Source: Antrihabitans stalactiti (lineage in GTDB: Bacteria > Actinomycetota > Actinomycetes > Mycobacteriales > Mycobacteriaceae). From it: a stretch of DNA of 64,000 bases. Under the pieces are notes generated by a model, which made no database searches, was not told the DNA's origin, and was given only the letters and a program-made list of their open reading frames with translations. The position numbers and the translations under genes are program-made. Of the stretch, positions 1 to 64,000 are shown one piece after another (positions within the stretch are counted from its first letter, which is position 1; each line of letters starts with the position of its first letter). The DNA lies in the NCBI RefSeq assembly GCF_012932915.1, contig NZ_VCQU01000001.1, positions 434,001 through 498,000 of the forward strand, written 5' to 3'.

Positions 1-921
1 CACGCCGCCGCGGACGGCGTTGCAGCACTCGAGCTCGTCGACCCCGAAGGCGACGCATTGCCGGCTTGGGAACCAGGAGCACATGTCGACCTGATGCTCG
101 ACGACAAACTGGTGCGGCAGTACTCCCTCTGCGGCGACTCGCGCGACCCGGACACCTGGCGCGTTGCAGTGCTGCTCGACCCAAACAGCCGCGGCGGCTC
201 CCGTCACGTCCACGAGAACCTCACCGAAGGCACGACGATTCGAGTTCGCGGCCCTCGCAACCACTTTCCGCTCGTCGACTCGCCACGATACCTGTTCATC
301 GCAGGTGGAATCGGGATCACTCCGATGATGCCGATGATCGATTCCGCAGCCCGTGCTGGAAGCGAGTGGAAGCTCGTCTACCTCGGCCGGCAGCGCACGA
401 CGATGGCGTTTGCCGAGGAACTGTCGGATGTCTACGGCGACCGCGTCGACCTGTGGCCGAACGACGAGAAGGGCTTGTTCGATTTGGCCGCGGCGCTCGA
501 GCATCCCGCGGATGGCACTCTTGTCTACTGCTGCGGACCCGAGCCGCTGCTTTCAGCAGTCGAACAGCATTGCGGCCACTGGCCGGACGGCAGTCTCCAC
601 ATCGAACGATTTGCAGCCAAGGCGCCTGTCGTCGAAGCCGAACCGACGGCACTGGACGCGTTCCAGGTGGTGTGTCAGCGCTCGGGAACCACAGTCGACG
701 TGTCCGCAGGCGAGACGATCCTCGAAGCGCTCGAAGACGCCGATATACCGATTATGTCGTCATGTCTGCAAGGTATCTGCGGCACGTGCGAAGCTACAGT
801 CCTGGAAGGCACTCCCGATCATCAGGACTCCATGCTCACCGACGCCGAACGGGCGTCCGGAAACGTGATTCTGACGTGCGTGTCTCGTTCGCGCACCGAG
901 AGGCTGGTGCTGGACCTATGA
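1..921 (+). CDS. Rieske-oxygenase reductase, phthalate/vanillate type (5' partial)
   Basis: Supplies electrons from NAD(P)H through FMN and a 2Fe-2S centre to an oxygenase. The frame is open from base 1 and reads like the family upstream of the first possible start (TTG at 58), so the true start lies before the window; 306 residues are visible. Seen in order: the flavin-binding RQYSLCGD segment, the nucleotide-binding GGIGITPMM and CCGPEPLL motifs, and a C-terminal plant-type ferredoxin domain with CLQGICGTC and a last Cys in ILTC. The stop overlaps the start of the next gene (ATGA), so the Rieske oxygenase that follows is its likely partner (class IA two-component system). The physiological substrate is unknown. 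Confidence 0.9.
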   Translation, partial: HAAADGVAALELVDPEGDALPAWEPGAHVDLMLDDKLVRQYSLCGDSRDPDTWRVAVLLDPNSRGGSRHVHENLTEGTTIRVRGPRNHFPLVDSPRYLFIAGGIGITPMMPMIDSAARAGSEWKLVYLGRQRTTMAFAEELSDVYGDRVDLWPNDEKGLFDLAAALEHPADGTLVYCCGPEPLLSAVEQHCGHWPDGSLHIERFAAKAPVVEAEPTALDAFQVVCQRSGTTVDVSAGETILEALEDADIPIMSSCLQGICGTCEATVLEGTPDHQDSMLTDAERASGNVILTCVSRSRTERLVLDL

Positions 922-1985
922 ACGCGAACTATCCCGAGAAGTGCTGGTACGTGGCCGCTACCTCCACGGAACTCGGCGATGCCCCATTGGGGCGCCGGCT
1001 ACTCGGACACGACATCGTCCTATGGCGCTCCGACAACGGACAGGCCGTCGCACTCGACGACCGCTGTGCACATCGCGGATTCCCCCTGTCGGACGGCAGG
1101 TCCGACGGCGACCACCTCGTCTGCGGGTACCACGGCTGCACCTACGGACCCGACGGTCGTTGCGTTCGCGTTCCGACGCAGGATCACGTACCACCAGGCA
1201 TGAGAGTCCGGGCCTATCCAATCCTGGAGCAGTCCCCCTTCATCTGGATCTGGCTCGGACCGCCGGCTGCGGCATCGAGCAGCCGACCGCCTCGCACGCC
1301 GTGGCTGAGCGATGCCAGTTGGTCCACGTTTACCGACAGCTGGCTCGTGCAGGCGAACTATCTGATGCTGCACGAGCACTATCTCGACTTCTCCTACGCG
1401 CCAGTACTTCACAGCGCAGACGTACCGCCGGGCATGGACCGTCTTCCGGGCTTCGACGAGGTCGAGGTCACCGAGACAACCGTGTCCTACATACGCCGGC
1501 TCCCGGAGGCACCGCTCGCCCAATGGGAAGCCGACGCAACCGACCTCGATCCCTCGCGCAGCTACTCCCGTCGAGAACGCGGCACCTTCGTCTCGCCTGC
1601 GATGCACATCCAACGATGGGAGATCGACGACGGTGCCGACACCTACGCGCACGTCAGGACGCACGCGATAACTCCCGAGACAGCGACCTCGACACACGTG
1701 TTCATGCAGGCGTCGCGCAACTACGCGCAGCAAAGCGAGACTGTGACAACGGTATTGCAGTCCTTCGCCGCCGAACTCGTGCGCCGCGACTCGGCTGTCC
1801 TCGAGATGGCCGCAGCCCGGGTCGGCTACGACGGCTGGCGATCAGGCGTGGAGTTCCAAGCCGATGCTGCCGCGTTACGCGCTCGACGCATAGTCGCGGT
1901 GATGCTCGCCAAAGAGGCCGGTCGCTCCACCGTGCGTCCCGGGCTGCTGAGAACGAAAAGCTCTGACAACAAACAATTCTCCTGA
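918..1985 (+). CDS. Rieske non-heme iron oxygenase, vanillate-demethylase-like
   Basis: Single-component-type terminal oxygenase of 355 residues that hydroxylates or demethylates an aromatic or cyclic substrate. The start is the ATG overlapping the reductase stop; a longer reading of this frame back to base 66 is only a shadow of the reductase. The Rieske centre is visible as C50-A-H52 and C69-G-Y-H72. The likely mononuclear-iron segment is the His-rich stretch LMLHEHYLDFSYAPVLH near residues 150-170, which is not the textbook D/N-x2-H-x4-H spacing, so the iron ligands are uncertain. It forms an operon with the reductase, P450, SDR and aldehyde dehydrogenase. I infer that it acts on the same substrate as the P450; what that is cannot be told from sequence. 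Confidence 0.88.
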   Translation: MNANYPEKCWYVAATSTELGDAPLGRRLLGHDIVLWRSDNGQAVALDDRCAHRGFPLSDGRSDGDHLVCGYHGCTYGPDGRCVRVPTQDHVPPGMRVRAYPILEQSPFIWIWLGPPAAASSSRPPRTPWLSDASWSTFTDSWLVQANYLMLHEHYLDFSYAPVLHSADVPPGMDRLPGFDEVEVTETTVSYIRRLPEAPLAQWEADATDLDPSRSYSRRERGTFVSPAMHIQRWEIDDGADTYAHVRTHAITPETATSTHVFMQASRNYAQQSETVTTVLQSFAAELVRRDSAVLEMAAARVGYDGWRSGVEFQADAAALRARRIVAVMLAKEAGRSTVRPGLLRTKSSDNKQFS

Positions 1986-1996
1986 AAGGAACTCCG

Positions 1997-3253
1997 ATGA
2001 CCAGCACAAAGAATTTCACCGACATCGACCTCGACACGCTCGACCTGACCGACCTTTCCTACTTCGAGGACGGTCCCCCGCACGAAATCTTCGCCCGAAT
2101 GCGCGAAGAGGCAAGCCCGCATTGGAACGCCCTGACCGGCGACGAACCCGGATTCTGGTCGTTCACGAAATTCGCCGACATCCAAGCCATCAGCAAGGAT
2201 CCTGCCACCTTCTCGTCGGCGCGCGCCGGAGTCTTCCTCACCACCCGTGGAGCAACTCCCGTCGAAGTACTGCGTGAGGTAATCCTCGGCATGGATCCGC
2301 CGCGCCACACCGCGCAGCGCAACATCATGCAGGTCGTGTTCACACCGAAACTGATGCGACAGAAGGAAAACGACATCCGCGCCATCGTGACGACGCTCAT
2401 CGACGACGTGATCGAAAAGGGCGAATGCGACTTCGTCAAAGACATTGCTGTCGAACTGCCACTTCGCGTGATCGCCGGCATGCTCGGCGTCCCCCAGGAC
2501 GATCGTCGGCAGCTCTTCGAGTGGACGAACAAGCTGTCACATGCAGCCGCAACGTCGGATCCCGAGGAGGGGCTCGGCGCTCTCATGGAGATCGGCGGCT
2601 ACCTCACGGGCATCACGGCCGAACGAAAGGCCAACCCTGCCGACGACCTGATCTCGCGGTTGATCACCGCGGAAGTCGACGGCGAGAGTCTCTCGGAGCA
2701 GGAAATCACCTTCTTCTTCGGCATCTTGATGTTCGCCGGGAACGACACCACCCGAAACACCGCCTCGGGCGGCTTGCGGGCGTTGATCGAGAACGATGCT
2801 GAACGACAGAAGTTGGTCGGCAATCCCGCCGCGATACCGAACGCGGTCGAGGAAATGCTGCGCTGGGTTACACCCGTCCTCTACTTCTCCCGGACCGCGC
2901 AGTGCGACACCGAAGTCGGTGGACACCCGATTCGTGAAGGCGAACGGGTTGTCATGTGGTACCCGGCCGGATCGCGGGACCCGCAGATGAATGCCGACCC
3001 CCAACGGTTCGATGTGTCGCGTCAGAAGCCGATGCATCAGGCATTCGGTGGCGGCGGACCGCACTTCTGCCTGGGCAACGCCCTCGCGAAACTCGAACTG
3101 CGAGTGCTCTTCGAAGAACTGATGCGGCGCGTACCCGACATGCAGTTCGCAGGACCGATCACCCGATTGACGTCGAACTTCTCGAACGAACTCACCTCGA
3201 TGCCGGTCACGTTCACCCCCGGCACGCGCGAAGGCACAGGGTCAGTCGCATGA
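1997..3253 (+). CDS. Cytochrome P450 (CYP125/142/268-like by eye)
   Basis: Soluble bacterial P450 monooxygenase of 418 residues. The oxygen-activating I-helix motif AGNDTTR begins at residue 247, the ExxR motif is in EEMLR, and the haem-ligand loop is FGGGGPHFCLGN with the proximal Cys at residue 358. The start at 1997 follows an AAAGGA ribosome site (1985-1990). It lies 11 bases after the Rieske oxygenase and overlaps the following SDR by ATGA. The general sequence style resembles actinobacterial P450s that oxidise sterol side chains, terpenoids or fatty acids, but the family assignment is by eye. No ferredoxin gene for it is seen in the visible part of the operon. Confidence 0.93.
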   Translation: MTSTKNFTDIDLDTLDLTDLSYFEDGPPHEIFARMREEASPHWNALTGDEPGFWSFTKFADIQAISKDPATFSSARAGVFLTTRGATPVEVLREVILGMDPPRHTAQRNIMQVVFTPKLMRQKENDIRAIVTTLIDDVIEKGECDFVKDIAVELPLRVIAGMLGVPQDDRRQLFEWTNKLSHAAATSDPEEGLGALMEIGGYLTGITAERKANPADDLISRLITAEVDGESLSEQEITFFFGILMFAGNDTTRNTASGGLRALIENDAERQKLVGNPAAIPNAVEEMLRWVTPVLYFSRTAQCDTEVGGHPIREGERVVMWYPAGSRDPQMNADPQRFDVSRQKPMHQAFGGGGPHFCLGNALAKLELRVLFEELMRRVPDMQFAGPITRLTSNFSNELTSMPVTFTPGTREGTGSVA

Positions 3254-4077
3254 CCACCACACCGCTGCGCGGCCTGCGTATCGCCATCACCGGCGCCGGT
3301 CGCGGCATCGGCCTCGCCACGGCCAAGGAGCTCCGCCAGCGTGGGGCCACTGTCGTCATCGGCGATCTGGACGCGAGCGCCGCCGCCTCAGCTGCTGCGA
3401 CGCTCGGATCGGACGTCGAGGCGTTCGCTCTGGACGTCTCCGACCACGAGTCGTTCGCTGCGTTCATCAAGCAAGCCGCTGCGGACGCGCCGATCGACGT
3501 CCTCATCAACAACGCAGGCATCATGCCGATTGGGCACTTCCTCGACCAATCCGCCGAGGTTCATCGCCGTGCCGTCGAAGTCAACGTCATGGGTTGCATC
3601 TACGGCATGCACCTCGCCCTGCCCGCAATGATCGAACGCGGTTCGGGACACATCATCAACATCGCCTCGGCGGCTGGAAAGTCGCCGGTGCCCGGCGGCC
3701 TCACCTACTGCGGTACGAAATCGGCCGTCATCGCGCTCACGGAAACAGCTCGCGTCGAATTCTCCGGTAGCGGCGTCGAATTCACCTGTGTCATGCCGAG
3801 TTTCACCAACACCGAGCTCATCGCCGGGACGACGGCGACGAAGCTCGTGCCGATCGCCGAGCCATCGGATGTCGCTCGCGCAATCGCAGGCGCGATCGGC
3901 AAACCCAAGGCCGACGTATACGTGCCCAAGCTCGTAGGGACGCTACTTCGTCCGCAGCCGCTGATGGGACGTCGCCTGCGCGACATCGTCAATCGCAAGC
4001 TCGGTGCCTACAACACCTTCCTCGACTTCGACCCGGACGCGCGCGCCGCTTATACCCGCCGCATCACCGAGTCGTGA
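3250..4077 (+). CDS. Short-chain dehydrogenase/reductase
   Basis: NAD(P)-dependent alcohol or ketone oxidoreductase of 275 residues. The start is the ATG overlapping the P450 stop. Motifs: nucleotide-binding TGAGRGIG near residue 14, NNAGIM, and the catalytic Ser and Tyr-x3-Lys in YCGTK. It probably oxidises the alcohol made by the P450 or Rieske oxygenase before the downstream aldehyde dehydrogenase acts, although that order is inferred from position only. The C-terminal third (from about residue 215) resembles membrane-leaning SDRs often annotated as SDR family oxidoreductase in actinobacteria. Confidence 0.9.
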   Translation: MTTTPLRGLRIAITGAGRGIGLATAKELRQRGATVVIGDLDASAAASAAATLGSDVEAFALDVSDHESFAAFIKQAAADAPIDVLINNAGIMPIGHFLDQSAEVHRRAVEVNVMGCIYGMHLALPAMIERGSGHIINIASAAGKSPVPGGLTYCGTKSAVIALTETARVEFSGSGVEFTCVMPSFTNTELIAGTTATKLVPIAEPSDVARAIAGAIGKPKADVYVPKLVGTLLRPQPLMGRRLRDIVNRKLGAYNTFLDFDPDARAAYTRRITES

Positions 4078-4103
4078 TCCTCCAAAGCAATCGAGAGACT
4101 CAC

Positions 4104-5519
4104 ATGAACGACACTGCCACAACCGAATCCGCAGCCGACGTCGCCGACGGACCCAGCCCGGCAGAGGAGGTGAGACGGCTACGGGCAACCTTCGCGACAG
4201 GGCGGACCAAACCCCTGCGGTGGCGCCTCGATCAGCTGCGCGCGATCGAGACCATGTTGACCGAGGGCGAGTCTGCGATCGCCGCAGCGCTCGCCGAGGA
4301 CCTCGGCCGCCCTGCGAACGACACGTTCCTCGGAGACATCGCCCCCACCGTCGCCGAGGCCGCGTTCGCCCGGAAACACCTGCACCAGTGGGTCAAGCCT
4401 CGCCGCGTAGGTCTGCCGCTCTCCCAGTTCCCCGGCCGGGCGTGGTACGAGTACGAGCCATTGGGCGTCACCCTGGTCATCGGACCGTGGAATTATCCTG
4501 TCTATCTCACGATCGCTCCACTGGTGGCAGCGATCGCAGCCGGCAACTGCGCTGTGATCAAGCCTTCCGAACACGCGCCTGCTACTGCAACGGTCATCGC
4601 AGACTTGGTCGGGCGGTATCTCGACACCGACGCAATGACAGTCCTTCAAGGCGGACCCGCAGTGACACAGGAGATCCTGGCCCAGGGCCTCGATCACGCC
4701 TTCTTCACCGGAGGCACGGAAGTGGGAAAAGCGGTCATGGCAGCAGCGGCGCCGCACCTCACGCCGGTCACTCTGGAACTCGGCGGCAAGTGTCCGGCTC
4801 TCATCGCGTCCGACGCTGACCTTGATGTCGCCGCTCGTCGTATCGCATGGACCAAACTCATGAACTCTGGGCAAACCTGTATCGCGCCTGACTACCTGTT
4901 GGTCGACGCGTCAGTGCGCGAGGAGTTTCTTCCGAAACTCGCGAACGCCTTCCGTGAACTCAGTCCACAGGGCGACGGTGGACGCAATATGCCGATCGTC
5001 ACTGCTCGGCATGCCGAACGCCTTGCCGGTCTGCTCGGAAATCACGGTGGTCGAGTCTTGCTGGGCGGCAACGCTACTCCTGCCGAACGCAAAGTCGACC
5101 TCACTATTCTCGTCGATCCCGAACCCGAATCCCCGGTTATGAAGGAGGAGATCTTCGGTCCAATATTGCCCGTGTTGAGCGTCGAGTCGGCTGACGTTGC
5201 GATGCGCACTATAGGCGCCGGACCGAAACCATTGGCCGCCTATGTATTCAGCGAGTCCAAGGCTCTGCAGCGGCGTTTCCGCGACACCGTCAGTGCCGGT
5301 GCTGTCGTGGCCAACCACGCCGCGATGCACGTTCTCGCACCGGAACTTCCATTCGGCGGCGTCGGCAACAGCGGAATGGGCACCTACCACGGCAAATGGG
5401 GATTCGAGACGTTCAGCCACCGCAAGGCACATCTGAGCAGACCGACCCGCCCGGATCTTCGGATCGTCTACCCACCGTACAACAAGCTCACCCAACGGCT
5501 GCTGCGCTTCATCTTCTGA
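4104..5519 (+). CDS. Aldehyde dehydrogenase, class 3 / coniferyl-aldehyde type
   Basis: Oxidises an aldehyde to the acid with NAD(P). It has 471 residues, shorter than the usual 490-500, as expected for the class 3 group. The general base is Glu225 in LELGGKC and the nucleophile is Cys259 in NSGQTCIAPDY; GPWNYP and KPSEHAP are the cofactor-site motifs. The start at 4104 was chosen over an in-frame ATG at 4074 because a purine-rich GAGAG lies seven bases upstream and the family begins there. It ends the five-gene plus-strand operon and meets the minus-strand hydratase gene only 14 bases later. Confidence 0.92.
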   Translation: MNDTATTESAADVADGPSPAEEVRRLRATFATGRTKPLRWRLDQLRAIETMLTEGESAIAAALAEDLGRPANDTFLGDIAPTVAEAAFARKHLHQWVKPRRVGLPLSQFPGRAWYEYEPLGVTLVIGPWNYPVYLTIAPLVAAIAAGNCAVIKPSEHAPATATVIADLVGRYLDTDAMTVLQGGPAVTQEILAQGLDHAFFTGGTEVGKAVMAAAAPHLTPVTLELGGKCPALIASDADLDVAARRIAWTKLMNSGQTCIAPDYLLVDASVREEFLPKLANAFRELSPQGDGGRNMPIVTARHAERLAGLLGNHGGRVLLGGNATPAERKVDLTILVDPEPESPVMKEEIFGPILPVLSVESADVAMRTIGAGPKPLAAYVFSESKALQRRFRDTVSAGAVVANHAAMHVLAPELPFGGVGNSGMGTYHGKWGFETFSHRKAHLSRPTRPDLRIVYPPYNKLTQRLLRFIF

Positions 5520-5533
5520 TCAGACCTGTTCCG

Positions 5534-6535
5534 CTACACCAGGACCGCGACGAACCGCCAATCCAGGACGGGGCGCGGTTCGGCGTCGGTGTCCGCCGAG
5601 ACCTCGGACCGCAGATGGACCAATCCCCCACCTTTGGACAGGGGCGCGACGCGTTCGACGGTGATCCGACTTCGGAGGGTGTCGCCTTCGAACACGGGCC
5701 CCAGGTGGTCGCACCCGTGCCAGGCGGTCACTGTTGCAATCCCCGGCAGCGAACGCGCTGCCTGCGCGAGCGCGAGTCCGATGGTGTGACCGCCGTACAC
5801 GAGGCGTCGCCCACCGGCAGCACGTGAATCATGATGAACTTCAGCGATATTCAATGTCAGACGGGCTAGCTCCGGAGCGGAGCTCACCACGTCGGCACCC
5901 ACGGCGTCCCAGGATGTCCCGGCAACGAGATCCGATAGTCGAGGACCCCGCGCATCCTTCGAGAATCGGGCGAAGTCCCAGTCGGCGACAGCCGCGCCGA
6001 AGAAGTCGTCGCCTTCCGCACGCCCCACCTCGGAAAGGTCGTCGCGGTGGCCAGTCTGAATCGCTTGGTCGCGCAACGGAATCATTGCGCATCGGTAGAA
6101 ATTGAGGACCGGGCGATCCTCCTGGTCGACAGTGACCATGTGCAGCGCAGCCAATCCGGTGGCGCCACGGCCGGGCTTCGGCTGGTTCTGGCGCAGCGCG
6201 ACCACCGAGGTCGTCGTGCGCAGTGTGTCTCCGATGGCGGGTGCTCGACGAAAAGCGAGCCCACGGTAGAAGAGATTCGCTTTGACATGCCTGGTTGCGA
6301 CCGTCGACTGACCGATTGCAACGTTCCACACGAGCGCAGGATGAGCTGTCGGCGATCGTCCGACAACTTGTTTCGCCAGCGCAGCGTCAAGCGGTAGTTG
6401 CAGCCGGTCACCGAGTATCGCCTGATGAATTGCCGCACACCCTTCCGTCAAAGTGAAGGCTGGGGCGTCGGTGAACTGCTTGCCCACCTGGAGGTCCTCG
6501 AAGTACGGTCCGGGCGCACCGATCGTTGTCGTCAC
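5534..6535 (-). CDS. Double-hotdog MaoC-like hydratase, Mch (mesaconyl-C1-CoA hydratase)-like
   Basis: A 333-residue two-hotdog protein. The opening (YFEDLQVG ... LTEG ... GDRLQL) follows the pattern I recall for Chloroflexus Mch, the beta-methylmalyl-CoA dehydratase, and mycobacterial relatives such as Rv2499c sit beside a CitE-like gene as here. Expected reaction: reversible hydration of a branched enoyl-CoA dicarboxylate. The start is GTG at 6535, one base after the stop of the CitE-like gene on the same strand. The pairing supports a lyase-hydratase sequence such as glyoxylate plus propionyl-CoA to mesaconyl-CoA or the reverse. Substrate assignment is inference. Confidence 0.82.
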   Translation of the reverse strand: MTTTIGAPGPYFEDLQVGKQFTDAPAFTLTEGCAAIHQAILGDRLQLPLDAALAKQVVGRSPTAHPALVWNVAIGQSTVATRHVKANLFYRGLAFRRAPAIGDTLRTTTSVVALRQNQPKPGRGATGLAALHMVTVDQEDRPVLNFYRCAMIPLRDQAIQTGHRDDLSEVGRAEGDDFFGAAVADWDFARFSKDARGPRLSDLVAGTSWDAVGADVVSSAPELARLTLNIAEVHHDSRAAGGRRLVYGGHTIGLALAQAARSLPGIATVTAWHGCDHLGPVFEGDTLRSRITVERVAPLSKGGGLVHLRSEVSADTDAEPRPVLDWRFVAVLV

Positions 6536-6536
6536 G

Positions 6537-7400
6537 TCAGTCTCCGCCCGTCCGTGCCAGAATCCGGCGCGCCCACACGGCGACGGCTTCGTCGATCATC
6601 TTGCCGTTCAGCGTGACCGCACCGATCCCGTCGCCATGACTCTGCCGCAGAGTGTCGAGCACAGCACGTGCGTAGTCGACGTCTGCGATACCTGGAGTGA
6701 AGGCTGCGGTTGCGAATTGTGCTTGGCGAGGATGAATTACCCACTTGCTGTCGAAACCGAGCCGACTGGCGTGTTCGACGCTGGCCGTGAAATCCGCGTC
6801 CACCTCGACACCGAGGTACGGTCCGTCGATCGCCGCCAACCCTGCGGATCGCGCGGCACTGAGCACCGTCTCCTGCACGAACAGCCACTGCTCGGGTGCT
6901 GTTGCAGCATCACGACCGATCGACGCGGCCATGTCGGCGTACCCGATGACAAGGGCGTTCAGGCGCTTCGAGGATCGTGCAATCTCGCGCACGCTCACCA
7001 AACCCGTTGCGCTCTCGATAATGGCCGCGATCGCTGTCGGTTCGCGGCGACCGGCCGCGGCTTCTGCACCGGTCAGCAGTCGGTCCACGAACTCGATGTC
7101 GCCAGCACATTCGACTTTCGGGATCATGACCGTCGACGGCCCTCCCAGTCGTGCGCACTCGATCAGGTCGAGGTGACTCCACGGCGAGCCAGGAGCGTTC
7201 ACTCGGACGCTGATCTCGGCATCGGGCACAGTGGCGATCGCCGCGATCAGGCCCGCACGTGCGGCGTCCTTCTCGTTCGGTGCGACCGAATCTTCGAGGT
7301 CGACGATAATCCCGTCCGCACCCGCCCCGGCCGCCTTCGCGATCAGCTCAGTCCGCGACCCCGGAACCGACAACCACGACCGTCTGTGCCCAGTAGCCAT
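6537..7400 (-). CDS. HpcH/HpaI-family CoA lyase (CitE/Mcl-like)
   Basis: Mg-dependent C-C lyase of 287 residues for beta-hydroxyacyl-CoA esters (citramalyl-, malyl- or methylmalyl-CoA). Motifs: LSVPGSR at the N-terminus, VDLEDSVAP, the acidic metal ligand in AAIIESATG, and the conserved WVIHPRQ near the C-terminus. ATG 7400 is preferred because GAGGA lies 11 bases upstream; ATG 7412 and 7418 are alternatives. It is transcribed away from the TetR gene at 7497 across a palindromic operator (7423-7439), so that regulator probably controls it. It is co-transcribed with the Mch-like hydratase. Confidence 0.88.
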   Translation of the reverse strand: MATGHRRSWLSVPGSRTELIAKAAGAGADGIIVDLEDSVAPNEKDAARAGLIAAIATVPDAEISVRVNAPGSPWSHLDLIECARLGGPSTVMIPKVECAGDIEFVDRLLTGAEAAAGRREPTAIAAIIESATGLVSVREIARSSKRLNALVIGYADMAASIGRDAATAPEQWLFVQETVLSAARSAGLAAIDGPYLGVEVDADFTASVEHASRLGFDSKWVIHPRQAQFATAAFTPGIADVDYARAVLDTLRQSHGDGIGAVTLNGKMIDEAVAVWARRILARTGGD

Positions 7401-7422
7401 ACGATGCACCATCCTCAATCGC

Positions 7423-7439
7423 TAATTTAATCTATATTA
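7423..7439. promoter_or_regulatory. Palindromic operator, copy 1
   Basis: TAATTTAATCTATATTA, matching the 17-base dyad (G/T)AAT-N-TA-N3-TA-N-ATT(C/A) shared by five sites in this window. It lies between the divergent CitE-like gene (start 7400) and the TetR gene (start 7497), where a repressor could control both. It is strikingly AT-rich against its surroundings. Binding by the adjacent TetR is inferred. Confidence 0.7.
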
Positions 7440-7496
7440 GACGATTCGACCGGACTCGGGTACGGGCCGGGGCAAGTTCGAATGACCTACAATTGA

Positions 7497-8195
7497 ATGA
7501 TGGCTAGAAAACCCGACGCACAACGTGACGACTCCAAATCAGCCCGCACGCGCGAGCGCATTCTCGATGCAGCCGCACAGGTGCTGAGCAAGAAGGGCTA
7601 CTCGGGAACACGATTGACGGATGTGGCGGCAGTTGCCGAAATACAAGCACCGGCCATCTACTACTACTTTCCATCGCGCGAGGACCTGATCGAAGAGGTC
7701 ATGTGGGCCGGCATCGCCGAAATGCGTAAGTACGTGATCGCTGCTCTCGAGGCCGCTCCGGCCGAAGCGACGCCCATGGATCGGATCATGATCGCCGTCG
7801 AAGTCCATTTGCGGCATGAGCTGAATATCTCCGACTACACAACAGCGTCGATCAGGAACTCCGGCCAGGTTCCGGAGAAAATCCGGTCGCGGCAGAAGGC
7901 AGAAGAGGCAAAGTACGGCGAGGTCTGGAAGAAGCTGATCCGTGACGCAGCCGCAGAAGGCGAAATTCGCCCCGAGCTGGATCTCCGCATCGCGCGCATG
8001 CTGATCCTCGGTGCGTTGAACTGGGCGGCGGAGTGGTGGAATCCACGCCGAGGATCGCTCGACTTGGTTGTCCGCAACGCCCAGTCCATCATCCAGTCAG
8101 GGATCGGCACCGCCGCCCCGGCGGCGGCCCCCAAGCCCGCCCGCACCCGCCGCGCAGCAAAACCCACACCGCAAGAAGCGGACTTGTCTGCCTAG
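7497..8195 (+). CDS. TetR-family transcriptional regulator
   Basis: Repressor of 232 residues with an N-terminal helix-turn-helix (RERILDAAAQVLSKKGYSG ... IYYYFPSRE) and a ligand-binding C-terminal part containing GALNWAAEWWNPRRGS. The same W-rich segment occurs in the TetR at 31708 (GALNWAPEWWNSSRGS), so the two are paralogues with closely similar recognition helices. The tail is an unusual Pro/Ala/Arg-rich extension from about residue 205 (PAAAPKPARTRR). Start ATG 7497 or 7500; neither has a strong ribosome site. The gene sits beside operator copy 1 and is predicted to repress the surrounding CoA-ester genes until a CoA thioester or acid ligand binds. Confidence 0.92.
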   Translation: MMARKPDAQRDDSKSARTRERILDAAAQVLSKKGYSGTRLTDVAAVAEIQAPAIYYYFPSREDLIEEVMWAGIAEMRKYVIAALEAAPAEATPMDRIMIAVEVHLRHELNISDYTTASIRNSGQVPEKIRSRQKAEEAKYGEVWKKLIRDAAAEGEIRPELDLRIARMLILGALNWAAEWWNPRRGSLDLVVRNAQSIIQSGIGTAAPAAAPKPARTRRAAKPTPQEADLSA

Positions 8196-8218
8196 CGGTC
8201 GGCGATCAGATCAGGAAT

Positions 8219-8253
8219 GTGGAATTCCACTCGGATGGCGAGCGCTTTTCCAC
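8219..8253. repeat. 35-base palindromic intergenic repeat, diverged copy
   Basis: This begins GTGGAATTCCACTCGG and ends TTTTCCAC, the same length and ends as the two better-preserved palindromes at 15829-15863 and 16005-16039, with roughly 70% of positions kept. Similarity continues past it to about 8330: the segment around CGCCACTGGGGGGCGATG matches the complement of the sequence between the other two copies. It fills the short convergent gap between the TetR gene and the FAD oxidoreductase and contains no gene. Confidence 0.7.
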
Positions 8254-8353
8254 ATTCGCATCGAGCGGACCGCCCCCGAGCGGGCGGCTATTCGGCTCGC
8301 CACTGGGGGGCGATGCTTGCACAACCACCCACTCGACCTGGGCACACCTTCGC

Positions 8354-9664
8354 TTATCGGTCTGCGACAGGAAACTGCTGCACGATCTCGTCGACGACGA
8401 TCTTGGCGGTTTCGGCACATGCCGTGGTGCCGCCGTTCGCATACTCCTTGACCCCGTCGCCGACGTTCCACAGACCAGCGATCGGCGTCGTGTTGGGTAG
8501 GTCGAAACCCGCGACGGCGCGCTGCGGTGGCCAACCATCGCGAGTGACAGCAGTCGACAGGACCCTCGCACGAGTGTCGAAGCCAGGGATTTCGTCGCGC
8601 AGATCGTCGAACAGCAACGCGGTCTCCGCCTTCGCATCGAAATCACCCACTGCCGGCTTGGGCACGGCTGCTGCGACGTAGAGGTTCCAACCAGCAGGAG
8701 CCATTTCCGGGCACACGTCCGTGAAGTTGGCGATGTAGGCCATGCGGCGGCTCTTTGCGAAGCTGAGCATTCCGGGGACGTCGATGAGCCGCTCCTGACT
8801 CGCGAAGTTCACTGCGATCATCGAGCACGGCCGATCGCCACGTCGCACCATATCGAGGTAGTCCGCCGGGAATGATTCGCCACCAACAAGTTTCACCGTT
8901 GCGGCGGGACCCACATCGCTCACGACCACCGGCGCCGTCACGGTCACCCTTTCGCCGCCACGATCGACGACGACGCCCGTCACCTTGCCGTCGACGACGG
9001 ATACCGACTCGACCGAGCTCCCGAGCCAGATCTGGCCGTGATTCCCCTCGATCGACTCAGCCAGTGACCGCCACACACCGATCGAGCCCTCCGGATGAAA
9101 GCCGAATCTCTTGAAAGCACTCTTGCGAGTGAAGTAGGTGAGAAAGACCCGGGCGGGCAGTTCGTCCGAGCTCACAGCAAACACCGACGCGCACATGTTG
9201 CGGAAGATCCCGTGCACCCCTTCGTTCTTCGTGTACTTAGCAACCCAGTCAGCAGTGCTCAGCTCATCCTCGGGCAGACCGGAGTCGTTGCGGGCGGCTC
9301 CGATTCCCTTGACCAGCTTCGCGCCCTGGCGCGTCAGCTTGCCGAGCAGGAAGCCCCAACCGCCGCCGGTGACGTCGATATCCTTGCCGCCGATGCGGTA
9401 GAGAATCGGCGGATTCGGTTCCCGTATCTCGAATTTGGCACCGACCTCGGTGAACGTCTGCTCGGTGATCCCACCCACTTCGATCACGATCGCACCGTTG
9501 TTGACCTTGAAACCGTCGATATCGTCGGTTGACGCCCGACCACCGACCTTCTCCAACTGCTCGACGACCAGAGTGCGATAGCCCTTATGCGCCAACCGCG
9601 CTGCCGCGAACAGGCCACCTGCTCCGGCGCCGATCACAATCACGTCATAGTCGTTGTTCGTCAT
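8354..9664 (-). CDS. FAD-dependent oxidoreductase, phytoene-desaturase-like
   Basis: Flavoprotein of 436 residues. The N-terminus carries a clear dinucleotide-binding fold (VIVIGAGAGGLFAAARLAHKG, then VEQLEKVGGR), and the C-terminus has the conserved FAD-contact segment GLWNVGDGVKEYANGG. The family includes phytoene desaturases and related enzymes that oxidise or isomerise C-C bonds. ATG 9664 is preferred, with GAGAGG upstream; the frame extends to 9775 without family character. It lies just downstream of an acyl-CoA dehydrogenase (11-base gap) in a three-gene unit starting at the operator pair near 12154-12241, so it probably acts in the same catabolic route, perhaps on a ring intermediate. 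Confidence 0.87.
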   Translation of the reverse strand: MTNNDYDVIVIGAGAGGLFAAARLAHKGYRTLVVEQLEKVGGRASTDDIDGFKVNNGAIVIEVGGITEQTFTEVGAKFEIREPNPPILYRIGGKDIDVTGGGWGFLLGKLTRQGAKLVKGIGAARNDSGLPEDELSTADWVAKYTKNEGVHGIFRNMCASVFAVSSDELPARVFLTYFTRKSAFKRFGFHPEGSIGVWRSLAESIEGNHGQIWLGSSVESVSVVDGKVTGVVVDRGGERVTVTAPVVVSDVGPAATVKLVGGESFPADYLDMVRRGDRPCSMIAVNFASQERLIDVPGMLSFAKSRRMAYIANFTDVCPEMAPAGWNLYVAAAVPKPAVGDFDAKAETALLFDDLRDEIPGFDTRARVLSTAVTRDGWPPQRAVAGFDLPNTTPIAGLWNVGDGVKEYANGGTTACAETAKIVVDEIVQQFPVADR

Positions 9665-9675
9665 CGATGAACCTC

Positions 9676-10836
9676 TCAGTAGGAACGCGGCAGGTTGAGT
9701 GATGTTTGGGCAACGAAGTTCAAGACCATCTCCCGGCTGACTGGAGCAGTGCGCATCAGCCTTGTAACGAACCACAATTCGGACAGCCCGTATTCGTGGG
9801 TCAAGCCGTTGCCGCCATGGGTTTGAATCGATTGATCCAGCGCTTTCAAGGCCGCCTCCGACGCCGCGTACTTCGCAATGTTCGCGGCCTCGGCAGCATT
9901 TTCACCCGCGTCGAACAGTTCGGCACTGCGCGCCGTCGCGAGTCGACCCAGCTCGACCTCGATGTGCGCCGCTGCAAGCGGATGCGAAATGCCTTGGTGC
10001 GCTCCGATCGGAACCGACCACACCTGCCGGTCGCGGGCGTAATCTGCCGCTTTGGTGACGGCATAGTTGCCGATTCCGCCGCAGAGCGCACCCACCAGGA
10101 TTCGCTCGGGATTGAGCCCAGAGAATACCTGCCGGAGTCCGTTGCCCGCATGACCGATGAGCGCTTCCGGACCGACCCGGACGTCGTCGAGAAACACGGT
10201 GAACTGCTTGTCGGGCGACACGATCGACGTATCGATCTTTTGGATGCTCAATCCAAGAGCGTCGGTCGGAACAACGAACAGCGACAGTGCCTTTCGACTA
10301 TCGGTCGAATGATCGGCGTCGCGCGCGACGAGCAGTACCGCATCGGCCTGATCGATCGCAGAGATGTAGTACTTCGAGCCGGAAATGGTCCAACCATCAC
10401 CGTCGCGTCGCGCTGTCGTTTTGAGGTCGTGACTGTTGGAACCGGCATCGGGCTCGGTCAAGCCGAAGGCCATCTTCTTGCTGCCGTCCGCCAATGCGGG
10501 TAGCCACCGACGTTTCATCTCGTCGGTTGCGTGGTTGTTCAGAATCGATCCGCAGATCGCCGGCGAGATCACCCAGATGAGCAAAGGCATGCCGTGTGCT
10601 GCAAGTTCTTCTACGACGACGACAGCCTCGGCCATCCCACCACCACCACCGCCGTACTCCTCTGGCAAGTGGACGCCGAGCAGTCCGGATACGGCGAGAT
10701 CCTGCCACAGTTCGTCGATATCGCCGCCGGCCCGGCCACGTTCGAGAAAGTAGGAGGCGCCATACTTTTCAGCGATCCGCGCCGTTGTTTCACGAAGGAG
10801 CCGGTGCTCGTCGTTGTCGCTGATCAAACCTGGCAT
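9676..10836 (-). CDS. Acyl-CoA dehydrogenase (non-canonical base position)
   Basis: FAD enzyme of 386 residues introducing an alpha,beta double bond into an acyl-CoA. The flavin-contact motif FGLTEPDAGSN and the C-terminal QTHGGNGLTHEY are present. At the position of the usual YEGT catalytic glutamate the sequence reads RTAPVSRE, so the base must come from elsewhere or the chemistry differs. ATG 10836 is preceded by AAGGA. It lies between the hydratase fusion (4 bases upstream) and the FAD oxidoreductase, which suggests a branched or cyclic acyl-CoA substrate. Confidence 0.9.
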   Translation of the reverse strand: MPGLISDNDEHRLLRETTARIAEKYGASYFLERGRAGGDIDELWQDLAVSGLLGVHLPEEYGGGGGGMAEAVVVVEELAAHGMPLLIWVISPAICGSILNNHATDEMKRRWLPALADGSKKMAFGLTEPDAGSNSHDLKTTARRDGDGWTISGSKYYISAIDQADAVLLVARDADHSTDSRKALSLFVVPTDALGLSIQKIDTSIVSPDKQFTVFLDDVRVGPEALIGHAGNGLRQVFSGLNPERILVGALCGGIGNYAVTKAADYARDRQVWSVPIGAHQGISHPLAAAHIEVELGRLATARSAELFDAGENAAEAANIAKYAASEAALKALDQSIQTHGGNGLTHEYGLSELWFVTRLMRTAPVSREMVLNFVAQTSLNLPRSY

Positions 10837-10840
10837 TGGG

Positions 10841-12037
10841 TTACCGTCCTTCGAACGTAGGTCGTTGCTTTGCAACGAAGCTGGCGATGGCGTTCGCGGC
10901 GTCCGCCGTGGCGCCCGAGTAGGCGATGCCTTCGGATTCCTCGGTGAGTTGTTCGGACAGCGAATTCGTCCAGGAAGAATGGAGCAACGAGCGCATTCGT
11001 CCGAACGCCTTGGTCGGACCAGCAGCGAGCGTCGCTGCGGTGGAGAACGCACGATCCTCGAGCTGTTCGGCCGCAACGACTTCCGTGATGAGACCCCACT
11101 CGACGGCCTCGTCTGCGTCGAGTGCGCGGTTCTCGAGGTACATCTGCGCCGCGCGCCGCGGACCGATGAGTCGCGGAAGGTGCCACGTGCCACCGCCGTC
11201 TCCGGACAACCCGATCGCCGCGAATGCCGTGACGAACTTCGTGCCCGGCGCGGCGTAGACAATGTCGGCGGCATAGACGAACCCGAGTCCGCCGCCGGCT
11301 ACGGACCCGTGTGCTGCCGTGACGATCGGCGCATCTAGGCGGTCGAAGATGCGAAATGCCTCGTGGAACGGTCCGGTCATGCGACGGAACAACTCGCCGT
11401 ACTGTGCGCCGCCGTTCGCGGTGAAATACCCGATGTCACCGCCTACCGTCAGCGCAGGTCCGTTGCCCCGGAACAGAACCGCGCGGACCGCGCTGTCGCC
11501 GGCACAAAGCCGGGCGACCTCCAGGAGTTCTTCGCCGAGTCGAAGGTCGATTGCGTTGCGTTCATTCGGCCTGTTGAGGCAGATCACGGCAACTCCGTCG
11601 CGCACCGAATAGTCGATCGTCTCGAAACGTGTGGTACCCGACAGCGCTTCGTGCCACGCCTGCGTATCCGTGAGCTGATCCAACCGGCTTATCCGGCCGC
11701 CCTCGAATCCGAGGACGTGGACGAATTCCGCGTCGAGCGCCTTACCGGAGTCTTTTGCTGTCCCGACATAGCTGCCCGACACCGACAGCCGGTCGTCGTC
11801 GAGGACGTGGAACTCCTTCGGAACCGCCTTCGCGCTGTAGTGCTTCGCGATGCGGCCCCAGAAATTACGCAACATGTCGTCGGCGCTTCGGTAGCTGCCG
11901 CCAAGTCCCAGTGGCATTCCGGCCGTCGTATGTCCTTCGAACTCGGGGTGCAAGAGCGCGGCGAGCGCGGGCCTATCGCCCGTTGCAAGCGCCTCGTACA
12001 GCGCGGTCGCCGTCGCTGTTGCTGCGTATCGATCCAT
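10841..12037 (-). CDS. SnoaL/NTF2-like domain fused to enoyl-CoA hydratase/isomerase
   Basis: Two-domain protein of 398 residues. Residues about 1-140 read as a SnoaL/NTF2-like cone domain (MDRYAATATATALYEALATG ... LHPEFEGHTTAG ... VHVLGFEGGRI); residues about 145-398 are a complete crotonase with oxyanion-hole segments LTVGGDIGYF and HGSVAGGGLGF. In the catalytic loop the usual Glu-Gly-Gly is GDGGGTWHLPRL, so Asp replaces the typical Glu. ATG 12037 has a strong GGAGG. It is the first gene of a minus-strand unit facing the thiolase across two operators. SnoaL-like domains can be hydrolases, cyclases or isomerases, so the fusion could channel an intermediate. Confidence 0.88.
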   Translation of the reverse strand: MDRYAATATATALYEALATGDRPALAALLHPEFEGHTTAGMPLGLGGSYRSADDMLRNFWGRIAKHYSAKAVPKEFHVLDDDRLSVSGSYVGTAKDSGKALDAEFVHVLGFEGGRISRLDQLTDTQAWHEALSGTTRFETIDYSVRDGVAVICLNRPNERNAIDLRLGEELLEVARLCAGDSAVRAVLFRGNGPALTVGGDIGYFTANGGAQYGELFRRMTGPFHEAFRIFDRLDAPIVTAAHGSVAGGGLGFVYAADIVYAAPGTKFVTAFAAIGLSGDGGGTWHLPRLIGPRRAAQMYLENRALDADEAVEWGLITEVVAAEQLEDRAFSTAATLAAGPTKAFGRMRSLLHSSWTNSLSEQLTEESEGIAYSGATADAANAIASFVAKQRPTFEGR

Positions 12038-12153
12038 CAGAGCCTCCAATCCCCTCTCGTTCGGTCGGCCCCAGGTTGGGAGCCCGTTCGGGCGCGGACA
12101 ACGCACGCGCCCGAACGAGAGGTCTTCACCGCGGTCGGGTTCTGCGGTTCTTC

Positions 12154-12170
12154 GAATTTAACATATATTA
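12154..12170. promoter_or_regulatory. Palindromic operator, copy 2
   Basis: GAATTTAACATATATTA, the best match to the 17-base dyad; the inner TTTAACATATATTAAA is palindromic at 14 of 16 positions. It is located 117 bases upstream of the hydratase-fusion start, in the divergent space shared with the thiolase gene. Confidence 0.72.
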
Positions 12171-12224
12171 AACTCGACGCAAGTGCCGTGCGAGTTCGCA
12201 CCGGTTCGACACTGGCCACGTTTC

Positions 12225-12241
12225 GAATCTATGTTAAATTC
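12225..12241. promoter_or_regulatory. Palindromic operator, copy 3
   Basis: GAATCTATGTTAAATTC, flanked by C and G to give CGAAT...ATTCG. It is centred 71 bases from copy 2 and ends 29 bases before the thiolase start, where it would overlap the promoter or early transcript. The two sites in one intergenic space suggest independent or cooperative repression of the two directions. Confidence 0.72.
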
Positions 12242-12270
12242 GACTGAGACCCCGAGACAAAGGAACCCAC

Positions 12271-13422
12271 ATGCCCGAGGCATACATCGTCGACGCTGTA
12301 CGCACTGCGGTCGGCCGACGCGGCGGCGGGTTTGCCGGCGCCCACCCCGCCGACATGGCCGCTCATGTCATCTCGACCCTGGTCGGACGTCACGACTTCG
12401 ATCCCGCAGCGATCGACGACGTCATCCTGGGCTGCCTCGACAACATCGGCTCCCAGGCCGGCGATATCGCACGGACTGCTGCGCTTGCGGCTGGCCTGCC
12501 CGAATCCGTTCCCGGCGTCACGATCGACCGCCAGTGCGGGTCCGCTCAGCAAGCGGTGCATTTCGCCGCGCAAGGCGTGATGAGCGGTACGTCCGACCTC
12601 ATCGTTGCCGGTGGTGTGCAGAAGATGAGCCAGTTCCCGATCCTCAGCGCCTTCGCAGCGGGAGAACCATACGGCTCGACCGACCCCTGGACCGGGTCGA
12701 AGGGCTGGGCCGCGCGCTACGGCAACGAGGAGATCTCGCAGTTCCGCGGCGCGGAAATGATTGCCGAGCAGTGGAACCTGACCCGCAAGGACAACGAAGC
12801 ATTCGCCTACGAAAGTCATCAACGCGCCCTACGCGCGATCGCCGAGGGTCGATTCGACCGCGAGATCACCGAATTCGAGGGTGTGACCGTCGACGAAGGT
12901 CCACGCGCCGACACCAGCCTCGAGAAGATGGCCGGACTGAAAACTCTCGTTCCGGGCGGCGTTCTCACCGCGGCCGTCGCCAGCCAGATCTCCGACGGCG
13001 CAGCAGCATTGCTTGTCGCGTCCGAAGCTGCCGTTGAGCGTTTCGGCTTCACTCCCCGCGCACGCGTCCACCACATCTCGGTCCGCGGTGCGGACCCGGT
13101 GATGATGCTGACCGCCCCGATCCCTGCGACCCAGCACGCACTGAAGCGCGCCGGACTGTCCATCGACGACATCGACGCCGTCGAAATCAACGAAGCATTC
13201 GCACCGGTCGTCCTGGCTTGGCTGGCCGACCTCGGCGCGGACCCTGCGAAGGTCAACATCAACGGCGGCGCAATCGCGCTCGGACACCCGATCGGCTGCA
13301 CCGGCGCCCGGCTGATGACGTCGTTGCTGCACGAACTCGAGCGCACCGGTGGTCGCTACGGCCTGCAGACCATGTGTGAAGGCGGCGGGCAAGCCAACGT
13401 CACGATCATCGAAAGGCTCTGA
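12271..13422 (+). CDS. Thiolase (acetyl-CoA acyltransferase, FadA type)
   Basis: Cleaves a 3-ketoacyl-CoA with CoA, or condenses two acyl-CoAs. It has 383 residues. The nucleophile is Cys89 in DRQCGSAQQA, with later motifs EINEAFAP, GGAIALGHPIGCTG (His) and a C-terminal CEGGGQ (second Cys). AAAGGA (12257-12262) precedes ATG 12271. It is first of a three-gene plus-strand unit with two acyl-CoA dehydrogenases and has operator copy 3 in its promoter region. Confidence 0.94.
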   Translation: MPEAYIVDAVRTAVGRRGGGFAGAHPADMAAHVISTLVGRHDFDPAAIDDVILGCLDNIGSQAGDIARTAALAAGLPESVPGVTIDRQCGSAQQAVHFAAQGVMSGTSDLIVAGGVQKMSQFPILSAFAAGEPYGSTDPWTGSKGWAARYGNEEISQFRGAEMIAEQWNLTRKDNEAFAYESHQRALRAIAEGRFDREITEFEGVTVDEGPRADTSLEKMAGLKTLVPGGVLTAAVASQISDGAAALLVASEAAVERFGFTPRARVHHISVRGADPVMMLTAPIPATQHALKRAGLSIDDIDAVEINEAFAPVVLAWLADLGADPAKVNINGGAIALGHPIGCTGARLMTSLLHELERTGGRYGLQTMCEGGGQANVTIIERL

Positions 13423-13428
13423 GCGGCA

Positions 13429-14583
13429 ATGAAACGCACGCTCTACAACGAAGACCACGAGCTATACCGCGAGAGTGTCCGAGAGTTTCTCGCCCGTGAG
13501 GTCGTTCCGTTCAAAGACAAGTGGGACGAGAACCGGTGGATCGATCGCGAAGTCTTCGCGAAGGCAGCGCAGGCCGGCGTGTACTCCTTGCAGGTCGGCA
13601 CCGAATACGGCGGCTCAGGAGAGTCCGATTACCGATTCCGGATGATCGTCTGCGAAGAGGTGGCGCGCATCAACGCGCTGTCTTTCGGACTGACCGTCAG
13701 CCTCCAGGACGACCTCGTCTTGCACTATCTACTCGACCTCACCAACGACGAGCAGAAGCAACGCTGGCTTCCCGGTTTCGCAACCGGGGAGATCATCGGC
13801 GCGCTGGCGATGACCGAACCCGGCACCGGCAGTGATCTTCGCGGCATTCGAACCAGCGCCGTTCGTGACGGTGACGACTGGATTCTCAACGGGCAGAAGA
13901 CATTCATTTCCAGCGGCATCATGGCCGACCTGGTTGTCGTCGCCGCCAGGACCGACCCCAAAGGCGGCTCGCAGGGCTTCAGCCTGTTCGTGGTCGAGAA
14001 CGACACCCCCGGATTCGAACGCGGCCGCAAACTCGACAAGATCGGGCTGCCTGCACAGGACACCGCCGAGCTCTACTTCGAGAATGCGCGCGTACCCGCC
14101 GCCAACCTGCTCGGCGAAGAAGGCCGCGGGCTCGGCTATCTGATGAGCCATCTCCCCCGCGAACGGCTCGGCGTCACCGCGAAGGCGATGGCGACCACCC
14201 GCGCGATCTTCGACATCACCGTCGACTACTGCAACCAACGGCAGGCGTTCGGCGGACCGATCTCGCAGTTCCAGAACACTCGCTTCGAACTTGCCGAGAT
14301 GGCGACCGAAATCGACATCGTCGAGGCCTACGTCGATAAATCGGTGCTGGCCTACAACGCTGGCGAGCTGACGCCCGTCGACGCTGCGAAGGGCAAGTGG
14401 TACGTCAGCGAACTGCAGAAACGCGTGATCGACCGTTGCCTGCAGCTGCACGGCGGCTACGGCTACATGACGGAGTACGCGGTCGGAAGGGCGTACGTCG
14501 ACACGCGAATTCAGACCATCTACGGCGGCACGACCGAGATCATGAAAGAGATCATCGGTCGCGACATCGTCGGCAAAGGCTGA
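13429..14583 (+). CDS. Acyl-CoA dehydrogenase, long-chain/isovaleryl-like subtype
   Basis: FAD dehydrogenase of 384 residues. It shows AMTEPGTGSDL, NGQKTFISSG, CNQRQAFGGPISQFQ and HGGYGYMTEY. The C-terminal signature is YGGTTEIMKEIIG, with Gly where medium-chain enzymes have the catalytic Glu (YEGT); this is the pattern of the LCAD and isovaleryl groups, which draw their base from another helix. It starts 6 bases after the thiolase and is followed 54 bases later by a second dehydrogenase of a different subtype, so two desaturation steps or two substrates are likely. Confidence 0.93.
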   Translation: MKRTLYNEDHELYRESVREFLAREVVPFKDKWDENRWIDREVFAKAAQAGVYSLQVGTEYGGSGESDYRFRMIVCEEVARINALSFGLTVSLQDDLVLHYLLDLTNDEQKQRWLPGFATGEIIGALAMTEPGTGSDLRGIRTSAVRDGDDWILNGQKTFISSGIMADLVVVAARTDPKGGSQGFSLFVVENDTPGFERGRKLDKIGLPAQDTAELYFENARVPAANLLGEEGRGLGYLMSHLPRERLGVTAKAMATTRAIFDITVDYCNQRQAFGGPISQFQNTRFELAEMATEIDIVEAYVDKSVLAYNAGELTPVDAAKGKWYVSELQKRVIDRCLQLHGGYGYMTEYAVGRAYVDTRIQTIYGGTTEIMKEIIGRDIVGKG

Positions 14584-14637
14584 CCGAGGCCCTCAGCGAG
14601 GCGTAGACATGTTCGTATCCACTACCAAGGAACCCCG

Positions 14638-15795
14638 ATGAGCAAGCTGAGCGAAGACGAACAGGCGATCGTGGACGCGGTCCGCGACTGGGTCGAAAAG
14701 GAAGTCAAGCCCGTGGTGCACGAGCTCGAGCACTCGAATACCTATCCCGAGGATCTCATCGAGCAGATGAAAGAGATGGGGATCTACGGCCTGGCGATTC
14801 CCGAACCGTACGGCGAGGCCCCGGTGAGCATGCCGTGCTATGCGATGGTGACCGAAGAACTCTCCCGGGGATGGATGAGCCTTGCCGGTGCGATGGGTGG
14901 GCACACCGTCGTATCGAAGTTGATTCTCGCCTTCGGTACGGATGAACAGAAGCAGCAGTACTTGCCGCGCATGGCAACTGGCGAAGTTCGCGCGACGATG
15001 GCGCTCACGGAGCCGGGCGGCGGATCCGACCTGCAGGCGATGAAGACGGTCGCGAAGCGCGACGGTGACTATTTCGTCGTCAACGGCTCGAAGACGTGGA
15101 TCAGCAACGCGCGCCGCTCGCAGTTGATCGCCCTGCTCTGCAAAACCGATCCCGCCGCAGAACCGAAACACCGCGGGATCAGCATCCTGCTCGTCGAACA
15201 TGGACCCGGCCTGACCGTTTCGCGCGATCTCCCCAAGCTCGGCTACAAGGGGGTCGAAAGCTGCGAGATCACCTTCGACAATTACCGCGCACCCGCGTCG
15301 TCGGTCCTGGGCGGGGTCGAAGGCAAAGGTTTCGCTCAAATGATGAAAGGGCTCGAGACCGGCCGAATCCAAGTCGCATCAAGGGCTTTGGGTGTAGGAT
15401 GCGCTGCCTTCGAATCGGCCCTGCAGTACGCGCAGGATCGCGAGAGCTTCGGGAAGCCGATCTGGAAGCATCAGTCCGTCGGCAACTACCTCGCAGATAT
15501 GGGCACAAAGCTCACTGCCGCAAGGCAACTCGTGCTCTACGCGGCCGAGAAGTTCGAGGCTGGTGAACGCTGTGACATGGAAGCCGGCATGGCCAAGTTG
15601 TACGCCTCCGAGGTCGCGATGGAGATCGCGTTGGACGCGGTCCGTGTGCACGGCGGCTACGGCTACTCGACCGAGTACGACGTCGAGCGCTACTTCCGTG
15701 ACGCACCGTTGATGATCGTCGGCGAAGGCACGAACGAGATCCAGCGCAACGTCATCGTGTCCCAACTCGTCGCTCGCGGCGGCATCGATCGCTGA
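14638..15795 (+). CDS. Acyl-CoA dehydrogenase (paralogue of 36766-37923)
   Basis: FAD dehydrogenase of 385 residues with ALTEPGGGSDLQ, NGSKTWISNARRSQ and a canonical base position in VGEGTNEIQRNV. It is close to the 385-residue protein at 36766, roughly 70% identical by eye, including identical blocks such as RGWMSLAGAMGGHTVV. That paralogue sits with CitE-like and Meh-like genes, so this copy may also act on a dicarboxylic or branched acyl-CoA. AAGGA precedes the ATG. It ends the plus-strand unit, and the intergenic repeat begins 33 bases later. Confidence 0.93.
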   Translation: MSKLSEDEQAIVDAVRDWVEKEVKPVVHELEHSNTYPEDLIEQMKEMGIYGLAIPEPYGEAPVSMPCYAMVTEELSRGWMSLAGAMGGHTVVSKLILAFGTDEQKQQYLPRMATGEVRATMALTEPGGGSDLQAMKTVAKRDGDYFVVNGSKTWISNARRSQLIALLCKTDPAAEPKHRGISILLVEHGPGLTVSRDLPKLGYKGVESCEITFDNYRAPASSVLGGVEGKGFAQMMKGLETGRIQVASRALGVGCAAFESALQYAQDRESFGKPIWKHQSVGNYLADMGTKLTAARQLVLYAAEKFEAGERCDMEAGMAKLYASEVAMEIALDAVRVHGGYGYSTEYDVERYFRDAPLMIVGEGTNEIQRNVIVSQLVARGGIDR

Positions 15796-15828
15796 CTTCA
15801 CCTCGCCGGTCCTCGTCGCCGAGGATAG

Positions 15829-15863
15829 GTGGGATTCCACTCGGTAACCGAGTGGGATCCCAC
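15829..15863. repeat. 35-base palindrome, left end of intergenic repeat element
   Basis: Near-perfect dyad: GTGGGATTCCACTCGGT on one side and its complement ACCGAGTGGGATCCCAC on the other, with one central base and only one mismatched pair. It lies in the convergent gap between two genes. With the copy at 16005-16039 it brackets about 140 bases that include a GTTGT-GCGA-ACAAC hairpin near 15915. Such a structure could end transcription from both sides, but no T-run follows. Confidence 0.8.
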
Positions 15864-16004
15864 ATTCCCAGCCGACATGGACCGGATGGACTCTTCGTCA
15901 CCGCCGAACGGGCTGTTGTGCGAACAACCCCCGAGTGGCGACAGCAATACCCGCCCCCCTCGGCCAAGCCGCCGGTTGGAGTCGCTCTCACCCGCCAACA
16001 AAAC

Positions 16005-16039
16005 GTGGAATTCCACTCGGTAACCGAGTGGAATCCCAC
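16005..16039. repeat. 35-base palindrome, right end of intergenic repeat element
   Basis: The arms are GTGGAATTCCACTCGGT and ACCGAGTGGAATCCCAC. It has the same length, centre (GGTAACC) and spacing as the copy at 15829. Two long frames across 15752-16096 on the minus strand arise from these repeats and are not treated as genes. Confidence 0.8.
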
Positions 16040-16064
16040 ATTCCCGTCCGACCAACGTCCGCGT

Positions 16065-16928
16065 TCAGCCGACGGGGTTCTTGCCCAGTTCGGCACCGCT
16101 GAGATCGGTGATCTGATCCCACGACGCTGCGACCTCGTCGATCGACGGTGGCACGGTGAAGTTCACACCCTTCGACGCGAACTGCGCGACGCGGTGGACA
16201 TTTCCGCCGCCGACGACGAGAACTGTTCCGGAATCAGCACATTCGTCGCTGACCAGATACCCGACCACAGGAGCGACCTGCGCCGGCGGAAGTGCGGCAA
16301 GAACCTCGGCGGGTGCCATGTCCTCGGTCATTCGCGTCGCAGCAATGGGCGCAACCGCGTTGGCGAGGATGTTGTACTTGCGGCCTTCGATGGCGAGCGT
16401 GTTGACCAGACCGACAAGCCCGAGTTTCGCTGCCCCGTAGTTTGCCTGGCCGAAGTTGCCGTAGATGCCACTCGTCGACGTCGCCACGACGACCCGCCCA
16501 TGCCGCTGCTCCCGGAAGTACGGCCACGCGGCCCGCGTGACGTGGAATCCGCCGAACAGGTGCACGCGTTGTACCGACTCCCAGTCCGCGACCGACATCT
16601 TGTGGAATGCGCCGTCGCGCAGAATTCCCGCGTTGTTGATGACCCCGTGCACCGCGCCGAACTCGTCGATCGCAGTCTTGATCAGGGCTTGCGCCCCTTC
16701 TTCGTTCGCAATGTTGTCGTAGTTTGCAACCGCAGTGCCGCCGGCCGCGCGGATCTCGCTCACGACGCCGTCTGCCATCGCGCTACCTGCACCCGATCCG
16801 TCCCTCGCGCCACCGAGGTCGTTGACGACGACAAGGGCTCCTTCACGCGCAAGCAACAGCGCGTACTCCCGTCCGAGGCCACCACCGGCACCGGTGACAA
16901 CGACGACTCGATCGGTTACTCCTGGCAT
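16065..16928 (-). CDS. Short-chain dehydrogenase, MFE-2/17beta-HSD4-like 3-hydroxyacyl-CoA dehydrogenase
   Basis: NAD-dependent SDR of 287 residues. TGAGGGLGREYALLLAREGA, VNDLGG, NNAGILRD and catalytic Ser/Tyr/Lys in TSTSGIYGNFGQANYGAAK match the dehydrogenase domain of peroxisomal multifunctional enzyme type 2 and its mycobacterial relatives. Expected role: oxidation of a 3-hydroxyacyl-CoA to the ketoacyl-CoA for the thiolases encoded just upstream in the operon. It is the last gene of the 15-gene minus-strand operon, 28 bases after the SCP-type thiolase, and runs into the palindromic repeat. Confidence 0.92.
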   Translation of the reverse strand: MPGVTDRVVVVTGAGGGLGREYALLLAREGALVVVNDLGGARDGSGAGSAMADGVVSEIRAAGGTAVANYDNIANEEGAQALIKTAIDEFGAVHGVINNAGILRDGAFHKMSVADWESVQRVHLFGGFHVTRAAWPYFREQRHGRVVVATSTSGIYGNFGQANYGAAKLGLVGLVNTLAIEGRKYNILANAVAPIAATRMTEDMAPAEVLAALPPAQVAPVVGYLVSDECADSGTVLVVGGGNVHRVAQFASKGVNFTVPPSIDEVAASWDQITDLSGAELGKNPVG

Positions 16929-16956
16929 GCCATATCTCCTTCAGACTTGTTGTAAA

Positions 16957-18150
16957 TCAACCTTTTTCGCGCCCAACCAGGGACACGAACGACACACAGC
17001 TACCCGGGCGGCCGCCGAGGTTGTGCGTCAAAGCGATGCGTGGATCATCGAGCTGCCGCTTTCCTGCGAGCCCCTGCACTTGGAGCCACATCTCGTAGAG
17101 CATCCGCAGTCCGCTCGCACCCACCGGGTGACCGAACGACTTCAAACCACCATCAGGGTTGACCGGCAACCGACCGTCGAGGTCGAAATCGCCTGCGAGA
17201 CTGTCCTTCCAGGCCTGACCCCGGTCGGTAAAGCCGAGATCCTCCATGAGGATCAACTCGGTCGGTGTGAAGCAGTCGTGCACCTCGGCGAGCGAAATCT
17301 CGGTGCGCGGATCCTCGATACCAGCCTGCGCGTATGCATCTCGTGCGCTGTGGACCACTTCGGGGAACGTCGTGTAGTCGTACTCCGGGTCCATCGCACC
17401 GCGTGCCGGACCCGCGACCAGCGAGAGCGCCTTCACGAACAGCGGCGTGTCGGTGTAGTTGTACGCGTCCTCGGCGCGCACGATCAACGCGCACGCGGCA
17501 CCGTCGGACACGCCTGAGCAGTCGAAGATGCCGAGCCGGCCGGCGACCAACGGTGCGCCCGCGATCTTCTCCTTCGCGACCTCAGCCCGGAACTGCGCCT
17601 TCGGATTCAACGCGCCGTTGCGGTGGTTCTTCCACGCCACATGGGTCATCGCGTCGCGCATCGCCCCCGGATCGACCCCGTACCGCGCGCAATAGGCAGG
17701 ATCCAGCAGCGAGAACGCTGCAGGAGCCGTCATCGACAACTCGGCGGACGTCCCGTCGCCAGGCGGATCACCGCGCAGCAACCCGGAGAACCCCGAGTCC
17801 TTCAGCTTCTCGACTCCGATTGCCACCACCCGGTCGTAGGCACCTGATGCCACGCCGTAGCACGCATTCCGAAACGCCTCGGACCCACTGGCACAATAGT
17901 TTTCGACCCTCGTGACCGGTTTGTAGTCCAAGCCGAGGGGCTTGCTCAGCGTGAGCCCGCTCTGCCCTGACCCCAACGTTCCCAGCCAGTACGCGTCGAC
18001 ATCAGCGCGATCGAATCGTGGGTTTGCGTCGAAGCAATCCGCCATAGCATCGATCAGCAGATCGTCGGCCGAGCGGTGCCAATGTTCACCGAACGACGTG
18101 CAGCCCATGCCGACTATCGCAACCTTGTCTCGAATTCCGTTGCTACTCAA
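16957..18150 (-). CDS. SCP-x-type thiolase / thiolase-like lyase
   Basis: Thiolase-fold protein of 397 residues related to SCP2 thiolases and steroid Ltp proteins. The nucleophile Cys86 is in ENYCASGSEA and the histidine in KSFGHPVGASG, while the C-terminus reads NLGGRPGSCVSF. The start is TTG at 18150 with GGAAGG nine bases upstream, overlapping the previous gene by 8 bases. In steroid and ibuprofen catabolism such proteins pair with a DUF35 protein to deacylate a hydroxyacyl-CoA; here the adjacent gene carries a DUF35 domain, which supports a joint complex (inference). Confidence 0.88.
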   Translation of the reverse strand: MSSNGIRDKVAIVGMGCTSFGEHWHRSADDLLIDAMADCFDANPRFDRADVDAYWLGTLGSGQSGLTLSKPLGLDYKPVTRVENYCASGSEAFRNACYGVASGAYDRVVAIGVEKLKDSGFSGLLRGDPPGDGTSAELSMTAPAAFSLLDPAYCARYGVDPGAMRDAMTHVAWKNHRNGALNPKAQFRAEVAKEKIAGAPLVAGRLGIFDCSGVSDGAACALIVRAEDAYNYTDTPLFVKALSLVAGPARGAMDPEYDYTTFPEVVHSARDAYAQAGIEDPRTEISLAEVHDCFTPTELILMEDLGFTDRGQAWKDSLAGDFDLDGRLPVNPDGGLKSFGHPVGASGLRMLYEMWLQVQGLAGKRQLDDPRIALTHNLGGRPGSCVSFVSLVGREKG

Positions 18151-19489
18151 TGACTCGAGCCTTCCAGAAATAGTTGTGCACTCCCCCAGCGGTATTCAGG
18201 CGACGGAACGTGAGTGCGACCCGCGCACCGACTTTCAAGTCGGCACCAGTCGACTCGGCAACCTCGAGCGTGTAACGGCCCCCGCCGTCGAAGTCCACAA
18301 CCGCTGCGACGACGGGCGGCGCAGGCGAGTACGCGAGGCGGTCTACCGTGAATGTCGCGACTGTCCCCTTCGCGCGAGCGAGCGAGCGCGCGGTCATCTG
18401 ATCGACGGCACCGCACCGTTTGCACACCCGAGCGGGCGGTAGGTGGACGAGATCGCATGCTGTGCAGGTGGTTCCGGTAAAGGCGAATTTCCACGCTCGT
18501 GCGCGAGCCGAGGGTGGCGCTGCTGCCCGGTCGGGCTCGGGTCGGCGCGGCGGCTCTCGGTCGAGGATGCCGCGCCAGCTGAGATAGGTCGCGTACGGCA
18601 CTTTGGTACCGGCGGCGAGCTGCTCGGCAACCGAAACCGGCTGTCTACCAGCAATGATTCGGTCCGTGGTTCGTAGCAACAGACCGTCGCAACCGTCGGC
18701 CGCCGAGAGCACCATGATGGTTTCGTCCGGACCGGCGTTGTCGAGCACACTTGCCAATGCCACTCCCACATCGGCCGTGCCGGCGTGCCCAATCGGCGAC
18801 GACGTGGTCGACAGGCGGCCCTGCACCAGCGTTCCAGCCCGCTTGACCACACCCGAGTTGGGCGAGACCACGACGACGTGATCGGCATCGACAGCCAATT
18901 CTTTGACGACCCGCTCGATCAACGGGACGTACTCGTCGAGTCCGAACCGCTCTTCCCACTGACTTCCACCGCCGGCTCCCGGTGCGCGCCATCGGTCCAG
19001 AAACTCACTTGTAGTGCTGTATTCGGCAACCACTTCGGCAATCGCATGCGACGAATCGCCGAACACGAACGCCGCTGCCCCATCGCCCCCACCGAGCTCG
19101 TCCGCGGAACCGGGTCGACCGACGCGGACTTCGGCAAGGACCGCCACACCACCGGACGCGCGTGCTGCTTTGAGCGCCGCAATACCACTGCGCGCCGACC
19201 CTGCAACGTCCGCCGCAAACACGTCGTCCGGAAGCCCAAGTGCCGCATGCTGGGCCGTCGCGTTCGTCTTGTCCGCGTAGGCCGGGCTCGTCGTCGCGAA
19301 GAACAATGCGTTCGGGGCGCCGGTCAGTGCCGTGCATGCCGCCGCCACGCCCATCGTTGTGCTGTCCTCGTCGAACGACGCCACGACGCGCGCACCCTTC
19401 CCCGCCTTGATGCCCAACGTTGCTGCGATGTCAGCCAGCTGGACCCGCCCGCTCGGGAGGTACGTGCCGTAGCCGATGATCCCGTTCAC
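18143..19489 (-). CDS. HMG-CoA-synthase-like (thiolase fold) protein fused to DUF35 Zn-ribbon/OB domain
   Basis: Fusion of 448 residues. About 1-330 is an HMG-CoA synthase/ketosynthase-III-like fold (GIIGYGTYLPSGRV ... GIKAGKGARVVASFDEDSTTMG). About 342-448 is DUF35: a zinc ribbon with Cys342, Cys345, Cys356 and Cys359 followed by an OB fold. By eye the nucleophilic Cys site reads DVAGSARSGIAAL, so the Cys appears to be Ala. The N-half may therefore not form an acyl-enzyme. GTG 19489 overlaps the upstream stop (GTGA). Separate archaeal HMGCS and DUF35 proteins, and Ltp2-type DUF35 partners, are the known parallels. Confidence 0.85.
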   Translation of the reverse strand: MNGIIGYGTYLPSGRVQLADIAATLGIKAGKGARVVASFDEDSTTMGVAAACTALTGAPNALFFATTSPAYADKTNATAQHAALGLPDDVFAADVAGSARSGIAALKAARASGGVAVLAEVRVGRPGSADELGGGDGAAAFVFGDSSHAIAEVVAEYSTTSEFLDRWRAPGAGGGSQWEERFGLDEYVPLIERVVKELAVDADHVVVVSPNSGVVKRAGTLVQGRLSTTSSPIGHAGTADVGVALASVLDNAGPDETIMVLSAADGCDGLLLRTTDRIIAGRQPVSVAEQLAAGTKVPYATYLSWRGILDREPPRRPEPDRAAAPPSARARAWKFAFTGTTCTACDLVHLPPARVCKRCGAVDQMTARSLARAKGTVATFTVDRLAYSPAPPVVAAVVDFDGGGRYTLEVAESTGADLKVGARVALTFRRLNTAGGVHNYFWKARVIE

Positions 19490-20682
19490 GGTGCCTCGAA
19501 AAGTGCCGCCATGCCCTGGCCGCCACCGATGCACATCGACTCCAGCGCGTATTTGCCGCCGCGCCTGCGCAGTTCGTGCAGCATCGTCGTCATGATCCGG
19601 ACGCCGGTCGCACCTATCGGATGGCCGAGTGAGATCCCGGACCCGTTGACGTTCAATCGTTCCTGATCCTCGAACCCCCAGCCCTTCAGCACGGCCAGCA
19701 CTTGCACCGCGAAGGCCTCGTTCAACTCGACGAGGTCTACATCATCGAAGGACAACGTGGTCCGCGCGAACAGCTTCGCGACCGCAGGGACCGGACCGAT
19801 CCCCATCCGGGACGGCTCGCACCCCGCGGCTGCCCAACCCCGCAAGTAGCCGATCGGCTCGAGACCCAACTCGTCGAGTTTGTCCTCGGCGACGACGAGA
19901 CAGGCTGAGGCAGCATCGTTTTGCTGACTTGCATTGCCGGCGGTGACAACTCCGTTCTTCGACAGCGTGCGCAGCCGACCGAGCGATTCGACGGTCGAAT
20001 CAGGGCGGATACCTTCGTCTCGGTCGAAGACGAGCGGATCACCCTTGCGCTGAGCAACTTCCACCGCGACGACTTCGTCTTTGAACAAGCCCGCGTCCCA
20101 CGCCGCCGCCGCACGTTGATGACTGCGTGCCGAGAACTCGTCGGCCGCTTCGCGACTGATGTCGTAGTCGACAGCCAAATTCTCTGCGGTCTCGATCATC
20201 CCGCTGATCCGGCCGAACCTGGCCTCGGGTTGCGATCGCTCCCGGCCGCGATCCAACCGGTCGTACAGCGCGACGTTGCCCGCGCGCGAACCCCAGCGCA
20301 TGCTCTGCGTGTAGTGCTCGATGTTGCTCATTGATTCCACACCGCCTGCCAGCACGACGTCGGCAGCCTCGGTCTGGATCATCATCGCCGCGGTCACGAT
20401 CGACTGCAGTCCACCGCCGCAGCGTCGATCGGTCTGGAAGCCCGGAACCTCGATCGGCAGACCGGCATTCAGCGCGGCCCACCGGCCGATGCATGGCGCC
20501 TCAGAATTTGCATAGGACTGGGCGAACGACACGTCATCGATCCGGCTCGGGTCCACCCCAGACTGCTCGACCACCGCCTTGATGATCACCGTGGCCAACT
20601 CCTCGGCAGGCACCGTACGCAAAGCGCCGCCGAACGTGCCGACCGGCGTACGAAGCGGACTGACGATTGCCGCTCTCCTCAT
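19486..20682 (-). CDS. Thiolase (acetyl-CoA C-acyltransferase)
   Basis: Classical degradative thiolase of 398 residues: MRRAAIVSPLRTPVG start, nucleophile Cys in TDRRCGGGLQS, NEAFAVQ, GSGISLGHPIGATG and the C-terminal CIGGGQG. The ATG at 20682 overlaps the CoA-transferase stop (ATGA). It is the third thiolase-fold gene in this operon, which implies either several chain-shortening steps or division of labour between thiolytic and aldol-type cleavage. Confidence 0.94.
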   Translation of the reverse strand: MRRAAIVSPLRTPVGTFGGALRTVPAEELATVIIKAVVEQSGVDPSRIDDVSFAQSYANSEAPCIGRWAALNAGLPIEVPGFQTDRRCGGGLQSIVTAAMMIQTEAADVVLAGGVESMSNIEHYTQSMRWGSRAGNVALYDRLDRGRERSQPEARFGRISGMIETAENLAVDYDISREAADEFSARSHQRAAAAWDAGLFKDEVVAVEVAQRKGDPLVFDRDEGIRPDSTVESLGRLRTLSKNGVVTAGNASQQNDAASACLVVAEDKLDELGLEPIGYLRGWAAAGCEPSRMGIGPVPAVAKLFARTTLSFDDVDLVELNEAFAVQVLAVLKGWGFEDQERLNVNGSGISLGHPIGATGVRIMTTMLHELRRRGGKYALESMCIGGGQGMAALFEAP

Positions 20683-21932
20683 GAATCCTCCTTGCGGGCA
20701 ACCGCTTCGGTTAGTCGGTCTCGATGGTCGGGGTGTGCGATCGCGATCATCGCCTTGCGTCGTTCGGATAGCGGCAGACCCCGGAGGTCCGCAACCCCGT
20801 ACTCGGTGACGACGACACCGGCGTCGGCGCGAGATGTACTCACCGGACCGGACAACCGCGACACGATTCGAGTGCGATCCCCGGCCGTCGATGGCAGCGC
20901 GACAACCGGCACCCCGCCGGCCGATCGCGCTGCGCCACGCAGGAAATCGCCACCACCACCAACGGCACCTACATAACGGCCGGCCGCGACCTCGGCGTTG
21001 CATTGTCCGGTCAGGTCGACTTCGATGGCCGAGTTGATGGCGACCAGAGCCGGAGTTGCAGCGAGCACCGCTGCGTTGTGGGTGTACATGGTCGGTCGCA
21101 GTTCGATCGCAGGATTGTGATCGGCAAAGTCGAACAGACGCCGCGTGCCGTGCAAGAGCCCGGCGACCGACACTCCGGTGTCGTTCGTCTTTCGTGCGTT
21201 CGTGACGACGCCGCGTTCAATCACCTCGACCACCGAATCGGTCAGTAGGCCGGAATGAATACCGAGGTCGTTGCATTCGAAAAGCTCGTTGAGCACTGCG
21301 TCCGGAATGGCACCGATCCCGAACTGCAACGTGGATCCGTCGGCGACGAGTGATGCGACCTTCTTCGCGATCTGCTGTGTCTCGTCCGTACTTCGGGCTG
21401 CGGGGACCTCCGCAGGTGCTCTGCTGACCCGGACGGCGACGTCGATATCGGCCGCCGTCAGATATCGCGCGCCGTGGGTGAACGGCACCTGATCGTTCAC
21501 TTCGGCAACCACCACCCGCGCCGAATCAATTGCAGCAGAGAAGTAATCGTCGGCAAGGCCGAGGCTGTGCCGCCCTGCGTCGTCGGCGGGCGAACACTGG
21601 ACGAGGACGATGTCGGCCGCCAGCGGACCCGCGGTGAGCAACGTCGGCAACGTCGAATAATTGCCCGGGTAGATGTCGAGGACGCCTGCATCCGCGAGCG
21701 CGCGGTTGCTACCTGTTCCGCAGTAGCTGACGAACCGAATGTGATCCGCGTGCTCTGGTCGCACCGAATTCGCGGCTGGAATACCGATGAAGCAGGTCAC
21801 GCCGCCCAAGTTTGCGCGTTGGTCCAGCAGACGCTCGACCAACGTGACGGGCTCGGCACACGCCTGACCCCATACGATGACGTCGCCAGGCCGCACGAAG
21901 TCGGCAAAATCGACCTCATCGGAATCGATCAC
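20679..21932 (-). CDS. Cat1/4-hydroxybutyrate-type CoA-transferase
   Basis: Acetyl-CoA hydrolase/transferase family member of 417 residues that moves CoA between acids. The catalytic Glu is in INSAIEVDLTGQ and the CoA-site glycines are in GAVGGGGDFLRG. It overlaps both neighbours by ATGA. Role inferred: recycling CoA onto the growth substrate or from the end product (acetyl- or succinyl-CoA donor). Bacterial itaconate CoA-transferases of the RipA type belong to this family, but nothing here fixes the substrate. Confidence 0.9.
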   Translation of the reverse strand: MIDSDEVDFADFVRPGDVIVWGQACAEPVTLVERLLDQRANLGGVTCFIGIPAANSVRPEHADHIRFVSYCGTGSNRALADAGVLDIYPGNYSTLPTLLTAGPLAADIVLVQCSPADDAGRHSLGLADDYFSAAIDSARVVVAEVNDQVPFTHGARYLTAADIDVAVRVSRAPAEVPAARSTDETQQIAKKVASLVADGSTLQFGIGAIPDAVLNELFECNDLGIHSGLLTDSVVEVIERGVVTNARKTNDTGVSVAGLLHGTRRLFDFADHNPAIELRPTMYTHNAAVLAATPALVAINSAIEVDLTGQCNAEVAAGRYVGAVGGGGDFLRGAARSAGGVPVVALPSTAGDRTRIVSRLSGPVSTSRADAGVVVTEYGVADLRGLPLSERRKAMIAIAHPDHRDRLTEAVARKEDS

Positions 21933-22144
21933 GTCTGCACGTCCTCACGCCAGCGATCCGCCGAAGGGTCCAACAGTTGCTGCAAGTGCCCATCGGATAT
22001 CCAGACGATCGTCTCCAATTCGAGGGCATCAAGGAAGCGGACCTGACCGGTTTTCAGGTCCTCCAATCGCAACCGTGGGCTGTTCGCCGAACGGTCGATC
22101 GATACCGCGACCTGTGCGAATTCGCTCGCGACGACACCGTCCAT
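21929..22144 (-). CDS. Small conserved protein linked to Rieske dioxygenases
   Basis: A 71-residue soluble protein with no signal or membrane segment. Its middle (SPRLRLEDLKTGQ ... LDALELETIVW) follows the pattern of a short actinobacterial family that is annotated, probably loosely, as dihydrodiol dehydrogenase and is found next to ring-hydroxylating dioxygenase genes. It overlaps the CoA-transferase by ATGA and lies 25 bases after the dioxygenase beta-subunit gene. Operon position and tight coupling indicate a real gene. Its function is unknown; it is too small to be a dehydrogenase. Confidence 0.75.
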   Translation of the reverse strand: MDGVVASEFAQVAVSIDRSANSPRLRLEDLKTGQVRFLDALELETIVWISDGHLQQLLDPSADRWREDVQT

Positions 22145-22169
22145 GGCTCGCTCCTTAGATCAAACTGGG

Positions 22170-22661
22170 TCAAATCAAAAACCCGAGGGTGGGCAATGCC
22201 TCGGCGCTGTTGACGAGCACGACCGTCTTACGGACCAGCTTGGTCTCGCCGTCGACCGACCGCAGCACGTAGGTGATCCGGCCCGCCCACATTTCGATGC
22301 CGCGCGGCTTCGATTCGTAGAGAACGAAATTGGCGCCGACCTGGGTTTCCGTGTCCGTCGACGACAGGATCTCCACGTTCGAGATCGTGCGTCGCAGGTT
22401 CGACGGTGGCGACTGCGCGTACCGCTTGCCGGTGCGTAATTGCTTGAGCCTGGTGGAGATTCGACGGCGGTTGTCGTAGATCACCGATACCTGATGCAGC
22501 GGGTCGGCCAGCGATCCGCCGGCTGGCACCCAATACAGCGCGTCGTCGGTCCAGAGCGCCTCCCACGAGTCGTAATCGTGCTCGTCGGCATAGCGTGCCT
22601 CGCGGTAGATGAACTGCTCGATCTCGCGAAGGTCGGCGATCGTCGCTTCCGTTGTTGTCAT
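22170..22661 (-). CDS. Ring-hydroxylating dioxygenase beta subunit
   Basis: Small structural subunit of 163 residues of an alpha3beta3 Rieske dioxygenase. It shows the NTF2-like cone-fold features FIYREARYADEHDYDSWEAL and YDNRRRISTRLKQL. The ATG at 22661 overlaps the alpha-subunit stop (ATGA), and a longer frame to 22790 is a shadow of the alpha gene. Co-translation with the alpha subunit confirms the assignment. Confidence 0.93.
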   Translation of the reverse strand: MTTTEATIADLREIEQFIYREARYADEHDYDSWEALWTDDALYWVPAGGSLADPLHQVSVIYDNRRRISTRLKQLRTGKRYAQSPPSNLRRTISNVEILSSTDTETQVGANFVLYESKPRGIEMWAGRITYVLRSVDGETKLVRKTVVLVNSAEALPTLGFLI

Positions 22662-23923
22662 TTCGCCTCCATCAGACCCTTGTAGTGGCGCCAGAACGCG
22701 CGCATCGCGGTTTCGTCCGTCGCGCCGCCGACGAGGAAGCCGTCCTCGTCGGTCCTTTCGCGTCCGGCGCCGCGCCGGATGTCGAGCCATTCCGGCCGCA
22801 GTTGAGACACTCCTACTTGATTGCGCTCATACATTTCGGTGTCGTCGGCGAGGAGCATTCCTGCGGGACCGACCGATCCGATCGATTGCGACAGCATCCG
22901 CTTGTTCAGTTCCGGAGCGCCCTTGAGCTGCACTGCCGTCGAGTACTGGACGCACTCCGACGCCGAGATCGGCTGAATGTTGAACACCTGGATCTCTGCG
23001 ATGAAGAGGTTCGGGAAGACCATCACGTGCGGGCCACCCTCGATGAGAATCTGCTCCGCATCGTCGCCATGCAACGCGCGCATTTTCGCGACGTAGTCCG
23101 GTACCCGGTCGGGAGTGGTCCCGAACCAGCGCATGGGCTCGGCGAATTTGCGAAATTCAGGACGCAGATCGTTCTCGCTGTGCCCATTGCCCAACGCGCG
23201 CGTCACCGCGGTCGAGTTGTCGCTGTAGAGCGGGCCGATGGTGCTGCCCGTGACGGAGAAAATCGAACCGTGCACGAACTGAGGGTGATAGCCGTCGGTT
23301 TCGTTCTCCGCCAACAGCTTCCAGTTGGCCCGGGTCTTGTGCTTGAGCCAACCGGCGTCCAGCTCGACCCTGCCCTCCGGCGACAGTCGTGCCAATCGGT
23401 CGATCTCCCCCGCCGCCGCCCCGAGATGCTCTTCGATCGACGGTACGTCCGGATTGAAGCTGCCGAATACGAAGCCCTGGTACACAGCAACTTTCGGCAC
23501 AACGCCGAGGCCGAGGTCCAACTTGTTCGTGCCGTCGTAGCCCTTGCGGTAGGGGTAACCGAGCAGTTCTCCGGTGTTGCGGTACGTCCACCCGTGATAG
23601 GGGCACCGGAAGGAACTGGAATTTCCGGAAGGTTCGTCGCACACAAGGTTGCCCCTGTGCGCACACCGATTGACGAGCAGATGCACGTCACCCTCACGAT
23701 CGCGGGTCATCACGATGTCTTGCGGACCGATGTTCTTTCGGACGTAATCGTTGGGCATCGGGACTTCACTGTCGTGACCGACGAACACCCAACCGCCGTA
23801 CCAGATTCGCTGGAGCTCGTCGGCAAAGATAGCGGGGTCGGTGTACAGGCTGCCGTGGACTCGCTCGGGCTCGATCAGCTTCGAATAGTCAACGCGCGGA
23901 ACTGAATCGGTGGTGATCGTCAT
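22658..23923 (-). CDS. Ring-hydroxylating dioxygenase alpha subunit (Rieske)
   Basis: Catalytic subunit of 421 residues that adds O2 to an arene to form a cis-diol. The Rieske ligands are Cys87, His89, Cys107 and His110. The mononuclear iron site fits Asp210, His213 and His218 in ETDGYHPQFVH, which is canonical. No ferredoxin or reductase gene is adjacent, so electrons must come from elsewhere (a reductase is encoded at 1-921). It overlaps the acyl-CoA ligase upstream and the beta subunit downstream. The neighbouring ligases suggest that the substrate may be an aryl-CoA ester rather than a free acid (inference; ipfAB is the known precedent). Confidence 0.94.
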   Translation of the reverse strand: MTITTDSVPRVDYSKLIEPERVHGSLYTDPAIFADELQRIWYGGWVFVGHDSEVPMPNDYVRKNIGPQDIVMTRDREGDVHLLVNRCAHRGNLVCDEPSGNSSSFRCPYHGWTYRNTGELLGYPYRKGYDGTNKLDLGLGVVPKVAVYQGFVFGSFNPDVPSIEEHLGAAAGEIDRLARLSPEGRVELDAGWLKHKTRANWKLLAENETDGYHPQFVHGSIFSVTGSTIGPLYSDNSTAVTRALGNGHSENDLRPEFRKFAEPMRWFGTTPDRVPDYVAKMRALHGDDAEQILIEGGPHVMVFPNLFIAEIQVFNIQPISASECVQYSTAVQLKGAPELNKRMLSQSIGSVGPAGMLLADDTEMYERNQVGVSQLRPEWLDIRRGAGRERTDEDGFLVGGATDETAMRAFWRHYKGLMEAK

Positions 23924-25584
23924 GCGTACTGCTCCAATCGTTGCTGCACCTGAGCAACCAGGCGAAACTTCTGGACCTTGCCGGTCGGCGTGGTCGGCAA
24001 CTCGTGCGCGTCGAGAAACACGACGTGCCTGGGGACCTTGAACCGCGCCAGCCGCGACTTGCACAGCTCGATCACGGCCTGCTCGTCGATCGTCGCGCCG
24101 GGGGCTTTGACGATGCACGCGCAACCAGCGTCGCCCCACCGCTCGTCCGGAACACCAATGAGATAGGCCTGGCTGATCTCGGGGTGCGCGGTCAGCAGCT
24201 CCTCGATCTCCTTGGGCATGACGAGTTCGCCGCCGCTTTTGTAGAGCTCTTTGCTGCGGCCGGTGACCTCGAGATAGCCGTCGGGTCGCACACGACCCAA
24301 GTCGCCGGAGAAAACCCACCCGTCGCGCAGCCCGTGCGCCGTCTCATCCGGTTTCGCCCAGAAGCCCAGCATGTTGGTGGGGCCTCTGGACACGAGTTCG
24401 CCTGTGGCACCTGCGGGTAGCGGTTCACCGGTCTCGGGATCGACGGTCCGGTACTCCGTCAGACCGCCACCCGGTAACCCCGCAACGCCGGCCATTTTCG
24501 GCCTACCGACCGTCGTCGACGTCAGCTCGAAAGCGTCTTCCGGAAGCGTCAGTGTCATTGCCCCACCGCACTCGGTCATGCCGTAACCGGTGACGATCTC
24601 GGTTGCGCCCAACTCCGCACGCACCCGTTCCCACAACCACACCGGTCCAGGGGCTGCACCGGACAGCACTGCTTCCAAGCTGGATAGATCGAAGGATGCA
24701 CGGTCTGGGTGCTCGAGTATCGCCACGGTCATCGTGGGCACGCAGAGAATGTCGGTTGCTCTGTGTCGCTCCACCCCCGCGAGGTACTGCCGCGGGTCGA
24801 AAGATGTCTGCAGGACCACCGCGCCGCCCACCACCGTCGCGGCTAAGAGCCCTTCGACGTAGCCGAACATGTGATAACACGGCAGCGAGAACAGGATTCG
24901 ACGTCCGTCGCCGAACGCTCGCGTCAGCGCCGACGCGTAGGCCGTGCGCAACACCGCGTCGTGCGTGATGAGAACGCCCTTCGGCGACCCCGTTGTACCC
25001 GACGTGTACAGAATGTCGCCGACAGCTCCAGGATCGACGTCGGCGCCCGCAGTCGGCTCCGCCAATGTCGACAGCTCATCGACGGTCAGCAGTCCGTTTC
25101 GCACGCGCCCGTCGGTCGAGAGCTGAATTACGTTGTTCAGCAGCGGCAGTCGCGATGCTATCTCGTCGAGCATGGCGAGGTAGTCCAAGCCCGCGAAGCC
25201 GGTCATCGTGATCAGCAGTCTGCACTCCGCTTGTGCGAGAACATATTCGAGTTCTGCGGCGCGGTACAGGAAGTTCATGGGGACGGCGACGCCGCCGACT
25301 TTCGCGATCGCAAACTTGATCGGAACGAACTCAGGGTAGTTCGCCATCAGTACACCGACGTGGTCGCCGGGACGAATTCCCAGCTCTACCAAGCCTGCCG
25401 CAAGTCGGTCCGACCATTCGGCGGTCTCGGCGTAAGTCAGAACGCGGTCGTCGGTGATGACGAGCGGTCGGCTGCCGTATCGTTCCGCGCGGTTGTCGAG
25501 CCAGCGACCCAACGACGACGGCGTCCACTGTGGGAACGCGTCGACGAGCGCTTGCCTGCGACGCGCGATGTCAGGACTGGTCAT
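23920..25584 (-). CDS. Acyl-CoA synthetase (AMP-forming)
   Basis: ATP-dependent CoA ligase of 554 residues. The P-loop is YTSGTTGSPKGVL, followed by GYGMTECGGA, SGDLGRVRPDGY and the C-terminal catalytic lysine in PTTPTGKVQKFRL. ATG 25584 has AGGTGA upstream; a GTG at 25593 that overlaps the previous stop (GTGA) is an equal alternative. It directly precedes the dioxygenase genes with a 4-base overlap. Likely role: activating the operon's acid substrate. Confidence 0.93.
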   Translation of the reverse strand: MTSPDIARRRQALVDAFPQWTPSSLGRWLDNRAERYGSRPLVITDDRVLTYAETAEWSDRLAAGLVELGIRPGDHVGVLMANYPEFVPIKFAIAKVGGVAVPMNFLYRAAELEYVLAQAECRLLITMTGFAGLDYLAMLDEIASRLPLLNNVIQLSTDGRVRNGLLTVDELSTLAEPTAGADVDPGAVGDILYTSGTTGSPKGVLITHDAVLRTAYASALTRAFGDGRRILFSLPCYHMFGYVEGLLAATVVGGAVVLQTSFDPRQYLAGVERHRATDILCVPTMTVAILEHPDRASFDLSSLEAVLSGAAPGPVWLWERVRAELGATEIVTGYGMTECGGAMTLTLPEDAFELTSTTVGRPKMAGVAGLPGGGLTEYRTVDPETGEPLPAGATGELVSRGPTNMLGFWAKPDETAHGLRDGWVFSGDLGRVRPDGYLEVTGRSKELYKSGGELVMPKEIEELLTAHPEISQAYLIGVPDERWGDAGCACIVKAPGATIDEQAVIELCKSRLARFKVPRHVVFLDAHELPTTPTGKVQKFRLVAQVQQRLEQYA

Positions 25585-25589
25585 ACTGT

Positions 25590-27203
25590 TCACCTGACCT
25601 CGTCGAGTCGATCGGACAGGATCGCGTCGCGAAGAACGAACTTCTGGACCTTGCCGGACGCCGTCAGCGGTAGTGCGTCGGTAATGAACCACCGCTTCGG
25701 TACCTTGAACGGCGCAACTCGCTGGCCGAGCTGACGACGCACTGATTCGACAAGTTCGGCTGGCCGTCGTTCGCCGCGGACCACGAGGACGGCAGCGACC
25801 GTTTCGCCCCACTTCTCGTGCGGCACACCGACGACCGCCGCCTGTGCCACCGCGGAATGCTCGACGAGCCTGGACTCGACCTCCGCAGGAGCAATATTTT
25901 CGCCACCGCTGATGATGAGATCTTTGAGTCGTCCGGTGAGCGTGATGTAGCCACGCTCGTCCATCGATCCGAGGTCGCCAAGGTGCAACCAACCGTCGCC
26001 GTCGACGGTGCGTGTGGTGGCGTCCGGATCTTTGTAGTACTCGATCATCTGCTGGTATCCACGGGCACAGATCTCGCCCTGTACGCCCAGCGGCGCCGTC
26101 GCACCCGAGACCGTGTCGACGATCTTGACCTCGACCTGACCGATCGGCCGACCCACCGTGCCGAGCTGATCCTCGATCGCGTCGGACCGACGAATCAAGG
26201 TGAGCACCGGGGCAAGCTCGGTCTGGCCGAACAGATTGTGGACCGCGCCGCCGAACACTCGGCGCGCGCCTTCGATCATCACGGCAGGCACATTCGCTGC
26301 TCCACCGAGGATGCTCCGGAACTGCGGTGCGGGTCGGTCGTTGTTCCGCATCGTCTCGAGAAGCGCGCCGAGGATCGTTGGCACAAAGAAGAGCACCGTT
26401 GCCTTCTCCTCGATTGCCCAGTCCAGAACTGACTGGGGCGCAAACGTTTCCACGAGTAGCGCGGTGCCCGCGATGGACAGCGGGCCCAAGGTCCCGATGA
26501 CACACGACGCGGTATGGAACATCGGCAGCGGGTTGACGCACACCGCGCCTTCGGTGATCTCCGCTGCTTCCATCGTCAGCATTGCGACGTTGACGAGCGA
26601 ACGGTGGCGAAGCAGAACACCTTTAGGCAGTCCCGTCGTTCCCGAGGTGTACTGCAGCATTGCAGGAGCGTCAGGATCGGTGGCAGTGGAGACGAACTCG
26701 GCCGAGCCACCCCGCCAACGATCCCGCTCGGACAGGCTGATGACGTGCACCAACGATGGGACGTCCGAGGCAACCTTCGAGACCACGGCAGCCATGTCGT
26801 AGTCCCGATTCGCATCGGCGTGAATAAGGACCGTCGCACTGGAATGCGTCAAGGCGTAACGCAATTCGTCCGCACGGAAGACCGGATTGATCGCGACCAA
26901 CGTTCGGCCGGCAAGCGCGGCGCCGTACTGCACGATCGGCCATTCGACGACGTTCGGTGCCCAGATCGCAACGAAGTCGCCGGGCTCGGTCAGCTCGGTC
27001 AGAGCCGACGCCACCCGCCGGGCCTCCTCGTACAGCTCGCCGTAAGTGAGACGGCGCAGTTGGGTGGTTCCGTGCGGGGTACCGACGAGCGCCACCCTCG
27101 CATTGTGGGTGTCTGCGCGTTCCGCAAGCAGAGTGCCGACCGTGTGCTCCGACAGCGCTACCGAACTGTCTGCTGGCCAATATGATTCGACGAGTGTGGT
27201 CAT
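25590..27203 (-). CDS. Acyl-CoA synthetase (AMP-forming), second copy
   Basis: CoA ligase of 537 residues with YTSGTTGLPKGVL, GQTELAPV, LHLGDLGSMDERGY and LTASGKVQKF. The ATG at 27203 has an exceptionally good AGGAGGAGA site. The two ligases of this operon differ strongly in sequence, so they probably activate different acids, for example the parent compound and a ring-cleavage product. Confidence 0.93.
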   Translation of the reverse strand: MTTLVESYWPADSSVALSEHTVGTLLAERADTHNARVALVGTPHGTTQLRRLTYGELYEEARRVASALTELTEPGDFVAIWAPNVVEWPIVQYGAALAGRTLVAINPVFRADELRYALTHSSATVLIHADANRDYDMAAVVSKVASDVPSLVHVISLSERDRWRGGSAEFVSTATDPDAPAMLQYTSGTTGLPKGVLLRHRSLVNVAMLTMEAAEITEGAVCVNPLPMFHTASCVIGTLGPLSIAGTALLVETFAPQSVLDWAIEEKATVLFFVPTILGALLETMRNNDRPAPQFRSILGGAANVPAVMIEGARRVFGGAVHNLFGQTELAPVLTLIRRSDAIEDQLGTVGRPIGQVEVKIVDTVSGATAPLGVQGEICARGYQQMIEYYKDPDATTRTVDGDGWLHLGDLGSMDERGYITLTGRLKDLIISGGENIAPAEVESRLVEHSAVAQAAVVGVPHEKWGETVAAVLVVRGERRPAELVESVRRQLGQRVAPFKVPKRWFITDALPLTASGKVQKFVLRDAILSDRLDEVR

Positions 27204-27216
27204 GTGTCTCCTCCTA

Positions 27217-27990
27217 CTAACTGCCGGTAAAGACCGGGCGGCGACGGTCGTGGAATGCGCTGACACCCTCGGCGAAATCGTCGGTGTCGAAAAGCTTGGC
27301 CTGGCTGTCGACCTCGTGATCGAGGATCGCGAACGGATCGCTCGGCCAGCGGGCGAGCAGCGACTTCATTTCCCGAACAGCTAGCGGCGGGGCCGCTGTC
27401 ATCGCATCTGCGTCGGCGAGGGCGGCGGTCAGGACCGATCCGGGTTCTGCGACGGCATCGACCATGCCCAGTTCGAATGCTTCGAGCCCGGACAGCCTGC
27501 GCGGCAACAGCATCAACTGTTTGGCCCGCGCCGGCCCCACGCGCGCTGGTAGCGAGGCGAAGATCCCCATGTCACCCGCCAGACCGACACCGGTGAAGGC
27601 GGTGCTGAACACAGCATCCGATGCGGCGACCACGCGGTCGCATGCCAAGGCCAGCGACGTCCCGGCGCCGAATGCCGAACCTTCCACCGCGGCAACAACA
27701 GGTTTCGGACCACCCCAGATCGCGCGGACGACGCGTTGCGCGGCCTGGGCTCGCGGACGAGTCTTCTCTTCGCCTTGGCGCGCCATCGTCGAGATGTCGC
27801 CCCCCGAACAGAAGGACGAACCGGCTCCGGTCAGCACGATCGCCCGAATCATGCTGTCCGCCATTGCGTCATCGAGTCGTTCGGCCAACGCGACGCGCAG
27901 CGGGAGGTCGATCGCGTTGCGTCGCTGCGGACGATTCAGCGTTATGATCCGCACGGCGCCGCGGTCTTCGGTGACGACCACGTCGGTCAT
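27217..27990 (-). CDS. Enoyl-CoA hydratase/isomerase
   Basis: Crotonase of 257 residues. The oxyanion-hole segments are FCSGGDIS and GSAFGAGTSLALACD. The loop that carries the second catalytic Glu reads GLAGDMG, so Asp or no acid is present there. It begins with GTG-ATG directly after the TAG of the preceding gene; ATG 27990 is chosen (GGGGAG upstream). It is one of three tandem crotonases, which may include isomerase, hydratase and C-C hydrolase activities. Confidence 0.92.
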   Translation of the reverse strand: MTDVVVTEDRGAVRIITLNRPQRRNAIDLPLRVALAERLDDAMADSMIRAIVLTGAGSSFCSGGDISTMARQGEEKTRPRAQAAQRVVRAIWGGPKPVVAAVEGSAFGAGTSLALACDRVVAASDAVFSTAFTGVGLAGDMGIFASLPARVGPARAKQLMLLPRRLSGLEAFELGMVDAVAEPGSVLTAALADADAMTAAPPLAVREMKSLLARWPSDPFAILDHEVDSQAKLFDTDDFAEGVSAFHDRRRPVFTGS

Positions 27991-27993
27991 CAC

Positions 27994-28791
27994 CTAACTC
28001 CCCACGAACTTCGGGGATCGCCGCTCGATCACGGCGGCGAGGCCTTCGAGCGAATCGGCGGTGCCCGATAGCGCAGCTACGGTCCGCGCTTCTTCCGGGA
28101 GTCGATCGGCGATCGTTGCCCCAACGCCGGCCCACAGCAACCGCTTCGTCGCGCCGACTGCCTTCGGTGCCATATCGGTGAATTGCTTTGCGTAGGCATG
28201 CGCTTCGGACTCGACAGCGTCGTCGTCGACAATCTTGGTCAGCAGGCCGATCGCCAGCGCATCGTCGGCGGTCAACGTCGGGTTCGTCAGCAGGATCTCG
28301 GTCGCCTTGCGTAGGCCGACCAGCTGCGTCAGCGTGACCGATACGCCGGCGTCGGGCGCCATGCCCACGCGGACCGCACCGGACATGAACTTCGCCGAGC
28401 GGCCCGCGATGACGAAGTCGGAAGCGCACACCAGGCCGAAACCACCTCCGCCCGCTGCAAAGCCGTGAACACCGGCAATGACAGGGGCCTCCAGTTGGAT
28501 CAGCGCGGCGATCGCGAGTTGAAGCCAGGCTGTCGCCTCGCGCAGATAGTCGGGAAGCTGCTCACCCTTGGACGCGAACGTACGGACGTCGCCGCCCGCG
28601 CAGAAGTGCTTCCCCTCGCCGGTCAGCACCACGGCACGGACCGACGGGTCGCCATGGCATTGGAGGACAGCCGCGTGCAATGCCTGCAGGAACGGCACGT
28701 CCATCCCGTTGGCTGCCTGCGGGCGATTCAGGCGCAGGCGGGCGATTCCGTCGTCGTCGATGTCGAGCAGGATTGGAGCAGAGTCAGGCAT
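27994..28791 (-). CDS. Enoyl-CoA hydratase/isomerase
   Basis: Crotonase of 265 residues with HFCAGGDVRTF and HGFAAGGGGFGLVCASDFV. Its active-site loop is GMAPDAGVS, lacking the hydratase Glu and favouring an isomerase or unconventional activity. It is co-translated: its start region overlaps the next crotonase by 8 bases and its stop abuts the following start. Confidence 0.92.
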   Translation of the reverse strand: MPDSAPILLDIDDDGIARLRLNRPQAANGMDVPFLQALHAAVLQCHGDPSVRAVVLTGEGKHFCAGGDVRTFASKGEQLPDYLREATAWLQLAIAALIQLEAPVIAGVHGFAAGGGGFGLVCASDFVIAGRSAKFMSGAVRVGMAPDAGVSVTLTQLVGLRKATEILLTNPTLTADDALAIGLLTKIVDDDAVESEAHAYAKQFTDMAPKAVGATKRLLWAGVGATIADRLPEEARTVAALSGTADSLEGLAAVIERRSPKFVGS

Positions 28792-29551
28792 TCGAGGATC
28801 CCTTCGTGAACGAATCGATTCCTGCGCCCGCTGAGGAACGAGTTAGGTGCGTAAGGACGGCCGTGTGCTCCATTGCAAGCCCTTCGGCCAGCGGCAAGGT
28901 CAGGCCCGCGTAGACGAGCCGCTTGCTTTCCGCCAGTGCTACGGGGTCTTTGGCCGCAAGCTTCTGCGCAAAGTCGGTGACGGCGTTTCCGAACTCCTCC
29001 GCCGCAAACTGCCGATACGCCAGCCCCCAAGCGATGGCCTCTGGGGCGGTCAGTCGATCGCCGGTCAGCATGTGCGCCAGGGCGCGCTGCCGTCCAACGA
29101 GTCGGGGCAGCCGCTGACTACTCCCCCCACCCGGGATCTGACCGAACCGTGAATGAGTGTCCGCGACAATGGCGTTCTCGTGAATCAGGACGATGTCAGC
29201 GGCTTGCATCAACTCGAAGCCACCCGCCATCGCGTACCCTTCGACGGCGCAGATCACCGGAACCGCCAACTCCTCGATCGTCGCGCAGGCGTGCCCGAAA
29301 TTGCGGAACAACTCCGCCATCGCGTGGACGCCCGCCGCACGCAGTCGCGCCAACTCATGGAAATCGCCACCGACACAGAAGTTTCCGCCGGAGCCGCGGA
29401 TGACGATCACGTTCACATCGTCGACAATCTCGCACAGCGCTCGCCCCAGTTCGCGACCCAGTTCGACGGTGATCGCGTTCATCTGCGCGGGCCTGTTCAG
29501 CGTGATCGTGCCCACTGCCCCGTTTCGTTCGACGAGCACAACGTCCGTCAC
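28784..29551 (-). CDS. Enoyl-CoA hydratase/isomerase
   Basis: Crotonase of 255 residues with NFCVGGDFHEL and EGYAMAGGFELMQAADI. The loop after the oxyanion hole is RFGQIPGGGSSQRLPRLVG, with Gly where a catalytic Glu would stand. It overlaps the SDR gene upstream by ATGA. All three crotonases of this operon deviate at that second acid, which is a noticeable common feature. Confidence 0.92.
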   Translation of the reverse strand: MTDVVLVERNGAVGTITLNRPAQMNAITVELGRELGRALCEIVDDVNVIVIRGSGGNFCVGGDFHELARLRAAGVHAMAELFRNFGHACATIEELAVPVICAVEGYAMAGGFELMQAADIVLIHENAIVADTHSRFGQIPGGGSSQRLPRLVGRQRALAHMLTGDRLTAPEAIAWGLAYRQFAAEEFGNAVTDFAQKLAAKDPVALAESKRLVYAGLTLPLAEGLAMEHTAVLTHLTRSSAGAGIDSFTKGSSNA

Positions 29552-30315
29552 ATCAACCGCCCCCCGCCGACTTCGAGGACAGCGCCCGTCATGTAGCTGG
29601 ACAGACTCGATGCGAGAAACAAAGCAGCGCCTGCAACTTCGGCGGGCTCGCCTGCGCGTTTCATCGGGATGGCCGACTCACGTTCTGCGAACACCTCGGG
29701 CGCCATAGCCTCGGTCATGGCGGTTCGGATCAGGCCAGGTTGAATGGCGTTGACGCGGACTCCTTTGTGCGCGAGTTCCTTTGCCGCAGACTTGGTCAGC
29801 CCGATGATGCCGGCTTTTGCGGCGCTGTAGTTCGTCTGCCCCGGGTTGCCGGACTTACCCGACAGTGACGACATGTTGATGATCGATCCGCTACCGGCTC
29901 CGCGCATGACCGCCGATGCTGCACGCACACCGAGCCAGGTGCCTTTGAGGTGCACGTTGATCACCGCGTCGAAGTCTTCCGGACGCAGATTCCGCAGTGA
30001 CGCGTCACGCGTGATCCCTGCGTTGTTCACGTACACGTCGAGCGACCCGAACTCGCTGACCGCGGTGTCGACTGCCGCCTGTACCGATGCCTCGTCGGTG
30101 ACATTGCACGCGACACCGACGAGACGACCAACTGCGGCGCTCGGCTTGTTCGGATCTGCTGCGAGGGCGGTGGCCGCTGCCGCTGCCTTCTCGCCGTCGA
30201 TATCGGCCAGAACAACGCTCGCACCGTGTGAATAAAAGAGGCGCGCGATTTCCAGACCGATGCCGTTCGCGGCGCCCGTGACCACTGCTGCGTCACCCGC
30301 GACCAGACCGCTCAT
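29548..30315 (-). CDS. Short-chain dehydrogenase, FabG-like
   Basis: NAD(P)-dependent 3-hydroxyacyl-CoA or ketoreductase-type SDR of 255 residues. Motifs: TGAANGIGLEIARLF, NNAGITRD and the catalytic set MSSLSGKSGNPGQTNYSAAK. The ATG at 30315 overlaps the MaoC stop. With the SDR at 16065 it gives the operon two candidate 3-hydroxyacyl-CoA or diol dehydrogenases. One may oxidise the cis-diol made by the dioxygenase (inference). Confidence 0.93.
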   Translation of the reverse strand: MSGLVAGDAAVVTGAANGIGLEIARLFYSHGASVVLADIDGEKAAAAATALAADPNKPSAAVGRLVGVACNVTDEASVQAAVDTAVSEFGSLDVYVNNAGITRDASLRNLRPEDFDAVINVHLKGTWLGVRAASAVMRGAGSGSIINMSSLSGKSGNPGQTNYSAAKAGIIGLTKSAAKELAHKGVRVNAIQPGLIRTAMTEAMAPEVFAERESAIPMKRAGEPAEVAGAALFLASSLSSYMTGAVLEVGGGRLM

Positions 30316-30764
30316 GCCACGAACCGCACGATCGACTGAGCGATGCACGCCGGCTTGGCCGAACCTTCGACCTCGATGGTGACGTCGACCTGCCCCTGCA
30401 CCCCGCCCGGCACCTTCGACACCGCTGCGACGACCGCACTTGCGCGCACTCGGGAACCGACCGGGACAGGCGAGGCGAACCGGACTTTGTCGAACCCGTA
30501 GTTCACGGCCATCGTGATGCCGTCGACCTTGTAGAGCTCGTGCACGAGGACCGGCAACAGCGACAGCGTCAACAAACCGTGCGCGATCGTCGTGCCGAAC
30601 GGGCCTGTAGCTGCCTTCACCGGATCGACATGTATCCATTGGTGATCGCCCGTGGCCTCGGCGAACTTGTCGATGCGAGCCTGATCGATCACGACCCAGT
30701 CGGTGGTTCCCAGGACGTCGCCCTGCGCTGTCGCGAACTCGTCGACACCGTTGTAGACCTTCAC
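30312..30764 (-). CDS. MaoC-like (R)-enoyl-CoA hydratase
   Basis: Single-hotdog hydratase of 150 residues. The catalytic Asp and His are in TGDHQWIHVDP, followed by the GPFGTTIAHGLLTLSL hydratase-2 motif. GTG 30764 is preferred because GGGAGA sits six bases upstream; GTG 30770 is too close to it. It is the first gene of the 15-gene operon. Operator copy 4 lies 36 bases upstream of the start. Confidence 0.92.
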   Translation of the reverse strand: MKVYNGVDEFATAQGDVLGTTDWVVIDQARIDKFAEATGDHQWIHVDPVKAATGPFGTTIAHGLLTLSLLPVLVHELYKVDGITMAVNYGFDKVRFASPVPVGSRVRASAVVAAVSKVPGGVQGQVDVTIEVEGSAKPACIAQSIVRFVA

Positions 30765-30799
30765 GTGCACTCTCCCGTAGCTCGGTTCGGACTTGAATT

Positions 30800-30816
30800 G
30801 AATATAGATTAAAACT
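30800..30816. promoter_or_regulatory. Palindromic operator, copy 4
   Basis: GAATATAGATTAAAACT. The left half fits the shared dyad perfectly and the right half is degenerate. AATATAGATTAAA is identical to the complement of copy 1. It is placed where it could block transcription of the 15-gene operon. Confidence 0.6.
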
Positions 30817-30849
30817 TGGACGAGCGTCAACGTCGGCTGCTACTGTTTT

Positions 30850-30866
30850 GAATCGAACATAAATTC
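30850..30866. promoter_or_regulatory. Palindromic operator, copy 5
   Basis: GAATCGAACATAAATTC, extended by TT and AA to TTGAAT...ATTCAA. It lies 50 bases from copy 4 and 31 bases before the SDR gene at 30898, so the divergent pair carries one site per direction as at 12154/12225. Confidence 0.68.
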
Positions 30867-30897
30867 AAGGACGTACCGGCAGGATAGGAAAACCGCC

Positions 30898-31695
30898 ATG
30901 GACCTGGGACTACGCGGCGCGCGCGTACTTGTGACGGGCGGGGCGTCCAACATCGGCCGCGGCATCCTGCACGGATTCGCCCGCGAGGGCGCACGGATCG
31001 TCATCAGTGACATCGACGGTCCGCAGGCGGAGAAGGTCCGCGCCGAGGCACTGGAACTGGGCGCCGACGCGGTCGAGGTCGAAGTGGCAGACCTGACCGG
31101 ACCGAGCGCAGCGGACGCCGCCGTTGCGCACGTGGTGAGTAGCTGGGGCGGGATCGACGCGCTTGTGAACAACGCCGGGTGGAGTGTTCCGGGGTTCATC
31201 GCCGAAGACACCGACCGCACGAAGTGGCAACGGACAGTCGAAATCAACTTCTTCACAGCGATCGCCTGCACGCAGGCCGCGATTCCCTCGATGAAAGAGG
31301 CGGGTTGCGGATCGATCGTCTTCATTGCCAGCGACGCCGCCTTCGGCCAGATAAGGCAGGGCATCTACGGCGCGACGAAAGCGGCGCTCATCGCGCTCGC
31401 TCGAACCACTGCTCGCGAGCACGGTAGGCACGGAATCCGGTCGAACGTCATCTGTCCAGGTTTGGTAATCCCCGACAGCCCCGACGCCGTAGGCGCCGAC
31501 AGCCTGTGGGCCGTCGGACAGGACGCGGTGTTCAACGACAAGCAGATCGAGTTTCTGCGCAAGGACATTCCGCTGCGCAGGCTGACTACCGCCGAAGACA
31601 TCGCGAATTCCGTCGTATGGGCTTCGTCCCATACAGCCGCACGCCAGGTCACCGGTCAGGTGCTCTCGGTCAGCGGCGGCTACACGATGCCCTGA
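30898..31695 (+). CDS. Short-chain dehydrogenase/reductase
   Basis: NAD(P)-dependent SDR of 265 residues: TGGASNIGRGILHGF, NNAGWSVPG and catalytic Ser/Tyr/Lys in ASDAAFGQIRQGIYGATK. AGGATAGGAA precedes the ATG. It is divergent from the 15-gene operon and followed 12 bases later by the TetR gene, so the SDR and regulator are co-expressed and probably auto-regulated through operator copy 5. Confidence 0.92.
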   Translation: MDLGLRGARVLVTGGASNIGRGILHGFAREGARIVISDIDGPQAEKVRAEALELGADAVEVEVADLTGPSAADAAVAHVVSSWGGIDALVNNAGWSVPGFIAEDTDRTKWQRTVEINFFTAIACTQAAIPSMKEAGCGSIVFIASDAAFGQIRQGIYGATKAALIALARTTAREHGRHGIRSNVICPGLVIPDSPDAVGADSLWAVGQDAVFNDKQIEFLRKDIPLRRLTTAEDIANSVVWASSHTAARQVTGQVLSVSGGYTMP

Positions 31696-31707
31696 GGGGC
31701 CTCCGAC

Positions 31708-32358
31708 ATGAGCATCAAACAGAATCGCTCGAACGCGACGCGCGAACGAATCCTCGCAGCGGCAGCACTCGTCCTGACCCGAAAGGGTTACGCGGGTACC
31801 CGACTCGTCGATATCGCCGAGCTTGCGCAGCTGCGTGCGCCGGCTGTGTACTACTACTTCGAATCTCGTGACGAGCTTGTCGCGGAGGTGATGGTCGTGG
31901 GCCAGCAGCGGCTACGCGACCACGTGAGCGCGGCGCTCGACGCACTGCCGCCCGAGACACCGGCTCTCGAACGCATCTGCACGGCGATCGAGGCGCACCT
32001 GCGAGTCGAGCTGGAGCTGTCCGACTTCGCCACCGCAGTGTCGCGCAATAGCGGGCAAGTGCCTCCTGATATCCGCACCGAGCTCGCCCGCGAGTCGGCG
32101 GAGTACCACGCGCTGTGGCGGAGTCTCCTGAGCGAGGCGCAGGACGACGGTGTAATCCGGCCGGATGTCGACCTCAGAGCAGCCCGGATGCTTATCATCG
32201 GCGCGCTCAACTGGGCGCCGGAGTGGTGGAACTCTTCTCGCGGCTCCGTGGATTCCGTTGTGGCAACTGCACAATCGATGATCAGGCACGGCCTCGACGC
32301 CGCCCCCACGCTCGTATCGCTAATTGATCGCCGCAGTCGCTGTCTGGAGTCGAAATAG
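31708..32358 (+). CDS. TetR-family transcriptional regulator (paralogue of 7497-8195)
   Basis: Regulator of 216 residues. The helix-turn-helix is in RERILAAAALVLTRKGYAG and VYYYFESRDEL; the C-terminal half shares HLRVELELSDF, SRNSGQVP and GALNWAPEWWN with the TetR at 7497. Similar recognition helices and the presence of the same palindrome next to both genes suggest shared or overlapping targets. Its last 39 bases overlap the 3' end of the opposite-strand adenylate cyclase gene. Confidence 0.92.
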   Translation: MSIKQNRSNATRERILAAAALVLTRKGYAGTRLVDIAELAQLRAPAVYYYFESRDELVAEVMVVGQQRLRDHVSAALDALPPETPALERICTAIEAHLRVELELSDFATAVSRNSGQVPPDIRTELARESAEYHALWRSLLSEAQDDGVIRPDVDLRAARMLIIGALNWAPEWWNSSRGSVDSVVATAQSMIRHGLDAAPTLVSLIDRRSRCLESK

Positions 32359-33483
32359 TTCGCGCCCTTCGCCGTAACCCTTCAGGTTGAAGACGCCGGC
32401 CGATTCGCACCGGAGTTCTGCGCCATCCAGGCGATTACGCATCGCCTCATCGACCAGGATGACATCCGTTTTGGCGACAGCGGAGATTCGGCTGGCGAGA
32501 TTGACGGTTCGGCCGATCCAGTCCCCCGCACTCGGCAATGCCGGCCCCCACGCAATTCCCGCGTGTAGGGATGGCAATTTCTCGGTGCGCGCGGCCGCGA
32601 AAATCTTCAGGACGGTCCGCGCGAGTGCGTTCGGATCGGGCGAAATGAGCATGACCGCGTCGCCGACCGTCTTGACGAACCGAACAGGAGGTTGGACCGC
32701 GTCCGTCGTCACCCTGTCGAGGCGTTCCGCCAACTGCGCAAGTTCGGTCGGCGTCGCAGCCTCGCCGAGCGATGTGAAACCGACCATGTCGGCGAAGCAC
32801 ACTGCGATGTCACCGGTCGTCGCAGAATCAGTCGTGTCGTTGTCGGGAAATACCAGCAGCTCAAAGCGATTCGCGAGAACGTACGCGAGGATACTGGCCT
32901 GGATTTCGACCAACCGCGACACCTCCGTCGCGAGACGTAATGCCACTTCCGGGTGGTCGACCTCCGCACTCAGTCGCTCGTCCACGACCGACTCGACGGC
33001 ATCGGCAATCGCCCACAGGTTCCTTCCCAGTATTCGCGCGGAAGCGAAGATGCCCTCCTCGTCGAGCCCGAGTTGACGATATTCGACGAGTACTTGTGCC
33101 AACCGCAGATCTTCTCGACTGAAGTCTGCGGACGTCGTGCTGGATACGCCTCGGCCCATGGCTCGGAACCACCTCGCCACCTCACTGACTGGCAGGCGGG
33201 AGCGATCCGAAATCTCTTCGAGCGTGTACCTCGTGCCACCTGCCGTCAGCGCATCCTTCAGCAACAGGTGACCGAGCCTGCCCGCCTGCGCGGCTTGCAC
33301 CAACTCGGGCGTCGACAATCCAGTGTTGGACAGGCGCAAGAGCAACGCTCGCCTAGCCTTTCGAGCGTCGCCGGTGAGGCCGTTCAGTAGTCCAGCATCG
33401 GAAATTTCGCGGCTCCGAGCAGTTCTAGCCCACGCTGATGAAAGCCAAGAAGGCAGCCGGACACGCCCCTTGTCGACTCGCAT
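32320..33483 (-). CDS. Class III adenylate cyclase with N-terminal regulatory domain, Rv1264-like
   Basis: Makes cAMP from ATP. It has 387 residues from ATG 33483; the frame continues to a TTG at 33552 and the true start is uncertain. The N-terminal about 215 residues align in style with the pH-sensing autoinhibitory domain of mycobacterial Rv1264 (LLNGLTGDARKARRALLLRL; TRYTLEEISDRSRLPV). The catalytic domain shows metal Asp232 in FADMVGFTSLGE, purine-specifying Lys271 and metal Asp275 in VKTVGDAVML, and the Asn/Arg of GRTVNLASRIS. All key residues are present, so it should be active. No membrane segment is seen. Confidence 0.88.
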   Translation of the reverse strand: MRVDKGRVRLPSWLSSAWARTARSREISDAGLLNGLTGDARKARRALLLRLSNTGLSTPELVQAAQAGRLGHLLLKDALTAGGTRYTLEEISDRSRLPVSEVARWFRAMGRGVSSTTSADFSREDLRLAQVLVEYRQLGLDEEGIFASARILGRNLWAIADAVESVVDERLSAEVDHPEVALRLATEVSRLVEIQASILAYVLANRFELLVFPDNDTTDSATTGDIAVCFADMVGFTSLGEAATPTELAQLAERLDRVTTDAVQPPVRFVKTVGDAVMLISPDPNALARTVLKIFAAARTEKLPSLHAGIAWGPALPSAGDWIGRTVNLASRISAVAKTDVILVDEAMRNRLDGAELRCESAGVFNLKGYGEGRELFRLQTATAAIN

Positions 33484-33709
33484 CAGTGCAACTCGCAATC
33501 TGGGCAGCGGCCGCCGACCATCGAATTCGGATAGTGACCTCAGGCAATTCAATCATTTTCACTAGCTATACGACGCACAGTCTCGAAGCACGGCGAAGCC
33601 GCGCACCACGGCATCGAGAGTGTGATCATGCGCAAGACGGTTGCCAGCCACACGATTTTGTGAGTCGAACGGGTCGTCCCGAGGTTGGTCTCCGCCACGG
33701 ATGACGACG

Positions 33710-34213
33710 TCAGATTCCGAATCCCGGCGGGAAGCAGACAGGTCCCAAGCATGTAGGAGTGTCGACGAGGACCGATGGCGGCTGTGCCGTCGGTGTCCAG
33801 CCTGCGTCCGTACCTTGATAGTGCGGAGCCGTTCCCCACCAGACAGTCTTTTCGTTCTCCGCCACGGCGCAATTCCAGTACACGTGGTAGTTGCCGTTGT
33901 ACATCGGGAACATCTCGACCACATGTTCCCGGGTCTTACCTGGTTGAAGATCGACCGGACCCCACGTATCAGCAGGACTTCCGGCATGCGGGGCGGCGGG
34001 GTCGAGGTACAGGAATATGCCACAGAGTGTGAGTGGCGCGGAGTAGTTGTTGGTCACTTGGATGGTGATCTTCTTGCCAGTTCCGAAGGCCGTGAGTGTC
34101 ACTGCGTCCGGAACGCTGGGATTCGGTGGTGCCGCCGCAACAGGAGCAGCCCACCCCACCAGCAGCACTGCGGATCCGGTCATCGCCAGGAGCAATCGCT
34201 GAATGCGGCTCAT
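33710..34213 (-). CDS. Secreted protein of unknown function
   Basis: A 167-residue protein with a clear Sec signal peptide (MSRIQRLLLAMTGSAVLLVG, then an A-rich cleavage zone ending AAA-PPNP near residue 28). The mature part carries four cysteines and reads like a small beta-rich domain (ITIQVTNNYSAPLTLCGIFLYL). The ribosome site GGAGGTAAG is strong. I do not recognise the family. It is a single-gene unit and its neighbours give no hint of a role. Confidence 0.75.
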   Translation of the reverse strand: MSRIQRLLLAMTGSAVLLVGWAAPVAAAPPNPSVPDAVTLTAFGTGKKITIQVTNNYSAPLTLCGIFLYLDPAAPHAGSPADTWGPVDLQPGKTREHVVEMFPMYNGNYHVYWNCAVAENEKTVWWGTAPHYQGTDAGWTPTAQPPSVLVDTPTCLGPVCFPPGFGI

Positions 34214-34520
34214 TGAGACTTACCTCCGGGAGTGCGGTCGATCTTCGGTCCGTCCCCGACACTTACCTTTGGGTTGGAACTTACTCGCCCAACGAGGTCT
34301 CCCACGTCCTAAATGCGCACAGTGCTGCTGGATGAATACGCCGCTTGACGCATCACTGCTTCGCCGTGCGATAAATAGCGTTGTGCCAGTTGATAATTCG
34401 CGAACGATACGTACCGATAATTCCTCCGATAGATCGGTTGGACGATTGCCACGCGCCGCAATGTCGACGATGATCGCGTGGACCGGACAGACCTTCTTGC
34501 CCGACGGGAGATCGCGATCC
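34214..34520. other. Intergenic region
   Basis: The 307 bases between the secreted-protein gene and the hydrolase pseudogene. They include the ribosome site of the former and AT-richer patches near 34390-34430. No convincing gene or repeat is seen. Confidence 0.5.
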
Positions 34521-35287
34521 ATGGCTAGTGCCACTCAAACAGTGACGTCCGCCGATGGAACACCGATCGCGTATCAGCGCGAAGGGTCCGTGCCTGCGGT
34601 GGTACCTGCGTTGGCGAGCAAGTTCACTGTGTACAACTATGCGCGTCGGGGACGGGCCGCCAGCGGGGACACGCAACCGTACGCGGTGCAGCGGGAACTC
34701 GAGGATCTGGCGGCGCTGCTTGACGTCGCCGGCGGTTCGGCTCACGTGTTCGGCGCCTCGACCGGTGCTGCGCTCGCCCTCGAAGCTGCCGCGGCGGAAC
34801 TACCAGTGGATCGCCTCGTGGTGTACGACGTGCCGTACAGCGTCGGGGCGGAGGCAGTGGCGCGCTGGCGCGAATACCGCGCAAGTCTGGCAAAGTCGCT
34901 GACGCAAGGGCAGACCGACGAGGCGCTGGCGGCGTTCATGCGGCTAGGGGGCGCCAGCGACGACGACCTCGCCGGCGCACGAACCGCGCCGTTCTGGGAC
35001 GGGTTGCTCACGCTGGCACCGACACTCGCCTATGACGCGGCTGTCCTCGGCGACGACGGGTCTCCTCCCGTAGACCGCCTTGCCGCATCCGGCAAGAGAC
35101 GCTGATTCTCACGCGATCCACCTCCGACCCGTACATGCCTGCCCTCCCTGTCGAATTCTTCGAGGCGGCAGCCGATTCGGTGGCGACAGCGCTCCCGCAC
35201 GCAATCAGACGCACGATCGACTCCCCTGGTCACGCGGTGGACGCAGCTTCCGTCGCCCCACCAGTTTTGACCTTTCTTGCTGGATGA
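34521..35287 (+). pseudogene. Alpha/beta hydrolase, frameshifted and internally deleted
   Basis: The frame from ATG 34521 reads as an alpha/beta hydrolase (FTVYNYARRGRAASGDTQPY; nucleophile elbow GASTGAA) but stops at 35105. From about 35091 the +1-shifted frame continues the fold as ETLILTRSTSDPYMP and later SPGHAVDAASVAP, which supplies the missing acid and histidine strands, and ends at 35287. A single lost base near 35089-35092 (GCCGC-ATCCGG) explains the shift. The segment between REGS and FTVYNY is also about 15-20 residues too short, removing the oxyanion-hole strand. The two defects together indicate a decaying gene rather than a sequencing error alone. Confidence 0.72.
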
Positions 35288-35642
35288 GCACGTCGCGGCT
35301 TGATTTGCAGCCATGTGCCCATAGGCAACCGATCGCGTGGACGAACGACCCGAAAATATCGCCTTGAACAGCGGAAATACCTGGTGGTCCCGGCTGGGTT
35401 CGAACCAGCGACCTTCCGCGTGTGAAATGGACGTGTAACCACCGAACGCCTGTTTACGCTGGTCACATCGCACCAACTAGCGCTATCGGACTTGCTGGAC
35501 TGGGTGTTCCGAGATTTTGGCCGGATATCGGCCGGATGAATTCGGCCATCTCGCTTCGTACCGCCGACCGCGGGGCGTTGCCGCCACGGCCCGCAAGGCT
35601 CGCGTGCTTTCTCGTGCGGGCGGGAGCCGCGCGCAAAGTGCG
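35288..35642. other. Intergenic region with tRNA remnant
   Basis: The 355 bases between the hydrolase pseudogene and the LysR gene. They hold the tRNA 3' fragment listed separately and no protein gene; the open frames there, including the minus-strand one containing KVAGSNPAG, are the translation typical of tRNA sequence. Confidence 0.55.
35382..35431 (-). other. tRNA 3'-half fragment
   Basis: Read on the minus strand this is the second half of a tRNA: a weak anticodon stem with loop TTCACAC, variable loop AGGTC, a perfect T-arm GCTGG-TTCGAAC-CCAGC, acceptor strand CGGGACC, discriminator A and an encoded CCA. The matching 5' acceptor strand GGTCCCG and a D-arm are absent upstream, so the gene is not functional. 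Such 3' pieces are typical scars of integrases that use tRNA genes as attachment sites. The anticodon could be CAC (Val), but the stem is degenerate. Confidence 0.65.
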
Positions 35643-36587
35643 CTATGACACTGGGGATGTCTCGAAGAGCCTGGCCGACGGCCACTTTCCATCCGCGACG
35701 AGGGAGCCGACTATGCGAACCAATTCGCGAGCAACAACATCGACCGCCGGTGCCGGACGTCCAGTTCGTGGCGTGCCGAGAACGAGGTCTCGGGTTGCTT
35801 CGGGATCGGCGAGCGGCGCGGCGCTGAACTGACCCGCCGCAACATCTGCGGATACGCCCGATGCGGGCAGGATCGTCCAGCCGTGGCCGGCGAGGACGAG
35901 CTTCTTCTGCAGGCGCATCGAGTTCGTTTCGATCGAAATGTGCGGGCTCGCTTTCGCGCGGGCGCACGCCTGGTCGACGAGAACCCGCAAACCGTGCCCG
36001 GGTCCGGGCATGACCAGCGGTCGGGCGACCAAGTCTTTCAGCGGTACCGGTCGTTCGACACACAGCCCAGCACTCGGCGGCGCGACGACCCACAGCTGTT
36101 CGCGCAGCAACGGCTGCACATGTAGGGACGGCGTGCTGCGCAAGTTGTACAGCAGCGACAGATCCACGTCGCCATCGTCCAGCCATTGCTGCAAGTGCCC
36201 GGAATATGCCGTCAGTAAGCGCAATTGGATACCTGGGTGATGTTTCGCGACCTGCTCGACGAGCGGCTCGACAAGCACGTCGAGTGTGCTCTCGAGCAAC
36301 CCCACGGTTGCGATACCGGTAACTGGACCCGGGTCGCGCCGAATCTCCGCACGTGCTCGATCCAGTTCGTTGAGCGCCCGGCGCGCTCGCTCAACCAACG
36401 CTGCACCCGCGACGGTGGGACGCATCCCCTCTCGGGTGCGTTCGAACAGAGGCACTCCCAGCTCCTGCTCGAGAGTTTTGATCTGCCGCGTCACCGCCGG
36501 TTGCACCAGATGTAACAGCTGGGACGCCTTGGTCACACTTCCCGCCTCTGCGACCGTGACGAGCGCTTTGAGCTGTTTCAGATCCAT
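35643..36587 (-). CDS. LysR-family transcriptional regulator
   Basis: Regulator of 314 residues: N-terminal winged helix (LKALVTVAEAGSVTKASQLL, VQPAVTRQIKTLEQELG) and a periplasmic-binding-protein-like effector domain. ATG 36587 is preferred over TTG 36599. It is divergent from the acyl-CoA dehydrogenase operon beginning at 36766, with a T-N11-A dyad between them, so it most likely activates that operon in response to its substrate, as RipR/LysR proteins do in itaconate clusters (inference). Confidence 0.9.
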   Translation of the reverse strand: MDLKQLKALVTVAEAGSVTKASQLLHLVQPAVTRQIKTLEQELGVPLFERTREGMRPTVAGAALVERARRALNELDRARAEIRRDPGPVTGIATVGLLESTLDVLVEPLVEQVAKHHPGIQLRLLTAYSGHLQQWLDDGDVDLSLLYNLRSTPSLHVQPLLREQLWVVAPPSAGLCVERPVPLKDLVARPLVMPGPGHGLRVLVDQACARAKASPHISIETNSMRLQKKLVLAGHGWTILPASGVSADVAAGQFSAAPLADPEATRDLVLGTPRTGRPAPAVDVVARELVRIVGSLVADGKWPSARLFETSPVS

Positions 36588-36639
36588 CGTTCCCACCAAC
36601 TGCGGCTATGCGCTGAGGACATGCGTCCATCACCAATTG

Positions 36640-36658
36640 CTATTTCACATGAGCATAG
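36640..36658. promoter_or_regulatory. Candidate LysR box, CTAT-N11-ATAG
   Basis: The sequence CTAT, eleven bases, then ATAG fits the T-N11-A dyad bound by LysR proteins. It lies 53 bases upstream of the LysR start and 108 bases upstream of the divergent acyl-CoA dehydrogenase start. Confidence 0.5.
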
Positions 36659-36765
36659 ATCAGCAGTGATGATGGAGCTACGGGCGACATCGCGCCGTTT
36701 CAAAGGCGCGTTCGAGTGGCCGGATGCTTCGCGACACCCGACCGAGCCCCGAAAGGACAACCACC

Positions 36766-37923
36766 ATGTACGAGCTGAACGACGACGAGACCGAGATCGT
36801 TGCCTTGGTCGAACAGTTTGTCGATCGCGAGGTCAAACCTGTTGTCCAAGAGCTCGAACACGCCAACACTTACCCTGAAAAGCTGATCGATCAGATGAAG
36901 CAGATGGGAATCTTTGGACTCGCGATCCCCGAACCGTGGGGAGAAGTCAGCGTGTCGGTCCCCTGCTATGCCGCCGTCACCGAAGAATTGGCCCGCGGCT
37001 GGATGAGCCTGGCCGGCGCGATGGGCGGACACACCGTCGTTGCGAAACTCCTCCTTGCCTACGGCACACAAGAGCAGAAGGACCACTACCTGCCTAAGAT
37101 GGCGACCGGCGAAATCCGAGCCACGATGGCGCTGACCGAACCCGGCGGCGGATCCGATCTGCAGGCCATGCGGACGTGGGCCCGCGCCGACGGCGACGAC
37201 TACGTCATCAACGGATCGAAGACCTGGATCAGCAATGCGCGCCGGTCACAGCTGATCGCGTTGATGTGCAAGACCAACCGCGACGCAACCCCGGCTCATC
37301 GCGGTGTCAGCATCCTCCTCGTCGAGCACGGACCAGGCTTCGAGGTCTCACGCGATCTACCCAAGCTCGGCTACAAGGGAATCGAAAGCTGCGAGCTGAC
37401 CTTCGACAACTTCCGCGTCCCGAAGACCGCGCTGCTCGGCAAAGACGAGGGTCACGGCTTTTCACAAATGATGCGCGGACTCGAAATCGGCCGCATCCAA
37501 GTCGCCTCGCGGGCGCTCGGAGTCGGCCGCGCCGCGCTCGAAGATTCACTGCGTTACGCGCAGGAACGCGAGAGCTTCGGCCAGCCGATCTGGAAACACC
37601 AGTCCATCAGCAACTATCTCGCGGAGATGGCAACAAAGCTCACCGCCGCCCGCCAGCTGGTGATGTACGCGGCACGACGCTACGACTCCGGGCAACGTGC
37701 CGACATGGAAGCAGGCATGGCGAAACTGTTCGCGTCGGAGACCGCCATGCAGATCGCTCTCGACGCCGTCCGCATCTACGGCGGTTACGGGTACTCCACC
37801 GAATTCGACGTGGAGCGTTACTTCCGCGACGCGCCACTCATGATCGTCGGTGAAGGCACCAACGAAATCCAGAAGAACGTCATCACCAAACAACTAGTGG
37901 CGCGCAACAAGGTCCGGTCGTGA
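36766..37923 (+). CDS. Acyl-CoA dehydrogenase (dicarboxylate-operon paralogue)
   Basis: FAD dehydrogenase of 385 residues with ALTEPGGGSDLQ, NGSKTWISNARRSQ and the canonical base in VGEGTNEIQKNV. It is nearly the same as the protein at 14638. GAAAGGA precedes the ATG at 36766. It heads a four-gene operon with CitE-like lyase, CoA-transferase and Meh-like hydratase, so oxidation of a saturated dicarboxylyl-CoA such as methylsuccinyl-CoA to mesaconyl- or itaconyl-CoA is a reasonable guess; true methylsuccinyl-CoA dehydrogenases of the ethylmalonyl pathway are larger. Confidence 0.92.
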   Translation: MYELNDDETEIVALVEQFVDREVKPVVQELEHANTYPEKLIDQMKQMGIFGLAIPEPWGEVSVSVPCYAAVTEELARGWMSLAGAMGGHTVVAKLLLAYGTQEQKDHYLPKMATGEIRATMALTEPGGGSDLQAMRTWARADGDDYVINGSKTWISNARRSQLIALMCKTNRDATPAHRGVSILLVEHGPGFEVSRDLPKLGYKGIESCELTFDNFRVPKTALLGKDEGHGFSQMMRGLEIGRIQVASRALGVGRAALEDSLRYAQERESFGQPIWKHQSISNYLAEMATKLTAARQLVMYAARRYDSGQRADMEAGMAKLFASETAMQIALDAVRIYGGYGYSTEFDVERYFRDAPLMIVGEGTNEIQKNVITKQLVARNKVRS

Positions 37924-38720
37924 ACACCTCCGCCACATGGCTGTTCGTCCCCGGCAATCGACCCGAGCGATTCGCCAAAGCCGCCTCGAGCGGCGCAGAC
38001 GAAGTCGTGATCGATCTCGAGGACGCTGTTGGACCCGATCACAAACCGGCTGCCCGACGCGCGGTCGCTGACTGGCTCGACGAGAGCGGACAGGCGTGGG
38101 TCCGGATCAACGCGCACAGCACCACTTGGTACGCCGACGACATTGCCGCGATCGTCAAATCACCCGGCCTACGAGGGATCATCGTTCCGAAGGCCGAGAA
38201 CCCCACCCGCCTCGCAAACCTCGCACAGCGTCTCAGGACCGGGCGCGGCCTCGTAGCCCTCGTCGAGTCTGCGCTCGGAATCCACAACGCCCACCAGCTT
38301 GCAGCGGTCGCGGGCGTCGAGGAACTCGCGTTCGGTTCGATCGATTTTGCAGTCGACATCGATGCGACCGAAGGCGACGACAGCATGTTGCTCGCACGCA
38401 GCACACTCGTCCTCGCGTCGAGAGTCGCCGGCCTACCCGCACCGATCGACGGGGTCACCGTCGCGGCCCGCGACACCACTGCGGTGGCAGCTGCTGCTCA
38501 GCACGCCCGGCACCTCGGATTCGGTGGAAAGCTGTGCATCCACCCCGCCCAGCTCGCCCCCGCGGCCGCCGCCTTCCTGCCCACCGACAGCGACATCGCT
38601 TGGGCGCGCGAGGTCGTCGCTACCACCGCCGACGATTCCGGCGCGGTCCGTTTGGGAAACAACATGATCGATGCACCGGTCATCGCGCGTGCTCGGCGAA
38701 TCCTCACGCGCGCAACATGA
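37920..38720 (+). CDS. HpcH/HpaI-family CoA lyase, citramalyl-CoA-lyase-like (CitE)
   Basis: C-C lyase of 266 residues: WLFVPGNRPER, VIDLEDAVGPDHK, acidic metal ligands in LVALVESALG and FGSIDFAVDI, and LCIHPAQL. The GTG start overlaps the dehydrogenase stop (GTGA) and the stop overlaps the next gene. In an operon with a Meh-like hydratase and a CoA-transferase it probably cleaves (S)-citramalyl-CoA to acetyl-CoA and pyruvate (inference from known itaconate and mesaconate pathways). Confidence 0.9.
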   Translation: MNTSATWLFVPGNRPERFAKAASSGADEVVIDLEDAVGPDHKPAARRAVADWLDESGQAWVRINAHSTTWYADDIAAIVKSPGLRGIIVPKAENPTRLANLAQRLRTGRGLVALVESALGIHNAHQLAAVAGVEELAFGSIDFAVDIDATEGDDSMLLARSTLVLASRVAGLPAPIDGVTVAARDTTAVAAAAQHARHLGFGGKLCIHPAQLAPAAAAFLPTDSDIAWAREVVATTADDSGAVRLGNNMIDAPVIARARRILTRAT

Positions 38721-38764
38721 TCGACACCCGACCAGAGCCCGGCGCGACCGTCAGAGGAACCTCG

Positions 38765-39922
38765 ATGCAACCACTCGACGGCATCACCGTCGTCTCCCTC
38801 GAACAAGCCGTCGCGGCTCCGTTCGCGACGCGGCAACTCGCCGACCTCGGCGCGCGGGTGATCAAGATCGAGCGACCCGACGCCGGCGATTTCGCGCGTG
38901 ACTACGACCACATGGTCCACGGCGAGGCCAGCTACTTCGTGTGGCTCAATCGCGGCAAAGAGAGCATCGAACTCGACATCAAAGACGCCGATGACCGCGT
39001 ACTGCTCGACACGATGATCGACAGCGCAGACGTCGTGATGCAGAACCTCGCTCCCGGCGCGGTCGAACGCCTCGGGCTCGACGCCGCCACCCTCCGCGCA
39101 CGCAAACCAAGCTTGATCCACTGCTCGATCTCGGGCTACGGATCCGACGGCCCGTACCGATCAAAGAAGGCCTACGACCTGCTCGTCCAATGTGAGACGG
39201 GCCTGCTCGCAACGACGGGGACCGACAACGAGCCCGCCAAAGTCGGAATCTCAGTGGCAGACATAGCAACCGGCATGTATGCCTACACGGGCATCCTCAC
39301 CGCTCTCTACGAACGCGAACGCTCCGGCAACGGATCTACATTCGAGGTCGCGATGATCGATGCGCTCGGCGAATGGATGATGCAGCCCACCTATTTCTCC
39401 GTCTATGGCGAGCAGCCACCTCGCCGTACAGGAGCTCGACATCCCTCCATCGCACCGTACGGACCGTTCAAGGCCGGTGACGGCGCGTCGGTTTTCCTCA
39501 GCGTCCAGAACAATCGGGAATGGGCCAAATTGTGCGCGATCGTGCTCGGACGCCCGGAACTCACCGACGATCCGCGCTTCGCTCGCAACGCCGAACGGGT
39601 CGCACACACCAGCGAGATCACAACGATCATCGAGGCTGCGCTGCGTCCGTTCTTAGCCGACGCCGCCGTAGACGTGCTCGACAAAGCCGGGATCGCATGC
39701 GCCCGACTTCGCACTCCCGCAGAATTCGCCGAACACCCCCAATTGCAGGCCCGCAACCGCTGGCGCGAGGTCGCCTCCCCAGGCGGCGCGATCCGAGCCC
39801 TCCTTCCACCGGTCACCGTGGCAGGCCGCGAACCCCGAATGGGCGCCGTTCCCCGCCTTGGCGAGCACAACACCACCCTCCGCGCAGAGTTCGCACCCAA
39901 GAGACAGGAGCAGAGCAGATGA
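38765..39922 (+). CDS. Class III (CaiB/BaiF) CoA-transferase
   Basis: CoA-transferase of 385 residues. The fold signature LDGITVVSLEQAVAAPFATRQ opens the protein and the nucleophilic Asp is in VGISVADIATGMYAYTG. ATG 38765 has AGAGGA seven bases upstream and matches the family start; ATG 38717, which overlaps the previous stop, would add 16 residues. Likely substrates, by context, are itaconate or mesaconate with succinyl-CoA as donor. Confidence 0.9.
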   Translation: MQPLDGITVVSLEQAVAAPFATRQLADLGARVIKIERPDAGDFARDYDHMVHGEASYFVWLNRGKESIELDIKDADDRVLLDTMIDSADVVMQNLAPGAVERLGLDAATLRARKPSLIHCSISGYGSDGPYRSKKAYDLLVQCETGLLATTGTDNEPAKVGISVADIATGMYAYTGILTALYERERSGNGSTFEVAMIDALGEWMMQPTYFSVYGEQPPRRTGARHPSIAPYGPFKAGDGASVFLSVQNNREWAKLCAIVLGRPELTDDPRFARNAERVAHTSEITTIIEAALRPFLADAAVDVLDKAGIACARLRTPAEFAEHPQLQARNRWREVASPGGAIRALLPPVTVAGREPRMGAVPRLGEHNTTLRAEFAPKRQEQSR

Positions 39923-40746
39923 CACCCCCGATCGAAAGAACCGAGGTACTCGTACCCGGCCCCGCCGAGGCCCTGGCGGCACTACTCGACGTTCCGCTAC
40001 CCGATATCGTCGAGGGCCTGCCGCTGCTGTGGCATTGGATCTACTTACTCGACCGACCGGCACAGCGCGACCTCGGCGCCGACGGCCATCCCACACACGG
40101 AGGCATCCCCGAACCACCCGAACCCGGCCGCCGTCGCATGTTCGCGGGCGGACAGGTTCGCACACTGGCTCCACTGCGGGTCGGCGAGCCCGCCACTCGC
40201 CGCACCGAAGTCGTTGACCAACAGGAAAAGACAGGCCGCACTGGCAGGCTGACCTTCGTGACCGTGAACCACCGCATCACACAGCGCGGAATCCTCGTCA
40301 TCGATGAACGCCAAGACCTTGTCTACCGCGATGCGGTCGCGACCGCAGCGCCTGCCCAGTCCGCTGAACTGACCGAAGTCCCTGCCGCACAAGATGAATG
40401 GTCGGTTCCGATCACTCCGACGCTGCTGTTTCGATACTCGGCCCTGACCTACAACGGGCACCGCATCCACTACGACCGCGACTACGCCCGCGATATCGAA
40501 GGCTATCCCGGTCTGGTCACCCATGGCCCGCTACAAGCCACCGTGATGGCTGAAGCTGCTCGCGCCCGAGGACACCAGGCCATCTCTGGTCTGGTTTTCG
40601 ATCACCGATCCGTCGCACCGCTGTTCGATAACCAGGGTCTGGTGGTCCGGGCCAACAGCAACGCCGACGACAGCACCACGACGACATCAGTTCGCGACAA
40701 GTACGGCCGCATCACTGCCAAAGGCGCACTGTCTCTCGCACATTGA
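39919..40746 (+). CDS. Meh-like (mesaconyl-C4-CoA / itaconyl-CoA) hydratase
   Basis: Two-hotdog dehydratase of 275 residues, FAS1-dehydratase/HTD2 type. The second hotdog carries the typical FRYSALTYNGHRIHYDRDYA and YPGLVTHGPLQATVMAE. The family includes mesaconyl-C4-CoA hydratase (Meh) and itaconyl-CoA hydratase (Ich). The ATG overlaps the CoA-transferase stop. Last gene of the operon; a strong hairpin follows. Confidence 0.88.
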   Translation: MTPPIERTEVLVPGPAEALAALLDVPLPDIVEGLPLLWHWIYLLDRPAQRDLGADGHPTHGGIPEPPEPGRRRMFAGGQVRTLAPLRVGEPATRRTEVVDQQEKTGRTGRLTFVTVNHRITQRGILVIDERQDLVYRDAVATAAPAQSAELTEVPAAQDEWSVPITPTLLFRYSALTYNGHRIHYDRDYARDIEGYPGLVTHGPLQATVMAEAARARGHQAISGLVFDHRSVAPLFDNQGLVVRANSNADDSTTTTSVRDKYGRITAKGALSLAH

Positions 40747-40793
40747 CAGACGGTGACCCACGCAATCCGATTGCTTACGTTGCACATGGAAAC

Positions 40794-40831
40794 ATTGCGC
40801 CGGCCGGTCGTTCGACGGCAGCCGGCGCAAT
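40794..40831. terminator. Strong bidirectional hairpin between convergent genes
   Basis: The perfect 11-base arms ATTGCGCCGGC (40794-40804) and GCCGGCGCAAT (40821-40831) enclose a second stem GTCG-TT-CGAC. It is placed between the plus-strand operon ending at 40746 and the minus-strand membrane protein ending at 40858, so it can serve both. There is no long T-run, as is common in actinobacteria. Confidence 0.72.
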
Positions 40832-40857
40832 GCGCATGTGGGCGGCGACAAACCGAT

Positions 40858-41364
40858 TCAGGTGGTCACCAATTCGCGCTCAGCCGTGCTGCCCGACGCC
40901 ACCACGATCGCAACACCGACCGCGAGTAGAACCAACCAGGACCCGATCGCAAAGTACGCACCGGCACGAAACTGGTCGAACGTATCGAAGAACGCTGACC
41001 ACGTCATCGGGCCCTTGGCCGCCAGCACCTGAAGAATGAGTGCCACAAAAGCGGCCGCCGTCGCCGCGACGCCGGCGAACCGTGTCCGAAGCAGCACCGC
41101 CGCTGCAGTGATCGAAACCACTACCACCAGCAGGGTCCATGCCAACCAGGCGAAGTACGCGTGCTGGATCGAGGTGGTTGGCACGTTCGGAGTTTCAGTC
41201 ATTTGCTTGAGGTCGGTGAAGCCAAATGCGGCTCCGACCGGAGCCGGCACCTGAAGCCACGTCAGAACCGTGAAAGCCAGGATCAGGGCACACGCCACAA
41301 TGCCTGCAATGGCCAGTAATGCGATAGTACGAGTTGAGCGGATGCCCGTTGAGTGTGTCGCCAT
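40858..41364 (-). CDS. Four-helix membrane protein of unknown function
   Basis: A 168-residue protein with four predicted membrane segments: IALLAIAGIVACALILAFTV, AYFAWLAWTLLVVVVSITAA, FAGVAATAAAFVALILQVLA and YFAIGSWLVLLAVGVAIVVA. An outside loop lies between the first two. AAAGGAAC upstream of ATG 41364 fixes the start. I do not recognise the family; the size and topology resemble small actinobacterial integral membrane proteins annotated as hypothetical. It lies downstream of the IclR gene, with 281 intervening bases that contain an inverted repeat. Confidence 0.75.
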   Translation of the reverse strand: MATHSTGIRSTRTIALLAIAGIVACALILAFTVLTWLQVPAPVGAAFGFTDLKQMTETPNVPTTSIQHAYFAWLAWTLLVVVVSITAAAVLLRTRFAGVAATAAAFVALILQVLAAKGPMTWSAFFDTFDQFRAGAYFAIGSWLVLLAVGVAIVVASGSTAERELVTT

Positions 41365-41533
41365 TGTAATAGTTCCTTTCGATGGATGGAAACCAACCGC
41401 GCTTAAGTTGGCGGTGATCTTGAAAGCGTTGCGTTGCAGCATCTTCTGAATCTCACTACGGTTAGGATCTTGTGCTGCATCACGTTCCGCGTGCGCAAAG
41501 AGTAGGACGGAATGCTGGCCGGCAACTAGCCCG

Positions 41534-41552
41534 AGTCTCGAATTCCGAGACT
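41534..41552. promoter_or_regulatory. Inverted repeat AGTCTCG-N5-CGAGACT
   Basis: Perfect 7-base dyad between the IclR gene and the membrane-protein gene, about 170 bases upstream of the latter. It could be an operator or a weak terminator after the IclR gene; no T-run follows on the minus strand. Confidence 0.35.
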
Positions 41553-41645
41553 GTTTGTGGTCACCTTTCTCGGCAGGAGAATTGATGCAATTACGTTGCG
41601 ATGCAATGGATGTGTGGGTCGAAGGCTAGCTGACGTTTTACCGAC

Positions 41646-42413
41646 TCACAGTCCTGCGAGCATGCTTCGAAAGGTCGCCGCCGGCAGACCGGCAAGTTCG
41701 CGCCCTATTGTCCGGGCGGTTTCTCGAAGAGGTCCAACAAGGTACGCGGCGTCCCCTTCCGAGCTCGGGTAGGCAAACGAAATAGCAGCTAGCACAACGC
41801 CGTTCGCCGAGACCGGTGCTGCGACACAACTGAGATCGACTCTCAGATGACCCCGGTCGTAAGCGATCTCGCGGAGATGACCAACTTCGCAACCAGGGCG
41901 CCGATACGGCGCCTGAGATTTCCGGACTGCGCTCGCAGGCGCGCAATCTTGCGCGAGCAGGATTTTGCCCAATGCGGTCGAGGTCGCTGGAAGTCGTCCA
42001 CCGACGATCACTGGTGTGCTTATCGTGTTTGGTGCACATAGCTTTTCGAGGAAGAGCACCATCTGACCGTCCAAGACGGCCATATGCACCGTGCTTTCCC
42101 ATCGTCGGTGCAGTGCGCGCAGATGCGGGAGCGCGACGTCGCGCATCGATCGTTCCGCAGGGGACGCACCGACCGATAGCATCCGTCGCCCGAGTCGATA
42201 ACCCCCGGAGTGTCTTTCGACGGCTCCTATCTCCATCAACGCCCCGATAACACGGTACGTCGTGGATTTCGGCAGCCCGGTGCGTCTCATCACCGAGGAG
42301 ACCGGCAATACGGGGTGTTGGTGATCGAATGCGTCCAGAATTGCGAATGCCTTCTTCAACACCGAGGTAAGTCCATCCGGCTCGGCGGTGACGACGAGAG
42401 GGGGCTCAGGCAT
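41646..42413 (-). CDS. IclR-family transcriptional regulator
   Basis: Regulator of 255 residues: N-terminal winged helix (LKKAFAILDAF, TGLPKSTTYRVIGALMEIGAVER) and an IclR effector domain (HMAVLDGQMVLFLEKL, PATSTALGKILLA). GAGAGG precedes the ATG. It follows the acyl-CoA ligase gene by 46 bases on the same strand, so it probably controls that ligase and the BVMO-esterase fusion upstream; IclR proteins commonly sense small acids. Confidence 0.92.
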   Translation of the reverse strand: MPEPPLVVTAEPDGLTSVLKKAFAILDAFDHQHPVLPVSSVMRRTGLPKSTTYRVIGALMEIGAVERHSGGYRLGRRMLSVGASPAERSMRDVALPHLRALHRRWESTVHMAVLDGQMVLFLEKLCAPNTISTPVIVGGRLPATSTALGKILLAQDCAPASAVRKSQAPYRRPGCEVGHLREIAYDRGHLRVDLSCVAAPVSANGVVLAAISFAYPSSEGDAAYLVGPLRETARTIGRELAGLPAATFRSMLAGL

Positions 42414-42459
42414 GATCGCCTCTCGAAAACGAGAATACTGCCGACAGCACCATGCGGTC

Positions 42460-44115
42460 CTACTGACCGGTTTCGGCGAGTATTCCGACGGACAGTTCGC
42501 GCATCTCGACCTTGCGGATCTTGCCGGTTACGGTCATGGGGAATTCGTCGACGATGTGCACGTAGCGTGGGATTTTGTAGTGAGCGAGTTTGCCGGTGCA
42601 GAAGTCACGCACTGTCTGCGCTGTCAGTGGTGTTGCCTCGCTGCGCATTTGGATCCATGCCATCAGTTCTTCGCCGTATTTGTCGTCGGGGATTCCGACG
42701 ACTTGAGCATCGACGATGTCTGGATGGGTGTAGAGGAACTCTTCGATCTCACGCGGGTAGATGTTTTCGCCGCCGCGGATGACCATGTCCTTGATGCGCC
42801 CGGTTACCGAGACGTACCCGTCGGCGTCCATGACGCCGATATCGCCGGTGTGCATCCACCGCGCCTCGTCGATGGCCTCTGCGGTCTTTGCCGGCTGATC
42901 CCAGTAGCCGAGCATCACCGAGTAGCCGCGGGTGCAGAGCTCGCCGGGCTCGCCGCGAGGTGCGGTCAATCCTGTTGCGGGATCGATGATCTTGACCTCG
43001 AGATGTGGGCCGACCCTCCCTACGGTCGACACCCGCTGGTCGATGGTGTCGTCGCTGCGTGTCTGCAACGACACCGGTGACGTCTCGGTCATGCCGTAGC
43101 AGATCGACACTTCGGTCATGCCCATTCGGCTCATGACCTGTTTCATCACCTCGACCGGGCACGGCGACCCGGCCATGATGCCGGTTCGCAAGCTCGACAG
43201 GTCGAAGGTATCGAAGTCCGGATGGCCGAGTTCGGCGATGAACATCGTCGGCACTCCATACAAGGACGTGCACTTCTCTGCCTCCACGGCAGCGAGGGTC
43301 GCTTTCGGGTCGAACGCCGGCGCCGGAATCACCATGGTCGCACCGTGACTCGTGCAGGCGAGATTGCCCATCACCATGCCGAAGCAGTGATAGAAGGGCA
43401 CGGGGATGCAGACTTTGTCCTGCTCGGTGTAGTGGCACAACTCGCCGACGAAGAATCCGTTGTTGAGGATGTTGTGGTGACTGAGGGTGGCGCCCTTGGG
43501 AAATCCGGTGGTACCGGAGGTGTATTGGATATTGATCGGATCATCGGGGGTCAAGCTGCGTTGAGCTGCGCGTACTCGACTGCGGTCAGCGGGAAGTGCT
43601 GCCCGACCTGTGTCGACGATGCGTGCCCATTCGTTGTCTCCAAGTAGGACAGCGTGTTCCAGCGCAGAACAGTCGGCGCGCACCTCAGCGATCATTGCTG
43701 CGTAGTCCGAGGTCTTGAAACGCGGAGCCGCGATAAGCATCCGGATTCCGGCTTGATTCAGAACGAATCGCAGTTCGTGGGCACGGTACGCCGGATTGAT
43801 ATTGACCAGGATCACACCGATCTTGGCGGTGGCGTACTGGACGAATACCCATTCGGCACAATTCGGTGCCCAGATGCCAACGCGGTCGCCCTTGCCAATA
43901 CCTGCCTGGAGCAGGCCGAGCGCGAGAGCATCGATCTCGTCGGCGAGTTCGGCGTAGGTCCAACGCCGGTTGTTGGCGCAGTCAGCGAGCGCGTCTCGGT
44001 CGCCGTACCGCGCAACGGTACGGTCGAAGTTGTCACCGATCGTGTCGCCGAGTAGCGGGAGATCCCATGCACCGGAGACATAACTGAGCGGTTCAGAAAC
44101 GGTAGGGCTTGTCAT
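42460..44115 (-). CDS. Acyl-CoA synthetase (AMP-forming, medium/long chain)
   Basis: CoA ligase of 551 residues with [59 protein letters not shown] and catalytic Lys in [18 protein letters not shown] precedes ATG 44115. It lies downstream of the BVMO-esterase fusion: esters made and hydrolysed there release an acid that this enzyme could activate (inference). Confidence 0.94.
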
Positions 44116-44174
44116 CGATCAGGCTTCCTGCATAGTCGAAAGTGTTCGTGCCGCGTTCTTTGTCGGGGAGTTTT

Positions 44175-44208
44175 GTGGGTGGCCGACCCGGAAGGGCCGG
44201 CCACCCAC
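44175..44208 (-). terminator. Hairpin downstream of the BVMO-esterase gene
   Basis: The arms GTGGGTGGCCG and CGGCCACCCAC enclose a small bulged loop, 9 bases after the stop of the fusion gene on the minus strand. It is GC-rich without a following T-run, so it may attenuate rather than fully separate the fusion gene from the ligase gene. Confidence 0.55.
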
Positions 44209-44216
44209 ACGACACA

Positions 44217-46793
44217 TCAGGACACAGCGACGGGCGCCAGGCGCTTTGCGAGGAACACCGTGATTGCCTCGTGGTACTCACTGGTCCGGGGAATGAGGCC
44301 GGACATTCCGAACACCCCGTGAATCATTCCCGCGATCCTGCGGACCTCGACATCGACCCCGGCCGCGGCAAGGGCATGCCCATAGTCCTCGGCCTCGTCT
44401 CGGCACGGATCGAGTTCGTTGCTGATCACCAAAGCCGGCGGAAGGCCCGCAAGCGACTCTGCCCGCACCGGTGACGCCAGCGGCGAAGTTCCGTTCACCT
44501 CTTCGCCGAGGTAGGCACCCCACATCATGTCGGTGGCTGCCGCGGAAAGGAATGGGCCGCGGGCAAATTCGACCCGCGAGGCGGTTTCCGCTTGTGGGTC
44601 GAGAGCCGGGTACACCAGCACCTGCGCCGCCAACCGTGGCCCGCCCTCGTCGCGCGCGCGCTGCGCCGCCACGGCGGCGAGCAACGCACCCGCGCTCTCG
44701 CCCATCACCACCAGACGATCGGGGTCACCGCCACGTTCGGCGATGGTCTCTGCCGCCCAGCACAGCGCCGCATAGGTGTCGTCGGTGCCGGCGGGGAAAG
44801 GGTCCTCGGGTGCCAACCGGTAGTTGGCTGAGACGACGATCGCATTCAACTCATGTGCCAGAGCGCGGCACTGCTCGTCGGAGCCCTCGACATCGCCGGA
44901 CACCCAGCCACCTGGGTGGAAGAAGACGACAACCGGCAACGGGCCATCTGCTTCCGGCGTGTAGATCCGCGCCGGCAACGCCTGGCCCGACGGACTCGGG
45001 TAGGTGACCTCCTCGACCGGTACGTCGCGGCGCGGAGCCTGCAAGGCGGTCAGTCCGCCCACGACAGCGCGGATCTCCTCGACAGTACTTTCTTCCATCG
45101 GCTTTACGCCTTGCATGATCATTGCGCCGAGAACGATCGCGACCGTTGGATCGACCCGCACCATTGGGGGCAACGGGTTGGCTTGCCCGTCGAATGCGAA
45201 GCCGCCGTAGCCGCTGTCCCAGACATCCTGACAGATCGCCCGATACAGCGGCGCACCCGACGGGAAGATATATGCCGCACGAGGTTTGCCCGGAATGTTG
45301 GCACCGACGTACCACGTGTTGGGCGATTTGGGGATGATCGTCAAGTTGAGCACTCCCTCGACCAAGGTGTTCCACACCACCTCTGACTCACCGGTGGGTT
45401 CGATAGCGCGTGCGCCCGTGTCCAGAACGCGCTTGACCGCATCCGCGGAGTAATCGACGTGATCCTCGGAGGCCAGCGGAATGTTGTAGAGCGCGGTAGC
45501 GCTCTGCGGTCCTGTAATGGCGAAGAAGTTCGGGAACCCGTTCATCATCAGGCCCAGATAGGTCTTGGGTCCGAATTCCCAATGGTCTTCGAGCTTGAGT
45601 CCGTTGCGACCCGTGATATTCAGCTTCTCGAGCGCCGCCGTCCACGGGTCGAACCCGGTGGCGATGATGATGACGTCGAATTCGTACTCATCGGCCGCCG
45701 TACGGACACCAGTCTCGGTAATCGCCTCGATCGCGGCGCTTTTCGCGTCGACGAGGGTGACGTTGTCGCGGTTGTAGGTCTCGTAGTAGTCCGTCTCGAA
45801 CGGTGCCCGCTTGCTGCCGTAGGGATGGTCGTTGGGGCACAGCAGTTCTGCAATTTCCGGGTCGTTGACGCGACTGCGAATGTGGTCGCGGATGTAATCG
45901 GAGACGGTGGCGTTGGACTCCATGTTGTACATGAGGTCTTGATAGGTCTCGATCAGCAGGTGGAACCCACCGTTAGCGGATCCCCGGTCGTAGACCTTCT
46001 TGCGCTCTTCTGGGGAATCTGCCAGCGAAGTTGGGCGGGCTCGTTCTTCACCGAGAGGCACGCCGGCGAAACTCATGCGCTCGCGTGCGCGGGTTTCCTT
46101 CCAGTTTTCGGATTGGTTGCGTGACTCTTCGTCTGTCAGCGGATGGTTGCGCAGCGGCATCGCGTAGATGGCCGTCCTCTGGAAAACGGTCAGATGCGCG
46201 GCCTGCTTCGCAACCTCGGGAATGAGCTGGATGGCGGTCGAGCCGGTACCGATGACACCAACGCGTTTGCCGGTGAAATCGACGGGCACATGCGGCCACC
46301 GGCACGTACGGTAAACCTCGCCTTTGAATGTTTCCTCGCCTGGGAATTCGTTCGGCTTCGGGATCGTGACATTGCCGACACCGGCGACGATGAACCGCGC
46401 CGTGGTGGACTGACCGTCATCCGTGGTGACCGTCCACAGCGCTGCTTCGTCGTCCCACACCATCGAGGTCACGCGGGTGTTGAACCGGAATGACCGGCGC
46501 ACGTCGAGCTTGTCGGCGCACCACTGCAGGTACCGCAGAATCTCGGGCTGGCCGGCGTACTTCTCGCTCCAGTGCCATTGCTCGTTCAATTCTGGGGAGA
46601 ACGAGAACGAGTAGTGCACGGACGGAAAGTCGCACCGGGCACCCGGGTAGCGGTTCCAGAACCATGTTCCGCCCGCATCCGACGCCCCGTCGAAGCCCTG
46701 CACGCGCAAACCGAGTTCATCACGAAATTTGTGAACAGCGTACAAACCGGTGAATCCGGCTCCGACGATGATGACGTCTGTGTCTGTCTTCAT
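44217..46793 (-). CDS. Baeyer-Villiger-type monooxygenase fused to alpha/beta-hydrolase esterase
   Basis: Fusion of 858 residues. About 1-545 is a flavin monooxygenase: FAD site VGAGFTGLYAV, GGTWFWNRYPGARCD at 41-55, NADP site GVIGTGSTAIQL and ATGFDPW. About 590-858 is a hormone-sensitive-lipase-type esterase with VFFHPGGW, nucleophile elbow GESAGAL, acid in NELDPCRDE and His in GMIHGVFG. The BVMO fingerprint FxGxxxHxxxW reads FKGEVYRTCRWP (156-167), with Arg162 in place of His. Expected: ketone to ester to alcohol plus acid in one protein. GGAGG precedes ATG 46793. Confidence 0.9.
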   Translation of the reverse strand: MKTDTDVIIVGAGFTGLYAVHKFRDELGLRVQGFDGASDAGGTWFWNRYPGARCDFPSVHYSFSFSPELNEQWHWSEKYAGQPEILRYLQWCADKLDVRRSFRFNTRVTSMVWDDEAALWTVTTDDGQSTTARFIVAGVGNVTIPKPNEFPGEETFKGEVYRTCRWPHVPVDFTGKRVGVIGTGSTAIQLIPEVAKQAAHLTVFQRTAIYAMPLRNHPLTDEESRNQSENWKETRARERMSFAGVPLGEERARPTSLADSPEERKKVYDRGSANGGFHLLIETYQDLMYNMESNATVSDYIRDHIRSRVNDPEIAELLCPNDHPYGSKRAPFETDYYETYNRDNVTLVDAKSAAIEAITETGVRTAADEYEFDVIIIATGFDPWTAALEKLNITGRNGLKLEDHWEFGPKTYLGLMMNGFPNFFAITGPQSATALYNIPLASEDHVDYSADAVKRVLDTGARAIEPTGESEVVWNTLVEGVLNLTIIPKSPNTWYVGANIPGKPRAAYIFPSGAPLYRAICQDVWDSGYGGFAFDGQANPLPPMVRVDPTVAIVLGAMIMQGVKPMEESTVEEIRAVVGGLTALQAPRRDVPVEEVTYPSPSGQALPARIYTPEADGPLPVVVFFHPGGWVSGDVEGSDEQCRALAHELNAIVVSANYRLAPEDPFPAGTDDTYAALCWAAETIAERGGDPDRLVVMGESAGALLAAVAAQRARDEGGPRLAAQVLVYPALDPQAETASRVEFARGPFLSAAATDMMWGAYLGEEVNGTSPLASPVRAESLAGLPPALVISNELDPCRDEAEDYGHALAAAGVDVEVRRIAGMIHGVFGMSGLIPRTSEYHEAITVFLAKRLAPVAVS

Positions 46794-46808
46794 AGTTTCC
46801 TCCATTGG

Positions 46809-46822
46809 GTGATTTGAATCAC
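46809..46822. promoter_or_regulatory. Dyad GTGATT-TG-AATCAC
   Basis: A 6-2-6 inverted repeat 16 bases upstream of the BVMO-esterase start, overlapping the probable leader. It could be an operator for the PucR- or IclR-type regulator nearby; chance occurrence is possible. Confidence 0.4.
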
Positions 46823-46857
46823 TGGTATGGACGGTATGTTGGTAGGGCGGACGCGTC

Positions 46858-46905
46858 ATCGGCCAAGTGGTCAGTCTCAGACAAACTTTGCGACGTTTTG
46901 GCGCA
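46858..46905. promoter_or_regulatory. Conserved upstream block shared with pyc, BVMO side
   Basis: Starts ATCGGCCAAGTGGTCAGT and ends GACGTTTTGGCGCA. About 38 of 49 aligned positions agree with 63451-63499 upstream of pyruvate carboxylase, in the same orientation relative to the minus-strand gene and at a similar distance. It contains one TGGTCA element. Confidence 0.55.
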
Positions 46906-46936
46906 CAGAATTTCATCGACGGTTTGGTGTCAGCTG

Positions 46937-46969
46937 AATGGTCAAATGCAGGGGCATGTTTTGACCATT
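46937..46969. promoter_or_regulatory. Inverted TGGTCA pair near the PucR-type gene
   Basis: AATGGTCAAA at 46937-46946 and its exact complement TTTGACCATT at 46960-46969, 23 bases (about two helical turns) centre to centre. It lies just upstream of the regulator gene at 46990, a suitable place for autoregulation by the PucR-type protein. Confidence 0.6.
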
Positions 46970-46989
46970 TGGAGGATTGAGTACGAGAG

Positions 46990-48243
46990 GTGCATCAGGT
47001 GTACGACGATTTGGACGAGGCGACCCGGGTTGGGGTACATGCTGTCGCGCGCGCTCTGCTGCCGGAGCTCCCTGCGATCGGTGACGAATGCGCCGAGTAC
47101 ATCTTGGCGAGGGAGCCCGGGTTTCTTCGAGGGGACGGAGCCGCGATCGTGCGTCGTTCGGCTCATCCGAACAGCACAGCGATAGTCGACGGATTGTTGC
47201 GTGATGTCTCGATGGACGTGATCAACCCTTCTGACGAAGTCGTTCGCGATACACACGAATTCATCCGGCAGGGGGTGACGGTCACCACTGTGCAGCGTGG
47301 CTATCGACTGGGGATCGCGTACTGGTGCGCGCGCTGGGCGGCGGCTGTTCGAACGCAATGTCATGACGCGGCAATCGCTGTATCCGTAACCAGCGCCGGG
47401 ACCACTTTTCTGCTCGGTTGGCTCGAGCGCGTGCTGGAACGGCTGACCGCGGAAGCCCAGTACGAAGCCGAACGGCTCGCACGCGAAGGCGCGTTGGTAC
47501 AAGTCGAAGCGGTCCGAAAGATTCTCGATGCAGACACCGATGCCGACTTGTCCGGCGCAAGTTCGCGATTGCGTTACGAGCTCGACGGCCACCACCTTGC
47601 CCTCGTGCTGCACAGGACTGCATCCGCCGAACGCGGTCCGTCATTGGAGGCCGTCGCCCGCGAGATCACGGCTGGAATGGCGACACGTCGAGCCCTCGTC
47701 GTTCGGGTCGACATGGCAACCGCCTGGTGTTGGGTTCCGGTCGAAAGTGCATCGCAGCCTTCACTTTTGGCCCTCACTGGACCGGTGATAGCCGGATTCG
47801 GCCGCGTGGGCGCCGGGGTGGAAGGATTTCGAGCCAGTCATCGCGAAGCCGAGGAAGCCCTACGTGTCGGGCTGTTGTCCGGGCGTGGCGCCGGAACAGT
47901 AGTGTCCTACGAGCAGGTGGCCGTAGCGTCGTTGTGCTCACTCGACCCGGGCTGGGCGCGAGCGTTCGTGTCCTCCCAGTTGGGACCGCTCGCAGTCGAC
48001 AACGCCGCATCCGCCCGTTTACGAGATACGCTCCAGGCATTCTTTGCGGCTGGAAGCGGCTACCGCACCGCGGCCAAACAACTCGGTTTGCACCACAACA
48101 CGGTGCGGTATCGACTCGACCATGCCGAGCGCGTCCTCGGCCGTTCGCTCGAGGCAGACCGGCTTGCGCTGGAGGTTGCCCTGCACCTGACTGCGCAGCT
48201 CGGTTCGGCTGTCCTCCTACCGGATGCGAACAAGGACAACTGA
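46990..48243 (+). CDS. PucR/CdaR-type transcriptional regulator
   Basis: Regulator of 417 residues. The C-terminal helix-turn-helix is typical of the PucR family ([34 protein letters not shown]), preceded by a GGDEF-like degenerate domain and an N-terminal sensor-like helical region. GTG 46990 is the longest start; GTG 46999 has better spacing to GAGAGG. Divergent from the BVMO-esterase gene. It is predicted to bind the TGGTCA elements in the intergenic region and activate the monooxygenase (inference). Confidence 0.88.
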
Positions 48244-48264
48244 TTTCGAGCTAGGTCAGCCTTG

Positions 48265-49245
48265 TCAGACCTTGAGGACGATCTTGCCGAATTGAGTGTT
48301 GGATTCCAGGTGGCGGTGGGCGGCGACGACCGAGCCCAGACCCTCGAATACCCGGTCCACATGGGGCGTGAAGTCTCCCGATTGCAGGCCGGCGACAACG
48401 AAAGCCGCCGCCCGGCGAAGCCGCTCGGGGTCGTAGGTCATGCCGAATAGGGTGAAGCTGCGCATGATCAGATCGGGCATCGTCCGGGTGGGATAGGTCG
48501 TGGGCGCGCCAGACAACCGTCCATGGATCACGATCGTCCCACCCGGCACCATCACCTCAGCGAGTTGTTCCACCGCAGGACCGGCCACTGCGTCGAACAC
48601 CACGTCGAGCCCGCGCCCGCCCGTGATATCGCGCACCACCTCCACTTGGTCGCTCTCATCCGTAACGATGACATGAGCGGCACCTGCATCGAGAAGCTGC
48701 TGCGCCTTCTCCCCCGTTCTGACCGTTGCGATCGGGTGGGCTCCGATCCGTTTGGCCACCGCGATGGCTGCGAGGCCGACGCTGCTCGCAGCTGCCGTAA
48801 TCAGGACGGTGTCTCCGGGCCGCATGATGTGGGGTTCGAGCAGCCCGGCGTAGACGGTGAGAAACGGCATCCACACCGCGGCTCCGGTGACCGCGTCAAC
48901 CGGCCTGGGAACCAGTGAACGCGCCGGAACGACGGCCTGCTCGCCGCAGACCGCATAGTCGTTCATCGAGAAAGCGGGTACGACGCTGACCGGATCGCCG
49001 GCAGACCAGCGCGAGACATCCTCTCCGACCTCGCGCACCGTTCCCGCTGCCTCGTATCCGATGCGAGCGGGCAACCTCGTGGGTTCGATGTAGGTACCGG
49101 TGCGGAACATCGTTTCGGACCGATTGAGTCCTATCGCCTCGATGTCCACGAGTACTTCGCCCGCACCTGGAGGGTCCAGCTCGACTTCGGTGACCTGTAG
49201 AACCTCGGGGCCACCCAATTCGGTGAAATGCACCATCTTCGTCAT
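48265..49245 (-). CDS. Zinc-independent quinone oxidoreductase / MDR alcohol dehydrogenase-like
   Basis: Medium-chain dehydrogenase/reductase of 326 residues. IEAIGLNRSE and GYEAAGTVREVG are the substrate-domain motifs, and ITAAASSVGLAAIAVAK is the NADP fold. The Cys/His residues that bind catalytic zinc are absent, which places it with quinone or enoyl reductases rather than alcohol dehydrogenases. ATG 49245 has GAGAGG upstream. It is last of a likely four-gene minus-strand unit: aldehyde dehydrogenase, regulator, CoA-transferase and this gene. Confidence 0.88.
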   Translation of the reverse strand: MTKMVHFTELGGPEVLQVTEVELDPPGAGEVLVDIEAIGLNRSETMFRTGTYIEPTRLPARIGYEAAGTVREVGEDVSRWSAGDPVSVVPAFSMNDYAVCGEQAVVPARSLVPRPVDAVTGAAVWMPFLTVYAGLLEPHIMRPGDTVLITAAASSVGLAAIAVAKRIGAHPIATVRTGEKAQQLLDAGAAHVIVTDESDQVEVVRDITGGRGLDVVFDAVAGPAVEQLAEVMVPGGTIVIHGRLSGAPTTYPTRTMPDLIMRSFTLFGMTYDPERLRRAAAFVVAGLQSGDFTPHVDRVFEGLGSVVAAHRHLESNTQFGKIVLKV

Positions 49246-49293
49246 GCTCGCCAACCTCTCACAATCCACCAGTCCACAATTCTTCGCGCTTGG

Positions 49294-50493
49294 TCAGAGA
49301 ACATCTGCAATCAACGTGGTGGCGCGCCGCCCCAGTTCGGCAAAAACCTCGTCGGTGTGCTCGCCCAGAAGCGGGGCACGATGGTAACGAGGTTCGGGGT
49401 TTCCGGCCAGTTTGATCGGGCATCCCGCGATCTGGATCGGTTGGCCCGCAGGGTGTTCCACCTCGACGATCATGTGCCGCATTGCCGCATGATCGTCGCG
49501 TGCGATATCGGCCGCGGTGTTGACCGGGCCGCACGGTACAAGCCCGGCCAGGCGTCTTATGACCTCGTCGGTCGACAGGGTCTGCGCCCATGTTCCCACC
49601 GCAGAGTAGACGTCCTCGGCATTACGCAGTCGAGCGTCGTTCGTCATATATCGGGCGTCGAGAGCCAGCTCGGGACGCCCCATGATCGTGGCAAGCCGCG
49701 CCCAATGGATGTCCGATGGCGCCGCCAACGCAACGGCACCCGTGCCGGTGGCGACTACACCGTACGGGCACAGGATGGGATGCGAATTGCCTTGCGGCTC
49801 AGGGCTGTGTCCGGTTATGGAGTGCTGGTAGACGATCCGTTCGCTCAGCGCGAGGACGGCGTCGTACATCGCTACGTCGACAAACCGTCCGGCCCCGGTG
49901 TTCTCGGCTTCCCGAACGGCCGCGAGGATTCCGACCGCGGCAAGGACGGCGGGAAATATGTCACCGATCCCCGGTCCGACTTTCATGGGGTGGGCGGCAT
50001 CCTCGCCGGTGACGCTCATCAGCCCGCCCATCGCCTGGGCGATGATGTCGAAGGCGGGAAAGTCCCGGTAGGGGCTGTCTCCCGTCCGCGGGTCGCCGAA
50101 TCCGCGGATCCCTGCGTAGACCAGTTTCGGGAATCGGCGGTGCAGCGACTCCCACGACAATCCGAGTTTGTCCATGACACCGGCCCGGTAGTTCTCCACC
50201 AGCACATCGGCCCCCTCGGCAAGGGCGTAGAACCGTTCGCGATCGGCACTGTCCTTCAAATTCAGGCAGACGCTGCGCTTGTTTCGGTTCACGCTGGCGA
50301 AGTAGCCGCCGTAGCTCTCGGCGGCATTCTCCGCACCGTCCGGATGCGGGCCCCACTGTCTGGCCATGTCCCCGCCCGGGCCTTCAACCTTGATGACGTC
50401 GGCCCCGAGGTCTGCCAGCAGCATGGTGCAATAGGGGCCTGCCAGCACCTGGGTGAGGTCGACTACTCGCAATCCGGCCAAAGGACCAGCCAC
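49294..50493 (-). CDS. Class III (CaiB/BaiF) CoA-transferase
   Basis: CoA-transferase of 399 residues. It opens LAGLRVVDLTQVLAGPYCTMLLADLGAD and has its nucleophilic Asp in VGPGIGDIFPAV. The start is GTG 50493 with AGGGAG upstream. The substrate is unknown. It follows the enhancer-binding-type regulator by 49 bases, so the operon may encode uptake into CoA metabolism of the acid formed by the aldehyde dehydrogenase. Confidence 0.9.
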   Translation of the reverse strand: MAGPLAGLRVVDLTQVLAGPYCTMLLADLGADVIKVEGPGGDMARQWGPHPDGAENAAESYGGYFASVNRNKRSVCLNLKDSADRERFYALAEGADVLVENYRAGVMDKLGLSWESLHRRFPKLVYAGIRGFGDPRTGDSPYRDFPAFDIIAQAMGGLMSVTGEDAAHPMKVGPGIGDIFPAVLAAVGILAAVREAENTGAGRFVDVAMYDAVLALSERIVYQHSITGHSPEPQGNSHPILCPYGVVATGTGAVALAAPSDIHWARLATIMGRPELALDARYMTNDARLRNAEDVYSAVGTWAQTLSTDEVIRRLAGLVPCGPVNTAADIARDDHAAMRHMIVEVEHPAGQPIQIAGCPIKLAGNPEPRYHRAPLLGEHTDEVFAELGRRATTLIADVL

Positions 50494-50542
50494 GTCGTTC
50501 TCCCTTCATATCCTCGCTTTGTGCGAGATAAGCTGCAAGACC

Positions 50543-51739
50543 TCATATTCCGAGCGCACGGACCTTGCGGTAGAGCGTCGAACGCGAGATGCCGAGCATG
50601 TCAGCGGCTGCCAACTTATTACCGCCGCACCGGTCGAGCGCGTCACGCAGAACGTCAAGCTCGGCGGACTCGACCAGACTTCGCCGATGCGCGCCGAGTC
50701 CCGCCTCGATGCCGGCGGGAAGCTGAATGCAGAATTCGTCGATCACGGCTGTCGGAGCCCGCAGAACAGCGCGACTCAGCACGACCTCCAGTTCGGTGAT
50801 GTTGCCCGGCCACGAATACCGCCACAGATGGCGACGCACCCCGGCAGTGAGCCGCTTTCCCTTACCGTTGACAATCTTTCGAGCTAGCACCTGGGTGGCG
50901 ATTGCCGGCAAATCCTCGAGTCGATCACGGAGTGGAGGCAGCGTTATTCGAAAGGAAAATTCTCGGTCGTTCGGCCCAGCGACGTTGGAATACTCGGCTG
51001 TCGCAACGAGGCGGCCTCGAAGTGAATGCGCCGCAGCGGTGAGGAGTGTGGAACGCCCACTGTCGGGGAGCGTGTCGAAATGGGTCACCAGGACGTGACC
51101 GTGGCACAGTGCTGCGGCAACTCGGTCGGTCCAGCCGTCCTGTTCGGCGTCGTGGGCGTCGAACTCGTCGATCGTGTTGCCGCGATCACCGACGAGATCG
51201 AGTATCCGTCGCGCGACGGTGCCTTTTCCCGTTCCCTGCTCCCCAGTGATCAAGATATTCGCATCGACGTCCGATGCGCGAGCCACGTCGGCCCGCAATT
51301 GCGACGCCTGTCGAGACGTTCCCGGCAGGACCGAGACGAACAGCCGCTCCTCGTGCTGCGAGACGCAGTGCAGCGGATGCGGTCGCGACAAGTCCAGTGT
51401 GACAAGCACACCCACGCGCACAGTCGCATCGAATATCGGAACAAGCTCGGTTTTCAGGGGTGCACGACCACCGAGGGGCAACATTGCCACCCTGGCACTG
51501 GAACACTCCCGCGCCCAACGCCAGAGCGCGGCCTGGTCGACAGCACCGAGGCACCGCGCGGCTGCGCTGGTGGACATGAGCAGACGCTCGTTCACCGCAA
51601 CAACTTCGGTCCCCGGCGCGCGACTGGCCCTGACGAACGCCTGAGCGAGAACCATGTCACGTCCGGCAGTCTCAGCGGAACGGTTGTCCATAATGGTCCG
51701 GTGCTGAGCGAGGTCGAGGACATTAGTGGCAGCTGTCAT
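50543..51739 (-). CDS. AcoR/NtrC-like regulator lacking the GAFTGA loop
   Basis: A 398-residue protein. The N-terminal part is GAF-like but short, a central AAA+-like domain has Walker A GEQGTGKGT, and the C-terminus is a Fis helix-turn-helix (CGGNKLAAADMLGISRSTLYRK). The GAFTGA loop that contacts sigma-54 is missing and the Walker B strand is reduced (HVLVTHFDTL). Actinobacteria such as Rhodococcus lack sigma-54, so this protein must act by another route; related actinobacterial activators control alcohol, acetoin and hydrocarbon operons. ATG 51739 has GGAG. It sits between the aldehyde dehydrogenase and CoA-transferase genes. Confidence 0.85.
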   Translation of the reverse strand: MTAATNVLDLAQHRTIMDNRSAETAGRDMVLAQAFVRASRAPGTEVVAVNERLLMSTSAAARCLGAVDQAALWRWARECSSARVAMLPLGGRAPLKTELVPIFDATVRVGVLVTLDLSRPHPLHCVSQHEERLFVSVLPGTSRQASQLRADVARASDVDANILITGEQGTGKGTVARRILDLVGDRGNTIDEFDAHDAEQDGWTDRVAAALCHGHVLVTHFDTLPDSGRSTLLTAAAHSLRGRLVATAEYSNVAGPNDREFSFRITLPPLRDRLEDLPAIATQVLARKIVNGKGKRLTAGVRRHLWRYSWPGNITELEVVLSRAVLRAPTAVIDEFCIQLPAGIEAGLGAHRRSLVESAELDVLRDALDRCGGNKLAAADMLGISRSTLYRKVRALGI

Positions 51740-51797
51740 GGTGGCGCTCCGTTGACATCGCGTTTCGAAAGGCGAACGGGGATTTGATAATTCGGCG

Positions 51798-53282
51798 TCA
51801 GCCGAGACTGAAGGGGTCGCGGGTTCCACCAGTCAGTTCGACCCAGATCGATTTGTTCTCGCTGTAGGAGTCGATGGCGTCGATGCCGCTCTCTCGACCA
51901 ATTCCCGACAGACCGAACCCACCGAACGGCACACTCGGTGCGACGACCCGGTAGGCATTGATCCATACGGTTCCCGCCCTGACTTTCGCGGCAACTCGGT
52001 GTGCGCGGTGAACATCTTTCGTCCAGACGGCCGCAGCCAACCCGAAAGGGGTGTCGTTCGCCAGCACGATCGCGTCATCCTCGTCACGAAAGGTGTAGGC
52101 CGCCAGTACAGGTCCGAAAACCTCTTCACGCACGATCGTCGAAGCAGGTCCAACGCCGGTGAGCACGGTGGGCTTGACGAAAAGTCCGCCCATGCCCGAT
52201 GGACCGTCGTCGACACTGCCGCCGTACACAACGGTGGCACCTTCCTTCTGTGCCTCCTCGAGGTAGTGCAGCACTTTGAAAAATTGCGGCTCGTTGGCTA
52301 CCGGCCCCATTTCCGTTTCCGGGTCCATCGGATCGCCCAGCTTGATCGATGCCGCACGCTCGGCGACCAGCCGGACCAGTTCGTCGTGCACCGACTCGTG
52401 GACGATAAGCCGAGACCCGGCCATACAGGTTTGTCCGGTCGCGGCGAATATACCGGCGACGATGCCGTTGGCCGCGGCAGCGAGGTCGGCGTCAGCAAAG
52501 ACGATCTGCGGCGACTTTCCGCCCAGCTCCAAGGTGACCGAATTGAGATTCTCTGCGGCAGCCCGTGCGACGTGCCGTCCCGTGGACGTGGCGCCGGTGA
52601 ATGCGACCTTGTCGACCCCGGGATGACCGGCCAAAGCGGCACCGACCTCCGGGGACTGGCTCGTGACAACATTGAGCACTCCGGGCGGAAAGCCCGCCTC
52701 ATCGAATAGCTCGGCTAGCGCGACCGTCGACGCCGACGCGTGTTCAGACGGTTTGACAACCATGGTGCATCCCGCAGCCAACGCCGGCGCAAGTTTCCAA
52801 ACCAGCAGCAACAGCGGCGAATTCCAGGGCGTGATCGCCGCGACTACCCCGACGGGTTCCTTTCGCGTGTACACCAGATAGTTGGGGTTGGGTACAGGGA
52901 TTTGGCGGCCTTCGACTTTGTCTGCCAGTCCCGAGTAGTAGTGAAACCACGAAGTCAGCGCCGACATCTGACCGATCATTTCGCGGTAGAGCTTGCCGGA
53001 GTCGTTCACTTCGAGCTGCGCAAGGCGCTCGGCGTTGTCTCCGATCAGATCACCGAGCCGACGCAGTAGCTGGGCGCGGACGAAACCTGTTGTGGCACCC
53101 CATTCTCCGTTCAATGCCGATCGGGCTGCTGCCACAGCGGCATCGACGTCTTCGGGGGCGCCGTCGGCAAGGATCGCCCACGCCTCGCCTGTGTAGGGGT
53201 TCTGCGACTCGAATGTCGCACGCGATGCGGCGTCGACCGGCTTGCCGCCGATGACCAATTTGAACTGCTCAAGACCTGGCAT
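51798..53282 (-). CDS. Aldehyde dehydrogenase (NAD-dependent)
   Basis: Oxidises an aldehyde to an acid. It has 494 residues: ITPWNSPLLLL, KPSEHASAST, FTGATSTGR, general base Glu in TLELGGKSPQ and nucleophile Cys in ATGQTCMAGSR. ATG 53282 has GAGGAG; an ATG at 53303 is less likely. First gene of a minus-strand unit divergent from the Mct-like gene. With the BVMO-esterase it could finish oxidation of an alcohol product (inference). Confidence 0.93.
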   Translation of the reverse strand: MPGLEQFKLVIGGKPVDAASRATFESQNPYTGEAWAILADGAPEDVDAAVAAARSALNGEWGATTGFVRAQLLRRLGDLIGDNAERLAQLEVNDSGKLYREMIGQMSALTSWFHYYSGLADKVEGRQIPVPNPNYLVYTRKEPVGVVAAITPWNSPLLLLVWKLAPALAAGCTMVVKPSEHASASTVALAELFDEAGFPPGVLNVVTSQSPEVGAALAGHPGVDKVAFTGATSTGRHVARAAAENLNSVTLELGGKSPQIVFADADLAAAANGIVAGIFAATGQTCMAGSRLIVHESVHDELVRLVAERAASIKLGDPMDPETEMGPVANEPQFFKVLHYLEEAQKEGATVVYGGSVDDGPSGMGGLFVKPTVLTGVGPASTIVREEVFGPVLAAYTFRDEDDAIVLANDTPFGLAAAVWTKDVHRAHRVAAKVRAGTVWINAYRVVAPSVPFGGFGLSGIGRESGIDAIDSYSENKSIWVELTGGTRDPFSLG

Positions 53283-53451
53283 TGTTTTGCGCTCCTCGAC
53301 CATCCGTGCAGTGCGCCAAATGGCGCAATTTCAACGCTAAATTTGTACGCATATTTCGCGCTTGTTTCTCGCTTACTGTATCCCCTAATGCCATAATGAG
53401 CTAGTAATAGCCGGACATATTGCGGTCGGCATAACCCCATCGAGGAGCGTC

Positions 53452-54708
53452 ATGGTCACTACGGACCGAAGCAATCCCAGCGGTGCCCAGTCGACACAAA
53501 CCACTCCACTTGCAGGGCTGCAGGTCATCGAACTGTCGTCGTTCGTCGCGGCACCGCTGGGCGGGATGACGCTCGCGCAACTCGGCGCCGAGGTGATTCG
53601 TATCGATCCGATCGGAGGTGGTCCCGATCAGCATCGCTGGCCGATCACCAACGATGGCGCCAGTCTGTATTGGGCGGGTCTGAACAAGGGCAAGCGTTCG
53701 GTGACGGTGGACCTACGCGCGGAGCCGGGCCGCGACCTGGTCCGTCAACTCGTCGGGTCCTGTGCACCAGGAACCGCGGTAGTAGTCACCAACAGCGCCG
53801 GGCAGGACTGGCTCAGCTACGACGAATTACGTAGATACCAGGCGGATCTCATCCACGTGCAGGTTCACGGCCATAGCGACGGCACGCCGGCAGTGGACTA
53901 CACGGTCAACGCCGAGATGGGGTTTCCGCTGGTCACAGGACCCGCCAACCACGCCGATCCGGTCAACCACGTTCTGCCCGCCTGGGATATCGCCTGCGGA
54001 CTCTACGTCGCCACAGGTGTCGCGGCCGCCACGCGGCACCGCGAACTCACTGGCGAAGGCTGCAAGCTCACCATCGCACTGTCCGACGTCGCACTCGCCA
54101 TGGCCGGCAACCTCGGCATGCTCGCCGAGGCAGAGGTGACGAAGGTGCAGCGTCCGCGTATCGGCAACTACCTGTACGGCAGCTTCGCGCGCGACTTCTC
54201 GAGCGTCGACGGGCGGCGCTTCATGGTCGTCGCGCTCACCCGTCGGCATTGGCGCGATCTTCTGACTGTCACCGAGACACAAGTCGCAGTGTCCGCTCTG
54301 GAAGATGCTCTGGGCGTTGATTTTTCACGCGAGGACGACCGATACGAATACCGCGAGGCGTTAGCGGGTCTTTTCGACAGGTGGTTTTCGCGATGCACTT
54401 CTGCCGAAGTGGAAGCGGCGCTGTCTGCTACGGCGCTGCTGTGGGCCCCGTATCGCACATTCACAGACGTCGTCGCCCATCTTGGTACCTCAGCAGGCAA
54501 GAACCCCATCGTCGAACAGATCGATCAGCCGGGCATCGGCTCTTACCTCTCCCCCGGGTCGCCTCTAGTGCAGGACGGTCGCCCAGTCCGGGCGCGTCCC
54601 GCACCTTTGTTGGGAACCGATACTTACCCGGTTCTCACCGAACGCCTTGGCCTGCAACGCGAAGAGCTGTCTCGACTACGCAGTGCCGGCGTGCTTCCCG
54701 AGCAATGA
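53452..54708 (+). CDS. Mct-like class III CoA-transferase (2-methylfumaryl-CoA isomerase family)
   Basis: Family III CoA-transferase of 418 residues. The opening AGLQVIELSSFVAAPLGGMTL, the segment VDYTVNAEMGFPLVTGP, nucleophile Asp in NHVLPAWDIACG and later GNYLYGSFARDF match the pattern I recall for Mct, which moves CoA between the C1 and C4 carboxyls of mesaconate. GAGGAG precedes the ATG. It is followed 55 bases later by an acyl-CoA dehydrogenase. A direct product of this enzyme would be the substrate of the Meh-like hydratase at 39919. Confidence 0.83.
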   Translation: MVTTDRSNPSGAQSTQTTPLAGLQVIELSSFVAAPLGGMTLAQLGAEVIRIDPIGGGPDQHRWPITNDGASLYWAGLNKGKRSVTVDLRAEPGRDLVRQLVGSCAPGTAVVVTNSAGQDWLSYDELRRYQADLIHVQVHGHSDGTPAVDYTVNAEMGFPLVTGPANHADPVNHVLPAWDIACGLYVATGVAAATRHRELTGEGCKLTIALSDVALAMAGNLGMLAEAEVTKVQRPRIGNYLYGSFARDFSSVDGRRFMVVALTRRHWRDLLTVTETQVAVSALEDALGVDFSREDDRYEYREALAGLFDRWFSRCTSAEVEAALSATALLWAPYRTFTDVVAHLGTSAGKNPIVEQIDQPGIGSYLSPGSPLVQDGRPVRARPAPLLGTDTYPVLTERLGLQREELSRLRSAGVLPEQ

Positions 54709-54763
54709 GCGCCCGACCTCAGTCACAACCCAAACACCCGTACCCAGAACAGAAAGGCCCTTC

Positions 54764-55963
54764 ATGAGCCGACTATGCAGTACCGAGGGATTGACCGACG
54801 ATCAATCCGAGATTGTCGCGGCAGTCCACGACTACGTGGAAAAGAAGATCCTGCCCGTGGCAACGGAACTCGAGCATGCCGACGAGTACCCCCAACAGAT
54901 CGTCGATGGGTTGAAGGAGTTGGGCATCTTCGGGCTCACGATTCCCGAAGAGTATGGCGGCTTGGGTGAATCGCTGCTCACGTACGCGCTGTGCGTGGAG
55001 GAAATCGCCCGCGGCTGGATGAGCGTCTCGGGCGTCATCAACACCCACTTCATCGTGGCGTACATGCTGATGCGACACGGCACCGAAGAACAGAAGAAGA
55101 AGTACCTGCCGAAAATGGCGACCGGCGAGGTGCGAGGTTCTTTCTCGATGTCCGAACCAGGCCTCGGTTCCGATGTGGCCGCCACCAAAACCAAAGCCGT
55201 CAAAGGCGAGGACGGCAACTACACGATCAACGGTCAGAAGATGTGGCTGACCAACGGCGGCACATCGAACCTCATCGCCGTGCTTGTGCGAACCAACGAA
55301 GGCGCAGACAGCGTCTACAAGAACATGACGACGTTCCTGGTCGAGAAGGAAGTCGGCTTCGGAGAAACTGCGCCGGGTCTCACCATTCCCGGAAAGATCG
55401 ACAAGATGGGGTACAAGGGCGTCGACACCACCGAGGCCGTCTTCGACGGATATCGGACAACGGCCGACCAGATCTTGGGCGGAGCGCCGGGCAACGGTTT
55501 CTACCACATGATGGACGGTGTCGAGGTTGGCCGCGTCAACGTCGCAGCTCGTGCCTGTGGAATTGCGTTGCGCGCCTTCGAATTAGCCATTTCCTACGCG
55601 CAGCAACGAGAAACGTTCGGCAAGAAGATCGCCGATCATCAAGCGATCCTGTTCCGGCTCGCAGAGATGGCGACCAAGGTCGAGACAGCCCACGCGATGA
55701 TGACCAAGGCCGCACGCCTCAAGGACAAAGGCGAACGCAACGACGTCGAGTCCGGCATGGCGAAGATGCTGGCTGCGGAGTACTGCAACGAGGTTGTGCA
55801 GGACTCGTTCCGTATCCACGGCGGATACGGCTACTCCAAGGAGTACGAAATCGAACGGCTCTACCGCGAGGCTGCCTTCATGTTGATCGGGGAAGGCACG
55901 TCGGACATTCAGAAGATGATCATCGGGCGGGCGCTGCTCAAGGACTATCAACTCCGCTCGTGA
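54764..55963 (+). CDS. Acyl-CoA dehydrogenase
   Basis: FAD dehydrogenase of 399 residues with SMSEPGLGSDVA, NGQKMWLTNGG and the base position in IGEGTSDIQKMIIG (Glu present). It belongs to the same broad group as the paralogues at 14638 and 36766 (shared RGWMS segment, similar length) but is clearly more distant. AGAAAGG precedes the ATG at 54764. It is paired with the Mct-like gene, again linking this dehydrogenase group to C5 dicarboxylyl-CoA chemistry. Confidence 0.93.
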   Translation: MSRLCSTEGLTDDQSEIVAAVHDYVEKKILPVATELEHADEYPQQIVDGLKELGIFGLTIPEEYGGLGESLLTYALCVEEIARGWMSVSGVINTHFIVAYMLMRHGTEEQKKKYLPKMATGEVRGSFSMSEPGLGSDVAATKTKAVKGEDGNYTINGQKMWLTNGGTSNLIAVLVRTNEGADSVYKNMTTFLVEKEVGFGETAPGLTIPGKIDKMGYKGVDTTEAVFDGYRTTADQILGGAPGNGFYHMMDGVEVGRVNVAARACGIALRAFELAISYAQQRETFGKKIADHQAILFRLAEMATKVETAHAMMTKAARLKDKGERNDVESGMAKMLAAEYCNEVVQDSFRIHGGYGYSKEYEIERLYREAAFMLIGEGTSDIQKMIIGRALLKDYQLRS

Positions 55964-56273
55964 GCGATAGTAGATTCGTTCGCACGTACCTCGCCAAATG
56001 AATTAGGTTACGGACCATACCTTTTCACAATGCCTTCGCGAGAAACGCGATACGCACGTACGTACCCGATTGCACTGTGCCATTTTCGGGACACTCGCAA
56101 GTGAGCAATTCCCGTAAATACTTCACCGTGGAGACGGGATTGCACTGGACTCCGCCTTCGTCTTGGGTTCGATGCGCGTCAAATCGCGATCGAACTGTCA
56201 AGCGGCACACATCTCCACGCTCCGATAAATCGGTATTTCGACTACACGCACAGCTACAAAGAAGGGTTGAGCA
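55964..56273. other. Intergenic region
   Basis: The 310 bases between the acyl-CoA dehydrogenase and the serine hydrolase. They hold the GAAGGG ribosome site of the latter and a lower-GC stretch near 55965-56030. I see no gene, repeat or clear terminator. Confidence 0.5.
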
Positions 56274-57428
56274 ATGGCATTCGACACGACCGCAGAGATC
56301 GACGAGGATCGGCTGAGCCTCCTACCCGCGGCCATTCAAAAGGACGTCGACGCCGAGCGCATCGATGGGGCTGTTGTCCTTGTCGCTCACAACGGCGAGA
56401 TAGTGCTGCACGAGGCCATCGGCTACGCGGACCGTGCGGCCGGCACGCCAATGCAAACGAACGCGGTGTTCTGGACGGCGTCACTCGTCAAGCATCTATC
56501 CAATACCATGCTCCTGCGTTGCGTCGATCGTGGAGACATCGCGGTGACCACCCAAATCCGCGAAGTCATCCCCGAATACGCAACGAAGGGCAAGAACTCC
56601 ACGACGGTGGCCGACTTGCTCCTTCAGCGCGCTGGGCTCCCGTTCGCCCCGAATCTTCCACCAGAGGTACTCGGCAATATCCAGGCGTTGACTGCTGCGG
56701 TATGCGGAATGCTCCCCGAACGCGAGCCTGGATCGACTATCAGTTATGCCGCAACAGTTGCACAGAGCATCATGGCTGAAATCGTGGTTCGGCTCGACGG
56801 GCAGGCGCGTGACTATCGCGAAATACTTGCCGAGCAATTGCTAGATCCGCTCAAAATGGTGGACACAAGCCTCTCGGCGCGCAAGTCTCTTGCGCCGCGC
56901 CGGGTTCCCGTCGTAGTACGCGATCGCCGACCAGGCTTACTTGACGCAGAGATCCTCGAACTCCTCGGGAACAGCACAGACGAAGACTTCGTCGTTCCTG
57001 CTGGCGCTGGTTTGACAACCACGAGTGACTACTTCCGGTTCACCGAACTATTTCGACGTGAGGGCGAGGTCGACGGGATCCGTCTCCTCAGCCCGGCGTT
57101 GGCGCGCTACAGCATCAGATCCGAAACCGGTGACGAGCCGAACACTATGTGGAGCTACGCGAAAGGTTCCCGCGACTGGCGGACGTTCCCCGCAAACCTC
57201 AGTTTGGGGTTCTACGTCCGCGGAAGCGGGATCTTCCCGCATGCGTTCGGTCAACTTGCCTCGCCCACCACCTACGGTGGCATCGGCGCCGGGTCGAACG
57301 CTTTCTGGGTCGATCCCGAGCGGAACCTCACATACGTATTTCTATCTACCGGACTGCTCGAAGAAACGCGAAGCTGGGAACGCCATCAACGCTACTCAGA
57401 TCTCGTGCACTCGGCTTACATAGACTGA
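56274..57428 (+). CDS. Beta-lactamase-family serine hydrolase (EstB-like)
   Basis: Class C beta-lactamase-fold esterase or peptidase of 384 residues. The SxxK motif is Ser70-Leu-Val-Lys73 in WTASLVKHLS. The Tyr motif reads SYAAT where YxN is usual, and the third box is GGIGAGSNAFW without the Lys/His-Thr-Gly of true beta-lactamases, so ester hydrolysis is more likely than antibiotic resistance. No signal peptide, so cytoplasmic. Single-gene unit; substrate unknown. Confidence 0.87.
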   Translation: MAFDTTAEIDEDRLSLLPAAIQKDVDAERIDGAVVLVAHNGEIVLHEAIGYADRAAGTPMQTNAVFWTASLVKHLSNTMLLRCVDRGDIAVTTQIREVIPEYATKGKNSTTVADLLLQRAGLPFAPNLPPEVLGNIQALTAAVCGMLPEREPGSTISYAATVAQSIMAEIVVRLDGQARDYREILAEQLLDPLKMVDTSLSARKSLAPRRVPVVVRDRRPGLLDAEILELLGNSTDEDFVVPAGAGLTTTSDYFRFTELFRREGEVDGIRLLSPALARYSIRSETGDEPNTMWSYAKGSRDWRTFPANLSLGFYVRGSGIFPHAFGQLASPTTYGGIGAGSNAFWVDPERNLTYVFLSTGLLEETRSWERHQRYSDLVHSAYID

Positions 57429-57670
57429 GAAGTCGGTTCCACCGGTCGGTGATCGCGCGGCTCAGCTATGACTGTCACCGTCCGGGAGAAATCACCACGG
57501 CGCGCCGATTGGTAGAAATCGTTCTGTAGCCTTCGTATGGCCGAATCAGGCTCAGCAACAGCCAAATAACGCTGAACATTCGAACTAACTCCCGACTGAT
57601 CAGAGATGCATGTCCTTCGTCGACGGCGCCAACACTGGTGCGAACGAATCAGTTTCTTGGCCGTCACAAA

Positions 57671-57707
57671 AACGGTGGTCTCGAGAAAGCCTCTCGAGAC
57701 CACCGTT
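57671..57707 (-). terminator. Rho-independent terminator
   Basis: Perfect 15-base arms AACGGTGGTCTCGAG and CTCGAGACCACCGTT with a 7-base loop. On the minus strand the stem is followed by a T-run (GTTTTTGTGAC), 17 bases after the stop of the alpha/beta hydrolase gene. This is the clearest intrinsic terminator in the window. The rest of the 295-base convergent gap (57429-57723) holds nothing else that I can recognise. Confidence 0.85.
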
Positions 57708-57723
57708 CGGCTCTAGCACATCA

Positions 57724-58464
57724 TCACTTCGTGAGCGCGCGCTCCCATAGAGGAACCGACGCGGCGGGTGCCTCGATCATGGGGTAGTGACCGGAGCCTT
57801 TCAGTTCGAGCGATTCAACGTTTGGAATCGCATTCACTGTGTCCTTCAAGTAATCCTCGGTGATGAACGGATCCGAGTCTCCGTAGAACAAGGTCACAGG
57901 CATCTCCAACGACCCGAGCTCCGAAAAGAACGACGCCGCAGTCCAATTGGCGAGATACGCATCCCAAACAGCTTGAGTCATCGAGGCACGGTTGCGAGCA
58001 ACGAGACGGCTCAGGTCTTCGGCTGCGATGTTCGGCGAGAGTCCGCCCTTGATCGTCGGCCCGGGATCCGACCATGCACTCGCGAACGCCGCGTACGTCT
58101 GCTCGTCGAGGGGGGTGCCGGCAGGAGATGCTGGGGTGACGGCTACGACCGAGCGCACCTGCTGCGGAGCAAGGGTGGCCACGCGTAGTGCTGTGAGCCC
58201 ACCCATCGAGTGCCCTAGCACCGAAAAGCTTTCCCAACCAAGACCTTTGGCGTCATCGAGAGCTGCTTGTGCCATTCCGTCGATTCCGTCAGCAGGCGCT
58301 TCGTCTCGGGCGACGCCGTAACCAGGGAAGTCGACGTACGCGAATGTGAAGCGACCGACGTCGCTCAATGCTCGCGCAGTAAGCCAAACCCCACTATCGA
58401 GGGCCCATCCGTGCAGAACGAGCACCTTGTGATTACCGTTGCCCTCTATTGCTGCAATCGTCAT
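57724..58464 (-). CDS. Alpha/beta hydrolase (BioH / ring-cleavage-hydrolase-like)
   Basis: Hydrolase of 246 residues with oxyanion strand VLVLHGWALDSGVW, nucleophile Ser86 in LGHSMGGL, acid in YGDSDPF and His in GSGHYPMIE. The size and motifs suit small-ester, lactone or C-C bond hydrolases. Start ATG 58464 with GGAAGG. It stands alone and is divergent from the YciI-like gene. Confidence 0.9.
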   Translation of the reverse strand: MTIAAIEGNGNHKVLVLHGWALDSGVWLTARALSDVGRFTFAYVDFPGYGVARDEAPADGIDGMAQAALDDAKGLGWESFSVLGHSMGGLTALRVATLAPQQVRSVVAVTPASPAGTPLDEQTYAAFASAWSDPGPTIKGGLSPNIAAEDLSRLVARNRASMTQAVWDAYLANWTAASFFSELGSLEMPVTLFYGDSDPFITEDYLKDTVNAIPNVESLELKGSGHYPMIEAPAASVPLWERALTK

Positions 58465-58649
58465 TGTCGATCATCCTTCCCTGTAGCCACGTCGCGTACA
58501 TGCCTGCCGGTCATGGTCCGGCAGGGTCTAACGCAAACGTTACGTCGCACGAACACCTAACGGACTGTGTCATTTTCGGGTCAGTTACCTACCGCCAATC
58601 CGCGGTAAATGTGGATAGGAACCTCACCACGACCCAAAGGATTCGGCAC

Positions 58650-58937
58650 ATGGCCAACTTCGCAGTTCTCTGGACCTACACAGACGACAAGTCCAAAATC
58701 GGCGCCGCCAAGCAGGCGCACGTCGACTATCTCAAGGATCTCGTCGCCCGCGGCACCGTGACTGTCGCCGGCGGATGGCCCGACGGCAGCGGCGGCCTCG
58801 TCGTATTCGATGTCGCGAATCACGACGAGTTGCAGCCGCTGCTCGACAAGGATCCTTTCACTACTGAGGGCGTGATCGTCGATACCACGATCAAAGAATG
58901 GAGCATCGCTCTCGGATCGGTTGGGGCCGCCAGCTGA
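58650..58937 (+). CDS. YciI-like protein
   Basis: A 95-residue ferredoxin-fold protein: MANFAVLWTYTDD, a conserved His in AKQAHVDYLKDL, then GGWPDGSGGLVVFDV and DKDPFTTEGV, the YCII pattern. The family includes muconolactone-isomerase-like and dehalogenase-like enzymes and proteins of unknown role. ATG 58650 was chosen because homology begins there; the frame extends upstream to 58449 without family character. A hairpin terminator follows. Confidence 0.85.
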   Translation: MANFAVLWTYTDDKSKIGAAKQAHVDYLKDLVARGTVTVAGGWPDGSGGLVVFDVANHDELQPLLDKDPFTTEGVIVDTTIKEWSIALGSVGAAS

Positions 58938-58962
58938 ATCGTTTGTCAGACAACCAATCCGG

Positions 58963-58992
58963 CAGCCCGAACCAGAATTCAGGTTCGGGCTG
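58963..58992 (+). terminator. Hairpin terminator after the YciI-like gene
   Basis: The arms CAGCCCGAACC and GGTTCGGGCTG are perfect over 11 bases with an 8-base AT-rich loop, starting 26 bases after the stop. Only a short T-rich tail (TCGCTATTTG) follows. Confidence 0.75.
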
Positions 58993-59168
58993 TCGCTATT
59001 TGCGCGCCTGCCCCATTCGGTCGGCCACCACTGAACGTCGGCGTCGTAGCTACCACCAAAGCCGCGCTTCGCACGATCGAGCCACAGCAAGACCGCATAT
59101 TTGGTATGAAACAATAACTATAGTCGGCTAAATACACCCGGCGATGCAGAACTTCGGAGGGAGCACCC

Positions 59169-59927
59169 ATGTCAGTGCCGCAACCCGCCACCGGAGAGCT
59201 TCCGGGATACCGGCGCCTCGCCCTGCAACTGACGGAAGAAATCAACGCCGGACTATACGGCGCGGACACTGCACTGCCCACCGACGCCGAAGTGATGGAA
59301 AAGTATGGGCTCGGGCGGCAGACTGTCCGCCGCGCGTTCCAGGAACTCGTTGCAGACGGACTCGTATACCGCGTCCGTGGGCGAGGAACCTTTCCGACGC
59401 TTCGATCGCCGTCTGGCCGTACCGTACGATCCACCGGTTCACTCGAGGACCTAGAGGAGTGGGCCGGTACGGAGATGGAACTGACGTCGTCGCTGGAATT
59501 GCGGCACGACGTCGACAGCGCGCGTCGCCTTGAACTAGACGGTCCAGTAGTGGCGAGACTGACGGTACGGCGATGGGTCGAGGACGAACCTTTCGCCGTG
59601 ACCGAAGTAATTCTTCCCCCAGATATCGGCAGTCGACTTGTCTCTGAAAATAGACTTCCCTCCGGACGTGCAGCTGGAACGATCGTCGCCATAGTCGGAA
59701 CTGTTGCCGGACCGGTATCGAGCGCCGAGGAGACCGTCACAGCGATCCTGATCGATGAGGAACTCGCGGAAAAACTGCACACGGCAGTGGGTAGGCCCGC
59801 ACTACGAATCGAGCGGATCTACCGAAACTCCGACGGGCAGCCTGTCGAGTTCGCCGCCACAGTCCACGCCGCCGAACGTTATGAGCATCGTCTGACAATT
59901 CACAGGACAGGCCAGCACACGCCGTAA
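59169..59927 (+). CDS. GntR-family regulator with UTRA domain (HutC subfamily)
   Basis: Regulator of 252 residues: winged helix (YRRLALQLTEEINAG, GLGRQTVRRAFQELVADGLVYR, GRGTF) and a C-terminal UTRA ligand domain (RRWVEDEPFAVTEVILP ... RIERIYRNSDGQPVEFA). GGAGGG precedes ATG 59169. It converges on pyruvate carboxylase with 12 bases between the stops. Its target is unknown; the HutC subfamily often senses amino acids, sugars or fatty-acid derivatives. Confidence 0.9.
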   Translation: MSVPQPATGELPGYRRLALQLTEEINAGLYGADTALPTDAEVMEKYGLGRQTVRRAFQELVADGLVYRVRGRGTFPTLRSPSGRTVRSTGSLEDLEEWAGTEMELTSSLELRHDVDSARRLELDGPVVARLTVRRWVEDEPFAVTEVILPPDIGSRLVSENRLPSGRAAGTIVAIVGTVAGPVSSAEETVTAILIDEELAEKLHTAVGRPALRIERIYRNSDGQPVEFAATVHAAERYEHRLTIHRTGQHTP

Positions 59928-59939
59928 CCGTCGCCTGCG

Positions 59940-62900
59940 CTATTCCGCGCTCGACTCTTGACTCGCTGCAACGACCGCGAGGAGATCGCCACCCTCGACC
60001 TGTTGGACCTTGGAAATCGCGACCCGACTGACCGTGCCACTGCGCGGCGCAGTGATCGCAGCCTCCATCTTCATAGCTTCGATGGTTGCGACCGCGTCGC
60101 CCGCCTTGATCTTGTCGCCGACAGCGATCGAGAGCGTGACGACGCCGGCGAACGGCGCGGGAATGTGCGCCGGGTTGGTCTTGTCCGCCTTCTCCGCGGC
60201 AGGTACCTCGGACTCGATCGACCGGTCGCGCACCGACACCGGACGCAACTGGCCGTTGATGATGCACATGACGGTCCGCATGCCGCGCTCGTCGGGTTCG
60301 GAGATCGCTTCCAGCCCGATCAGCAGCTCGACACCCTGCGACAGTTCGACGCGGTGTTCCTCGCCACGGCGCAGTCCGTAGAAGAACTGATTGGCCGAGA
60401 GTCCCGACGTGTCGCCGTACTTCTCGCGGTGCGCCTCGAATTCCTTTGTGGGACCCGGGAACAGAAGACGATTGAGCGTGGCCTGCCGCTGTTTCGACGT
60501 ACCGGCCAACCCTGCGTCGTCTGCAGCGGTCAACGGTGTGATCGGCTTTGCCTCCGAGCGCCCTTCCAGTGCCCGTGTGCGGAACGGTTCCGGCCACCCG
60601 CCCGCGGGTGTGCCGAGTTCGCCGCGCAGGAAGCCGATCACCGAGTCGGGGATGTCGTAGGTGGCCGGGTTGGCCGCGAAATCGTCGACGTCGACGCCGG
60701 TTCCGACGAGTGCGAGCGCGAGGTCGCCGACGACCTTGGACGAGGGCGTCACCTTCACCAACCGACCGAGCAGCCGGTCTGCTGCGGCGTACTTCGCCTC
60801 GACCTCCTCGAACCGGTCGCCGAGCCCGAGGGCGATCGCCTGCTGGCGAAGGTTGGACAGCTGACCACCCGGGATCTCGTGGGTGTAGACGCGACCGGTC
60901 GGCGCGGGAAGTCCGGATTCGAAGGGCGCGTACACCTTTCGCAGCGCCTCCCAGTACGGCTCCAAGTCGCAGACGGCTTGCAGATTCAGTCCGGTGTCGC
61001 GTTCGGTGTGCGCAGCGGCGGCCACGATCGCCGACAGTGCGGGCTGGCTCGTCGTGCCTGCCATCGCCGCACTGGCACCGTCGACCGCGTCCGCTCCCGC
61101 CTGCCACGCAGCGAAGTACGTGGCGAGCTGACCACCCGGAGTGTCGTGCGTGTGCACGTGCACCGGGAGGTCGAAGTTACTACGCAACGCCGTGACCAGC
61201 GTGGTTGCCGCAGGCGCCCGCAGCAGTCCGGCCATGTCCTTGATCGCGAGCACGTGCGCGCCCGCGTCGACGATCTGCTCGGCCAGCTTCAGGTAGTAGT
61301 CAAGCGTGTACAGATTCTCCGCCGGATTGGCAAGGTCACCGGTGTAGCTCATCGCCACTTCGGCTATGGCAGTACCGGTTTCGCGAACCGCGTCGATCGC
61401 CGGGCGCATCTGGTCGACGTTGTTCAGCGCGTCGAAGATCCTGAAGATGTCGATACCGGTATCGGTCGCCTCGGAAACGAATGCGCGCGTGACCTTTTCC
61501 GGATACGGCGTGTAGCCGACCGTGTTGCGGCCGCGCAGCAGCATCTGCAAACAGATGTTCGGCACCGCTTCACGCAGGGCCGCGAGACGCTCCCACGGAT
61601 CCTCGTGCAAGAACCGAAGGGCCACATCGTAGGTCGCGCCACCCCATGCCTCGATGGACAGCAACTCCGGCGTCAGATGCGCGACGTGCCCGGCGACGCC
61701 GAGCAGGCCTGTCGTCCGGACCCGGGTCGCCAGCAACGACTGGTGTGCGTCACGGAATGTCGTGTCGGTGACACCGAGAGCCTTCTGCTCGCGCAGTGCC
61801 TTCGCGAAGCCCTCCGGGCCCAACTCGAGCAACCGCTGCCGCGAACCGTTCGGCGGGGCGACCGTGAGGTCGATGAGGGGCAGCTTGTCTTTCGGATAGA
61901 CCTTCGACGGCCGAGTGCCGTGCGGCTTGTTGACCGTGACGTCTGCAAGGTAGTTCAGAATCTTCGTGCCACGGTCTGCCGATCCGCGTTGGGTCAGCAG
62001 CTGTGGCCGCTCCTCGATGAACGACGTGGTGACGTTTCCGGCCCCGAAGTCCTCGTCGTCGAGAACCGCCTGTAGGAACGGGATGTTCGTCGATACTCCG
62101 CGTATACGGAACTCCGCCAACGCGCGACGCGCCCTGGCAACAGCTGTCGGGAAGTCCCGGCCACGACAGGTCAGTTTGACCAGCATCGAGTCGAAGTACG
62201 CCGCGACGTCGGCGCCCAAGTTCGCGCCGCCGTCGAGCCGGATTCCGGCACCACCGGGCGACCGGTACGCGGTAATGCGGCCGGTGTCGGGCCGGAACCC
62301 GTTCGCGGGATCCTCGGTCGTGATGCGGCACTGCAAAGCCGCGCCGCGCAAGACGATCTTGTCCTGGGTCAGCCCCAGGTCGGCGAGCGACTCCCCCGAC
62401 GCGATGCGAAGCTGCGACTGAACGAGATCGACGTCGGTGACCTCCTCGGTCACTGTGTGCTCCACCTGGATTCGTGGATTCATCTCGATGAAGACGTGGT
62501 TGCCGCGCTTGTCGAGCAGGAACTCGACAGTCCCTGCGCAGGTGTAGCCGATCTGCTTGGCGAAAGCGACCGCATCGGCGCAGATCTTCGCCCGCACCTC
62601 CGACGGCAGATTCGGAGCAGGCGCAAGCTCGATGACCTTCTGGTGGCGGCGCTGCACCGAGCAGTCGCGCTCGTAGAGGTGAATCACGTTGCCCTGCTGG
62701 TCTGCCAGGATCTGCACTTCGATGTGGCGCGGATCGATGACGGCCTGCTCGAGGAAGACGGTGGGATCGCCGAACGCCGATTCGGCTTCGCGCGCCGCAG
62801 CCTCGATCGACTCCTTCAGTTGTTCACGTTCGGCCACGCGCCGCATGCCGCGACCGCCACCACCGGCGACCGCTTTGACGAACAACGGGAACGTCATGTC

Positions 62901-63347
62901 CTCGGCAGCCGCGAGCAACTCCTCGACATCAGCAGACGGCTCCGACGACGCGAGCACCGGAAGTCCGGCTGCCTTCGCTGCGGCAATGGCGCGCGCCTTG
63001 TTGCCGGTCAGCTCGAGAATCTCCGCCGACGGCCCTACGAAGGTGATGCCTTCGGCCGCACATGCTGCGGCGAGGTCCGGGTTCTCGGAAAGAAAACCGT
63101 ATCCGGGGTACACCGCGTCTGCCCCGGAACTCTTTGCCGCAGAGACGATCTCCGAGATCGACAGGTACGCCCGCACCGGGTGACCTGTCTCACCGATCTG
63201 ATAGCTCTCGTCGGCCTTCAGCCTGTGCAGCGAGTTTCGATCCTCGTACGGAAAGACAGCGACCGTACCCGCACCGAGTTCGTACGAGGCACGAAACGCA
63301 CGGATAGCAATTTCGCCGCGATTGGCTACCAAAACTTTCGAGAACAA
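59940..63347 (-). CDS. pyc: Pyruvate carboxylase
   Basis: Carboxylates pyruvate to oxaloacetate with ATP and biotin to refill the TCA cycle. The full-length single-chain enzyme has 1135 residues: biotin carboxylase and ATP-grasp (KVLVANRGEIAIRAFRA, GGGGRGMR, FIEMNPRIQVEHTVTEE) to about 460, carboxyltransferase about 530-810 (TTFRDAHQSLLATRVR), the allosteric/PYC_OADA region, and a biotinyl domain with Lys1093 in EAMKMEAA. The start is TTG 63347 with AGGGGA five bases upstream. Upstream it shares a conserved block with the BVMO gene, so expression may be linked to growth on substrates that yield acetyl-CoA or propionyl-CoA. Confidence 0.96.
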   Translation of the reverse strand: MFSKVLVANRGEIAIRAFRASYELGAGTVAVFPYEDRNSLHRLKADESYQIGETGHPVRAYLSISEIVSAAKSSGADAVYPGYGFLSENPDLAAACAAEGITFVGPSAEILELTGNKARAIAAAKAAGLPVLASSEPSADVEELLAAAEDMTFPLFVKAVAGGGGRGMRRVAEREQLKESIEAAAREAESAFGDPTVFLEQAVIDPRHIEVQILADQQGNVIHLYERDCSVQRRHQKVIELAPAPNLPSEVRAKICADAVAFAKQIGYTCAGTVEFLLDKRGNHVFIEMNPRIQVEHTVTEEVTDVDLVQSQLRIASGESLADLGLTQDKIVLRGAALQCRITTEDPANGFRPDTGRITAYRSPGGAGIRLDGGANLGADVAAYFDSMLVKLTCRGRDFPTAVARARRALAEFRIRGVSTNIPFLQAVLDDEDFGAGNVTTSFIEERPQLLTQRGSADRGTKILNYLADVTVNKPHGTRPSKVYPKDKLPLIDLTVAPPNGSRQRLLELGPEGFAKALREQKALGVTDTTFRDAHQSLLATRVRTTGLLGVAGHVAHLTPELLSIEAWGGATYDVALRFLHEDPWERLAALREAVPNICLQMLLRGRNTVGYTPYPEKVTRAFVSEATDTGIDIFRIFDALNNVDQMRPAIDAVRETGTAIAEVAMSYTGDLANPAENLYTLDYYLKLAEQIVDAGAHVLAIKDMAGLLRAPAATTLVTALRSNFDLPVHVHTHDTPGGQLATYFAAWQAGADAVDGASAAMAGTTSQPALSAIVAAAAHTERDTGLNLQAVCDLEPYWEALRKVYAPFESGLPAPTGRVYTHEIPGGQLSNLRQQAIALGLGDRFEEVEAKYAAADRLLGRLVKVTPSSKVVGDLALALVGTGVDVDDFAANPATYDIPDSVIGFLRGELGTPAGGWPEPFRTRALEGRSEAKPITPLTAADDAGLAGTSKQRQATLNRLLFPGPTKEFEAHREKYGDTSGLSANQFFYGLRRGEEHRVELSQGVELLIGLEAISEPDERGMRTVMCIINGQLRPVSVRDRSIESEVPAAEKADKTNPAHIPAPFAGVVTLSIAVGDKIKAGDAVATIEAMKMEAAITAPRSGTVSRVAISKVQQVEGGDLLAVVAASQESSAE

Positions 63348-64000
63348 CGGATCCCCTAGATTTCAAGGTCGCTCGCACCGGCTGAAAACTGACGCCTTCG
63401 GTGACTGCAAACATCAACTTGCACGCTACGTTGGGCCAACCCGAGCAAACATCGGCCAACTGGTCAGTTCTCGTGACAACTTTTCAGCGTTTTGGAGCAG
63501 TCCTCCCGGCGGGCGACGCAATGGTCTCATCTCCTTCGACGCCAACGTGACGGCGATCAGCTGTCAGCACGCCGAGTGGAATGTCGACCGGCAGCGGGTT
63601 CGGTTCTTGCCGTCGTCGCCGCGTCGCAGTGGGCGAGACGCGGTCGGTTTGAAAACGCGTCCTCTGTGGTGCCTTCTGCTAACACTGGGTCCGAGTGAAC
63701 TTTGATCCCTCGGGATGGGCGGCCGCGCTGTTCGCACTGCTCCCCTCCCCCTGGCCGCAAACCTCATGGGGCAAAGGGGGTGGAGGCGCGCGGTGATTCG
63801 TTCCTAGCCTTCGAAGGACTACACGAAGTGCTACCCGTCACACCGCTTTCCGAACTCGCTGCAAGTGGAAGGATGTCTGCCGAACAACACCACCGATTGC
63901 GGTCGGTGGCGCAGACCTTCGGCGGACGCGATCGAACTGTTCAACCTCGCCGCGGTCCCGATCACTCGATACCGGTACCGCGACAACACAATCCCCAACC
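63348..64000. other. Upstream region of pyc and window end, no supported gene
   Basis: 653 bases. The part next to pyc holds its ribosome site and the block at 63451-63499. Beyond about 63550 several open frames exist on both strands but none has a convincing start or family pattern. A frame opening with GTG 63780 is open to the window end and might be the beginning of a gene, but 73 codons of unremarkable sequence do not prove it. Confidence 0.45.
63451..63499. promoter_or_regulatory. Conserved upstream block shared with the BVMO gene, pyc side
   Basis: Starts ATCGGCCAACTGGTCAGT and ends AGCGTTTTGGAGCA. It is similar to 46858-46905 and lies 104-152 bases upstream of the pyc start, against 65-112 bases upstream of the BVMO start. 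It carries one TGGTCA element. Confidence 0.55.

Follow-up and report, generated by a model that had tools for sequence, protein, structure and literature searches.

The window, the whole 64-kb stretch of DNA analysed here, contains an operon of 15 minus-strand genes (16065-30764), all intact and free of internal stops, which we assigned by Pfam and NCBIfam profile matches. Its 14 junctions comprise 9 overlaps and 5 gaps of 3-28 bases, bearing out the 15-gene operon of the original prediction. The genes listed there (three crotonases, two SDRs, a MaoC hydratase and a Cat1-type CoA-transferase) also matched the profile assignments, and the "further thiolases" were reduced to one, a canonical thiolase. 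From the first gene to the last, the operon reads:

30312..30764, minus strand: MaoC-like hydratase, first operon gene (PF01575)
29548..30315, minus strand: SDR2, FabG-type, start codon ATG at 30315 (NF004198, 330 bits, above the cut-off of 296)
28784..29551, minus strand: crotonase ECH_C (PF00378)
27994..28791, minus strand: crotonase ECH_B, PaaG-like (PF00378)
27217..27990, minus strand: crotonase ECH_A, Asp-type (PF00378)
25590..27203, minus strand: acyl-CoA ligase LigB (PF00501/PF13193)
23920..25584, minus strand: acyl-CoA ligase LigA (PF00501/PF13193)
22658..23923, minus strand: Rieske dioxygenase alpha subunit, IpfA sister clade by tree (PF00355/PF00848)
22170..22661, minus strand: dioxygenase beta subunit (PF00866)
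21929..22144, minus strand: conserved 71-aa protein, no Pfam or NCBIfam match
20679..21932, minus strand: Cat1/4-hydroxybutyrate-type CoA-transferase (PF13336; PDB 3d3u, 7e-79)
19486..20682, minus strand: canonical thiolase (NF004853, 668 bits, above the cut-off of 551)
18143..19489, minus strand: fusion of an HMG-CoA-synthase-like (HMGS-like) domain and a DUF35/ChsH2 OB domain (OB_ChsH2_C above the Pfam cut-off; NF003274, 121 bits, cut-off 244)
16957..18150, minus strand: SCP-x-type thiolase with Cys86, HDCF and GHP (NF004810, 600 bits, above the cut-off of 403)
16065..16928, minus strand: SDR, PRK07791-like, last operon gene (PF00106; best NCBIfam match NF005861, under its cut-off)

The locus as a whole extends beyond this operon, its main portion, to about 5.5-32.4 kb and includes a divergent SDR/TetR pair:

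5534-6535, minus strand: protein without Pfam match, adjoining the following lyase
6537-7418, minus strand: CitE/HpcH-type lyase (domain match)
7497..8195, plus strand: second TetR regulator, co-conserved (domain match and wide relatives)
8354..9775, minus strand: FAD-dependent oxidoreductase, amine-oxidase/phytoene-desaturase-like (domain matches)
9676..10833, minus strand, start approximate: acyl-CoA dehydrogenase ACAD3, inside the open reading frame 9676-11274, whose acyl-CoA dehydrogenase domains span residues 154-523
10841..12106, minus strand: SnoaL-crotonase fusion (PF12680 and PF00378)
12271..13422, plus strand: thiolase ThlP, co-conserved (NF005865, 670 bits, above the cut-off of 591)
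13429..14583, plus strand: acyl-CoA dehydrogenase ACAD1 (PF00441; co-conservation examined in wide relatives)
14638..15795, plus strand: acyl-CoA dehydrogenase ACAD2 (PF00441; co-conservation examined in wide relatives)
30793..30813, no strand: operator-like palindrome, copy 1, one mismatch (pattern search)
30848..30868, no strand: operator-like palindrome, copy 2, exact (pattern search)
30898..31695, plus strand: SDR3, divergent, BadH-like (best match TIGR03206, 170 bits, cut-off 431)
31708..32358, plus strand: TetR-type regulator (PF00440/PF17932)

The two palindromes, missed by an inverted-repeat scan and recovered by the pattern search, are the only sites of this kind in 64 kb, where 0.01 would be expected; they are the probable route by which the divergently encoded TetR protein regulates the operon.

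To follow these genes across genomes, we compared 68 loci carrying a dioxygenase of the cluster's own type (34 in group A and 34 in group B) with 18 Ipf-like loci. The beta subunit accompanies alpha in all 68 own-type loci. In group A, LigA and SDR3 were each counted in 25/34 loci, the crotonase part of the SnoaL fusion in 17/34 and MaoC, at up to 10 kb from the dioxygenase, in 14/34; the FAD-dependent oxidoreductase was found in 12/34 group A and 8/34 group B loci, and in two of the five wide relatives the CitE/HpcH-type lyase and its adjoining protein lay next to the cluster. The 71-aa protein occurs in 32/34 group A, 2/34 group B and 6/18 Ipf-like loci; its structure model (pLDDT 86) had no PDB match at E <= 0.001, and we did not take as evidence its weak matches to a Pur-alpha-like fold (TM up to about 0.6-0.67, E about 1). 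Gene content and order are shared with actinobacterial relatives from other genera, and the dioxygenase-crotonase core is also present in Pseudomonadota, indicating clustering beyond chance; genera with this core include Nocardia, Gordonia, Nocardioides, Pseudonocardia, Mycobacterium, Bradyrhizobium, Xanthobacter and Hydrogenophaga, among others.

The original prediction had proposed phylogeny as a check on whether the alpha subunit is related to IpfA or to benzoate-type enzymes. In our tree the own-type alpha subunits form a clade (support 99/99) whose sister comprises 14 Ipf-like rows, including both IpfA proteins (98/93); the two clades group jointly with 96/94 support, away from BenA, and the cluster protein thus lies outside the IpfA clade, in a separate sister clade. 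A role as a benzoate-type enzyme that takes free aromatic acids would agree with the best NCBIfam match of the alpha subunit, the BenA model, but the 182 bits obtained fall far below the cut-off of 781, the tree sets the two apart and a true BenA (794 bits) is encoded elsewhere in the genome, so we rejected this function and regard it as barely credible. A search for the HcaE family gave no member above cut-off in 21 genomes.

Kinship with the ipfABDEF genes of Rhizorhabdus wittichii MPO218 (pIBU218) and Sphingopyxis granuli RW412 extends to a Rieske alpha subunit at 44% identity, a beta subunit, an adjacent CoA ligase, and SCP-x-like and DUF35 proteins. LigA and LigB, ligases by Pfam, lie adjacent to the dioxygenase, in line with the original prediction. 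Passages of PMC9195938 describe the ipf pathway as CoA ligation first and dioxygenation after. Given the kinship of the alpha subunit to IpfA and the adjacent ligases, a CoA ester would be the substrate of the dioxygenase.

The thiolase partners separate the two systems. The SCP-x protein of the cluster carries the nucleophilic Cys of thiolases, HDCF and GHP, whereas IpfD has Gly and YDAF and lacks GHP. The full C/HDCF/GHP set is present in 39 of the 42 own-type partners found and in 0 of the 9 Ipf-type partners found, all nine of which lack the cysteine; C/HDCF/GHP against G/YDxF/no GHP is thus a simple residue rule that split clusters of this type from Ipf-like loci wherever a partner was found. 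What had been read as a DUF35 protein does contain that domain, but as part of a two-domain fusion whose HMGS-like domain has no catalytic Cys: the Cys114 equivalent is present in 0/42 and the Glu82 equivalent in 2/42, and several of these domains carry a Cys three positions ahead of the expected site. The ipf DUF35, in contrast, is a short stand-alone protein.

The fusion matches the folds of 6et9 and PhlA, from thiolase/HMGS/DUF35 complexes. Like the PhlACB Friedel-Crafts acylase and the archaeal thiolase/HMGCS/DUF35 complex, the cluster combines an SCP-x-type thiolase, an HMGS fold and DUF35, and as in PhlA a Cys- and Glu-less HMGS domain stands beside a Cys-bearing thiolase; PMC6392133 describes PhlA as an HMGS without the catalytic Cys/Glu and the thiolase Cys as kept in PhlC. 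It differs from these complexes in that HMGS and DUF35 are fused, the operon looks catabolic and the thiolase has HDCF. We infer that the SCP-x thiolase and the fusion form a two-gene complex in which the HMG-CoA-synthase/DUF35 part is presumably an inactive scaffold. Since only 12 and 9 of the 34 group B loci have HMGS and SCPx, respectively, within 10 kb, the step at which the complex acts may come later in the pathway or be dispensable.

Closely linked to the dioxygenase is ECH_B. Counted at an identity of at least 45% and a distance of up to 10 kb, it lies near the dioxygenase in 32/34 group A and 32/34 group B loci (64/68 own-type) and in 0/18 Ipf-like loci, and in locus L056 its gene sits between alpha and beta. 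Its top PDB matches are 6sl9 and 3hrx, with PaaG (4fzw_C) at 4.5e-30. Asp147 of ECH_B is kept in 71/71 and Asp140 of ECH_A in 27/27, while ECH_C has Gly where these carry Asp, kept in 34/36 relatives. We rejected curated identities for these proteins: ECH_B scored 150 bits against the PaaG equivalog cut-off of 345, the window crotonases at best 20 bits against 712 for BoxC and 88 against 468 for BadI, and SDR3 170 bits against 431 for BadH; the best NCBIfam match of ECH_A was oxepin_alt (202 bits, cut-off 300). That a crotonase opens the ring is therefore proposed by analogy.

Scanned with Pfam at E limits from 1e-3 to 1e-10, the called genes of the window, all but one open reading frame (24871-25734, plus strand) antisense to a ligase, yielded no ring-cleavage dioxygenase, in agreement with the earlier observation that no extradiol enzyme is present. 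Probed with three reference ring-cleavage proteins only, 2 of 81 own-type loci had extradiol genes: a BphC-like gene (41% identity) in L136, separated from the dioxygenase by about 6 kb, and a partial gene at the edge of locus L120. The ipf genes, by contrast, adjoin bphC and have no linked crotonases.

These results bear on an Ipf-type deacylation, in which an arylalkanoyl-CoA would be 1,2-dihydroxylated, SCP-x/DUF35 would split off the side chain and the catechol would be meta-cleaved by enzymes encoded elsewhere. Sister alpha subunits, neighbouring ligases and the SCP-x and DUF35 domains speak for it, but the residues are of the thiolase type rather than the aldolase-like one, DUF35 is joined to an HMGS-like domain, the scanned window genes lack an extradiol gene, and the linkage of ECH_B is left unexplained. 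We consider it improbable; the claims that the cluster is the exact ipf combination and removes a side chain by Ipf chemistry were not supported, given the different SCP-x residues, the fused DUF35 and the linked PaaG-like crotonase.

The PaaG-like crotonases, and the lack of a PaaA match at E <= 0.001 in the genome of the window, would fit a cluster that substitutes for the phenylacetyl-CoA epoxidase (Paa) route. In a 301-genome family sample, however, PaaA occurs in 4/10 genomes with an own-type dioxygenase against 55/291 others; there is no mutual exclusion (Fisher p 0.11, direction opposite), and this substitution seems very improbable. The aerobic hybrid pathways Paa and Box nevertheless offer an analogy, oxygenation of a CoA-bound substrate and then crotonase chemistry and thiolysis, from which the cluster departs by having a Rieske enzyme instead of a di-iron epoxidase and crotonases under the PaaG and BoxC cut-offs. 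BadI belongs to anaerobic and alicyclic metabolism. The best curated match of SDR3 is BadH, and the chemistry envisaged here, hydrolytic opening of a cyclic 3-oxoacyl-CoA, resembles that of BadH/BadI, although the cluster proteins score far under both cut-offs.

Which ring is attacked can be approached from related loci. A gene table published in 2014 lists this set, under "lipid metabolism", in the Mycobacterium massiliense island MmGI-1 (MMASJCM_1006-1038; PMC4263727), and its order there is nearly the same, as judged from the tabulated product names and lengths rather than by alignment. The authors took the set for lipid beta-oxidation, with no pathway or substrate proposed in the parts consulted; this reading and the nearby mce operon suggest a hydrophobic substrate that is possibly not aromatic. 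The compound degraded could be a hydrophobic alicyclic or terpenoid-like one, the Rieske enzyme hydroxylating, as the CoA ester, a ring acid that is not aromatic or is partly desaturated, and the remaining genes being a ring-adapted beta-oxidation. Besides the set, MmGI-1 carries a P450, an SDR, an ALDH, a ferredoxin reductase, a phytoene-dehydrogenase-family protein and an mce operon (PMC4263727), the window holds a Fer2 reductase, P450, SDR and ALDH at 58-5519, FAD and ACAD genes co-occur with the cluster, and in L033 genes with an MlaD-family annotation are also located a few kb upstream. Yet the P450 was not found near the cluster in five wide relatives (38% identity, 40% coverage), and IpfA, the nearest characterised kin of alpha, works on an aromatic ring. 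In the Xanthobacter locus L126, genes for a PaaK-like ligase and an HcaD-like reductase lie on the opposite strand, at about 5-7 kb from the dioxygenase, which would fit an aromatic acyl-CoA as substrate. We regard the alicyclic or terpenoid-like substrate as unlikely, if deserving of attention.

We favour, with a probability of about 0.45, an aerobic CoA-thioester catabolism in which Rieske dioxygenation at the CoA level is followed by crotonase/dehydrogenase ring opening and thiolysis, with no ring-cleavage dioxygenase. Starting from an aromatic acid, or from an alicyclic one after aromatisation, LigA or LigB would form the acyl-CoA, the dioxygenase would cis-dihydroxylate it and an SDR would oxidise the diol. 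The Asp-type ECH_B, with ECH_A, would then isomerise or hydrolytically open the ring, and ECH_C, MaoC, SDRs and acyl-CoA dehydrogenases would carry out beta-oxidation, the 3-oxoacyl-CoA products being cleaved by the SCP-x thiolase/HMGS-DUF35 complex plus the canonical thiolase while Cat1 would recycle CoA. The gene set, its conservation, the alpha phylogeny, the catalytic residues and the palindromes can be read from the sequence; the step order and the non-oxygenolytic ring opening are what we infer, and the route may be complete from ring to acetyl-CoA.

The literature searched, outside which most subscription journals lay, gave no assignment of function or substrate for the cluster. Tentatively, and with more doubt than confidence, we suggest that, alongside Paa and Box, it represents a third "hybrid" strategy of aerobic, CoA-dependent ring opening, with its core in Actinomycetota and Pseudomonadota, in which an aryl-CoA cis-dihydrodiol would be converted by an SDR to a cyclic oxoacyl-CoA, a linked Asp-type crotonase would open the ring by hydrolysis or isomerisation, and a thiolase borne by a dead HMG-CoA-synthase/DUF35 scaffold would make the final cleavage. 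If ring opening at the CoA level does follow Rieske dioxygenation, a widespread class of enzymes annotated as "benzoate dioxygenase" or "lipid metabolism" would have been misread, and a new way of opening rings aerobically could be put to the test.

As the original prediction had it, positions 16065-30764 form a fifteen-gene operon: 15 intact genes run on the minus strand from 30764 to 16065, with nine of the 14 junctions overlapping and five leaving gaps of 3-28 bases. Family scans identified a MaoC protein, a FabG-like SDR, three crotonases (ECH_A, ECH_B and ECH_C), two ligases, the Rieske alpha and beta subunits, a Cat1/4-hydroxybutyrate-type CoA-transferase, a canonical thiolase, an HMG-CoA-synthase-like (HMGS)/DUF35 fusion, an SCP-x-type thiolase (SCPx) and a second SDR, and gave no match for a 71-aa protein.

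The best plasmid matches of the alpha subunit come from Rhodococcus (82%, and 80% for the one on the R. opacus PD630 plasmid), M. avium (73%), Pseudonocardia (70%), Variovorax SRS16 (62%) and Sulfitobacter (55%), followed by the IpfA proteins of ibuprofen degradation at 44%. In the family sample alpha was matched in 20 of 301 genomes, its own included (E ≤ 1e-90), with identities of 63-100% in ten of them and 39-44% in the other ten, and in the phylum sample in 5 of 396, again including its own. A scan of genome contigs gave at least 79 named loci. Loci were grouped by alpha identity as A (at least 62.3%) and B (54.5-62.3%), together called own-type, and Ipf-like (38-47%); Smaragdicoccus niigatensis DSM 44881 (L075) is one carrier. 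In a maximum likelihood tree of 55 rows, the 21 own-type rows form a single clade (99/99), sister to an Ipf-like clade of 14 rows including both IpfA (98/93), with a joint node of 96/94. The comparison proposed earlier, with IpfA and benzoate-type enzymes, places alpha beside IpfA; outside the joint clade lie the four BenA rows (100/100) as well as the HcaE-like, NdoB and aniline dioxygenases. The genome does encode a BenA of its own, by a separate gene (locus L002; 794 bits, cut-off 781). The tree does not include in the Ipf clade three loci labelled Ipf-like beforehand (L065, L144, L146). An AndAc-like row on a long branch joins next to the joint clade with weak support (71/69), and long branches were flagged by the program.

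Neighbours were counted among the loci listed with at least 3 kb on either side (34 A, 34 B and 18 Ipf-like, these including L065, L144 and L146). ECH_B (≥45% identity, within 10 kb of the dioxygenase) accompanies 32 of 34 A and 32 of 34 B loci, lying between alpha and beta in L056, whereas it was found in none of the 18 Ipf-like loci. An SCPx partner was found within 10 kb in 30/39 A and 12/42 B loci listed, and within 4 kb in 9/18 Ipf-like ones. Cys86, HDCF and GHP occur together in 28 of 30 A and 11 of 12 B partners, the remaining three reading CNEAFGHP, which we take to be canonical thiolase paralogues caught by the search; all nine Ipf-like partners, in contrast, have Gly and YD(A/P)F and lack GHP. 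A 2025 paper (PMC12329534) sets SCP-2 thiolases, which carry catalytic Cys residues and HDCF, against retro-aldolases: Ltp2 carries YDHF, while Sal carries YDCY and has Gly where the nucleophile would be. Of the proposed analogy with ipf, the kinship of alpha to IpfA and the adjacent ligases stand. An exact ipf combination and side-chain removal by Ipf chemistry are not supported, since SCPx has thiolase residues, DUF35 is fused to HMGS and ECH_B is linked; we rate the dioxygenase as kin to Ipf and the cleavage chemistry as not that of Ipf. An actinobacterial Ipf-like cluster type (L031, L032, L057-L062, L064) has two ligases adjoining the dioxygenase, to which the annotated L031 and L032 add an OB-fold protein, a Cys-less SCP-x protein, an HpaH-like hydratase, an aldolase and a 2-oxoacid:ferredoxin oxidoreductase.

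In the HMGS-like domain that carries DUF35, numbered by alignment to 6esq, the Cys114 equivalent is missing in 42/42 sequences and the Glu82 equivalent in 40/42, with a Cys three positions before the former in at least six of the 42. The same loss is described in PMC6392133 for PhlA, which lacks the Cys and Glu, acyl transfer in PhlABC being attributed to PhlC residues only; the AlphaFold model of the fusion (pLDDT 84.8) best matches PhlABC and the archaeal thiolase/HMGCS complex. HMGS and SCPx are not obligate neighbours, because no more than 12 (HMGS) and 9 (SCPx) of the 34 group B loci listed have them within 10 kb. The 71-aa protein (21929-22144, minus strand) is conserved in own-type and actinobacterial Ipf-like clusters, occurring at E 1e-6 in 32/34 A, 2/34 B and 6/18 Ipf-like loci listed, and in ten Ipf-like loci at a looser limit; its predicted fold, four strands followed by helices, has no significant match in the PDB.

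The locus is larger than the operon, and wide stretches from five relatives (thresholds of 38% identity and 40% coverage) share further flanking genes, which the window carries at 5534-15795. Acyl-CoA dehydrogenase ACAD3, the FAD oxidoreductase, a SnoaL-crotonase, thiolase ThlP and a second TetR are each present in all five, as is ACAD1 (in G004 at only 44% identity and some way off), with ACAD2 in three and CitE and ORF5534 in two. The SnoaL-crotonase (10841-12106, minus strand) joins a SnoaL domain and a PaaG-like crotonase in one protein, a fusion also seen in Rhodopseudomonas L143 (13680-14867); in L050, L053 and L054 the matches cover 90% of the window's protein. Elsewhere, an 899-aa protein (44217-46916, minus strand) has an FMO-like domain at its N-terminus and Abhydrolase_3 at its C-terminus, as if a monooxygenase and an esterase had been fused; nearby genes encode a ligase, a zinc ADH, an ALDH and CoA-transferases.

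To the right of the operon, genes for a BadH-like SDR and for a TetR protein (30898-32358) diverge from it, and two palindromes lie between:

30793-30813, TTGAAT-N9-ATTCAA, copy 1, one mismatch
30848-30868, TTGAAT-N9-ATTCAA, copy 2, exact

Two copies in 64 kb compare with 0.01 expected. At up to one mismatch the palindrome is present in 8 of the 21 relatives' loci scanned (L033, L049, L050, L053, L054, L056, L073, L076) and absent from the other 13.

We propose that dioxygenation at the CoA-ester level would be followed by SDR oxidation, ring opening via an Asp-type crotonase, and then beta-oxidation and thiolysis. The Asp, which we take to be the PaaG catalytic residue, is invariant in ECH_B (71/71) and ECH_A (27/27), and the equivalent position in ECH_C is Gly (34/36). 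ECH_B shares a 'PDxG' motif with 6sl9, which like 3hrx is presumably a PaaG-type protein of Thermus; ECH_A-C score far under the BadI, BoxC and PaaG cut-offs. If C1 and C2 of an aroyl-CoA were dioxygenated, oxidation of the C2-hydroxyl would give a cyclic 3-oxoacyl-CoA. BadI hydrolyses rings of this type, and we infer that a crotonase would open the ring at the CoA level. Such BadI-style opening would explain why a BadH-like SDR is present and why Pfam scans of the window genes showed no ring-cleavage dioxygenase. Against the proposal, with three reference ring-cleavage proteins as queries, 2 of 81 own-type loci listed gave a BphC-like match (a gene in L136, a partial one where L120 ends); the stretches L173 and L154 also gave weak CatA matches (28-31%), at a distance from the clusters.

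The window's genome gave no PaaA match. Across the two 301-genome samples, which have identical handles and were taken as one set, it is present in 4/10 genomes with an own-type dioxygenase versus 55/291 others, so the cluster does not simply replace phenylacetate degradation. An aromatic acid is weakly suggested by Xanthobacter L126, where the strand opposite the dioxygenase encodes, at a distance of 5-7 kb, a PaaK-like ligase (281 bits against a cut-off of 646) and an HcaD-like reductase (314 against 450). PMC4263727 tabulates the same genes in the M. massiliense island MmGI-1 (MMASJCM_1006 to about 1038), interprets them as lipid beta-oxidation and places an mce operon in the island; together with a Mycobacterium avium plasmid record (L033) in which five MlaD-family (Mce-type) genes at 546-5629 precede the cluster by a few kb, this favours a hydrophobic substrate. 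The same evidence speaks for an alicyclic or terpenoid compound, which we consider rather unlikely. According to the same paper, a P450, SDR, ALDH and ferredoxin reductase adjoin the MmGI-1 cluster, as a Fer2 reductase, P450, SDR and MdlD-like aldehyde dehydrogenase stand consecutively at 58-5519 of the window, whereas the five wide relatives have no P450 nearby: at the same thresholds none matches the first three genes (58-4077), and two have only distant ALDH matches (52-54%). Our search of open-licence PMC literature found no pathway assignment for the gene set, which we see as a variation on CoA-dependent ring catabolism.
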